64,000 nt of DNA, from contig OZ024940.1 in NCBI GenBank assembly GCA_964017235.1, positions 30,436,573 through 30,500,572 on the forward strand, written 5' to 3'. Source of the stretch: Sabellastarte sp. h YS-2021. Its lineage: Eukaryota > Annelida > Polychaeta > Sabellida > Sabellidae. The position numbers and the translations under genes were made by a program. The notes under the pieces are model-generated. The model was not told where the DNA came from and did not search any database. It saw only the letters and a program-made list of their open reading frames with translations. Of the stretch, positions 1 through 64,000 are shown piece by piece (within the stretch, counting starts at the first letter, position 1; each line of letters opens with the position of its first letter).

Positions 1-272
1 TGCTGAAATTTGGCCAGAAAATAAGGTGGCATATACTAAATCTGACTGAACCGGTTTTAAAATTACATCTGATATAACAGTACTTATAGTTTGGCAATAC
101 TGGCTTCAGCTGGCCCTAAATTCGCTTCTGTGGGGCTGCATTAAGATATACTTAAATTTGGTAAAGTAAGACAAATTTAAGGCTGAAAACCATATTGTTT
201 GCTAGAGCTTGCGCCACTAAATGAGATTCCACAAGAATATTCCTTAAGAAATACATAACTGGTCCAAAATAC
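1..272 (+). repeat. Partial monomer, tail of an E-type copy
   Basis: The window opens inside a monomer. The segment carries the E-type markers gccagaaaataagg, caatactggcttc and tttggtaaagtaag, the same as the tails of the E copies that start at 2999, 5044 and 8452. It also has private changes: ggcatatac, ggccctaaattcg and gagcttgcgcc. It is followed by an A-type monomer, as expected for the pentamer order. Confidence 0.9.
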
Positions 273-3200
273 ATGTATTGGAAGTGCAGGTATCAAGGGG
301 GTGATCATATGGCACATCAGTCCAAAACCCCACTTAAACTTCATCAATCTGGCTCAGATTTTCACAGAAAACTCAGTTCATATCTGACATTGATATTGTA
401 TTGGCTTGACTTACTCAGGAAACCAATTAAAAATTTCAATTTTCCGGGGTTTGGGGCCAGGCTCAGCCCCCCTCAAATTAGGAAATATCAGGTATATCCT
501 AATACAACCAATCTGAAGCTCTTCTTTAATTTTGCATATGTTTTAACAATAATTGAGGATATATTAGGCCCATTTGGAGCACTACATCTCTGAAAATAAA
601 TTATTTCACCCATATATTGCTGTAAAAATAGCCAAAAATACATGTAAATTACACCAAACCAGTACCAAATGTTGGTCTATAATGCTGAAATTTGGCCAGA
701 ATATAAGGTGGCACATACTAAATCTGACTGAACCGGTTTTAAAATTACATCTGATATAACAGTATTATAGTTTGGCAATATTGGCTTCAGCTGGCCCCAA
801 ATTCGATTCTGTGGGGCTGCATTAAGATATACTTAAATTTGGCAAAGTAAGACAAATTTAAGGCTGAAAACCATATTGTTTGCTAGAGCTGGCGCCACTA
901 AATGAGATTCCACAAGAATATTCCTTAAGAAATACATAACTGGTCCAAAATACATGTATTGGAAGTGCAGGTATCGAGGGGGTGATCATATGGCACATCA
1001 GTCCAAAACCCCACTTAAACTTCATCAATCTGGCTCAGATTTTCACAGAAAACTCAGTTCATATCTGACATTGATATTGTATTGGCTTGACTTACTCAGG
1101 AAACCAATTAAAAATTTCAATTTTCCGGGGTTTGGGGCCAGGCTCAGCCCCCCTCAAATTAGGAAATATCAGGTATATCCTAATACAACCAATCTGAAGC
1201 TCTTCTTTAATTTTGCATATGTTTTAACAATAATTGAGGATATATTAGGCCCATTTGGAGCATTACATCTCTGAAAATAAATTATTTCACCCATATATTG
1301 CTGTAAAAATAGCCAAAAATACATGTAAATTACACCAAACCAGTACCAAATGTTGGTCTATAATGCTGAAATTTGGCCAGAATATAAGGTGGCCCATACT
1401 AAATCTGACTGAACCGGTTTTAAAATTACATCTGATATAACAGTACTTATAGTTTGGCAATATTGGCTTCAGCTGGCCCCAAATTCGCTTCTGTGGGGCT
1501 GCATTAGGATATACTTAAATTTGGCAAAGTAAGACAAATTTAAGGCTGAAAACCATATTGTTTGCTAGAGCTGGCGCCACTAAATGAGATTCCACAAGAA
1601 TATTCCTTAAGAAATACATAACTGGTCCAAAATACATGTATTGGAAGTGCAGGTATCGAGGGGGTGATCATATGGTACATCAGTCCAAAACCCCACTTAA
1701 ACTTCATCAATCTGGCTCAGATTTTCACAGGAAACTCAGTTCATATCTGACATTGATATTGTATTGGCTTGAGTACTCAGGAAACCAATTAAAAATTTCA
1801 ATTTTCCGGGGTTTGGGGCCAGGCTCAGCCCCCCTCAAATTAGGAAATATCAGGTATATCCTAATACAACCAATCTGAAGCTCTTCTTTAATTTTGCATA
1901 TGTTTTAACAATAATTGAGGATATATTAGGCCCATTTGGAGCATTACATCTCTGAAAATAAATTATTTCACCCATATATTGCTGTAAAAATGGCCAAAAA
2001 TACATGTAAATTACACCAAACCAGTACCAAATGTTGGTCTATAATGCTGAAATTTGGCCAGAATATAAGGTGGCACATACTAAATCTGACTGAACCGGTT
2101 TTAAAATTACATCTGATATAACAGTACTTATAGTTTGGCAATATTGGCTTCAGCTGGCCCCAAATTCGCTTCTGTGGGGCTGCATTAGGATATACTTAAA
2201 TTTGGCAAAGTAAGACAAATTTAAGCCTGAAAACCATATTGTTTGCTAGAGCTGGCGCCACTAAATGAGATTCCACAAGAATATTCCTTAAGAAATACAT
2301 AACTGGTCCAAAATACATGTATTGGAAGTGCAGGTATCGAGGGGGTGATCATATGGCACATCAGTCCAAAACCCCACTTAAACTTAATCAATCTGGCTCA
2401 GATTTTCACAGGAAACTCAGTTCATATCTGACATTGATATTGTATTGGCTTGACTTACTCAGGAAACCAATTAAAAATTTCAATTTTCCGGGGCTTGGGG
2501 CCAGGCTCAGCCCCCCTCAAATTACGAAATATCAGGTATATCCTAATACAACCAATCTGAAGCTCTTCTTTAATTTTGCATATGTTTTAACAATAATTGA
2601 GGATATATTAGGCCCATTTGGAGCATTACATCTCTGAAAATAAAATATTTCACCCATATATTGCTGTAAAAATGGCCAAAAATACATGTAAATTACACCA
2701 AACCAGTACCAAATGTTGGTCTATAATGCTGAAATTTGGCCAGAATATAAGGTGGCACATACTAAATCTGACTGAACCGGTTTTAAAATTACATCTGATA
2801 TAACAGTACTTATAGTTTGGCAATATTGGCTTCAGCTGGCCCCAAATTCGCTTCTGTGGGGCTGCATTAAGATATACTTAAATTTGGCAAAGTAAGACAA
2901 ATTTAAGGCTGAAAACCATATTGTTTGCTAGAGCTGGCGCCACTAAATGAGATTCCACAAGAATATTCCTTAAGAAATACATAACTGGTCCAAAATACAT
3001 GTATTGGAAGTGCAGGTATCAAGGGGGTGATCATATGGCACATCAGTCCAAAACCCCGCTTAAACTTCATCAATCTGGCTCAGATTTTCACAGGAAACTG
3101 AGTTCATATCTGACATTGATATTGTATTGGCTTGACTTACTCGGGGAAACCAATTAAAAATTTCAATTTTCCGGGGTTTGGGGCCAGGCTCAGCCCCCCT

Positions 3201-3680
3201 CAAATTAGGAAATATCAGGTATATCCTAATACAACCAATCTGAAGCTCTTCTTTAATTTTGCATATGTTTTAACAATAATTGAGGATATATTAGGCCCAT
3301 TTGGAGCATTACATCTCTGAAAATAAATTATTTCACCCATATATTGCTGTAAAATGGCCAAAAGTACGTGTAAATTACACCAAACCAGTACCAAATGTTG
3401 GTCTATAATGCTGAAATTTGGCCAGAAAATAAGGTGGCACATACTAAATCTGACTGAACCGGTTTTAAAATTACATCTGATATAACAGTACTTATAGTTT
3501 GGCAATACTGGCTTCAGCTGGCCCCAAATTCGCTTCTGTGGGGCTGCATTAAGATATACTTAAATTTGGTAAAGTAAGACAAATTTAAGGCTGAAAACCA
3601 TATTGTTTGCTAGAGCTGGCGCCACTAAATGAGATTCCACAAGAATATTCCTTAAGAAATACATAACTGGTCCAAAATAC
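273..3680 (+). repeat. Pentameric HOR copy 1 (A-B-C-D-E, 3408 bp)
   Basis: Monomers start at 273 (A), 954 (B), 1636 (C), 2317 (D) and 2999 (E). A is marked by gtatcaaggggg, cacagaaaactc and cagtattatag, the last a one-base deletion. C has atggtacatcag and cttgagtactcagg, also minus one base. D has cttaatcaatctgg, ccggggcttgg and attacgaaat. E has accccgctt, aaactgagttc, cttactcggggaaacc (plus one base) and ccaaaagtacgtg. Lengths are 681, 682, 681, 682 and 682. The same ordered set returns at 5726, so the unit is a higher-order repeat and not a random mix of variants. Confidence 0.93.
954..1635 (+). repeat. Representative 682-bp monomer (type B) and its anatomy
   Basis: This copy is close to the apparent consensus. 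It has few CpG sites: TATCGAGG, TTCCGGGG, AACCGGTT, ATTCGCTT and GGCGCC. It carries three inverted repeats: GGGGC/GCCCC around an 8-base loop (1134-1151), ATTAGGA/TCCTAAT (1158-1184), and TGGCCCCA/TGGGGCTG with two wobble pairs (1474-1501). The word CCAAAATACATGTA occurs just before and at the landmark (945-958), and a one-base-longer version recurs at 1313-1327. I see no convincing internal subrepeat beyond that. Plus-strand open frames of 106 and 61 codons overlap here but are not supported as genes, because other copies shift or stop them and neither has recognisable domains. Confidence 0.9.
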
Positions 3681-5725
3681 ATGTATTGGAAGTGCAGGTA
3701 TCAAGGGGGTGATCATATGGCACATCAGTCCAAAACCCCACTTAAACTTCATCAATCTGGCTCAGATTTTCACAGAAAACTCAGTTCATATCTGACATTG
3801 ATATTGTATTGGCTTGACTTACTCAGGAAACCAATTAAAAATTTCAATTTTCCGGGGTTTGGGGCCAGGCTCAGCCCCCCTCAAATTAGGAAATATCAGG
3901 TATATCCTAATACAACCAATCTGAAGCTCTTCTTTAATTTTGCATATGTTTTAACAATAATTGAGGATATATTAGGCCCATTTGGAGCACTACATCTCTG
4001 AAAATAAATTATTTCACCCATATATTGCTGTAAAAATAGCCAAAAATACATGTAAATTACACCAAACCAGTACCAAATGTTGGTCTATAATGCTGAAATT
4101 TGGCCAGAATATAAGGTGGCACATACTAAATCTGACTGAACCGGTTTTAAAATTACATCTGATATAACAGTATTATAGTTTGGCAATATTGGCTTCAGCT
4201 GGCCCCAAATTCGCTTCTGTGGGGCTGCATTAGGATATACTTAAATTTGGCAAAGTAAGACAAATTTAAGCCTGAAAACCATATTGTTTGCTAGAGCTGG
4301 CGCCACTAAATGAGATTCCACAAGAATATTCCTTAAGAAATACATAACTGGTCCAAAATACATGTATTGGAAGTGCAGGTATCGAGGGGGTGATCATATG
4401 GCACATCAGTCCAAAACCCCACTTAAACTTAATCAATCTGGCTCAGATTTTCACAGGAAACTCAGTTCATATCTGACATTGATATTGTATTGGCTTGACT
4501 TACTCAGGAAACCAATTAAAAATTTCAATTTTCCGGGGCTTGGGGCCAGGCTCAGCCCCCCTCAAATTACGAAATATCAGGTATATCCTAATACAACCAA
4601 TCTGAAGCTCTTCTTTAATTTTGCATATGTTTTAACAATAATTGAGGATATATTAGGCCCATTTGGAGCATTACATCTCTGAAAATAAAATATTTCACCC
4701 ATATATTGCTGTAAAAATGGCCAAAAATACATGTAAATTACACCAAACCAGTACCAAATGTTGGTCTATAATGCTGAAATTTGGCCAGAATATAAGGTGG
4801 CACATACTAAATCTGACTGAACCGGTTTTAAAATTACATCTGATATAACAGTACTTATAGTTTGGCAATATTGGCTTCAGCTGGCCCCAAATTCGCTTCT
4901 GTGGGGCTGCATTAAGATATACTTAAATTTGGCAAAGTAAGACAAATTTAAGGCTGAAAACCATATTGTTTGCTAGAGCTGGCGCCACTAAATGAGATTC
5001 CACAAGAATATTCCTTAAGAAATACATAACTGGTCCAAAATACATGTATTGGAAGTGCAGGTATCAAGGGGGTGATCATATGGCACATCAGTCCAAAACC
5101 CCGCTTAAACTTCATCAATCTGGCTCAGATTTTCACAGGAAACTGAGTTCATATCTGACATTGATATTGTATTGGCTTGACTTACTCGGGGAAACCAATT
5201 AAAAATTTCAATTTTCCGGGGTTTGGGGCCAGGCTCAGCCCCCCTCAAATTAGGAAATATCAGGTATATCCTAATACAACCAATCTGAAGCTCTTCTTTA
5301 ATTTTGCATATGTTTTAACAATAATTGAGGATATATTAGGCCCATTTGGAGCATTACATCTCTGAAAATAAATTATTTCACCCATATATTGCTGTAAAAT
5401 GGCCAAAAGTACGTGTAAATTACACCAAACCAGTACCAAATGTTGGTCTATAATGCTGAAATTTGGCCAGAAAATAAGGTGGCACATACTAAATCTGACT
5501 GAACCGGTTTTAAAATTACATCTGATATAACAGTACTTATAGTTTGGCAATACTGGCTTCAGCTGGCCCCAAATTCGCTTCTGTGGGGCTGCATTAAGAT
5601 ATACTTAAATTTGGTAAAGTAAGACAAATTTAAGGCTGAAAACCATATTGTTTGCTAGAGCTGGCGCCACTAAATGAGATTCCACAAGAATATTCCTTAA
5701 GAAATACATAACTGGTCCAAAATAC
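3681..5725 (+). repeat. Shortened HOR copy (A-D-E, B and C missing)
   Basis: Monomers start at 3681 (A), 4362 (D) and 5044 (E). The A copy keeps its own marker cagtattatag, ending at 4178. The linker that follows is already D-upstream type: cttctgtgg at 4214 where A normally has gattctg, then attaggata and taagcctg. The switch from A to C/D sequence therefore lies between 4178 and 4214. Loss of two whole monomers in register is the expected product of unequal exchange between neighbouring repeats. Confidence 0.92.
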
Positions 5726-8700
5726 ATGTATTGGAAGTGCAGGTATCAAGGGGGTGATCATATGGCACATCAGTCCAAAACCCCACTTAAACTTCATCAA
5801 TCTGGCTCAGATTTTCACAGAAAACTCAGTTCATATCTGACATTGATATTGTATTGGCTTGACTTACTCAGGAAACCAATTAAAAATTTCAATTTTCCGG
5901 GGTTTGGGGCCAGGCTCAGCCCCCCTCAAATTAGGAAATATCAGGTATATCCTAATACAACCAATCTGAAGCTCTTCTTTAATTTTGCATATGTTTTAAC
6001 AATAATTGAGGATATATTAGGCCCATTTGGAGCACTACATCTCTGAAAATAAATTATTTCACCCATATATTGCTGTAAAAATAGCCAAAAATACATGTAA
6101 ATTACACCAAACCAGTACCAAATGTTGGTCTATAATGCTGAAATTTGGCCAGAATATAAGGTGGCACATACTAAATCTGACTGAACCGGTTTTAAAATTA
6201 CATCTGATATAACAGTATTATAGTTTGGCAATATTGGCTTCAGCTGGCCCCAAATTCGATTCTGTGGGGCTGCATTAAGATATACTTAAATTTGGCAAAG
6301 TAAGACAAATTTAAGGCTGAAAACCATATTGTTTGCTAGAGCTGGCGCCACTAAATGAGATTCCACAAGAATATTCCTTAAGAAATACATAACTGGTCCA
6401 AAATACATGTATTGGAAGTGCAGGTATCGAGGGGGTGATCATATGGCACATCAGTCCAAAACCCCACTTAAACTTCATCAATCTGGCTCAGATTTTCACA
6501 GAAAACTCAGTTCATATCTGTCATTGATATTGTATTGGCTTGACTTACTCAGGAAACCAATTAAAAATTTCAATTTTCCGGGGTTTGGGGCCAGGCTCAG
6601 CCCCCCTCAAATTAGGAAATATCAGGTATATCCTAATACAACCAATCTGAAGCTCTTCTTTAATTTTGCATATGTTTTAACAATAATTGAGGATATATTA
6701 GGCCCATTTGGAGCATTACATCTCTGAAAATAAATTATTTCACCCATATATTGCTGTAAAAATAGCCAAAAATACATGTAAATTACACCAAACCAGTACC
6801 AAATGTTGGTCTATAATGCTGAAATTTGGCCAGAATATAAGGTGGCCCATACTAAATCTGACTGAACCGGTTTTAAAATTACATCTGATATAACAGTACT
6901 TATAGTTTGGCAATATTGGCTTCAGCTGGCCCCAAATTCGCTTCTGTGGGGCTGCATTAGGATATACTTAAATTTGGCAAAGTAAGACAAATTTAAGGCT
7001 GAAAACCATATTGTTTGCTAGAGCTGGCGCCACTAAATGAGATTCCACAAGAATATTCCTTAAGAAATACATAACTGGTCCAAAATACATGTATTGGAAG
7101 TGCAGGTATCGAGGGGGTGATCATATGGTACATCAGTCCAAAACCCCACTTAAACTTCATCAATCTGGCTCAGATTTTCACAGGAAACTCAGTTCATATC
7201 TGACATTGATATTGTATTGGCTTGAGTACTCAGGAAACCAATTAAAAATTTCAATTTTCCGGGGTTTGGGGCCAGGCTCAGCCCCCCTCAAATTAGGAAA
7301 TATCAGGTATATCCTAATACAACCAATCTGAAGCTCTTCTTTAATTTTGCATATGTTTTAACAATAATTGAGGATATATTAGGCCCATTTGGAGCATTAC
7401 ATCTCTGAAAATAAATTATTTCACCCATATATTGCTGTAAAAATGGCCAAAAATACATGTAAATTACACCAAACCAGTACCAAATGTTGGTCTATAATGC
7501 TGAAATTTGGCCAGAATATAAGGTGGCACATACTAAATCTGACTGAACCGGTTTTAAAATTACATCTGATATAACAGTACTTATAGTTTGGCAATATTGG
7601 CTTCAGCTGGCCCCAAATTCGCTTCTGTGGGGCTGCATTAGGATATACTTAAATTTGGCAAAGTAAGACAAATTTAAGCCTGAAAACCATATTGTTTGCT
7701 AGAGCTGGCGCCACTAAATGAGATTCCACAAGAATATTCCTTAAGAAATACATAACTGGTCCAAAATACATGTATTGGAAGTGCAGGTATCGAGGGGGTG
7801 ATCATATGGCACATCAGTCCAAAACCCCACTTAAACTTAATCAATCTGGCTCAGATTTTCACAGGAAACTCAGTTCATATCTGACATTGATATTGTATTG
7901 GCTTGACTTACTCAGGAAACCAATTAAAAATTTCAATTTTCCGGGGCTTGGGGCCAGGCTCAGCCCCCCTCAAATTACGAAATATCAGGTATATCCTAAT
8001 ACAACCAATCTGAAGCTCTTCTTTAATTTTGCATATGTTTTAACAATAATTGAGGATATATTAGGCCCATTTGGAGCATTACATCTCTGAAAATAAAATA
8101 TTTCACCCATATATTGCTGTAAAAATGGCCAAAAATACATGTAAATTACACCAAACCAGTACCAAATGTTGGTCTATAATGCTGAAATTTGGCCAGAATA
8201 TAAGGTGGCACATACTAAATCTGACTGAACCGGTTTTAAAATTACATCTGATATAACAGTACTTATAGTTTGGCAATATTGGCTTCAGCTGGCCCCAAAT
8301 TCGCTTCTGTGGGGCTGCATTAAGATATACTTAAATTTGGCAAAGTAAGACAAATTTAAGGCTGAAAACCATATTGTTTGCTAGAGCTGGCGCCACTAAA
8401 TGAGATTCCACAAGAATATTCCTTAAGAAATACATAACTGGTCCAAAATACATGTATTGGAAGTGCAGGTATCAAGGGGGTGATCATATGGCACATCAGT
8501 CCAAAACCCCGCTTAAACTTCATCAATCTGGCTCAGATTTTCACAGGAAACTGAGTTCATATCTGACATTGATATTGTATTGGCTTGACTTACTCGGGGA
8601 AACCAATTAAAAATTTCAATTTTCCGGGGTTTGGGGCCAGGCTCAGCCCCCCTCAAATTAGGAAATATCAGGTATATCCTAATACAACCAATCTGAAGCT

Positions 8701-9133
8701 CTTCTTTAATTTTGCATATGTTTTAACAATAATTGAGGATATATTAGGCCCATTTGGAGCATTACATCTCTGAAAATAAATTATTTCACCCATATATTGC
8801 TGTAAAATGGCCAAAAGTACGTGTAAATTACACCAAACCAGTACCAAATGTTGGTCTATAATGCTGAAATTTGGCCAGAAAATAAGGTGGCACATACTAA
8901 ATCTGACTGAACCGGTTTTAAAATTACATCTGATATAACAGTACTTATAGTTTGGCAATACTGGCTTCAGCTGGCCCCAAATTCGCTTCTGTGGGGCTGC
9001 ATTAAGATATACTTAAATTTGGTAAAGTAAGACAAATTTAAGGCTGAAAACCATATTGTTTGCTAGAGCTGGCGCCACTAAATGAGATTCCACAAGAATA
9101 TTCCTTAAGAAATACATAACTGGTCCAAAATAC
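5726..9133 (+). repeat. Pentameric HOR copy 3 (A-B-C-D-E)
   Basis: Starts are 5726, 6407, 7089, 7770 and 8452. All type markers of the first pentamer are present in the same order and the length is the same 3408 bp. The B monomer differs from the first copy by tatctgtcattg in place of tatctgacattg, a variant shared with the next B at 9815. Copies 3 and 4 are therefore closer to each other than to copy 1. Confidence 0.93.
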
Positions 9134-11859
9134 ATGTATTGGAAGTGCAGGTATCAAGGGGGTGATCATATGGCACATCAGTCCAAAACCCCACTTAAAC
9201 TTCATCAATCTGGCTCAGATTTTCACAGAAAACTCAGTTCATATCTGACATTGATATTGTATTGGCTTGACTTACTCAGGAAACCAATTAAAAATTTCAA
9301 TTTTCCGGGGTTTGGGGCCAGGCTCAGCCCCCCTCAAATTAGGAAATATCAGGTATATCCTAATACAACCAATCTGAAGCTCTTCTTTAATTTTGCATAT
9401 GTTTTAACAATAATTGAGGATATATTAGGCCCATTTGGAGCACTACATCTCTGAAAATAAATTATTTCACCCATATATTGCTGTAAAAATAGCCAAAAAT
9501 ACATGTAAATTACACCAAACCAGTACCAAATGTTGGTCTATAATGCTGAAATTTGGCCAGAATATAAGGTGGCACATACTAAATCTGACTGAACCGGTTT
9601 TAAAATTACATCTGATATAACAGTATTATAGTTTGGCAATATTGGCTTCAGCTGGCCCCAAATTCGATTCTGTGGGGCTGCATTAAGATATACTTAAATT
9701 TGGCAAAGTAAGACAAATTTAAGGCTGAAAACCATATTGTTTGCTAGAGCTGGCGCCACTAAATGAGATTCCACAAGAATATTCCTTAAGAAATACATAA
9801 CTGGTCCAAAATACATGTATTGGAAGTGCAGGTATCGAGGGGGTGATCATATGGCACATCAGTCCAAAACCCCACTTAAACTTCATCAATCTGGCTCAGA
9901 TTTTCACAGAAAACTCAGTTCATATCTGTCATTGATATTGTATTGGCTTGACTTACTCAGGAAACCAATTAAAAATTTCAATTTTCCGGGGTTTGGGGCC
10001 AGGCTCAGCCCCCCTCAAATTAGGAAATATCAGGTATATCCTAATACAACCAATCTGAAGCTCTTCTTTAATTTTGCATATGTTTTAACAATAATTGAGG
10101 ATATATTAGGCCCATTTGGAGCATTACATCTCTGAAAATAAATTATTTCACCCATATATTGCTGTAAAAATAGCCAAAAATACATGTAAATTACACCAAA
10201 CCAGTACCAAATGTTGGTCTATAATGCTGAAATTTGGCCAGAATATAAGGTGGCCCATACTAAATCTGACTGAACCGGTTTTAAAATTACATCTGATATA
10301 ACAGTACTTATAGTTTGGCAATATTGGCTTCAGCTGGCCCCAAATTCGCTTCTGTGGGGCTGCATTAGGATATACTTAAATTTGGCAAAGTAAGACAAAT
10401 TTAAGGCTGAAAACCATATTGTTTGCTAGAGCTGGCGCCACTAAATGAGATTCCACAAGAATATTCCTTAAGAAATACATAACTGGTCCAAAATACATGT
10501 ATTGGAAGTGCAGGTATCGAGGGGGTGATCATATGGTACATCAGTCCAAAACCCCACTTAAACTTCATCAATCTGGCTCAGATTTTCACAGGAAACTCAG
10601 TTCATATCTGACATTGATATTGTATTGGCTTGAGTACTCAGGAAACCAATTAAAAATTTCAATTTTCCGGGGTTTGGGGCCAGGCTCAGCCCCCCTCAAA
10701 TTAGGAAATATCAGGTATATCCTAATACAACCAATCTGAAGCTCTTCTTTAATTTTGCATATGTTTTAACAATAATTGAGGATATATTAGGCCCATTTGG
10801 AGCATTACATCTCTGAAAATAAATTATTTCACCCATATATTGCTGTAAAAATGGCCAAAAATACATGTAAATTACACCAAACCAGTACCAAATGTTGGTC
10901 TATAATGCTGAAATTTGGCCAGAATATAAGGTGGCACATACTAAATCTGACTGAACCGGTTTTAAAATTACATCTGATATAACAGTACTTATAGTTTGGC
11001 AATATTGGCTTCAGCTGGCCCCAAATTCGCTTCTGTGGGGCTGCATTAGGATATACTTAAATTTGGCAAAGTAAGACAAATTTAAGCCTGAAAACCATAT
11101 TGTTTGCTAGAGCTGGCGCCACTAAATGAGATTCCACAAGAATATTCCTTAAGAAATACATAACTGGTCCAAAATACATGTATTGGAAGTGCAGGTATCG
11201 AGGGGGTGATCATATGGCACATCAGTCCAAAACCCCACTTAAACTTAATCAATCTGGCTCAGATTTTCACAGGAAACTCAGTTCATATCTGACATTGATA
11301 TTGTATTGGCTTGACTTACTCAGGAAACCAATTAAAAATTTCAATTTTCCGGGGCTTGGGGCCAGGCTCAGCCCCCCTCAAATTACGAAATATCAGGTAT
11401 ATCCTAATACAACCAATCTGAAGCTCTTCTTTAATTTTGCATATGTTTTAACAATAATTGAGGATATATTAGGCCCATTTGGAGCATTACATCTCTGAAA
11501 ATAAAATATTTCACCCATATATTGCTGTAAAAATGGCCAAAAATACATGTAAATTACACCAAACCAGTACCAAATGTTGGTCTATAATGCTGAAATTTGG
11601 CCAGAATATAAGGTGGCACATACTAAATCTGACTGAACCGGTTTTAAAATTACATCTGATATAACAGTACTTATAGTTTGGCAATATTGGCTTCAGCTGG
11701 CCCCAAATTCGCTTCTGTGGGGCTGCATTAAGATATACTTAAATTTGGCAAAGTAAGACAAATTTAAGGCTGAAAACCATATTGTTTGCTAGAGCTGGCG
11801 CCACTAAATGAGATTTCACAAGAATATTCCTTAAGAAATACATAACTGGTCCAAAATAC
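9134..11859 (+). repeat. Terminal HOR copy (A-B-C-D, no E)
   Basis: Starts are 9134 (A), 9815 (B, with the ctgtcattg variant), 10497 (C) and 11178 (D). The expected E monomer is replaced by a different subtype at 11860, preceded by gagatttcacaag at about 11811. The pentamer domain ends at this boundary, so this is where one homogenisation domain gives way to the next. Confidence 0.9.
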
Positions 11860-14585
11860 ATGTATTGGAAGTGCAGGTATCGAGGGGGTGATCATATGGC
11901 ACATCAGTCCAAAACCCCACTTAAACTTCATCAATCTGGCTCAGATATTCACAGGAAATTCAGTTCATATCTGACATTGATATTGTATTGGCTTGACTTA
12001 CTCAGGAAACCAATTAAAAATTTCAATTTTCCGGGGCTTGGGGCCAGGCTCAGCCCCCCTCAAATTAGGAAATATCAGGTATATCCTAATACAACCAATC
12101 TGAAGCTCTTCTTTAATTTTGCATATGTTTTAACAATAATTGAGGATATATTAGGCCCATTTGGAGCATTACATCTCTGAAAATAAATTATTTCACCCAT
12201 ATATTGCTGTAAAAATAGCCAAAAATACATGTAAATTACACCAAACCATTACCAAATGTTGGTCTATAATGCTGAAATTTGGCCAGAATATAAGGTGGCC
12301 CATACTAAATCTGACTGAACCGGTTTTAAAATTACATCTGATATAACAGTACTTATAGTTTGGCAATATTGGCTTCAGCTGGCCCCAAATTCGCTTCTGT
12401 GGGGCTGCATTAGGATATACTTAAATTTGGCAAAGTAAGACAAATTTAAGGCTGAAAACCATATTGTTTGCTAGAGCTGGCGCCACTAAATGAGATTCCA
12501 CAAGAATATTCCTTAAGAAATACATAACTGGTCCAAAATACATGTATTGGAAGTGCAGGTATCGAGGGGGTGATCATATGGTACATCAGTCCAAAACCCC
12601 ACTTAAACTTCATCAATCTGGCTCAGATTTTCACAGGAAACTCAGTTCATATCTGACATTGATATTGTATTGGCTTGAGTACTCAGGAAACCAATTAAAA
12701 ATTTCAATTTTCCGGGGTTTGGGGCCAGGCTCAGCCCCCCTCAAATTAGGAAATATCAGGTATATCCTAATACAACCAATCTGAAGCTCTTCTTTAATTT
12801 TGCATATGTTTTAACAATAATTGAGGATATATTAGGCCCATTTGGAGCATTACATCTCTGAAAATAAATTATTTCACCCATATATTGCTGTAAAAATAGC
12901 CAAAAATACATGTAAATTACACCAAACCAGTACCAAATGTTGGTCTATAATGCTGAAATTTGGCCAGAATATAAGGTGGCCCATACTAAATCTGACTGAA
13001 CCGGTTTTAAAATTACATCTGATATAACAGTACTTATAGTTTGGCAATATTGGCTTCAGCTGGCCCCAAATTCGCTTCTGTGGGGCTGCATTAGGATATA
13101 CTTAAATTTGGCAAATTAAGATAAATTTAAGGCTGAAAACCATATTGTTTGCTAGAGCTGGCGCCACTAAATGAGATTCCACAAGAATATTCCTTAAGAA
13201 ATACATAACTGGTCCAAAATACATGTATTGGAAGTGCAGGTATCGAGGGGGTGATCATATGGCACATCAGTCCAAAACCCCGCTTAAACTTAATCAATCT
13301 GGCTCAGATTTTCACAGAAAACTCAGTTCATATCTGACATTGATATTGTATTGGCTTGAGTACTCAGGAAACCAATTAAAAATTTCAATTTTCCGGGGTT
13401 TGGGGCCAGGCTCAGCCCCCCTCAAATTAGGAAATATCAGGTATATCCTAATACAACCAATCTGAAGCTCTTCTTTAATTTTGCATATGTTTTAACAATA
13501 ATTGAGGATATATTAGGCCCATTTGGAGCATTACATCTCTGAAAATAAATTATTTCACCCATATATTGCTGTAAAAATGGCCAAAAATACATGTAAATTA
13601 CACCAAACCAGTACCAAATGTTGGTCTATAATGCTGAAATTTGGCCAGAATATAAGGTGGCACATACTAAATCTGACTGAACCGGTTTTAAAATTACATC
13701 TGATATAACAGTACTTATAGTTTGGCAATATTGGCTTCAGCTGGCCCCAAATTCGCTTCTGTGGGGCTGCATTAGGATATACTTAAATTTGGCAAAGTAA
13801 GACAAATTTAAGGCTGAAAACCATATTGTTTGCTAGAGCTGGCGCCACTAAATGAGATTCCACAAGAATATTCCTTAAGAAATACATAACTGGTCCAAAA
13901 TACATGTATTGGAAGTGCAGGTATCGAGGGGGTGATCATATGGCACATCAGTCCAAAACCCCACTTAAACTTAATCAATCTGGCTCAGATTTTCACAGGA
14001 AACTCAGTTCATATCTGACATTGATATTGTATTGGCTTGACTTACTCAGGAAACCAATTAAAAATTTCAATTTTCCGGGGTTTGGGGCCAGGCTCAGCCC
14101 CCCTCAAATTAGGAAATATCAGGTATATCCTAATACAACCAATCTGAAGCTCTTCTTTAATTTTGCATATGTTTTAACAATAATTGAGGATATATTAGGC
14201 CCATTTGGAGCATTACATCTCTGAAAATAAATTATTTCACCCATATATTGCTGTAAAAATGGCCAAAAATACATGTAAATTACACCAAACCAGTACCAAA
14301 TGTTGGTCTATAATGCTGAAATTTGGCCAGAATATAAGGTGGCACATACTAAATCTGACTGAACCGGTTTTAAAATTACATCTGATATAACAGTACTTAT
14401 AGTTTGGCAATATTGGCTTCAGCTGGCCCCAAATTCGCTTCTGTGGGGCTGCATTAGGATATACTTAAATTTGGCAAAGTAAGACAAATTTAAGCCTGAA
14501 AACCATATTGTTTGCTAGAGCTGGCGCCACTAAATGAGATTCCACAAGAATATTCCTTAAGAAATACATAACTGGTCCAAAATAC
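11860..14585 (+). repeat. Transition monomers between pentamer and dimer domains
   Basis: Monomers start at 11860, 12542, 13223 and 13904. The first is an early F-type copy with cagatattcac and ggaaattcag. The second is C-like, with atggtacatcag and cttgagtactcagg. The third is a hybrid: it has the D-like cttaatcaatctgg, the E-like accccgctt and the C-like gagtactcagg, and is preceded by a private gcaaattaagataa at 13111. The fourth is D-like at its start but has the ordinary attaggaaat and ccggggtttgg. Mixed markers point to exchange or conversion between subtypes. Confidence 0.85.
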
Positions 14586-17500
14586 ATGTATTGGAAGTGC
14601 AGGTATCGAGGGGGTGATCATATGGCACATCAGTCCAAAACCCCACTTAAACTTCATCAATCTGGCTCAGATTTTCACAGAAAACTCAGTTCATATCTGA
14701 CATTGATATTGTATTGGCTTGACTTACTCAGGAAACCAATTAAAAATTTCAATTTTCCGGGGTTTGGGGCCAGGCTCAGCCCCCCTCAAATTAGGAAATA
14801 TCAGGTATATCCTAATACAACCAATCTGAAGCTCTTCTTTAATTTTGCATATGTTTTAACAATAATTGAGGATATATTAGGCCCATTTGGAGCATTACAT
14901 CTCTGAAAATAAATTATTTCACCCATATATTGCTGTAAAAATGGCCAAAAATACATGTAAATTACACCAAACCAGTACCAAATGTTGGTCTATAATGCTG
15001 AAATTTGGCCAGAATATAAGGTGGCACATACTAAATCTGACTGAACCGGTTTTAAAATTACATCTGATATAACAGTACTTATAGTTTGGCAATATTGGCT
15101 TCAGCTGGCCCCAAATTCGCTTCTGTGGGGCTGCATTAAGATATACTTAAATTTGGCAAAGTAAGACAAATTTAAGGCTGAAAACCATATTGTTTGCTAG
15201 AGCTGGCGCCACTAAATGAGATTTCACAAGAATATTCCTTAAGAAATACATAACTGGTCCAAAATACATGTATTGGAAGTGCAGGTATCGAGGGGGTGAT
15301 CATATGGCACATCAGTCCAAAACCCCACTTAAACTTCATCAATCTGGCTCAGATATTCACAGGAAATTCAGTTCATATCTGACATTGATATTGTATTGGC
15401 TTGACTTACTCAGGAAACCAATTAAAAATTTCAATTTTCCGGGGCTTGGGGCCAGGCTCAGCCCCCCTCAAATTAGGAAATATCAGGTATATCCTAATAC
15501 AACCAATCTGAAGCTCTTCTTTAATTTTACATATGTTTTAACAATAATTGAGGATATATTAGGCCCATTTGGAGAATTACATCTCTGAAAATAAATTATT
15601 TCACCCATATATTGCTGTAAAAATGGCCAAAAATACATGTAAATTACACCAAACCAGTACCAAATGTTGGTCTATAATGCTGAAATTTGGCCAGAATATA
15701 AGGTGGCACATACTAAATCTGACTGAACCGGTTTTAAAATTACATCTGATATAACAGTACTTATAGTTTGGCAATATTGGCTTCAGCTGGCCCCAAATTC
15801 GCTTCTGTGGGGCTGCATTAAGATATACTTAAATTTGGCAAAGTAAGACAAATTTAAGGCTGAAAACCATATTGTTTGCTAGAGCTGGCGCCACTAAATG
15901 AGATTCCACAAGAATATTCCTTAAGAAATACATAACTGGTCCAAAATACATGTATTGGAAGTGCAGGTATCGAGGGGGTGATCATATGGCACATCAGTCC
16001 AAAACCCCACTTAAACTTCATCAATCTGGCTCAGATTTTCACAGAAAACTCAGTTCATATCTGACATTGATATTGTATTGGCTTGACTTACTCAGGAAAC
16101 CAATTAAAAATTTCAATTTTCCGGGGTTTGGGGCCAGGCTCAGCCCCCCTCAAATTAGGAAATATCAGGTATATCCTAATACAACCAATCTGAAGCTCTT
16201 CTTTAATTTTGCATATGTTTTAACAATAATTGAGGATATATTAGGCCCATTTGGAGCATTACATCTCTGAAAATAAATTATTTCACCCATATATTGCTGT
16301 AAAAATGGCCAAAAATACATGTAAATTACACCAAACCAGTACCAAATGTTGGTCTATAATGCTGAAATTTGGCCAGAATATAAGGTGGCACATACTAAAT
16401 CTGACTGAACCGGTTTTAAAATTACATCTGATATAACAGTACTTATAGTTTGGCAATATTGGCTTCAGCTGGCCCCAAATTCGCTTCTGTGGGGCTGCAT
16501 TAAGATATACTTAAATTTGGCAAAGTAAGACAAATTTAAGGCTGAAAACCATATTGTTTGCTAGAGCTGGCGCCACTAAATGAGATTTCACAAGAATATT
16601 CCTTAAGAAATACATAACTGGTCCAAAATACATGTATTGGAAGTGCAGGTATCGAGGGGGTGATCATATGGCACATCAGTCCAAAACCCCACTTAAACTT
16701 CATCAATCTGGCTCAGATATTCACAGGAAATTCAGTTCATATCTGACATTGATATTGTATTGGCTTGACTTACTCAGGAAACCAATTAAAATTTTCAATT
16801 TTCCGGGGCTTGGGGCCAGGCTCAGCCCCCCTCAAATTAGGAAATATCAGGTATATCCTAATACAACCAATCTGAAGCTCTTCTTTAATTTTACATATGT
16901 TTTAACAATAATTGAGGATATATTAGGCCCATTTGGAGAATTACATCTCTGAAAATAAATAATTTCACCCATATATTGCTGTAAAAATGGCCAAAAATAC
17001 ATGTAAATTACACCAAACCAGTACCAAATGTTGGTCTATAATGCTGAAATTTGGCCAGAATATAAGGTGGCACATACTAAATCTGACTGAACCGGTTTTA
17101 AAATTACATCTGATATAACAGTACTTATAGTTTGGCAATATTGGCTTCAGCTGGCCCCAAATTCGCTTCTGTGGGGCTGCATTAGGATATACTTAAATTT
17201 GGCAAAGTAAGACAAATTTAAGGCTGAAAACCATATTGTTTGCTAGAGCTGGCGCCACTAAATGAGATTTCACAAGAATATTCCTTAAGAAATACATAAC
17301 TGGTCCAAAATACATGTATTGGAAGTGCAGGTATCGAGGGGGTGATCATATGGCACATCAGTCCAAAACCCCACTTAAACTTCATCAATCTGGCTCAGAT
17401 TTTCACAGGAAACTCAGTTCATATCTGACATTGATATTGTATTGGCTTGACTTACTCAGGAAACCAATTAAAAATTTCAATTTTCCGGGGTTTGGGGCCA

Positions 17501-19359
17501 GGCTCAGCCCCCCTCAAATTAGGACATATCAGGTATATCCTAATACAACCAATCTGAAGCTCTTCTTTAATTTTGCATATGTTTTAACAATAATTGAGGA
17601 TATATTAGGCCCATTTGGAGCATTACATCTCTGAAAATAAATTATTTCACCCATATATTGCTGTAAAAATGGCCAAAAATACATGTAAATTACACCAAAC
17701 CAGTACCAAATGTTGGTCTATAATGCTGAAATTTGGCCAGAATATAAGGTGGCACATACTAAATCTGACTGAACCGGTTTTAAAATTACATCTGATATAA
17801 CAGTACTTATAGTTTGGCAATATTGGCTTCAGCTGGCCCCAAATTCGCTTCTGTGGGGCTGCATTAAGATATACTTAAATTTGGCAAAGTAAGACAAATT
17901 TAAGGCTGAAAACCATATTGTTTGCTAGAGCTGGCGCCACTAAATGAGATTTCACAAGAATATTCCTTAAGAAATACATAACTGGTCCAAAATACATGTA
18001 TTGGAAGTGCAGGTATCGAGGGGGTGATCATATGGCACATCAGTCCAAAACCCCACTTAAACTTCATCAATCTGGCTCAGATATTCACAGGAAATTCAGT
18101 TCATATCTGACATTGATATTGTATTGGCTTGACTTACTCAGGAAACCAATTAAAAATTTCAATTTTCCGGGGCTTGGGGCCAGGCTCAGCCCCCCTCAAA
18201 TTAGGAAATATCAGGTATATCCTAATACAACCAATCTGAAGCTCTTCTTTAATTTTACATATGTTTTAACAATAATTGAGGATATATTAGGCCCATTTGG
18301 AGAATTACATCTCTGAAAATAAATTATTTCACCCATATATTGCTGTAAAAATGGCCAAAAATACATGTAAATTACACCAAACCAGTACCAAATGTTGGTC
18401 TATAATGCTGAAATTTGGCCAGAATATAAGGTGGCACATACTAAATCTGACTGAACCGGTTTTAAAATTACATCTGATATAACAGTACTTATAGTTTGGC
18501 AATATTGGCTTCAGCTGGCCCCAAATTCGCTTCTGTGGGGCTGCATTAAGATATACTTAAATTTGGCAAAGTAAGACAAATTTAAGGCTGAAAACCATAT
18601 TGTTTGCTAGAGCTGGCGCCACTAAATGAGATTCCACAAGAATATTCCTTAAGAAATACATAACTGGTCCAAAATACATGTATTGGAAGTGCAGGTATCG
18701 AGGGGGTGATCATATGGCACATCAGTCCAAAACCCCACTTAAACTTCATCAATCTGGCTCAGATATTCACAGGAAATTCAGTTCATATCTGACATTGATA
18801 TTGTATTGGCTTGACTTACTCAGGAAACCAATTAAAATTTTCAATTTTCCGGGGCTTGGGGCCAGGCTCAGCCCCCCTCAAATTAGGAAATATCAGGTAT
18901 ATCCTAATACAACCAATCTGAAGCTCTTCTTTAATTTTACATATGTTTTAACAATAATTGAGGATATATTAGGCCCATTTGGAGAATTACATCTCTGAAA
19001 ATAAATTATTTCACCCATATATTGCTGTAAAAATGGCCAAAAATACATGTAAATTACACCAAACCAGTACCAAATGTTGGTCTATAATGCTGAAATTTGG
19101 CCAGAATATAAGGTGGCACATACTAAATCTGACTGAAGCGGTTTTAAAATTACATCTGATATAACAGTACTTATAGTTTGGCAATATTGGCTTCAGCTGG
19201 CCCCAAATTCGCTTCTGTGGGGCTGCATTAGGATATACTTAAATTTGGCAAAGTAAGACAAATTTAAGGCTGAAAACCATATTGTTTGCTAGAGCTGGCG
19301 CCACTAAATGAGATTTCACAAGAATATTCCTTAAGAAATACATAACTGGTCCAAAATAC
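14586..19359 (+). repeat. Dimeric HOR, ordinary (N) and F-type monomers
   Basis: Starts are 14586 N, 15268 F, 15950 N, 16632 F', 17314 N, 17996 F and 18678 F'. F types have cagatattcac, ggaaattcag, ttttacatatg and ttggagaattac; F' adds attaaaattttcaat. F-type starts recur every 1364 bp (15268, 16632, 17996). The order breaks where F at 17996 is followed directly by F' at 18678, which suggests loss of an N monomer. The copy at 16632 also has a private aaataaataatttc. Confidence 0.88.
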
Positions 19360-22085
19360 ATGTATTGGAAGTGCAGGTATCGAGGGGGTGATCATATGGC
19401 ACATCAGTCCAAAACCCCACTTAAACTTCATCAATCTGGCTCAGATTTTCACAGGAAACTCAGTTCATATCTGACATTGATATTGTATTGGCTTGACTTA
19501 CTCAGGAAACCAATTAAAAATTTCAATTTTCCGGGGTTTGGGGCCAGGCTCAGCCCCCCTCAAATTAGGAAATATCAGGTATATCCTAATACAACCAATC
19601 TGAAGCTCTTCTTTAATTTTGCATATGTTTTAACAATAATTGAGGATATATTAGGCCCATTTGGAGCATTACATCTCTGAAAAGAAATAATTTCACCCAT
19701 ATATTGCTGTAAAAATGGCCAAAAATACATGTAAATTACACCAAACCAGTACCAAATGTTGGTCTATAATGCTGACATTTGGCCAGAATATAAGGTGGCA
19801 CATACTAAATCTGACTGAACCGGTTTTAAAATTACATCTGATATAACAGTACTTATAGTTTGGCAATATTGGCTTCAGCTGGCCCCAAATTCGCTTCTGT
19901 GGGGCTGCATTAGGATATACTTAAATTTGGCAAAGTAAGACAAATTTAAGGCTGAAAACCATATTGTTTGCTAGAGCTGGCGCAACTAAATGAGATTCCA
20001 CAAGAATATTCCTTAAGAAATACATAACTGGTCCAAAATACATGTATTGGAAGTGCAGGTATCGAGGGGGTGATCATATGGCACATCAGTCCAAAACCCC
20101 ACTTAAACTTCATCAATCTGGCTCAGATTTTCACAGGAAACTCAGTTCATATCTGACATTGATATTGTATTGGCTTAACTTACTCAGGAAACCAATTAAA
20201 AATTTCAATTTTCCGGGGTTTGGGCCAGGCTCAGCCCCCCTCAAATTAGGAAATATCAGGTATATCCTAATACAACCAATCTGAAGCTCTTCTTTAATTT
20301 TGCATATGTTTTAACAATAATTGAGGATATATTAGGCCCATTTGGAGCACTACATCTCTGAAAAGAAATTATTTCACCCATATATTGCTGTAAAAATGGC
20401 CAAAAATACATGTAAATTACACCAAACCAGTACCAAATGTTGGTCTATAATGCTGAAATTTGGCCAGAATATAAGGTGGCACATACTAAATCTGACTGAA
20501 CCGGTTTTAAAATTACATCTGATATAACAGTACTTATAGTTTGGCAATATTGGCTTCAGCTGGCCCCAAATTCGCTTCTGTGGGGCTGCATTAGGATATA
20601 CTTAAATTTGGCAAAGTAAGACAAATTTAAGGCTGAAAACCATATTGTTTGCTAGAGCTGGCGCAACTAAATGAGATTCCACAAGAATATTCCTTAAGAA
20701 ATACATAACTGGTCCAAAATACATGTATTGGAAGTGCAGGTATCGAGGGGGTGATCATATGGCACATCAGTCCAAAACCCCACTTAAACTTCATCAATCT
20801 GGCTCAGATTTTCACAGGAAACTCAGTTCATATCTGACATTGATATTGTATTGGCTTGACTTACTCAGGAAACCAATTAAAAATTTCAATTTTCCGGGGT
20901 TTGGGGCCAGGCTCAGCCCCCCTCAAATTAGGAAATATCAGGTATATCCTAATACAACCAATCTGAAGCTCTTCTTTAATTTTGCATATGTTTTAACAAT
21001 AATTGAGGATATATTAGGCCCATTTGGAGCATTACATCTCTGAAAAGAAATAATTTCACCCATATATTGCTGTAAAAATGGCCAAAAATACATGTAAATT
21101 ACACCAAACCAGTACCAAATGTTGGTCTATAATGCTGACATTTGGCCAGAATATAAGGTGGCACATACTAAATCTGACTGAACCGGTTTTAAAATTACAT
21201 CTGATATAACAGTACTTATAGTTTGGCAATATTGGCTTCAGCTGGCCCCAAATTCGCTTCTGTGGGGCTGCATTAGGATATACTTAAATTTGGCAAAGTA
21301 AGACAAATTTAAGGCTGAAAACCATATTGTTTGCTAGAGCTGGCGCAACTAAATGAGATTCCACAAGAATATTCCTTAAGAAATACATAACTGGTCCAAA
21401 ATACATGTATTGGAAGTGCAGGTATCGAGGGGGTGATCATATGGCACATCAGTCCAAAACCCCACTTAAACTTCATCAATCTGGCTCAGATTTTCACAGG
21501 AAACTCAGTTCATATCTGACATTGATATTGTATTGGCTTAACTTACTCAGGAAACCAATTAAAAATTTCAATTTTCCGGGGTTTGGGCCAGGCTCAGCCC
21601 CCCTCAAATTAGGAAATATCAGGTATATCCTAATACAACCAATCTGAAGCTCTTCTTTAATTTTGCATATGTTTTAACAATAATTGAGGATATATTAGGC
21701 CCATTTGGAGCACTACATCTCTGAAAAGAAATTATTTCACCCATATATTGCTGTAAAAATGGCCAAAAATACATGTAAATTACACCAAACCAGTACCAAA
21801 TGTTGGTCTATAATGCTGAAATTTGGCCAGAATATAAGGTGGCACATACTAAATCTGACTGAACCGGTTTTAAAATTACATCTGATATAACAGTACTTAT
21901 AGTTTGGCAATATTGGCTTCAGCTGGCCCCAAATTCGCTTCTGTGGGGCTGCATTAGGATATACTTAAATTTGGCAAAGTAAGACAAATTTAAGGCTGAA
22001 AACCATATTGTTTGCTAGAGCTGGCGCAACTAAATGAGATTCCACAAGAATATTCCTTAAGAAATACATAACTGGTCCAAAATAC
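19360..22085 (+). repeat. Two near-identical dimers of 1363 bp
   Basis: Dimers are 19360-20722 and 20723-22085. The first monomer of each carries ctgaaaagaaataatttc and ctgacatttggcc, both of which interrupt the downstream open frame. The second carries ggcttaacttac and a one-base deletion in the G run (ggtttgggccagg), which gives the 1363-bp period. Linkers have ggcgcaacta instead of ggcgccacta, so the GGCGCC palindrome is lost locally. The near identity indicates a very recent duplication or conversion. Confidence 0.92.
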
Positions 22086-24813
22086 ATGCATTGGAAGTGC
22101 AGGTATCGAGGGGGTGATAATATGACACATCAGTCCAAAACCCCACTTAAACTTCATCAATCTGGCTCAGATTTTCACAGGAAACTCAGTTCATATCTGA
22201 CATTGATATTGTATTGGCTTGACTTACTCAGGAAACCAATTAAAAATTTAAATTTTCCGGGGTTTGGGGCCAGGCTCAGCCCCCCTCAAATTAGGAAATA
22301 TCAGGTATATCCTAATACAACCAATCTGAAGCTCTTCTTTAATTTTGCATATGTTTTAACAATAATTGAGGATATATTAGGCCCATTTGGAGCATTACAT
22401 CTCTGAAAATAAACTATTTCACCCATATATTGCTGTAAAAATGGCCAAAAATACATGTAAGTTACACCAAACCAGTACCAAATGTTGGTCTATAATGCTG
22501 AAATTTGGCCAGAATATAAGGTGGCACATACTAAATCTGACTGAACCGGTTTTAAAATTACATCTGATATAACAGTACTTATAGTTTGGCAATATTGGCT
22601 TCAGCTGGCCCCAAATTCGCTTCTGTGGGGCTGCATTAAGATATACTTAAATTTGGCAAAGTAAGACAAATTTAAGGCTGAAAACCATATTGTTTGCTAA
22701 AGGTGGCGCCACTAAATGAGATTCCACAAGAATATTCCTTAAGAAATACATAACTGGTCCAAAATACATGTATTGGAAGTGCAGGTATCGAGGGGGTGAT
22801 CATATTGCACATCAGTCCAAAACCCCACTTAAACTTCATCAATCTGGCTCAGATTTTCACAGGAAACTCAGTTCATATCTGACATTGATATTGTATTGGC
22901 TTAACTTACTCAGGAAACCAATTAAAAATTTCAATTTTCCGGGGTTTGGGCCAGGCTCAGCCCCCCTCAAATTAGGAAATATCAGGTATATCCTAATACA
23001 ACCAATCTGAAGCTCTTCTTTAATTTTGCATATGTTTTAACAATAATTGAGGATATATTAGGCCCATTTGGAGCATTACATCTCTGAAAATAAATTATTT
23101 CACCCATATATTGCTGTAAAAATGGCCAGAAATACATGTAAATTACACCAAACCAGTACCAAATGTTGGTCTATAATGCTGAAATTTGGCCAGAATATAA
23201 GGTGGCACATACTAAATCTGACTGAACCGGTTTTAAAATTACATCTGATATAACAGTACTAATAGTTTGGCAATATTGGCTTCAGCTGGCCCCAAATTCG
23301 CTTCTGTGGGGCTGCATTAGGATATACTTAAATTTGGCAAAGTAAGACAAATTTAAGGCTGAAAACCATATTGTTTGCTAGAGCTGGCGCAACTAAATGA
23401 GATTCCACAAGAATATTCCTTAAGAAATACATAACTGGTCCAAAATACATGCATTGGAAGTGCAGGTATCGAGGGGGTGATCATATGACACATCAGTCCA
23501 AAACCCCACTTAAACTTCATCAATCTGGCTCAGATTTTCACAGGAAACTCAGTTCATATCTGACATTGATATTGTATTGGCTTGACTTACTCAGGAAACC
23601 AATTAAAAATTTCAATTTTCCGGGGTTTGGGGCCAGGCTCAGCCCCCCTCAAATTAGGAAATATCAGGTATATCCTAATACAACCAATCTGAAGCTCTTC
23701 TTTAATTTTGCATATGTTTTAACAATAATTGAGGATATATTAGGCCCATTTGGAGCATTACATCTCTGAAAATAAACTATTTCACCCATATATTGCTGTA
23801 AAAATGGCCAAAAATACATGTAAGTTACACCAAACCAGTACCAAATGTTGGTCTATAATGCTGAAATTTGGCCAGAATATAAGGTGGCACATACTAAATC
23901 TGACTGAACCGGTTTTAAAATTACATCTGATATAACAGTACTTATAGTTTGGCAATATTGGCTTCAGCTGGCCCCAAATTCGCTTCTGTGGGGCTGCATT
24001 AAGATATACTTAAATTTGGCAAAGTAAGACAAATTTAAGGCTGAAAACCATATTGTTTGCTAAAGGTGGCGCCACTAAATGAGATTCCACAAGAATATTC
24101 CTTAAGAAATACATAACTGGTCCAAAATACATGTATTGGAAGTGCAGGTATCGAGGGGGTGATCATATGGCACATCAGTCCAAAACCCCACTTAAACTTC
24201 ATCAATCTGGCTCAAATTTTCACAGGAAACTCAGTTCATATCTGACATTGATATTGTATTGGCGTGACTTACTCAGGAAACCAATTAAAAATTTCAATTT
24301 TCCGGGGTTTGGGGCCAGGCTCAGCCCCCCCTCAAATTAGGAAATATCAGGTATATCCTAATACAGCCAATCTGAAGCTCTTCTTTAATTTTGCATATGT
24401 TTTAACAATAATTGAGGATATATTAGGCCCATTTGGAGCATTACATCTCTGAAAATAAATTATTTCACCCATATATTGCTGTAAAAATGGCCAAAAATAC
24501 ATGTAAATTTCACCAAACCAGTACCAAATGTTGGTCTATAATGCTGAAATTTGGCCAGAATATAAGGTGGCACATACTAAATCTGACTGAACCGGTTTTA
24601 AAATTACATCTGATATAACAGTACTTATAGTTTGGCAATATTGGCTTCAGCTGGCCCCAAATTCGCTTCTGTGGGGCTGCATTAAGATATACTTAAATTT
24701 GGCAAAGTAAGACAAATTTAAGGCTGAAAACCATATTGTTTGCTAGAGCTGGCGCCACTAAATGAGATTCCACAAGAATATTCCTTAAGAAATACATAAC
24801 TGGTCCAAAATAC
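22086..24813 (+). repeat. Two dimers with the tgcattgg start variant
   Basis: Starts are 22086, 22768, 23449 and 24131. The first monomer of each pair begins atgcattgg and has atgacacatcag and the marker aaataaactatttc. The linker after it has tgctaaaggtggcgcc. The second monomer at 22768 keeps the one-G deletion of the previous block. The one at 24131 lacks it and has an extra C in the C run, giving 683 bp. The pairs share ancestry with the preceding dimers but have diverged as their own family. Confidence 0.88.
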
Positions 24814-27541
24814 ATGTATTGGAAGTGCAGGTATCGAGGGGGTGATCATATGGCACATCAGTCCAAAACCCCACTTAAACTTCATCAATCTGGCTCAGAT
24901 TTTCACAGGAAACTCAGTTCATATCTGACATTGATATTGTATTGGCTTGACTTACTCAGGAAACCAATTAAAAATTTCAATTTTCCGGGGTTTGGGGCCA
25001 GGCTCAGCCCCCCTCAAATTACGAAATATCAGGTATATCCTAATAAAACCAATCTGAAGCTCTTCTTTAATTTTGCATATGTTTTAACAATAATTGAGGA
25101 AATATTAGGCCCATTTGGAGCATTACATCTCTGAAAATAAATTACTTCACCCATATATTGCTGTAAAAATGGCCAAAAATACATGTAAATTACACCAAAC
25201 CAGTACCAAATGTTGGTCTATAATGCTGAAATTTGGCCAGAATATAAGGTGGCACATACTAAATCTGACTGAACCGGTTTTAAAATTACATCTGATATAA
25301 CAGTACTTATAGTTTGGCAATATTGGTTTCACCTGGCCCCAAATTCGCTTCTGTGGGGCTGCATTATGATATACTTAAATTTGGCTAAGTAAGACAAATT
25401 TAAGGCTGAAAACCATATTGTTTGCTAGAGCTGGCGCCACTAAATGAGATTCCACAAGAATATTCCTTAAGAAATACATAACTGGTCCAAAATACATGTA
25501 TTGGAAGTGCAGGTATCGAGGGGGTGATCATATGGCACATCAGTCCAAAACCCCACTTAAACTTCATCAATCTGGCTCAGATTTTCACAGGAAACTCAGT
25601 TCATATCTGACATTGATATTGTATTGGCTTGACTTACTCAGGAAACCAATTAAAAATTTCAATTTTCCGGGGTTGGGGGCCAGGCTCAGCCCCCCTCAAA
25701 TGAGGAAATATCAGGTATATCCTAATACAACCAATCTGAAGCTCTTCTTTAATTTTGCATATGTTTTAACAATAATTGAGGATATATTAGGCCCATTTGG
25801 AGCATTACATCTCTGAAAATAAACTATTTCACCCATATATTGCTGTAAAAATGGCCAAAAATACATGTAAATTACACCAAACCAGTACCAAATGTTATTC
25901 TATAATGCTGAAATTTGGCCAGAATATAAGGTGGCACAAACTAAATCTGACTGAACCGGTTTTAAAATTACATCTGATATAACAGTACTTATAGTTTGGC
26001 AATATTGGCTTCAGCTGGCCCCAAATTCGCTTCTGTGGGGCTGCATTAAGATATACTTAAATTTGGCAAAGTAAGACAAATTTAAGGCTGAAAACCATAT
26101 TGTTTGCTAGAGCTGGCGCCACTAAATGAGATTCCACAAGAATATTCCTTAAGAAATACATAACTGGTCCAAAATACATGTATTGGAAGTGCAGGTATCG
26201 AGGGGGTGATCATATGGCACATCAGTCCAAAACCCCACTTAAACTTCATCAATCTGGCTCAGATTTTCACAGGAAACTCAGTTCATATCTGACATTGATA
26301 TTGTATTGGCTTGACTTACTCAGGAAACCAATTAAAAATTTCAATTTTCCGGGGTTTGGGGCCAGGCTCAGCCCCCCTCAAATTACGAAATATCAGGTAT
26401 ATCCTAATAAAACCAATCTGAAGCTCTTCTTTAATTTTGCATATGTTTTAACAATAATTTAGGAAATATTAGGCCCATTTGGAGCATTACATCTCTGAAA
26501 ATAAATTACTTCACCCATATATTGCTGTAAAAATGGCCAAAAATACATGTAAATTACACCAAACCAGTACCAAATGTTGGTCTATAATGCTGAAATTTGG
26601 CCAGAATATAAGGTGGCACATACTAAATCTGACTGAACCGGTTTTAAAATTACATCTGATATAACAGTACTTATAGTTTGGCAATATTGGTTTCACCTGG
26701 CCCTAAATTCGCTTTTGTGGGGCTGCATTATGATATACTTAAATTTGGCAAAGTAAGACAAATTTAAGGCTGAAAACCATATTGTTTGCTAGAGCTGGCG
26801 CCACTAAATGAGATTCCACAAGAATATTCCTTAAGAAATACATAACTGGTCCAAAATACATGTATTGGAAGTGCAGGTATCGAGGGGGTGATCATATGGC
26901 ACATCAGTCCAAAACCCCACTTAAACTTCATCAATCTGGCTCAGATTTTCACAGGAAACTCAGTTCATATCTGACATTGATATTGTATTGGCTTGACTTA
27001 CTCAGGAAACCAATTAAAAATTTCAATTTTCCGGGGTTTGGGGCCAGGCTCAGCCCCCCTCAAATTAGGAAATATCAGGTATATCCTAATACAACCAATC
27101 TGAAGCTCTTCTTTAATTTTGCATATGTTTTAACAATAATTGAGGATATATTAGGCCCATTTGGAGCATTACATCTCTGAAAAGAAGTTACTTCACCCAT
27201 ATATTGCTGTAAAAATGGCCAAAAATACATGTAAATTACACCAAACCAGTACCAAATGTTGGTCTATAATGCTGAAATTTGGCCAGAATATAAGGTGGCA
27301 CATACTAAATCTGACTGAACCGGTTTTAAAATTACATCTGATATAACAGTACTTATAGTTTGGCAATATTGGTTTCACCTGGCCCCAAATTCGCTTCTGT
27401 GGGGCTGCATTATGATATACTTAAATTTGGCAAAGTAAGACAAATTTAAGGCTGAAAACCATATTGTTTGCTAGAGCTGGCGCCACTAAATGAGATTCCA
27501 CAAGAATATTCCTTAAGAAATACATAACTGGTCCAAAATAC
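24814..27541 (+). repeat. Two dimers with ggtttcacctgg linker
   Basis: Starts are 24814, 25496, 26178 and 26860. The copies at 24814 and 26178 share attacgaaat, taataaaacc, gaaatattagg, aaattacttcac, ggtttcacctgg and gcattatgata. The copy at 26860 shares only the later markers (agaagttacttc, ggtttcacctgg, gcattatgata), so its second half matches the other type and its first half does not. That is a conversion or crossover signature within a monomer. The copy at 26178 also has a private stop (aataatttagg). Confidence 0.86.
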
Positions 27542-30500
27542 ATGTATTGGAAGTGCAGGTATCGAGGGGGTGATCATATGGCACATCAGTCCAAAACCCC
27601 ACTTAAACTTCATCAATCTGGCTCAGATTTTCACAGGAAACTCAGTTCATATCTGACATTGATATTGTATTGGCTTGACTTACTCAGGAAACCAATTAAA
27701 AATTTCAATTTTCCGGGGTTTGGGGCCAGGCTCAGCCCCCCTCAAATTAGGAAATATCAGGTATATCCTAATACAACCAATCTGAAGCTCTTCTTTAATT
27801 TTGCATATGTTTTAACAATAATTGAGGATATATTAGGCCCATTTGGAGCATTACATCTCTGAAAATAAATTATTTCACCCATATATTGCTGTAAAAATGG
27901 CCAAAAATACATGTAAATTACACCAAACCAGTACCAAATGTTGGTCTATAATGCTGAAATTTGGCCACAATATAAGGTGGCACATACTAAATCTGACTGA
28001 ACCGGTTTCAAAATTACATCTGATATAACAGTACTTATAGTTTGGTAATATTAATTGGCTTCAGCTGGCCCCAAATTCGCTTCTGTGGGGCTGCATTAGG
28101 ATATACTTAAATTTGGCAAAGTAAGACAAATTTAAGGCTGGAAACCATATTGTTTGCTAGAGCTGGCGCCACTAAATGAGATTCCACAAGAATATTCCTT
28201 AAGAAATACATAACTGGTCCAAAATACATGTATTGGAAGTGCAGGTATCGAGGGGGTGATCATATGGCACATCAGTCCAAAACCCCACTTAAACTTCATC
28301 AATCTGGCTCAGATTTTCACAGGAAACTCAGTTCATATCTGACATTGATATTGTATTGGCTTGACTTACTCAGGAAACCAATTAAAAATTTCAATTTTCC
28401 GGGGTTTGGGGCCAGGCTCAGCCCCCCTCAAATTAGGAAATATCAGGTATATCCTAATACAACCAATCTGAAGCTCTTCTTTAATTTTGCATATGTTTTA
28501 ACAATAATTGAGGATATATTAGTCCCATTTGGAGCATTACATCTCTGAAAATAAATTATTTCACCCATATATTGCTGTAAAAATGGCCAAAAATACATGT
28601 AAATTACACCAAACCAGTACCAAATGTTGGTCTATAATGCTGAAATTTGGCCAGAATATAAGGTGGCACATACTAAATCTGACTGAACCGGTTTTAAAAT
28701 TACATCTGATATAACAGTACTTATAGTTTGGCAATATTGGCTTCAGCTGGCCCCAAATTCGCTTCTGTGGGGCTGCATTAAGATATACTTAAATTTGGCA
28801 AAGTAAGACAAATTTAAGGCTGGAAACCATATTGTTTGCTAGAGCTGGCGCCACTAAATGAGATTCCACAAGAATATTCCTTAAGAAATACATAACTGGT
28901 CCAAAATACATGTATTGGAAGTGCAGGTATCGAGGGGGTGATCATATGGCACATCAGTCCAAAACCCCACTTAAACTTCATCAATCTGGCTCAGATTTTC
29001 ACAGGAAACTCGGTTCATATCTGACATTGATATTGTATTGGCTTGACTTACTCAGGAAACCAATTAAAAATTTCAATTTTCCGGGATTTGGGGCCAGGCT
29101 CAGCCCCCCTCAAATTAGGAAATATCAGGTATATCCTAATACAACCAATCTGAAGCTCTTCTTTAATTTTGCATATGTTTTAACAATAATTGAGGATATA
29201 TTAGGCCCATTTGGAGCATTACATCTCTGAAAATAAATTACTTCACCCATATATTGCTGTAAAAATGGCCAAAAATACATGTAAATTACACCAAACCAGT
29301 ACCAAATGTTGGTCTATAATGCTGAAATTTGGCCAGAATATAAGGTGGCACATACTAAATCTGACTGAACCGGTTTTAAAATTACATCTGATATAACAGT
29401 ACTTATAGTTTGGCAATATTGGCTTCAGCTGGCCCCAAATTCGCTTCTGTGGGGCTGCATTAAGATATACTTAAATTTGGCAAAGTAAGACAAATTTAAG
29501 GCTGAAAACCATATTGTTTGCTAGAGCTGGCGCCACTAAATGAGATTCCACAAGAATATTCCTTAAGAAATACATAACTGGTCCAAAATACATGTATTGG
29601 AAGTGCAGGTATCGAGGGGGTGATCATATGGCACATCAGTCCAAAACCCCACTTAAACTTCATCAATCTGGCTCAGATTTTCACAGGAAACTCAGTTCAT
29701 ATCTGACATTGATATTGTATTGGCTTGACTTACTCAGGAAACCAATTAAAAATTTCAATTTTCCGGGGTTTGGGGCCAGGCTCAGCCCCCCTCAAATTAG
29801 GAAATATCAGGTATATCCTAATACAACCAATCTGAAGCTCTTCTTTAATTTTGCATATGTTTTAACAATAATTGAGGATATATTAGTCCCATTTGGAGCA
29901 TTACATCTCTGAAAATAAATTATTTCACCCATATATTGCTGTAAAAATGGCCAAAAATACATGTAAATTACACCAAACCAGTACCAAATGTTGGTCTATA
30001 ATGCTGAAATTTGGCCAGAATATAAGGTGGCACATACTAAATCTGACTGAACCGGTTTTAAAATTACATCTGATATAACAGTACTTATAGTTTGGCAATA
30101 TTGGCTTCAGCTGGCCCCAAATTCGCTTCTGTGGGGCTGCATTAAGATATACTTAAATTTGGCAAAGTAAGACAAATTTAAGGCTGGAAACCATATTGTT
30201 TGCTAGAGCTGGCGCCACTAAATGAGATTCCACAAGAATATTCCTTAAGAAATACATAACTGGTCCAAAATACATGTATTGGAAGTGCAGGTATCGAGGG
30301 GGTGATCATATGGCACATCAGTCCAAAACCCCACTTAAACTTCATCAATCTGGCTCAGATTTTCACAGGAAACTCGGTTCATATCTGACATTGATATTGT
30401 ATTGGCTTGACTTACTCAGGAAACCAATTAAAAATTTCAATTTTCCGGGATTTGGGGCCAGGCTCAGCCCCCCTCAAATTAGGAAATATCAGGTATATCC

Positions 30501-33500
30501 TAATACAACCAATCTGAAGCTCTTCTTTAATTTTGCATATGTTTTAACAATAATTGAGGATATATTAGGCCCATTTGGAGCATTACATCTCTGAAAATAA
30601 ATTACTTCACCCATATATTGCTGTAAAAATGGCCAAAAATACATGTAAATTACACCAAACCAGTACCAAATGTTGGTCTATAATGCTGAAATTTGGCCAG
30701 AATATAAGGTGGCACATACTAAATCTGACTGAACCGGTTTTAAAATTACATCTGATATAACAGTACTTATAGTTTGGCAATATTGGCTTCAGCTGGCCCC
30801 AAATTCGCTTCTGTGGGGCTGCATTAAGATATACTTAAATTTGGCAAAGTAAGACAAATTTAAGGCTGAAAACCATATTGTTTGCTAGAGCTGGCGCCAC
30901 TAAATGAGATTCCACAAGAATATTCCTTAAGAAATACATAACTGGTCCAAAATACATGTATTGGAAGTGCAGGTATCGAGGGGGTGATCATATGGCACAT
31001 CAGTCCAAAACCCCACTTAAACTTCATCAATCTGGCTCAGATTTTCACAGGAAACTCAGTTCATATCTGACATTGATATTGTATTGGCTTGACTTACTCA
31101 GGAAACCAATTAAAAATTTCAATTTTCCGGGGTTTGGGGCCAGGCTCAGCCCCCCTCAAATTAGGAAATATCAGGTATATCCTAATACAACCAATCTGAA
31201 GCTCTTCTTTAATTTTGCATATGTTTTAACAATAATTGAGGATATATTAGTCCCATTTGGAGCATTACATCTCTGAAAATAAATTATTTCACCCATATAT
31301 TGCTGTAAAAATGGCCAAAAATACATGTAAATTACACCAAACCAGTACCAAATGTTGGTCTATAATGCTGAAATTTGGCCACAATATAAGGTGGCACATA
31401 CTAAATCTGACTGAACCGGTTTCAAAATTACATCTGATATAACAGTACTTATAGTTTGGTAATATTAATTGGCTTCAGCTGGCCCCAAATTCGCTTCTGT
31501 GGGGCTGCATTAGGATATACTTAAATTTGGCAAAGTAAGACAAATTTAAGGCTGGAAACCATATTGTTTGCTAGAGCTGGCGCCACTAAATGAGATTCCA
31601 CAAGAATATTCCTTAAGAAATACATAACTGGTCCAAAATACATGTATTGGAAGTGCAGGTATCGAGGGGGTGATCATATGGCACATCAGTCCAAAACCCC
31701 ACTTAAACTTCATCAATCTGGCTCAGATTTTCACAGGAAACTCAGTTCATATCTGACATTGATATTGTATTGGCTTGACTTACTCAGGAAACCAATTAAA
31801 AATTTCAATTTTCCGGGGTTTGGGGCCAGGCTCAGCCCCCCCCAAATTAGGAAATATCAGGTATATCCTAATACAACCAATCTGAAGCTCTTCTTTAATT
31901 TTGCATATGTTTTAACAATAATTGAGGATATATTAGGCCCATTTGGAGCATTACATCTCTGAAAATAAATTATTTCACCCATATATTGCTGTAAAAATGG
32001 CCAAAAATACATGTAAATTACACCAAACCAGTACCAAATGTTGGTCTATAATGCTGAAATTTGGCCAGAATATAAGGTGGCACATACTAAATCTGACTGA
32101 ACCGGTTTTAAAATTACATCTGATATAACAGTACTTATAGTTTGGCAATATTGGCTTCAGCTGGCCCCAAATTCGCTTCTGTGGGGCTGCATTAAGATAT
32201 ACTTAAATTTGGCAAAGTAAGACAAATTTAAGGCTGGAAACCATATTGTTTGCTAGAGCTGGCGCCACTAAATGAGATTCCACAAGAATATTCCTTAAGA
32301 AATACATAACTGGTCCAAAATACATGTATTGGAAGTGCAGGTATCGAGGGGGTGATCATATGGCACATCAGTCCAAAACCCCACTTAAACTTCATCAATC
32401 TGGCTCAGATTTTCACAGGAAACTCGGTTCATATCTGACATTGATATTGTATTGGCTTGACTTACTCAGGAAACCAATTAAAAATTTCAATTTTCCGGGA
32501 TTTGGGGCCAGGCTCAGCCCCCCTCAAATTAGGAAATATCAGGTATATCCTAATACAACCAATCTGAAGCTCTTCTTTAATTTTGCATATGTTTTAACAA
32601 TAATTGAGGATATATTAGGCCCATTTGGAGCATTACATCTCTGAAAATAAATTACTTCACCCATATATTGCTGTAAAAATGGCCAAAAATACATGTAAAT
32701 TACACCAAACCAGTACCAAATGTTGGTCTATAATGCTGAAATTTGGCCAGAATATAAGGTGGCACATACTAAATCTGACTGAACCGGTTTTAAAATTACA
32801 TCTGATATAACAGTACTTATAGTTTGGCAATATTGGCTTCAGCTGGCCCCAAATTCGCTTCTGTGGGGCTGCATTAAGATATACTTAAATTTGGCAAAGT
32901 AAGACAAATTTAAGGCTGAAAACCATATTGTTTGCTAGAGCTGGCGCCACTAAATGAGATTCCACAAGAATATTCCTTAAGAAATACATAACTGGTCCAA
33001 AATACATGTATTGGAAGTGCAGGTATCGAGGGGGTGATCATATGGCACATCAGTCCAAAACCCCACTTAAACTTCATCAATCTGGCTCAGATTTTCACAG
33101 GAAACTCAGTTCATATCTGACATTGATATTGTATTGGCTTGACTTACTCAGGAAACCAATTAAAAATTTCAATTTTCCGGGGTTTGGGGCCAGGCTCAGC
33201 CCCCCTCAAATTAGGAAATATCAGGTATATCCTAATACAACCAATCTGAAGCTCTTCTTTAATTTTGCATATGTTTTAACAATAATTGAGGATATATTAG
33301 GCCCATTTGGAGCATTACATCTCTGAAAATAAATTATTTCACCCATATATTGCTGTAAAAATGGCCAAAAATACATGTAAATTACACCAAACCAGTACCA
33401 AATGTTGGTCTATAATGCTGAAATTTGGCCACAATATAAGGTAGCACATACTAAATCTGACTGAACCGGTTTCAAAATTACATCTGATATAACAGTACTT

Positions 33501-34373
33501 ATAGTTTGGTAATATTAATTGGCTTCAGCTGGCCCCAAATTCGCTTCTGTGGGGCTGCATTAGGATATACTTAAATTTGGCAAAGTAAGACAAATTTAAG
33601 GCTGGAAACCATATTGTTTGCTAGAGCTGGCGCCACTAAATGAGATTCCACAAGAATATTCCTTAAGAAATACATAACTGGTCCAAAATACATGTATTGG
33701 AAGTGCAGGTATCGAGGGGGTGATCATATGGCACATCAGTCCAAAACCCCACTTAAACTTCATCAATCTGGCTCAGATTTTCACAGGAAACTCAGTTCAT
33801 ATCTGACATTGATATTGTATTGGCTTGACTTACTCAGGAAACCAATTAAAAATTTCAATTTTCCGGGGTTTGGGGCCAGGCTCAGCCCCCCTCAAATTAG
33901 GAAATATCAGGTATATCCTAATACAACCAATCTGAAGCTCTTCTTTAATTTTGCATATGTTTTAACAATAATTGAGGATATATTAGGCCCATTTGGAGCA
34001 TTACATCTCTGAAAATAAATTATTTCACCCATATATTGCTGTAAAAATGGCCAAAAATACATGTAAATTACACCAAACCAGTACCAAATGTTGGTCTATA
34101 ATGCTGACATTTGGCCAGAATATAAGGTGGCACATACTAAATCTGACTGAACCGGTTTTAAAATTACATCTGATATAACAGTACTTATAGTTTGGCAATA
34201 TTGGCTTCAGCTGGCCCCAAATTCGCTTCTGTGGGGCTGCATTAGGATATACTTAAATTTGGCAAAGTAAGACAAATTTAAGGCTGAAAACCATATTGTT
34301 TGCTAGAGCTGGCGCCACTAAATGAGATTCCACAAGAATATTCCTTAAGAAATACATAACTGGTCCAAAATAC
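27542..34373 (+). repeat. Mixed dimer/trimer HOR marked by a 4-bp AATT insertion
   Basis: Starts are 27542, 28228, 28910, 29592, 30274, 30956, 31642, 32324, 33006 and 33692. The three 686-bp monomers (27542, 30956, 33006) carry tttggtaatattaattggc in place of tttggcaatattggc, together with ggccacaatataagg and accggtttcaaaa. Copies at 28228, 29592 and 30956 have attagtcccattt. Copies at 28910, 30274 and 32324 have actcggttcat, ccgggatttgg and aaattacttc. The pairs 28228-29591 and 29592-30955 are nearly identical dimers; 30956-33005 is a trimer. Confidence 0.9.
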
Positions 34374-37300
34374 ATGCATTGGAAGTGCAGGTATCGAGGG
34401 GGTGATCATATGGCACATCAGTCCAAAACCCCACTTAAACTTCATCAATCTGGCTCAGATTTTCACAGGAAACTCAGTTCATATCTGACATTGATATTGT
34501 ATTGGCTTGACTTACTCAGGAAACCAATTAAAAATTTTAATTTTCCGAGATTTGGGGCCAGGCTCAGCCCCCCTCAAATTAGGAAATATCAGGTATATCC
34601 TAATACAACCAATCTGAAGCTCTTCTTTAATTTTGCATATGTTTTAACAATAATTGAGGATATATTAGGCCCATTTGGAGCATTACATCTCTGAAAATAA
34701 ATTATTTCACCCATATATTGCTGTAAAAATGGCCAAAAATACATGTAAATTACACCAAACCAGTACCAAATGTTGGTCTATAATGCTGAAATTTGGCCAC
34801 AATATAAGGTGGCACATACTAAATCTGACTGAACCGGTTTTAAAATTACATCTGATATAACAGTACTTATAGTTTGGCAATATTGGCTTCAGCTGGCCCC
34901 AAATTCGCTTCTGTGGGGCTGCATTAAGATATACTTAAATTTGGCAAAGTAAGACAAATTTAAGGCTGAAAACCATATTGTTTGCTAGAGCTGGCGCCAC
35001 TAAATGAGATTCCACAAGAATATTCCTTAAGAAATACATAACTGGTCCAAAATACATGTATTGGAAGTGCAGGTATCGAGGGGGTGATCATATGGCACAT
35101 CAGTCCAAAACCCCACTTAAACTTCATCAATCTGGCTTAGATTTTCACAGGAAACTCAGTTCATATCTGACATTGATATTGTATTGGCTTGACTTACTCA
35201 GGAAACCAATTAAAAATTTCAATTTTCCGGGGTTTGGGGCCAGGCTCAGCCCCCCTCAAATTAGGAAATATCAGGTATATCCTAATACAACCAATCTGAA
35301 GCTCTTCTTTAATTCTGCATATGTTTTAACAATAATTGAGGATATATTAGGCCCATTTGGAGCATTACATCTCTGAAAAGAAATTACTTCACCCATATAT
35401 TGCTGTAAAAATGGCCAAAAATACATGTAAATTACACCAAACCAGTACCAAATGTTGGTCTATAATGCTGAAATTTGGCCAGAATATAAGGTGGCACATA
35501 CTAAATCTGACTGAACCGGTTTTAAAATTACATCTGATATAACAGTACTTATAGTTTGGCAATATTGGCTTCAGCTGGCCCCAAATTCGCTTCTGTGGGG
35601 CTGCATTAGGATATACTTAAATTTGGCAAAGTAAGACAAATTTAAGGCTGAAAACCATATTGTTTGCTAGAGCTGGCGCCACTAAATGAGATTACACAAG
35701 AATATTCCTTAAGAAATACATAACTGGTCCAAAATACATGTATTGGAAGTGCAGGTATCGAGGGGGTGATCATATGGCACATCAGTCCAAAACCCCACTT
35801 AAACTTCATCAATCTGGCTCAGATTTTCACAGGAAACTCAGTTCATATCTGACATGGATATTGTATTGGCTTGACTTACTCAGGAAACCAATTAAAAATT
35901 TCAATTTTCCGGGGTTTCGGGCCGGGCTCAGCCCCCCTCAAATTAGGAAATATCAGGTATATCCTAATACAACCAATCTGAAGCTCTTCTTTAATTTTGC
36001 ATATGTTTTAACAATAATTGAGGATATATTAGGCCCATTTGGAGCATTACATCTCTAAAAATAAATTATTTCACCCATATATTGCTGTAAAAATGGCCAA
36101 AAATACATGTAAATTACACCAAACCAGTACCAAATGTTGGTCTATAATGCTGAAATTTGGCCAGAATATAAGGTGGCACATACTAAATCTGACTGAACCG
36201 GTTTTAAAATTACATCTGATATAACAGTACTTATAGTTTGGCAATATTGGCTTCAGCTGGCCCCAAATTCGCTTCTGTGGGGCTGCATTAGGATATACTT
36301 AAATTTGGCAAAGTAAGACAAATTTAAGGCTGAAAACCATATTGTTTGCTAGAGCTGGCGCAACTAAATGAGATTCCACAAGAATATTCCTTAAGAAATA
36401 CATAACTGGTCCAAAATACATGTATTGGAAGTGCAGGTATCGAGGGGGTGATCATATGGCACATCAGTCCAAAACCCCACTTAAACTTCATCAATCTGGC
36501 TCAGATTTTCACAGGAAACTCAGTTCATATCTGACATTGATATTGTATTGGCTTGACTTACTCAGGAAACCAATTAAAAATTTCAATTTTCCGGGGTTTG
36601 GGGCCAGGCTCAGCCCCCCTCAAATTAGGAAATATCAGGTATATCCTAATACAACCAATCTGAAGCTCTTCTTTAATTTTGCATATGTTTTAACAATAAT
36701 TGAGGATATATTAGGCCCATTTGGAGCATTACATCTCTGAAAATAAATTATTTCACCCATATATTGCTGTAAAAATGGCCAGAAATACATGTAAATTACA
36801 CCAAACCAGTACCAAATGTTGGTCTATAATGCTGAAATTTGGCCAGAATATAAGGTGGCACATACTAAATCTGACTGAACCGGTTTTAAAATTACATCTG
36901 ATATAACAGTACTTATAGTTTGGCAATATTGGCTTCAGCTGGCCCCAAATACGCTTCTGTGGGGCTGCATTAAGATATACTTAAATTTGGCAAAGTAAGA
37001 CAACTTTAAGGCTGAAAACCATATTGTTTGCTAGAGCTGGCGCCACTAAATGAGATTCCACAAGAATATTCCTTAAGAAATACATAACTGGTCCAAAATA
37101 CACGTATTGGAAGTGCAGGTATCGAGGGGGTGATCATATGGCACATCAGTCCAAAACCCCACTTAAACTTCATCAATCTGGCTCAGATTTTCACAGGAAA
37201 CTCAGTTCATATCTGACATGGATATTGTATTGGCTTGACTTACTCAGGAAACCAATTAAAAATTTCAATTTTCCGGGGTTTGGGGCCAGGCTCAGCCCCC

Positions 37301-39146
37301 CTCAAATTAGGAAATATCAGGTATATCCTAATACAACCAATCTGAAGCTCTTCTTTAATTTTGCATATGTTTTAACAATAATTGAGGATATATTAGGCCC
37401 ATTTGGAGCATTACATCTCTGAAAATAAATTATTTCACTCATATATTGTTGTAAAAATGGCCAAAAATACATGTAAATTACACCAAACCAGTACCAAATG
37501 TTGGTCTATAATGCTGAAATTTGGCCAGAATATAAGGTGGCACATACTAAATCTGATTGAACCGGTTTTAAAATTACATCTGATATAACAGTACTTATAG
37601 TTTGGCAATATTGGCTTCAGCTGGCCCCAAATTCGCTTCTGTGGGGCTGCATTAAGATATACTTAAATTTGACAAAGTAAGACAAATTTAAGGCTGAAAA
37701 CCATATTGTTTGTTAGAGCTGGCGCCACTAAATGTGATTCCACAAGAATATTCCTTAAGAAATACATAACTGGTCCAAAATACATGTATTGGAAGTGCAG
37801 GTATCGAGGGGGTGATCATATGGTACATCAGTCCAAACCCACACTTAAACTTCATCAATCTGGCTCAGATTTTCACAGGAAACTCAGTTCATATCTGACA
37901 TTGATATTGTATTGGCTTGACTTACTCAGGAAACCAATTAAAAATTTCAATTTTCCGGGGTTTGGGGCCAGGCTCAGCCCCCCTCAAATTAGGAAATATC
38001 AGGTATATCCTAATACAACCAATCTGAAGCTCTTCTTTAATTTTGCATATGTTTTAACAATAATTGAGGATATATTAGGCCCATTTGGAGTATTACATCT
38101 CTGAAGATAAATTATTTCACCCATATATTGCTGTAAAAATGGCCAGAAATACATGTAAATTACACCAAACCAGTACCAAATGTTGGTCTATAATGCTGAA
38201 ATTTGGCCAGAATATAAGGTGGCACATACTAAATCTGACTGAACCGGTTTTAAAATTACATCTGATATAACAGTACTTATAGTTTGGCAATATTGGCTTC
38301 AGCTGGCCCCAAATTCGCTTCTGTGGGGCTGCATTAAGATATTCTTAAATTTGGCAAAGTAAGACAACTTTAAGGCTGAAAACCATATTGTTTGCTAGAG
38401 CTGGCGCCACTAAATGAGATTCCACAAGAATATTCCTTAAGAAATACATAACTGGTCCAAAATACATGCATTGGAAGTGCAGGTATCGAGGGGGTGATCA
38501 TATGGCACATCAGTCCAAAACCCCACTTAAACTTCATCAATCTGGCTCAGATTTTCACAGGAAACTCAGTTCATATCTGACATTGATATTGTATTGGCTT
38601 GACTTACTCAGGAAACCAATTAAAATTTCAATTTTCCGGGGTTTGGGGCCAGGCTCAGCCCCCCTCAAATTAGGAAATATCAGGTATATCCTAATACAAC
38701 CAATCTGAAGCTCTTCTTTAATTTTGCATATGTTTTAACAATAATTGAGGATATATTAGGCCCATTTGGAGCATTACATCTCTGAAAATAAATTATTTCA
38801 CCCATATATTGCTGTAAAAATGGCCAAAAATACATGTAAATTACACCAAACCAGTACCAAATGTTGGTCTATAATGCTGAAATTTGGCCAGAATATAAGG
38901 TGGCACATACTAAATCTGACTGAACCGGTTTTAAAATTACATCTGATATAACAGTACTTATAGTTTGGCAATATTGGCTTCAGCTGGCCCCAAATTCGCT
39001 TCTGTGGGGCTGCATTAGGATATACTTAAATTTGGCAAAGTAAGACAAATTTAAGGCTGAAAACCATATTGTTTGCTAGAGCTGGCGCCACTAAATGAGA
39101 TTCCACAAGAATATTCCTTAAGAAATACATAACTGGTCCAAAATAC
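34374..39146 (+). repeat. Monomeric stretch with only a faint dimer pattern
   Basis: Starts are 34374, 35056, 35738, 36420, 37102, 37784 and 38466. Most differences are private to one copy, for example ccgagatttgg at 34374 and the landmark change cacgtattgg at 37102. A weak 1364-bp echo remains: the copies at 36420 and 37784 share ggccagaaatac and are followed by gacaactttaagg, and those at 35738 and 37102 share ctgacatggatattg. The last copy has lost one A (attaaaatttcaat). Confidence 0.85.
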
Positions 39147-42100
39147 ATGTATTGGAAGTGCAGGTATCGAGGGGGTGATCATATGGCACATCAGTCCAAA
39201 ACCCCACTTAAACTTCATCAATCTGGCTCAGATTTTCACAGGAAACTCAGTTTATATCTGACATTGATATTGTATTGGCTTGACTTACTCAGGAAACCAA
39301 TTAAAAATTTCAATTTTCCGGGGTTTGGGGCCAGGCTCAGCCCCCCTCAAATTAGGAAATATCTGGTATATCCTAATACAACCAATCTGAAGCTCTTCTT
39401 TAATTTTGCATATGTTTTAACAATAATTGAGGATATATTAGGCCCATTTGGAACATTACATCTCTGAAAATAAATTATTTCACCCATATATTGCTGTGAA
39501 AATGGCCAAAATACATGTAAATTACACCAAACCAGTACGAAATGTTGGTCTATAATGCTGAAATTTGGCCAGAAGATAAGGTGGCACATACTAAATCTGA
39601 CTGAACCGGTTTTAAAATTACATCTGATATAACAGTACTTATAGTTTGGCAATATTGGCTTCAGCTGGCCCCAAATTCGCTTCTGTGGGGCTGCATTAGG
39701 ATATACTTAAATTTGGCAAAGTAAGACCAATTTAAGGCTGAAAACCATATTGTTTGCTAGAGCTGGCGCCACTAAATGAGATTCCACAAGAATATTCCTT
39801 AAGAAATACATAACTGGTCCAAAATACATGTATTGGAAGTGCAGGTATCGAGGGGGTGATCATATGGCACATCAGTCCAAAACCCCACTTAAACTTAATC
39901 AATCTGGCTCAGATTTTCACAGGAAACTCAGTTCATATCTGACATTGATATTGTATTGGCTTGACTTACTCAGGAAACCAATTAAAAATTTCAATTTTCC
40001 GGGGTTTGGGGCCAGGCTCAGCCCCCCTCAAATTAGGAAATATCAGGTATATCCTAATACAACCAATCTGAAGCTCTTCTTTAATTTTGCATATGTTTTA
40101 ACAATAATTGAGGATATATTAGGCCCATTTGGAACATTACATCTCTGAATATAAATTATTTCACCCATATATTGCTGTAAAAATGGCCAAAATACATGTA
40201 AATTACACCAAACCAGTACCAAATGTTGGTCTATAATGCTGAAATTTGGCCAGAAGATAAGGTGGCACATACTAAATCTGACTGAACCGGTTTTAAAATT
40301 ACATCTGATATAACAGTACTTATAGTTTGGCAATATTGGCTTCAGCTGGCCCCAAATTCGCTTCTGTGGGGCTGCATTAGGATATACTTAAATTTGGCAA
40401 AGTAAGACAAATTTAAGGCTGAAAACCATATTGTTTGCTAGAGCTGGCGCCACTAAATGAGATTCCACAAGAATATTCCTTAAGAAATACATAACTGGTC
40501 CAAAATACATGTATTGGAAGTGCAGGTATCGAGGGGGTGATCATATGGCACATCAGTCCAAAACCCCACTTAAACTTCATCAATCTGGCTCAGATTTTCA
40601 CAGGAAACTCAGTTCATATCTGACATTGATATTGTATTGGCTTGACTACTCAGGAAACCAATTAAAAATTTCAATTTTCCGGGGTTTGGGGCCAGGCTCA
40701 GCCCCCCCTCAAATTAGGAAATATCAGGTATATCCTAATACAACCAATCTGAAGCTCTTCTTTAATTTTGCATATGTTTTAACAATAATTGAGGATATAT
40801 TAGGCCCATTTGGAGCATTACATCTCTGAAAATAAATTATTTCACCCATATATTGCTGTAAAAATGGCCAAAAATACAAGTAAATTACACCAAACCAGTA
40901 CCAAATGTTGGTCTATAATGCTGAAATTTGGCCAGAATATAAGGTGGCCCATACTAAATCTGACTGAACCGGTTTTAAAATTACATCTGATATAACAGTA
41001 CTTATAGTTTGGCAATATTGGCTTCAGCTGGCCCCAAATTCGCTTCTGTGGGGCTGCATTAGGATATACTTAAATTTGGCAAAGTAAGACAAATTTAAGG
41101 CTGAAAACCATATTGTTTGCTAGAGCTGGCGCCACTAAATGAGATTACACAAGAATATTCCTTAAGAAATACATAACTGGTCCAAAATACATGTATTGGA
41201 AGTGCAGGTATCGAGGGGGTGATCATATGGCACATCAGTCCAAAACCCCACTTAAACTTCATCAATCTGGCTCAGATTTTCACAGGAAACTCAGTTCATA
41301 TCTGACATTGATATTGTATTGGCTTGACTTACTCAGGAAACCAATTAAAAATTTCAATTTTCCGGGGTTTGGGGCCAGGCTCAGCCCCCCTCAAATTAGG
41401 AAATATCAGGTATATCCTAATACAACCAATCTGAAGCTCTTCTTTAATTTTGCATATGTTTTAACAATAATTGAGGATATATTAGGCCCATTTGGAGCAT
41501 TACATCTCTGAAAATAAATTATTTCACCCATATATTGCTGTAAAAATGGCCAAAAATACATGTAAATTACACCAAACCAGTACCAAATGTTGGTCTATAA
41601 TGCTGAAATTTGGCCAGAATATAAGGTGGCACATACTAAATCTGACTGAACCGGTTTTAAAATTACATCTGATATAACAGTACTTATAGTTTGGCAATAT
41701 TGGCTTCAGCTGGCCCCAAATTCGCTTCTGTGGGGCTGCATTAGGATATACTTAAATTTGGCAAAGTAAGACAAATTTAAGGCTGAAAACCATATTGTTT
41801 GCTAGAGCTGGCGCCACTAAATGAGATTCCACAAGAATATTCCTTAAGAAATACATAACTGGTCCAAAATACATGTATTAGAAGTGCAGGTATCGAGGGG
41901 GTGATCATATGGCACATCAGTCCAAAACCCCACTTAAACTTCATCAATCTGGCTCAGATTTTCACAGGAAACTCAGTTCATATCTGACATTGATATTGTA
42001 TTGGCTTGACTTACTCAGGAAACCAATTAAAAATTTCAATTTTCCGGGGTTTGGGGCCAGGCTCAGCCCCCCTCAAATTAGGAAATATCAGGTATATCCT

Positions 42101-42553
42101 AATACAACCAATCTGAAGCTCTTCTTTAATTTTGCATATGTTTTAACAATAATTGAGGATATATTAGGCCCATTTGGAACATTACATCTATGAAAATAAA
42201 TTATTTCACCCATATATTGCTGTAAAAATGGCCAAAATACATGTAAATTACACCAAACCAGTACCAAATGTTGGTCTATAATGCTGAAATTTGGCCAGAA
42301 GATAAGGTGGCACATACTAAATCTGACTGAACCGGTTTTAAAATTACATCTGATATAACAGTACTTATAGTTTGGCAATATTGGCTTCAGCTGGCCCCAA
42401 ATTCGCTTCTGTGGGGCTGCATTAGGATATACTTAAATTTGGCAAAGTAAGACAAATTTAAGGCTGAAAACCATATTGTTTGCTAGAGCTGGCGCCACTA
42501 AATGAGATTCCACAAGAATATTCCTTAAGAAATACATAACTGGTCCAAAATAC
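39147..42553 (+). repeat. Monomers including T-type (ggaacatt) copies
   Basis: Starts are 39147 T, 39828 T, 40509, 41191 and 41873 T. T-type copies share ttggaacattac, ggccagaagataagg and a one-base deletion giving ggccaaaatacatg, hence 681 bp. The copy at 40509 has both cttgactactcagg (minus one) and an extra C in the C run (plus one), so its frame is shifted between the two and then restored. The T class reappears at 42554, 46645, 50736, 51417, 60695 and 61376. Confidence 0.87.
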
Positions 42554-45500
42554 ATGTATTGGAAGTGCAGGTATCGAGGGGGTGATCATATGGCACATCA
42601 GTCCAAAACCCCACTTAAACTTCATCAATCTGGCTCAGATTTTCACAGGAAACTCAGTTCATATCTGACATTGATATTGTATTGGCTTGACTTACTCAGG
42701 AAACCAATTAAAAATTTCAATTTTCCGGGGTTTGGGGCCAGGCTCAGCCCCCCTCAAATTAGGAAATATCAGGTATATCCTAATACAACCAATCTGAAGC
42801 TCTTCTTTAATTTTGCATATGTTTTAACAGTAATTGAGGATATATTAGGCCCATTTGGAACATTACATCTCTGAATATAAATTATTTCACCCATATATTG
42901 CTGTAAAAATGGCCAAAATACATGTAAATTACACCAAACCAGTACCAAATGTTGGTCTATAATGCTGAAATTTGGCCAGAAGATAAGGTGGCACATACTA
43001 AATCTGACTGAACCGGTTTTAAAATTACATCTGATATAACAGTACTTATAGTTTGGCAATATTGGCTTCAGCTGGCCCCAAATTCGCTTCTGTGGGGCTG
43101 CATTAGGATATACTTAAATTTGGCAAAGTAAGACAAATTTAAGGCTGAAAACCATATTGTTTGCTAGAGCTGGCGCCACTAAATGAGATTCCACAAGAAT
43201 ATTCCTTAAGAAATACATAACTGGTCGAAAATACATGTATTGGAAGTGCAGGTATCGAGGGGGTGATCATATGGCACATCAGTCCAAAACCCCACTTAAA
43301 CTTCATCAATCTGGCTCAGATTTTCACAGGAAACTCAGTTCATATCTGACATGGATATTGTATTGGCTTGACTTACTCAGGAAACCAATTAAAAATTTCA
43401 ATTTTCCGGGGTTTGGGGGCAGGCTCAGCCCCCCTCAAATTAGGAAATATCAGGTATATCCTAATACAACCAATCTGAAGCTCTTCTTTAATTTTGCATA
43501 TGTTTTAACAATAATTGAGGATATATTAGGCCCATTTGGAGCATTACATCTCTGAAAATAAATTATTTCACCCATATATTGCTGTAAAAATGGCCAAAAA
43601 TACATGTAAATTACACCAAACCAGTACCAAATGTTGGTCTATAATACTGAAATTTGGCCAGAATATAAGGTGGCCCATACTAAATCTGACTGAACCGGTT
43701 TTAAAATTACATCTGATATAACAGTACTTATAGTTTGGCAATATTGGCTTCAGCTGGCCCCAAATTCGCTTCTGTGGGGCTGCATTAGGATATACTTAAA
43801 TTTGGCAAAGTAAGACAAATTTAAGGCTGAAAACCATATTGTTTGCTAGAGCTGGCGCCACTAAATGAGATTACACAAGAATATTCCTTAAGAAATACAT
43901 AACTGGTCCAAAATACATGTATTGGAAGTGCAGGTATCGAGGGGGTGATCATATGGCACATCAGTCCAAAACCCCACTTAAACTTCATCAATCTGGCTCA
44001 GATTTTCACAGGAAACTCAGTTCATATCTGACATTGATATTGTATTGGCTTGACTTACTCAGGAAACCAATTAAAAATTTCAATTTTCCGGGGTTTGGGG
44101 CCAGGCTCAGCCCCCCTCAAATTAGGAAATATCAGGTATATCCTAATACAACCAATCTGAAGCTCTTCTTTAATTTTGCATATGTTTTAACAATAATTGA
44201 GGATATATTAGGCCCATTTGGAGCATTACATCTCTGAAAATAAATTATTTCACCCATATATTGCTGTAAAAATGGCCAAAAATACATGTAAATTACACCA
44301 AACCAGTACCAAATGTTGGTCTATAATGCTGAAATTTGGCCAGAATATAAGGTGGCACATACTAAATCTGACTGAACCGGTTTTAAAATTACATCTGATA
44401 TAACAGTACTTATAGTTTGGCAATATTGGCTTCAGCTGGCCCCAAATTCGCTTCTGTGGGGCTGCATTAGGATATACTTAAATTTGGCAAAGTAAGACAA
44501 ATTTAAGGCTGAAAACCATATTGTTTGCTAGAGCTGGCGCCACTAAATGAGATTCCACAAGAATATTCCTTAAGAAATACATAACTGGTCCAAAATACAT
44601 GTATTGGAAGTGCAGGTATCGAGGGGGTGATCATATGGCACATCAGTCCAAAACCCCACTTAAACTTAATCAATCTGGCTCAGATTTTCACAGGAAACTC
44701 AGTTCATATCTGACATTGATATTGTATTGGCTTGACTTACTCAGGAAACCAATTAAAAATTTCAATTTTCCGGGGTTTGGGGCCAGGCTCAGCCCCCCTC
44801 AAATTAGGAAATATCAGGTATATCCTAATACAACCAATCTGAAGCTCTTCTTTAATTTTGCATATGTTTTAACAATAATTGAGGATATATTAGGCCCATT
44901 TGGAGCATTACATCTCTGAAAATAAATTATTTCACCCATATATTGCTGTAAAAATGGCCAAAAATACATGTAAATTACACCAAACCAGTACCAAATGTTG
45001 GTCTATAATGCTGAAATTTGGCCAGAATATAAGGTGGCACATAATAAATCTGACTGAACCGGTTTTAAAATTACATCTGATATAACAGTACTTATAGTTT
45101 GGCAATATTGGCTTCAGCTGGCCCCAAATTCGCTTCTGTGGGGCTGCATTAGGATATACTTAAATTTGGCAAAGTAAGACAAATTTAAGGCTGAAAACCA
45201 TATTGTTTGCTAGAGCTGGCGCCACTAAATGAGATTACACAAGAATATTCCTTAAGAAATACATAACTGGTCCAAAATACATGTATTGGAAGTGCAGGTA
45301 TCGAGGGGGTGATCATATGGCACATCAGTCCAAAACCCCACTTAAACTTCATCAATCTGGCTCAGATTTTCACAGGAAACTCAGTTCATATCTGACATTG
45401 ATATTGTATTGGCTTGACTTACTCAGGAAACCAATTAAAAATTTCAATTTTCCGGGGTTTGGGGCCAGGCTCAGCCCCCCTCAAATTAGGAAATATCAGG

Positions 45501-46644
45501 TATATCCTAATACAACCAATCTGAAGCTCTTCTTTAATTTTGCATATGTTTTAACAATAATTGAGGATATATTAGGCCCATTTGGAGCATTACATCTCTG
45601 AAAATAAATTATTTCACCCATATATTGCTGTAAAAATGGCCAAAAATACATGTAAATTACACCAAACCAGTACCAAATGTTGGTCTATAATGCTGAAATT
45701 TGGCCAGAATATAAGGTGGCACATACTAAATCTGACTGAACCGGTTTTAAAATTACATCTGATATAACAGTACTTATAGTTTGGCAATATTGGCTTCAGC
45801 TGGCCCCAAATTCGCTTCTGTGGGGCTGCATTAGGATATACTTAAATTTGGCAAAGTAAGACAAATTTAAGGCTGAAAACCATATTGTTTGCTAGAGCTG
45901 GCGCCACTAAATGAGATTACACAAGAATATTCCTTAAGAAATACATAACTGGTCCAAAATACATGTATTGGAAGTGCAGGTATCGAGGGGGTGATCATAT
46001 GGCACATCAGTCCAAAACCCCACTTAAACTTCATCAATCTGGCTCAGATTTTCACAGGAAACTCAGTTCATATCTGACATTGATATTGTATTGGCTTGAC
46101 TTACTCAGGAAACCAATTAAAAATTTCAATTTTCCGGGGTTTGGGGCCAGGCTCAGCCCCCCTCAAATTAGGAAATATCAGGTATATCCTAATACAACCA
46201 ATCTGAAGCTCTTCTTTAATTTTGCATATGTTTTAACAATAATTGAGGATATATTAGGCCCATTTGGAGCATTACATCTCTGAAAATAAATTATTTCACC
46301 CATATATTGCTGTAAAAATGGCCAAAAATACATGTAAATTACACCAAACCAGTACCAAATGTTGGTCTATAATGCTGAAATTTGGCCAGAATATAAGGTG
46401 GCACATACTAAATCTGACTGAACCGGTTTTAAAATTACATCTGATATAACAGTACTTATAGTTTGGCAATATTGGCTTCAGCTGGCCCCAAATTCGCTTC
46501 TGTGGGGCTGCATTAGGATATACTTAAATTTGGCAAAGTAAGACAAATTTAAGGCTGAAAACCATATTGTTTGCTAGAGCTGGCGCCACTAAATGAGATT
46601 CCACAAGAATATTCCTTAAGAAATACATAACTGGTCCAAAATAC
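42554..46644 (+). repeat. Six-monomer segment, 4091 bp, proximal copy
   Basis: Starts are 42554, 43235, 43917, 44599, 45281 and 45963. The first has tttaacagtaattg and ctctgaatataaa with the T markers. It is followed by a linker with ctggtcgaaaatac at about 43221. The second has acatggatattg, tttgggggcagg, ataatactgaaa and ggtggcccat. This ordered set of private markers returns exactly 4091 bp downstream. The next four monomers are ordinary copies, two of them with gagattacac linkers. Confidence 0.88.
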
Positions 46645-49600
46645 ATGTATTGGAAGTGCAGGTATCGAGGGGGTGATCATATGGCACATCAGTCCAAAAC
46701 CCCACTTAAACTTAATCAATCTGGCTCAGATTTTCACAGGAAACTCAGTTCATATCTGACATTGATATTGTATTGGCTTGACTTACTCAGGAAACCAATT
46801 AAAAATTTCAATTTTCCGGGGTTTGGGGCCAGGCTCAGCCCCCCTCAAATTAGGAAATATCAGGTATATCCTAATACAACCAATCTGAAGCTCTTCTTTA
46901 ATTTTGCATATGTTTTAACAGTAATTGAGGATATATTAGGCCCATTTGGAACATTACATCTCTGAATATAAATTATTTCACCCATATATTGCTGTAAAAA
47001 TGGCCAAAATACATGTAAATTACACCAAACCAGTACCAAATGTTGGTCTATAATGCTGAAATTTGGCCAGAAGATAAGGTGGCACATACTAAATCTGACT
47101 GAACCGGTTTTAAAATTACATCTGATATAACAGTACTTATAGTTTGGCAATATTGGCTTCAGCTGGCCCCAAATTCGCTTCTGTGGGGCTGCATTAGGAT
47201 ATACTTAAATTTGGCAAAGTAAGACAAATTTAAGGCTGAAAACCATATTGTTTGCTAGAGCTGGCGCCACTAAATGAGATTCCACAAGAATATTCCTTAA
47301 GAAATACATAACTGGTCGAAAATACATGTATTGGAAGTGCAGGTATCGAGGGGGTGATCATATGGCACATCAGTCCAAAACCCCACTTAAACTTCATCAA
47401 TCTGGCTCAGATTTTCACAGGAAACTCAGTTCATATCTGACATGGATATTGTATTGGCTTGACTTACTCAGGAAACCAATTAAAAATTTCAATTTTCCGG
47501 GGTTTGGGGGCAGGCTCAGCCCCCCTCAAATTAGGAAATATCAGGTATATCCTAATACAACCAATCTGAAGCTCTTCTTTAATTTTGCATATGTTTTAAC
47601 AATAATTGAGGATATATTAGGCCCATTTGGAGCATTACATCTCTGAAAATAAATTATTTCACCCATATATTGCTGTAAAAATGGCCAAAAATACATGTAA
47701 ATTACACCAAACCAGTACCAAATGTTGGTCTATAATACTGAAATTTGGCCAGAATATAAGGTGGCCCATACTAAATCTGACTGAACCGGTTTTAAAATTA
47801 CATCTGATATAACAGTACTTATAGTTTGGCAATATTGGCTTCAGCTGGCCCCAAATTCGCTTCTGTGGGGCTGCATTAGGATATACTTAAATTTGGCAAA
47901 GTAAGACAAATTTAAGGCTGAAAACCATATTGTTTGCTAGAGCTGGCGCCACTAAATGAGATTACACAAGAATATTCCTTAAGAAATACATAACTGGTCC
48001 AAAATACATGTATTGGAAGTGCAGGTATCGAGGGGGTGATCATATGGCACATCAGTCCAAAACCCCACTTAAACTTCATCAGTCTGGCTCAGATTTTCAC
48101 AGGAAACTCAGTTCATATCTGACATTGATATTGTATTGGCTTGACTTACTCAGGAAACCAATTAAAAATTTCAATTTTCCGGGGTTTGGGGCCAGGCTCA
48201 GCCCCCCTCAAATTAGGAAATATCAGGTATATCCTAATACAACCAATCTGAAGCTCTTCTTTAATTTTGCATATGTTTTAACAATAATTGAGGATATATT
48301 AGGCCCATTTGGAGCATTACATCTCTGAAAATAAATTATTTCACCCATATATTGCTGTAAAAATGGCCAAAAATACATGTAAATTACACCAAACCAGTAC
48401 CAAATGTTGGTCTATAATACTGAAATTTGGCCAGAATATAAGGTGGCCCATACTAAATCTGACTGAACCGGTTTTAAAATTACATCTGATATAACAGTAC
48501 TTATAGTTTGGCAATATTGGCTTCAGCTGGCCCCAAATTCGCTTCTGTGGGGCTGCATTAGGATATACTTAAATTTGGCAAAGTAAGACAAATTTAAGGC
48601 TGAAAACCATATTGTTTGCTAGAGCTGGCGCCACTAAATGAGATTACACAAGAATATTCCTTAAGAAATACATAACTGGTCCAAAATACATGTATTGGAA
48701 GTGCAGGTATCGAGGGGGTGATCATATGGCACATCAGTCCAAAACCCCACTTAAACTTCATCAATCTGGCTCAGATTTTCACAGGAAACTCAGTTCATAT
48801 CTGACATTGATATTGTATTGGCTTGACTTACTCAGGAAACCAATTAAAAATTTCAATTTTCCGGGGTTTGGGGCCAGGCTCAGCCCCCCTCAAATTAGGA
48901 AATATCAGGTATATCCTAATACAACCAATCTGAAGCTCTTCTTTAATTTTGCATATGTTTTAACAATAATTGAGGATATATTAGGCCCATTTGGAGCATT
49001 ACATCTCTGAAAATAAATTATTTCACCCATATATTGCTGTAAAAATGGCCAAAAATACATGTAAATTACACCAAACCAGTACCAAATGTTGGTCTATAAT
49101 ACTGAAATTTGGCCAGAATATAAGGTGGCCCATACTAAATCTGACTGAACCGGTTTTAAAATTACATCTGATATAACAGTACTTATAGTTTGGCAATATT
49201 GGCTTCAGCTGGCCCCAAATTCGCTTCTGTGGGGCTGCATTAGGATATACTTAAATTTGGCAAAGTAAGACAAATTTAAGGCTGAAAACCATATTGTTTG
49301 CTAGAGCTGGCGCCACTAAATGAGATTACACAAGAATATTCCTTAAGAAATACATAACTGGTCCAAAATACATGTATTGGAAGTGCAGGTATCGAGGGGG
49401 TGATCATATGGCACATCAGTCCAAAACCCCACTTAAACTTCATCAATCTGGCTCAGATTTTCACAGGAAACTCAGTTCATATCTGACATGGATATTGTAT
49501 TGGCTTGACTTACTCAGGAAACCAATTAAAAATTTCAATTTTCCGGGGTTTGGGGGCAGGCTCAGCCCCCCTCAAATTAGGAAATATCAGGTATATCCTA

Positions 49601-50735
49601 ATACAACCAATCTGAAGCTCTTCTTTAATTTTGCATATGTTTTAACAGTAATTGAGGATATATTAGGCCCATTTGGAGCATTACATCTCTGAAAATAAAT
49701 TATTTCACCCATATATTGCTGTAAAAATGGCCAAAAATACATGTAAATTACACCAAACCAGTACCAAATGTTGGTCTATAATGCTGAAATTTGGCCAGAA
49801 TATAAGGTGGCACATACTAAATCTGACTGAACCGGTTTTAAAATTACATCTGATATAACAGTACTTATAGTTTGGCAATATTGGCTTCAGCTGGCCCCAA
49901 ATTCGCTTCTGTGGGGCTGCATTAGGATATACTTAAATTTGGCAAAGTAAGACAAATTTAAGGCTGAAAACCATATTGTTTGCTAGAGCTGGCGCCACTA
50001 AATGAGATTCCACAAGAATATTCCTTAAGAAATACATAACTGGTCCAAAATACATGTATTGGAAGTGCAGGTATCGAGGGGGTGATCATATGGCACATCA
50101 GTCCAAAACCCCACTTAAACTTAATCAATCTGGCTCAGATTTTCACAGGAAACTCAGTTCATATCTGACATTGATATTGTATTGGCTTGACTTACTCAGG
50201 AAACCAATTAAAAATTTCAATTTTCCGGGGTTTGGGGCCAGGCTCAGCCCCCCTCAAATTAGGAAATATCAGGTATATCCTAATACAACCAATCTGAAGC
50301 TCTTCTTTAATTTTGCATATGTTTTAACAATAATTGAGGATATATTAGGCCCATTTGGAGCATTACATCTCTGAAAATAAATTATTTCACCCATATATTG
50401 CTGTAAAAATGGCCAAAAATACATGTAAATTACACCAAACCAGTACCAAATGTTGGTCTATAATGCTGAAATTTGGCCAGAATATAAGGTGGCACATACT
50501 AAATCTGACTGAACCGGTTTTAAAATTACATCTGATATAACAGTACTTATAGTTTGGCAATATTGGCTTCAGCTGGCCCCAAATTCGCTTCTGTGGGGCT
50601 GCATTAGGATATACTTAAATTTGGCAAAGTAAGACAAATTTAAGGCTGAAAACCATATTGTTTGCTAGAGCTGGCGCCACTAAATGAGATTCCACAAGAA
50701 TATTCCTTAAGAAATACATAACTGGTCCAAAATAC
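46645..50735 (+). repeat. Six-monomer segment, distal copy with a hybrid first monomer
   Basis: Starts are 46645, 47326, 48008, 48690, 49372 and 50054. From the middle of the first monomer to the start of the third, the markers of 42554-43916 are repeated at an offset of 4091 (ctggtcgaaaatac at 47312, tttgggggcagg, ataatactgaaa). The first monomer begins with cttaatcaatctgg, unlike the monomer at 42554, so it is a hybrid. The copies at 48008 and 48690 extend the ataatactgaaa class. The monomer at 49372 combines acatggatattg and gggggcagg with tttaacagtaattg but ends with the ordinary ggagcatt. Confidence 0.87.
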
Positions 50736-53461
50736 ATGTATTGGAAGTGCAGGTATCGAGGGGGTGATCATATGGCACATCAGTCCAAAACCCCACTTAA
50801 ACTTCATCAATCTGGCTCAGATTTTCACAGGAAACTCAGTTCATATCTGACATTGATATTGTATTGGCTTGACTTACTCAGGAAACCAATTAAAAATTTC
50901 AATTTTCCGGGGTTTGGGGCCAGGCTCAGCCCCCCTCAAATTAGGAAATATCAGGTATATCCTAATACAACCAATCTGAAGCTCTTCTTTAATTTTGCAT
51001 ATGTTTTAACAATAATTGAGGATATATTAGGCCCATTTGGAACATTACATCTCTGAAAATAAATTATTTCACCCATATATTGCTGTGAAAATGGCCAAAA
51101 TACATGTAAATTACACCAAACCAGTACCAAATGTTGGTCTATAATGCTGAAATTTGGCCAGAAGATAAGGTGGCACATACTAAATCTGACTGAACCGGTT
51201 TTAAAATTACATCTGATATAACAGTACTTATAGTTTGGCAATATTGGCTTCAGCTGGCCCCAAATTCGCTTCTGTGGGGCTGCATTAGGATATACTTAAA
51301 TTTGGCAAAGTAAGACAAATTTAAGGCTGAAAACCATATTGTTTGCTAGAGCTGGCGCCACTAAATGAGATTCCACAAGAATATTCCTTAAGAAATACAT
51401 AACTGGTCCAAAATACATGTATTGGAAGTGCAGGTATCGAGGGGGTGATCATATGGCACATCAGTCCAAAACCCCACTTAAACTTAATCAATCTGGCTCA
51501 GATTTTCACAGGAAACTCAGTTCATATCTGACATTGATATTGTATTGGCTTGACTTACTCAGGAAACCAATTAAAAATTTCAATTTTCCGGGGTTTGGGG
51601 CCAGGCTCAGCCCCCCTCAAATTAGGAAATATCAGGTATATCCTAATACAACCAATCTGAAGCTCTTCTTTAATTTTGCATATGTTTTAACAATAATTGA
51701 GGATATATTAGGCCCATTTGGAACATTACATCTCTGAATATAAATTATTTCACCCATATATTGCTGTAAAAATGGCCAAAATACATGTAAATTACACCAA
51801 ACCAGTACCAAATGTTGGTCTATAATGCTGAAATTTGGCCAGAAGATAAGGTGGCACATACTAAATCTGACTGAACCGGTTTTAAAATTACATCTGATAT
51901 AACAGTACTTATAGTTTGGCAATATTGGCTTCAGCTGGCCCCAAATTCGCTTCTGTGGGGCTGCATTAGGATATACTTAAATTTGGCAAAGTAAGACAAA
52001 TTTAAGGCTGAAAACCATATTGTTTGCTAGAGCTGGCGCCACTAAATGAGATTCCACAAGAATATTCCTTAAGAAATACATAACTGGTCCAAAATACATG
52101 TATTGGAAGTGCAGGTATCGAGGGGGTGATCATATGGCACATCAGTCCAAAACCCCACTTAAACTTCATCAATCTGGCTCAGATTTTCACAGGAAACTCA
52201 GTTCATATCTGACATTGATATTGTATTGGCTTGACTTACTCAGGAAACCAATTAAAAATTTCAATTTTCCGGGGTTTGGGGCCAGGCTCAGCCCCCCTCA
52301 AATTAGGAAATATCAGGTATATCCTAATACAACCAATCTAAGGCTCTTCTTTAATTTTGCATATGTTTTAACAATAATTGAGGATATATTAGGCCCATTT
52401 GGAGCATTACATCTCTGAAAAGAAATTATTTCACCCATATATTGCTGTAAAAATGGCCAAAAATACATGTAAATTACACCAAACCAGTACCAAATGTTGG
52501 TCTATAATGCTGAAATTTGGCCAGAAGATAAGGTGGCACATACTAAATCTGACTGAACCGGTTTTAAAATTACATCTGATATAACAGTACTTATAGTTTG
52601 GCAATATTGGCTTCAGCTGGCCCCAAATTCGCTTCTGTGGGGCTGCATTAGGATATACTTAAATTTGGCAAAGTAAGACAAATTTAAGGCTGAAAACCAT
52701 ATTGTTTGCTAGAGCTGGCGCCACTAAATGAGATTACACAAGAATATTCCTTAAGAAATACATAACTGGTCCAAAATACATGTATTGGAAGTGCAGGTAT
52801 CGAGGGGGTGATCATATGGCACATCAGTCCAAAACCCCACTTAAACTTCATCAATCTGGCTCAGATTTTCACAGGAAACTCAGTTCATATCTGACATTGA
52901 TATTGTATTGGCTTGACTTACTCAGGAAACCAATTAAAAATTTCAATTTTCCGGGGTTTGGGGCCAGGCTCAGCCCCCCTCAAATTAGGAAATATCAGGT
53001 ATATCCTAATACAACCAATCTGAAGCTCTTCTTTAATTTTCCATATGTTTTAACAATAATTGAGGATATATTAGGCCCATTTGGAGCATTACATCTCTGA
53101 AAATAAATTATTTCACCCATATATTGCTGTAAAAATGGCCAAAAATACATGTAAATTACACCAAACCAGTACCAAATGTTGGTCTATAATGCTGAAATTT
53201 GGCCAGAATATAAGGTGGCACATACTAAATCTGACTGAACCGGTTTTAAAATTACATCTGATATAACAGTACTTATAGTTTGGCAATATTGGCTTCAGCT
53301 GGCCCCAAATTCGCTTCTGTGGGGCTGCATTAGGATATACTTAAATTTGGCAAAGTAAGACAAATTTAAGCCTGAAAACCATATTGTTTGCTAGAGCTGG
53401 CGCCACTAAATGAGATTCCACAAGAATATTCCTTAAGAAATACATAACTGGTCCAAAATAC
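50736..53461 (+). repeat. Monomers T, T, 'ctaaggctc' and ordinary
   Basis: Starts are 50736, 51417, 52098 and 52780. The first two are T-type; the copy at 50736 shares gctgtgaaaatgg with the one at 39147. The third has caatctaaggctc, shared only with the monomer at 62057. There too it follows two T-type copies, so the trio 60695-62738 is a relative of 50736-52779. The copy at 52780 has a private ttttccatatg. Confidence 0.86.
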
Positions 53462-55886
53462 ATGTATTGGAAGTGCAGGTATCGAGGGGGTGATCATATG
53501 GCACATCAGTCCAAAACCCCACTTAAACTTCATCAATCTGGCTCAGATTTTCACAGGAAACTCAGTTCATATCTGACATTGATATTGTATTGACTTGACT
53601 TACTCAGGAAACCAATTAAAAATTTCAATTTTCCGGGGTTTGGGGCCAGGCTCAGCCCCCCTCAAATTAGGAAATATCAGGTATATCCTAATACAACCAA
53701 TCTGAAGCTCTTCTTTAATTTTGCATATGTTTTAACAATAATTGAGGATATATTAGGCCCATTTGGAGCATTACATCTCTGAAAATAAATTATTTCACCC
53801 ATATATTGCTGTAAAAATGGCCAAAAATACATGTAAATTACACCAAACCAGTACCAAATGTTGGTCTATAATGCTGAAATTTGGCCAGAATATAAGGTGG
53901 CACATACTAAATCTGACTGAACCGGTTTTAAAATTACATCTGATATAACAGTACTTATAGTTTGGCAATATTGGCTTAAGCTGGCCCCAAATTCGCTTCT
54001 GTGGGGCTGCATTAGGATATACTTAAATTTGGCAAAGTAAGACAAATTTAAGGCTGAAAACCATATTGTTTGCTAGAGCTGGCGCCACTAAATGAGATTC
54101 CACAAGAATATTCCTTAAGAAATACATAACTGGTCCAAAATACATGTATTGGAAGTGCAGGTATCGAGGGGGTGATCATATGGCACATCAGTCCAAAACC
54201 CCACTTAAACTTCATCAATCTGGCTTAGATTTTCACAGGAAACTCAGTTCATATCTGACATTGATATTGTATTGGCTTGACTTACTCAGGAAACCAATTA
54301 AAAATTTCGATTTTCCGGGGTTTGGGGCCAGGCTCAGCCCCCCTCAAATTAGGAAATATCAGGTATATCCTAATACAACCAATCTGAAGCTCTTCTTTAA
54401 TTTTGCATATGTTTTAACAATAATTGAGGATATATTAGGCCCATTTGGAGCATTACATCTCTGAAAATAAATTATTTCACCCATATATTGCTGTAAAAAT
54501 GGCCAAAAATACATGTAAATTACACCAAACCAGTACCAAATGTTGGTCTATAATGCTGAAATTTGGCCAGAATATAAGGTGGCACATACTAAATCTGACT
54601 GAACCGGTTTTAAAATTACATCTGATATAACAGTACTTATAGTTTGGCAATATTGGCTTCAGCTGGCCCCAAATTCGCTTCTGTGGGGCTGCATTAGGAT
54701 ATACTTAAATTTGGCAAAGTAAGACAAATTTAAGCCTGAAAACCATATTGTTTGCTAGAGCTGGCGCCACTAAATGAGATTCCACAAGAATATTCCTTAA
54801 GAAATACAAAACTGGTCCAAAATACATGTATTGGAAGTGCAGGTATCGAGGGGGTGATCATATGGCACATCAGTCCAAAACTCCACTTAATCTTCATCAA
54901 TCTGGCTCAGATTTTCACAGGAAACTCAGTTCATATCTGACATTGATATTGTATTGACTTGACTTACTCAGGAAACCAATTAAAAATTTCAATTTTCCGG
55001 GGTTTGGGGCCAGGCTCAGCCCCCCTCAAATTAGGAAATATCAGGTATATCCTAATACAACCAATCTGAAGCTCTTCTTTAATTTTGCATATGTTTTAAC
55101 AATAATTGAGGATATGTTAGGCCCATTTGGAGCATTACATCTCTGAAAATAAATTATTTCACCCATATATTGCTGTAAAAATGGCCAAAAATACATGTAA
55201 ATTACACCAAACCAGTACCAAATGTTGGTCTATAATGCTGAAATTTGGCCAGAATATAAGGTGGCACATACTAAATCTGACTGAACCGGTTTTAAAATTA
55301 CATCTGATATAACAGTACTTATAGTTTGGCAATATTGGCTTAAGCTGGCCCCAAATTCGCTTCTGTGGGGCTGCATTAGGATATACTTAAATTTGGCAAA
55401 GTAAGACAAATTTAAGGCTGAAAACCATATTGTTTGCTAGAGCTGGCGCCACTAAATGAGATTCCACAAGAATATTCCTTAAGAAATACATAACTGGTCC
55501 AAAATACATGTATTGGAAGTGCAGGTATCGAGCGGGTGATCATATGGCACATCAGTCCAAAACCCCACTTAAACTTAATCAATCTGGCTCAGATTTTCAC
55601 AGGAAACTCAGTTCATATCTGACATTGATATTGTATTGGCTTGACTTACTCAGGAAACCAATTAAAAATTTCAATTTTCCGGGGTTTGGGGCCAGGCTCA
55701 GCCCCCCTCAAATTAGGAAATATCAGGTATATCCTAATACAACCAATCTGAAGCTCTTCTTTAATTTTGCATATGTTTTAACAATAATTGAGGATATATT
55801 AGGCCCATTTGGAGCATTACATCTCTGAAAATAAATTATTTCACCCATATATTGCTGTAAAAATGGCCAAAAATACATGTAAATTA
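53462..55886 (+). repeat. Dimers with attgacttgac and ggcttaagctgg
   Basis: Starts are 53462, 54144, 54826 and 55508. The copies at 53462 and 54826 share the linker taagcctg, the change attgacttgac and the following ggcttaagctgg, all at 1364-bp spacing. A third member of this class is at 59331. The copy at 54826 also has gatatgttagg and ctccacttaatc. This entry ends inside the monomer starting at 55508, where the 1777-bp duplication begins. Confidence 0.86.
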
Positions 55887-57663
55887 CACCAAACCAGTAC
55901 CAAATGTTGGTCTATAATGCTGAAATTTGGCCAGAATATAAGGTGGCATATACTAAATCTGACTGAACCGGTTTTAAAATTACATCTGATATAACAGTAC
56001 TTATAGTTTGGCAATATTGGCTTCAGCTGGCCCCAAATTCGCTTCTGTGGGGCTGCATTAGGATATACTTAAATTTGGCAAAGTAAGACAAATTTAAGGC
56101 TGAAAACCATATTGTTTGCTAGAGCTGGCGCCACTAAATGAGATTCCACAAGAATATTCCTTAAGAAATACATAACTGGTCCAAAATACATGTATTGGAA
56201 GTGCAGGTATCGAGGGGGTGATCATATGGCACATCAGTCCAAAACCCCACTTAAACTTAATCAATCTGGCTCAGATTTTCACAGGAAACTCAGTTCATAT
56301 CTGACATTGATATTGTATTGGCTTGACTTACTCAGGAAACCAATTAAAAATTTCAATTTTCCGGGGTTTGGGGCCAGGCTCAGCCCCCCTCAAATTAGGA
56401 AATATCAGGTATATCCTAATACAACCAATCTGAAGCTCTTCTTTAATTTTGCATATGTTTTAACAATAATTGAGGATATATTAGGCCCATTTGGAGCATT
56501 ACATCTCTGAAAATAAATTATTTCACCCATATATTGCTGTAAAAATGGCCAAAAATACATGTAAATTACACCAAACCAGTACCAAATGTTGGTCTATAAT
56601 ACTGAAATTTGGCCAGAATATAAGGTGGCCCATACTAAATCTGACTGAACCGGTTTTAAAATTACATCTGATATAACAGTACTTATAGTTTGGCAATATT
56701 GGCTTCAGCTGGCCCCGAATTCGCTTCTGTGGGGCTGCATTAGGATATACTTAAATTTGGCAAAGTAAGACAAATTTAAGGCTGAAAACCATATTGTTTG
56801 CTAGAGCTGGCGCCACTAAATGAGATTACACAAGAATATTCCTTAAGAAATACATAACTGGTCCAAAATACATGTATTGGAAGTGCAGGTATCGAGGGGG
56901 TGATCATATGGCACATCAGTCCAAAACCCCACTTAAACTTCATCAATCTGGCTCAGATTTTCACAGGAAACTCAGTTCATATCTGACATTGATATTGTAT
57001 TGGCTTGACTTACTCAGGAAACCAATTAAAAATTTCAATTTTCCGGGGTTTGGGGCCAGGCTCAGCCCCCCTCAAATTAGGAAATATCAGGTATATCCTA
57101 ATACAACCAATCTGAAGCTCTTCTTTAATTTTGCATATGTTTTAACAATAATTGAGGATATATTAGGCCCATTTGGAGCATTACATCTCTGAAAATAAAT
57201 TATTTCACCCATATATTGCTGTAAAGATGGCCAAAAATACATGTAAATTACACCAAACCAGTACCAAATGTTGGTCTATAATGCTGAAATTTGGCCAGAA
57301 TATAAGGTGGCACATACTAAATCTGACTGAACCGGTTTTAAAATTACATCTGATATAACAGTACTTATAGTTTGGCAATATTGGCTTCAGCTGGCCCCAA
57401 ATTCGCTTCTGTGGGGCTGCCTTAGGATATACTTAAATTTGGCAAAGTAAGACAAATTTAAGCCTGAAAACCATATTGTTTGCTAGAGCTGGCGCCACTA
57501 AATGAGATTCCACAAGAATATTCCTTAAGAAATACATAACTGGTCCAAAATACATGTATTGGAAGTGCAGGTATCGAGGGGGTGATCATATGGCACATCA
57601 GTCCAAAACCCCACTTAAACTTCATCAATCTGGCTCAGATTTTCACAGGAAACTCAGTTCATA
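55887..57663 (+). repeat. Out-of-phase tandem duplication, first copy (1777 bp)
   Basis: The segment runs from the middle of the monomer at 55508 to base 110 of the monomer at 57554. Its private markers recur exactly 1777 bp later: ggtggcatatac at about 55942, ataatactgaaa at about 56598, ggccccgaattcg at about 56712, gagattacac at about 56822 and gctgccttagg at about 57417. The length is about 2.6 monomers, so the copying was not in register with the repeat. By eye it differs from the second copy at two sites: cttaatcaa versus cttcatcaa, and taaagatgg versus taaaaatgg. Confidence 0.9.
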
Positions 57664-59440
57664 CACCAAACCAGTACCAAATGTTGGTCTATAATGCTGA
57701 AATTTGGCCAGAATATAAGGTGGCATATACTAAATCTGACTGAACCGGTTTTAAAATTACATCTGATATAACAGTACTTATAGTTTGGCAATATTGGCTT
57801 CAGCTGGCCCCAAATTCGCTTCTGTGGGGCTGCATTAGGATATACTTAAATTTGGCAAAGTAAGACAAATTTAAGGCTGAAAACCATATTGTTTGCTAGA
57901 GCTGGCGCCACTAAATGAGATTCCACAAGAATATTCCTTAAGAAATACATAACTGGTCCAAAATACATGTATTGGAAGTGCAGGTATCGAGGGGGTGATC
58001 ATATGGCACATCAGTCCAAAACCCCACTTAAACTTCATCAATCTGGCTCAGATTTTCACAGGAAACTCAGTTCATATCTGACATTGATATTGTATTGGCT
58101 TGACTTACTCAGGAAACCAATTAAAAATTTCAATTTTCCGGGGTTTGGGGCCAGGCTCAGCCCCCCTCAAATTAGGAAATATCAGGTATATCCTAATACA
58201 ACCAATCTGAAGCTCTTCTTTAATTTTGCATATGTTTTAACAATAATTGAGGATATATTAGGCCCATTTGGAGCATTACATCTCTGAAAATAAATTATTT
58301 CACCCATATATTGCTGTAAAAATGGCCAAAAATACATGTAAATTACACCAAACCAGTACCAAATGTTGGTCTATAATACTGAAATTTGGCCAGAATATAA
58401 GGTGGCCCATACTAAATCTGACTGAACCGGTTTTAAAATTACATCTGATATAACAGTACTTATAGTTTGGCAATATTGGCTTCAGCTGGCCCCGAATTCG
58501 CTTCTGTGGGGCTGCATTAGGATATACTTAAATTTGGCAAAGTAAGACAAATTTAAGGCTGAAAACCATATTGTTTGCTAGAGCTGGCGCCACTAAATGA
58601 GATTACACAAGAATATTCCTTAAGAAATACATAACTGGTCCAAAATACATGTATTGGAAGTGCAGGTATCGAGGGGGTGATCATATGGCACATCAGTCCA
58701 AAACCCCACTTAAACTTCATCAATCTGGCTCAGATTTTCACAGGAAACTCAGTTCATATCTGACATTGATATTGTATTGGCTTGACTTACTCAGGAAACC
58801 AATTAAAAATTTCAATTTTCCGGGGTTTGGGGCCAGGCTCAGCCCCCCTCAAATTAGGAAATATCAGGTATATCCTAATACAACCAATCTGAAGCTCTTC
58901 TTTAATTTTGCATATGTTTTAACAATAATTGAGGATATATTAGGCCCATTTGGAGCATTACATCTCTGAAAATAAATTATTTCACCCATATATTGCTGTA
59001 AAAATGGCCAAAAATACATGTAAATTACACCAAACCAGTACCAAATGTTGGTCTATAATGCTGAAATTTGGCCAGAATATAAGGTGGCACATACTAAATC
59101 TGACTGAACCGGTTTTAAAATTACATCTGATATAACAGTACTTATAGTTTGGCAATATTGGCTTCAGCTGGCCCCAAATTCGCTTCTGTGGGGCTGCCTT
59201 AGGATATACTTAAATTTGGCAAAGTAAGACAAATTTAAGCCTGAAAACCATATTGTTTGCTAGAGCTGGCGCCACTAAATGAGATTCCACAAGAATATTC
59301 CTTAAGAAATACATAACTGGTCCAAAATACATGTATTGGAAGTGCAGGTATCGAGGGGGTGATCATATGGCACATCAGTCCAAAACCCCACTTAAACTTC
59401 ATCAATCTGGCTCAGATTTTCACAGGAAACTCAGTTCATA
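57664..59440 (+). repeat. Out-of-phase tandem duplication, second copy (1777 bp)
   Basis: The junction reads cagttcatacaccaaacc. The left part is monomer positions around cagttcata and the right part is positions around ttacaccaaacc, so 269 bp of a monomer are absent between landmarks 57554 and 57967. The two parents share only TA at the breakpoint. After the second copy the array continues normally at 59441 inside the monomer starting 59331. A three-monomer duplication followed by a 269-bp deletion would give the same sequence. Confidence 0.9.
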
Positions 59441-62400
59441 TCTGACATTGATATTGTATTGACTTGACTTACTCAGGAAACCAATTAAAAATTTCAATTT
59501 TCCGGGGTTTGGGGCCAGGCTCAGCCCCCCTCAAATTAGGAAATATCAGGTATATCCTAATACAACCAATCTGAAGCTCTTCTTTAATTTTGCATATGTT
59601 TTAACAATAATTGAGGATATATTAGGCCCATTTGGAGCATTACATCTCTGAAAATAAATTATTTCACCCATATATTGCTGTAAAAATGGCCAAAAATACA
59701 TGTAAATTACACCAAACCAGTACCAAATGTTGGTCTATAATGCTGAAATTTGGCCAGAATATAAGGTGGCACATACTAAATCTGACTGAACCGGTTTTAA
59801 AATTACATCTGATATAACAGTACTTATAGTTTGGCAATATTGGCTTAAGCTGGCCCCAAATTCGCTTCTGTGGGGCTGCATTAGGATATACTTAAATTTG
59901 GCAAAGTAAGACAAATTTAAGGCTGAAAACCATATTGTTTGCTAGAGCTGGCGCCACTAAATGAGATTCCACAAGAATATTCCTTAAGAAATACATAACT
60001 GGTCCAAAATACATGTATTGGAAGTGCAGGTATCGAGGGGGTGATCATATGGCACATCAGTCCAAAACCCCACTTAAACTTAATCAATCTGGCTCAGATT
60101 TTCACAGGAAACTCAGTTCATATCTGACATTGATATTGTATTGGCTTGACTTACTCAGGAAACCAATTAAAAATTTCAATTTTCCGGGGTTTGGGGCCAG
60201 GCTCAGCCCCCCTCAAATTAGGAAATATCAGGTATATCCTAATACAACCAATCTGAAGCTCTTCTTTAATTTTGCATATGTTTTAACAATAATTGAGGAT
60301 ATATTAGGCCCATTTGGAGCATTACATCTCTGAAAATAAATTATTTCACCCATATATTGCTGTAAAAATGGCCAAAAATACATGTAAATTACACCAAACC
60401 AGTACCAAATGTTGGTCTATAATGCTGAAATTTGGCCAGAATATAAGGTGGCACATACTAAATCTGACTGAACCGGTTTTAAAATTACATCTGATATAAC
60501 AGTACTTATAGTTTGGCAATATTGGCTTCAGCTGGCCCCAAATTCGCTTCTGTAGGGCTGCATTAGGATATACTTAAATTTGGCAAAGTAAGACAAATTT
60601 AAGCCTGAAAACCATATTGTTTGCTAGAGCAGGCGCCACTAAATGAGATTCCACAAGAATATTCCTTAAGAAATACATAACTGGTCCAAAATACATGTAT
60701 TGGAAGTGCAGGTATCGAGGGGGTGATCATATGGCACATCAGTCCAAAACCCCACTTAAACTTAATCAATCTGGCTCAGATTTTCACAGGAAACTCAGTT
60801 CATATCTGACATTGATATTGTATTGGCTTGACTTACTCAGGAAACCAATTAAAAATTTCAATTTTCCGGGGTTTGGGGCCAGGCTCAGCCCCCCTCAAAT
60901 TAGGAAATATCAGGTATATCCTAATACAACCAATCTGAAGCTCTTCTTTAATTTTGCATATGTTTTAACAATAATTGAGGATATATTAGGCCCATTTGGA
61001 ACATTACATCTCTGAAAATAAATTATTTCACCCATATATTGCTGTAAAAATGGCCAAAATACATGTAAATTACACCAAACCAGTACCAAATGTTGGTCTA
61101 TAATGCTGAAATTTGGCCAGAAGATAAGGTGGCACATACTAAATCTGACTGAACCGGTTTTAAAATTACATCTGATATAACAGTACTTATAGTTTGGCAA
61201 TATTGGCTTCAGCTGGCCCCAAATTCGCTTCTGTGGGGCTGCATTAGGATATACTTAAATTTGGCAAAGTAAGACAAATTTAAGGCTGAAAACCATATTG
61301 TTTGCTAGAGCTGGCGCCACTAAATGAGATTCCACAAGAATATTCCTTAAGAAATACATAACTGGTCCAAAATACATGTATTGGAAGTGCAGGTATCGAG
61401 GGGGTGATCATATGGCACATCAGTCCAAAACCCCACTTAAACTTCATCAATCTGGCTCAGATTTTCACAGGAAACTCAGTTCATATCTGACATTGATATT
61501 GTATTGGCTTGACTTACTCAGGAAACCAATTAAAAATTTCAATTTTCCGGGGTTTGGGGCCAGGCTCAGCCCCCCTCAAATTAGGAAATATCAGGTATAT
61601 CCTAATACAACCAATCTGAAGCTCTTCTTTAATTTTGCATATGTTTTAACAATAATTGAGGATATATTAGGCCCATTTGGAACATTACATCTCTGAAAAT
61701 AAATTATTTCACCCATATATTGCTGTAAAAATGGCCAAAATACATGTAAATTACACCAAACCAGTACCAAATGTTGGTCTATAATGCTGAAATTTGGCCA
61801 GAAGATAAGGTGGCACATACTAAATCTGACTGAACCGGTTTTAAAATTACATCTGATATAACAGTACTTATAGTTTGGCAATATTGGCTTCAGCTGGCCC
61901 CAAATTCGCTTCTGTGGGGCTGCATTAGGATATACTTAAATTTGGCAAAGTAAGACAAATTTAAGGCTGAAAACCATATTGTTTGCTAGAGCTGGCGCCA
62001 CTAAATGAGATTCCACAAGAATATTCCTTAAGAAATACATAACTGGTCCAAAATACATGTATTGGAAGTGCAGGTATCGAGGGGGTGATCATATGGCACA
62101 TCAGTCCAAAACCCCACTTAAACTTCATCAATCTGGCTCAGATTTTCACAGGAAACTCAGTTCATATCTGACATTGATATTGTATTGGCTTGACTTACTC
62201 AGGAAACCAATTAAAAATTTCAATTTTCCGGGGTTTGGGGCCAGGCTCAGCCCCCCTCAAATTAGGAAATATCAGGTATATCCTAATACAACCAATCTAA
62301 GGCTCTTCTTTAATTTTGCATATGTTTTAACAATAATTGAGGATATATTAGGCCCATTTGGAGCATTACATCTCTGAAAATAAATTATTTCACCCATATA

Positions 62401-62738
62401 TTGCTGTAAAAATGGCCAAAAATACATGTAATTTACACCAAACCAGTACCAAGTGTTGGTCTATAATGCTGAAATTTGGCCAGAATATAAGGTGGCACAT
62501 ACTAAATCTGACTGAACCGGTTTTAAAATTACATCTGATATAACAGTACTTATAGTTTGGCAATATTGGCTTCAGCTCCCCCCAAATTCGCTTCTGTGGG
62601 GCTGCATTAAGATATACTTAAATTTGGCAAAGTAAGACAAATTTAAGGCTGAAAACCATATTGTTTGCTAGAGCTGGCGCCACTAAATGAGATTCCACAA
62701 GAATATTCCTTAAGAAATACATAACTGGTCCAAAATAC
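59441..62738 (+). repeat. Monomers after the duplication
   Basis: This covers the rest of the monomer at 59331 and those at 60013, 60695, 61376 and 62057. The linker after the first has ggcttaagctgg. The copies at 60013 and 60695 have cttaatcaatctgg, those at 60695 and 61376 are T-type, and 62057 has caatctaaggctc. Private changes become more frequent toward the right: tctgtagggctg, gagcaggcgcc, gtaatttacacc, ccaagtgttgg and cagctcccccc. Confidence 0.85.
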
Positions 62739-63127
62739 ATGTATTGGAAGTGCAGGTATCGAGGGGGTGATCATATGGCACATCAGTCCAAAACCCCACT
62801 TAAACTTCATCCATCTGGCTCAGATTTTCAAAGGAAACTCAGTTCATATCTGACATTGATATTGTATTGGCTTGACTTACTCAGGAAACCAATTAAAATT
62901 TCAATTTTCCGGGGTTTGGGGCCAGGCTCAGGCCCCCTCAAATTAGGAAATATCAGGTATATCCTAATACAACCAATCTGAAGCTCTTCTTTAATTTTGC
63001 ATATGTTTTAACAATAATTGAGGATATATTAGGCCCATTTGGAGCATTACATCTCTGAAAATAAATTATTTCACCCATATATTGCTGTAAAAATGGCCAA
63101 AAGTACATGTAAATTACACCAAACCAG

Positions 63128-63135
63128 TACCAAAT
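63128..63135. repeat. Left target-site duplication TACCAAAT
   Basis: The 8 bases match the satellite and abut the insertion. The same 8 bases occur at the other edge, after which the satellite resumes in register. An 8-bp duplication is typical of hAT, P and Merlin-like DNA transposons, but that family assignment is only an inference here. Confidence 0.8.
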
Positions 63136-63144
63136 TTAGCGGGA

Positions 63145-63175
63145 ACCAGCCACCTTTAACAATAAAGGGACTGGT
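63145..63175. other. 5' hairpin of the insertion
   Basis: ACCAG (63145-63149) pairs with CTGGT (63171-63175). Inside it CCTTTA (63153-63158) pairs with TAAAGG (63163-63168) around an ACAA loop. The two stems are separated by a small internal loop. The structure starts 9 bases from the left edge. Confidence 0.7.
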
Positions 63176-63470
63176 ATCGGCCACGATGGCCTTGACATAC
63201 ATCATTGCTAGCCATCATTATCGGGAAATCTCGATCATTATTTTAATTGCTTATATGCATTTTGTATGTATTTACAACATTTTAAACATTTATTATTGAA
63301 ATTATAACATCAAATATTGTGAATTAAACTTTAAAATATTTTGAAATGACAATAATGTTTAGAAGCAAATACATGTTTGGGTGATAATAGAAGATCGACA
63401 GCACTTAAACTGGTTCACGTTTTTAGTTAGGGAAGTACGGAAGCGTAGTACCCAAGATGGTGGGCGATAC

Positions 63471-63498
63471 CCGACCCTATATTGCAGAGTAGGGTCGG
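63471..63498. other. Subterminal hairpin of the insertion
   Basis: CCGACCCTA (63471-63479) is perfectly complementary in inverted order to TAGGGTCGG (63490-63498), with a 10-base loop. It lies 14 bases from the right edge of the insertion. It may be structural DNA for transposition or part of a folded transcript; the sequence alone does not say which. Confidence 0.8.
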
Positions 63499-63512
63499 CG
63501 GAAACCAGACTA

Positions 63513-63520
63513 TACCAAAT
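63513..63520. repeat. Right target-site duplication TACCAAAT
   Basis: This is the second copy of the 8-bp flank, immediately followed by gttggtctataatgctg of the interrupted monomer. Upstream the bases aaaccagacta resemble the satellite aaaccag plus ACTA, so a longer imperfect duplication of 15 bases is an alternative reading. Confidence 0.8.
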
Positions 63521-63804
63521 GTTGGTCTATAATGCTGAAATTTGGCCAGAATATAAGGTGGCACATACTAAATCTGACTGAACCGGTTTTAAAATTACAT
63601 CTGATATAACAGTACTTATAGTTTGGCAATATTGGCTTCAGCTGGCCCCAAATTCGCTTCTGTGGGGCTGCATTAAGATATACTTAAATTTGGCAAAGTA
63701 AGACAAATTTAAGGCTGAAAACCATATTGTTTGCTAGAGCTGGCGCCACTAAATGAGATTCCACAAGAATATTCCTTAAGAAATACATAACTGGTCCAAA
63801 ATAC

Positions 63805-64000
63805 ATGTATTGGAAGTGCAGGTATCGAGGGGGTGATCATATGGCACATCAGTCCAAAACCCCACTTAAACTTCATCCATCTGGCTCAGATTTTCAAAGG
63901 AAACTCAGTTCATATCTGACATTGATATTGTATTGGCTTGACTTACTCAGGAAACCAATTAAAATTTCAATTTTCCGGGGTTTGGGGCCAGGCTCAGGCC
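63805..64000 (+). repeat. Monomer 94, truncated by the window end
   Basis: The satellite continues with atgtattggaagtgcagg and carries the same private variants as the interrupted monomer: cttcatccatctgg, ttttcaaagg, attaaaatttcaat and ggctcaggcc. The position equivalent to the insertion site would lie about 200 bases beyond the window. Confidence 0.95.

What the first reader, a model, noticed from the sequence alone, without database searches (positions are those of the whole stretch)
1..64000. Very large, nearly pure satellite array with a 682-bp monomer and higher-order structure
About 94 monomers run in one orientation with a single foreign insertion. Long homogeneous arrays with multi-monomer HORs are best known from centromeres. 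I do not recognise this family, so it is a candidate major centromeric or heterochromatic satellite of its species. The monomer length is close to four times about 170 bp, which would fit four nucleosomes, but that is inference.
Basis: partly seen in the sequence, partly recalled or inferred. Interest (0 to 1): 0.7.

Follow-up and report, generated by a model that had tools for sequence, protein, structure and literature searches.

The report
Homogeneous 682-bp satellite DNA array
The whole stretch is one non-coding 682-letter DNA unit repeated head to tail about 94 times, an ordinary kind of satellite DNA from an unidentified, probably eukaryotic genome, whose link to the centromere is possible but untested.

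Summary
The window is 94 head-to-tail units of one 682-bp sequence on one strand: 91 intact, one shortened to 413 bp, one split by a 377-bp insert, one cut by the window end. Intact units are 98.6% identical on average. The insert lies between two copies of TACCAAAT, a likely target-site duplication.

Higher-order structure is real but local. Units 1-17 follow a five-type order, A-B-C-D-E. One chimeric unit (B start, D end) stands in for B, C and D in a three-unit version, as unequal exchange would leave. Elsewhere there are short alternations. Alpha-satellite-type HORs with strongly diverged monomers are absent.

The four-nucleosome idea finds no clear support.

No coding or RNA-family match appeared in the parts scanned, and no relative in the collections searched. 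Dfam, Repbase and nt were not available and the genome search did not complete, so species, abundance and chromosomal position are unknown. Verdict: new member of a known kind; centromere role untested.

The parts
1..64000 (+). head-to-tail array of a 682-bp monomer, 94 units, runs off both ends of the window
1..11587 (+). units 1-17: five-type higher-order pattern A-B-C-D-E (about 3408 bp), with one three-unit version
   Evidence: variant map; collinear runs at lags 5, 8, 13 and 3
4091..4771 (+). unit 7, chimera: carries the type-B deletion at alignment column 83 and equals a type-D unit at every other column
   Evidence: the deletion is in units 2, 7, 10 and 15 only
57282..57694 (+). unit 85, internally deleted to 413 bp (about 269 bases missing after position 381)
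63136..63512 (.). 377-bp foreign insert, transposon-like, no coding match in the frames tried
63128..63135 (+). left copy of TACCAAAT, probable target-site duplication
63513..63520 (+). right copy of TACCAAAT, probable target-site duplication

Best explanation
This is part of a non-coding satellite DNA array, most likely in heterochromatin of a eukaryote whose CpG sites are methylated. It is kept uniform by unequal exchange or conversion between neighbouring units. Shown: uniformity, closer similarity of nearby units, duplicated runs of 2-6 units, a chimeric unit, a deletion and one insertion. Inferred: that exchange between misaligned copies (rather than replication slippage or rolling-circle reinsertion) made these patterns, that the location is heterochromatic, and that the array has no sequence-specific job beyond what long arrays do.
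For: Pairwise identity 98.63% over 91 intact units. Mean differences are 8.37 at lag 1 and 9.76-10.13 at lags 26-36. The 17 variants held by exactly two units sit a median of 3 units apart, against 27 for random pairs. Unit 7 has the type-B marker at column 83 and matches type D (unit 12) at every other column; it lies between A and E, where B, C and D would be. Of 42 units (of 91) that differ from every other unit by at least 2, 9 are fully explained by one crossover between two other units; with the order of columns permuted, which keeps linkage but not position, the mean is 2.85 and the highest of 100 is 7. No Pfam match in the 5 translations tried, no Rfam match in 56500-64000, no tRNA in the window. 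CpG in the consensus is at 0.22 of expectation while TG and CA are in excess.
Against: Nothing here shows chromosome location, abundance or chromatin state, so 'heterochromatin' is inference. The decay with distance is not steady: the mean falls again to 9.12-9.81 at lags 38-59. The B side of the chimera rests on one 1-bp marker plus its position. 33 of the 42 units with no near copy are not explained by one crossover within the window. The methylation reading rests on CpG depletion alone.
Confidence: 0.75

Rival explanations
1. The array is a working centromere satellite on which CENP-A chromatin forms, and its uniformity and local higher-order order reflect centromeric turnover.
For: Long, nearly pure array with one insertion in 64 kb; local multi-unit order; A/T-dinucleotide signal at 10-11 bp in the unit (7 of 2000 dinucleotide shuffles reach it in that band; similar tests on unit 2).
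Against: The same features occur in pericentromeric, subtelomeric and interstitial satellites (general knowledge). Over all periods, 126 of 2000 shuffles reach that power. Best CENP-B core match is 7 of 9 positions, with no shuffle control. No excess of self-folding in the one unit folded: z -0.85, 5 of 20 shuffles fold as well.
Confidence: 0.3
2. The unit was captured from a transposable element, for example the tandem core of a Helitron-like element, and then amplified.
For: In the oyster Crassostrea angulata 51 satellites are reported as similar to RepBase repeats, 61 satellites being detected (passage of PMC11136912), so such origins are common in some animals.
Against: No coding match in the 5 translations tried; insert and monomer are no more alike than shuffles. 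Repbase and Dfam were not available, so non-coding transposon parts are untested.
Confidence: 0.12
3. The array is partly an assembly artefact: unit number or order is wrong.
For: Near-identical units are hard to assemble; 30 of 94 units have an exact copy elsewhere in the window.
Against: 76 distinct sequences among 94 units, a graded variant order along the array and a single deletion and insertion suggest a real path. An artefact of order would not change the finding that it is a satellite. No reads were available.
Confidence: 0.05
4. The repeat is a spacer or RNA-gene cluster (rDNA spacer, 5S, snRNA or tRNA array).
For: Such clusters also have uniform units of several hundred bases (general knowledge).
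Against: No Rfam match at gathering scores in 56500-64000 or up to E 1 in 62400-64000, stretches that hold whole units; no tRNA in the window. A spacer without its gene is not excluded by these scans.
Confidence: 0.03

Closest known systems
Alpha-satellite higher-order repeats of primates
   Same: head-to-tail units with a repeating multi-unit order; five-unit HORs exist on human chromosomes 1, 11, 17 and X (PMC8122249 passage)
   Different: units here are 682 bp and 98.6% alike, against 171 bp (PMC4053949 passage) and about 70% alike within an HOR; the order is clear over 17 of 94 units only
Long-monomer satellites such as the 1,419-bp cattle centromere repeat (PMC4053949 passage)
   Same: a unit well above nucleosome size
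   Different: sequence not compared; no centromere evidence here
Oyster satellitomes (PMC11136912 passages)
   Same: a wide range of monomer lengths, 28-8637 bp in Crassostrea angulata, so 682 bp is unremarkable
   Different: sequences not compared; the host here is unknown

Membership tests
satellite DNA | long head-to-tail array of one unit | tested here: met
   94 units over 64 kb, running off both ends
satellite DNA | units homogenised within the array | tested here: met
   98.63% mean pairwise identity, 91 intact units of 94
satellite DNA | non-coding | tested here: met
   no Pfam match for the 5 translations tried, no Rfam match in the parts scanned, no tRNA; transcription not testable
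satellite DNA | abundant in the genome, heterochromatic | not testable with these tools
   The genome search unanswered in all 13 tries (last); no cytology
higher-order repeat array | multimers much more alike than their member monomers | tested here: met
   only in units 1-17: 0-1 differences in the collinear runs five or eight units apart against 11 between types B and D; not seen array-wide
alpha-satellite-type HOR | strongly diverged monomers inside each HOR | tested here: not met
   the most different pair of intact units differs at 20 alignment columns
centromeric satellite | CENP-A/CENH3 binding at primary constrictions | not testable with these tools
   no ChIP or FISH data
centromeric satellite with CENP-B boxes | all nine core bases of the box | tested here: not met
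   best site in the consensus has 7 of 9; the nine-base core pattern was recalled; many centromeres lack the box
four-nucleosome unit | internal period near 170 bp | tested here: not met
   autocorrelation at 160-185 bp is 0.238-0.304 against a mean of 0.267, sd 0.017; the highest, 163 bp, is about 2 sd up but below four other lags; GC harmonic 4 is reached by 13% of 3000 shuffles. Nucleosome positions themselves need MNase data

The most novel reading that the evidence does not exclude
The 682-bp unit is the main centromere satellite of its species, young and freshly expanded, with a five-unit order caught in the act of being shortened by unequal exchange, so the array would record how higher-order repeats arise from nearly identical long units.
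Probability: 0.2. Interest if true: 0.4.

Novelty: new member of a known kind. Interest (0 to 1): 0.18.

Why it matters
Uncatalogued satellite families are expected in most species (general knowledge), so the family itself is unsurprising. The useful part is the readable variant map: a five-unit order, a three-unit derivative and the chimeric unit joining them, a compact example of how exchange between neighbours can create and trim higher-order repeats. If it proved centromeric it would give a probe and a map for that species.

Tried and rejected
Gene content: five translations (three frames of the monomer, one across the left edge of the insert, one from the insert across its right edge) had no Pfam match up to E 1. 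RNA families: none at gathering scores in 56500-64000 or up to E 1 in 62400-64000. tRNAs: none in the window.

Relatives elsewhere: two exact monomer patterns of 24 and 26 bases gave 0 matches in genome contigs; two monomer patterns and one insert pattern gave 0 in viral contigs; blastn of unit 2 gave none in plasmids or phages. These collections hold prokaryote, plasmid and virus DNA and may leave out the window's own genome, so their silence says little about a eukaryotic satellite.

Literature: six sequence strings occur in 0 held papers; '682 bp' with 'satellite DNA' in 0; none of the 20 papers listed, of 1,963, held '682-bp' or '682bp'. One search listed 6 papers holding '682' with molluscs and satellite DNA; the passages show that in none of the 6 is it a monomer length (a mutation count; a read count; part of reference numbers; a decimal in a table). 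Searches gave listings used only to choose papers. Of PMC4053949, PMC8122249, PMC11136912 and PMC7290008 I read passages only.

Internal sub-repeats: the best off-diagonal self-match of the consensus is reached by 12 of 60 shuffles. Terminal inverted repeats of the insert: best self-complement score 38 against a top of 36 in 200 shuffles, but in the AT-rich middle; 28-nt arms, 82% complementary, lie inside the ends. I did not assign a transposon superfamily. A hunch that the TACATGTA motifs look molluscan is recalled and untested.

Full report
What is there. Comparing the window with itself gives its best match at a shift of 682 bp. One unit, used as a BLAST query, matches the plus strand across the window. 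I cut 94 units: 91 intact (65 of 682 bp, 22 of 681, 3 of 686, 1 of 683), unit 85 shortened to 413 bp, unit 93 interrupted, unit 94 cut by the window end. For counts of variation I dropped units 85, 93 and 94, leaving 91 of 94. The array runs off both ends, so its true length is unknown. G+C is even, 35.9-37.4% in 2-kb steps.

Uniformity. The 91 units differ from each other at 9.34 alignment columns on average (98.63% identity), 20 at most. They hold 152 minority alleles, 68 of them in one unit only: 71 transitions, 68 transversions and 13 indels. Variant sites are spread along the unit: the longest invariant run, 26 bases, is no longer than random placement gives (median 23, 95th percentile 33). 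So no stretch stands out as a conserved binding site.

Higher-order order. Printing the 64 columns at which at least three units depart from the majority shows five recurring types at the left end. Units 1-17 read A B C D E, then A (chimera) E, then A B C D E, then A B C D. In the collinear runs five, eight, thirteen or three units apart, copies differ by 0 or 1; unit 1 differs from unit 6 by 3. Units 10 (B) and 12 (D) differ at 11 columns. Unit 7 carries the B deletion at column 83, found only in units 2, 7, 10 and 15, and equals unit 12 at every other column. It stands between A and E, where B, C and D would be. Misaligned exchange between a B and a D, with the crossover between columns 83 and 129, gives exactly this. 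The weak point is that the B side rests on a single marker.

The rest of the array. Beyond unit 17 there are shorter alternations, such as units 43/45/48 with 44/46/49 and 42/47/50. Nearby units are more alike: neighbours differ at 8.37 columns, units 26-36 apart at 9.76-10.13, but the mean falls again to 9.12-9.81 at lags 38-59, so the decay is not steady. The neighbour value and the lag-5 value (7.84) are below the lowest of 1000 permutations of unit order.

Exchange inside units. Of the 91 units, 42 differ by at least two from every other unit. One crossover between two other units explains 9 of these 42 fully, and lowers the difference by at least 2 in 18 of 91. As a control I permuted the order of columns, the same for all units, 100 times: the first count averaged 2.85 (highest 7), the second 9.3 (highest 13), so neither was reached. 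This supports exchange or conversion with breakpoints inside units; 33 of the 42 remain unexplained by one crossover, as expected if parents lie outside the window or mutations followed.

The insert. Bases 63136-63512 (377 bp) are foreign. TACCAAAT stands on both sides, and the ordinary unit has it once there, so it is a probable 8-bp target-site duplication. Rejoining the flanks in a script gives a unit of 681 bp with 11 differences from unit 2. The insert is no more like the monomer than shuffles are. It looks like a short non-autonomous transposon, but its ends are not clear inverted repeats and I assign no family.

Nucleosomes. Circular autocorrelation at 160-185 bp runs from 0.238 to 0.304 against a mean of 0.267 with sd 0.017; its highest value, at 163 bp, is about two sd above the mean, and four other lags are higher. 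The 170.5-bp GC harmonic is reached by 13% of 3000 shuffles and the 85-bp harmonic by 1.4%, one of 12 looked at. In a 147-bp sliding window, the strongest 10.2-bp signal recurs at starts 2, 150, 311, 492 and 673, spacings of 148-181 bp, but the peak-picking itself forces peaks apart by 60 bp or more and I ran no control for it. A/T dinucleotides have a peak at 10.8 bp that 7 of 2000 shuffles reach in the 9.7-10.8 bp band, but 126 of 2000 reach it somewhere in the spectrum. Tests on unit 2 with 1000 dinucleotide shuffles gave 0 for all four A/T dinucleotides, 0.6% and 2.9% for narrower sets and 0.5% for G/C dinucleotides; lag-10 autocorrelation is reached by 0.1%, yet the highest of all lags by 9% of 150. 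So a rotational (10-11 bp) signal is likely enough to be worth testing; four phased nucleosomes are not shown.

Function tests. The best CENP-B core match in the consensus is 7 of 9, without a shuffle control. A single-strand fold of unit 10 is no more stable than shuffles (z -0.85, 5 of 20 as good). CpG is at 0.22 of expectation, with TG and CA at 1.23 and 1.27, as in methylated genomes. No Pfam match in five translations, no Rfam match in the parts scanned and no tRNA.

Relatives and host. The collections that answered gave no match, but they hold prokaryote, plasmid and virus DNA. The genome search did not complete (13 tries, last). The host is therefore unknown; that it is a eukaryote is inferred from the array and the CpG depletion.

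Verdict. The satellite reading is right; higher-order structure is local; the centromere reading is open; the four-nucleosome reading is unsupported. Passages of PMC4053949 report HORs in 76 of 171 species with Sanger data and candidate centromere monomers from 92 bp (soybean) to 1,419 bp (cattle), so nothing here is outside the known range. I rate it a new member of a known kind, with the chimeric unit and the crossover excess as the instructive details.

Noticed in passing
57282-57694: One unit lost about 269 bases internally (413 bp left), the only large internal deletion seen among the 94 units.
   Followed up: partly
63136-63512: 377-bp insert between two TACCAAAT copies, with 28-nt arms 82% complementary inside its ends and near-direct repeats GCGGGAACCAG / GCGGAAACCAG close to both ends.
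   Followed up: partly
units 42, 47 and 50 (27952-28637, 31366-32051, 33416-34101): The same 4-base insertion and four shared substitutions mark three units placed 5 and 3 units apart, another local multi-unit pattern.
   Followed up: partly
60013-60333, 60695-61015, 61376-61696, 62057-62377: An open frame of 106 codons recurs in four units of the scanned right end; no Pfam match for the one tested, probably just the uniform repeat.
   Followed up: partly
consensus unit, whole array: Only 5 CpG sites in the consensus unit, and just one of them varies among the 91 intact units.
   Followed up: no
consensus unit: A/T and G/C dinucleotides show a 10-11 bp periodicity stronger than most shuffles, as nucleosome-favouring DNA can.
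   Followed up: partly
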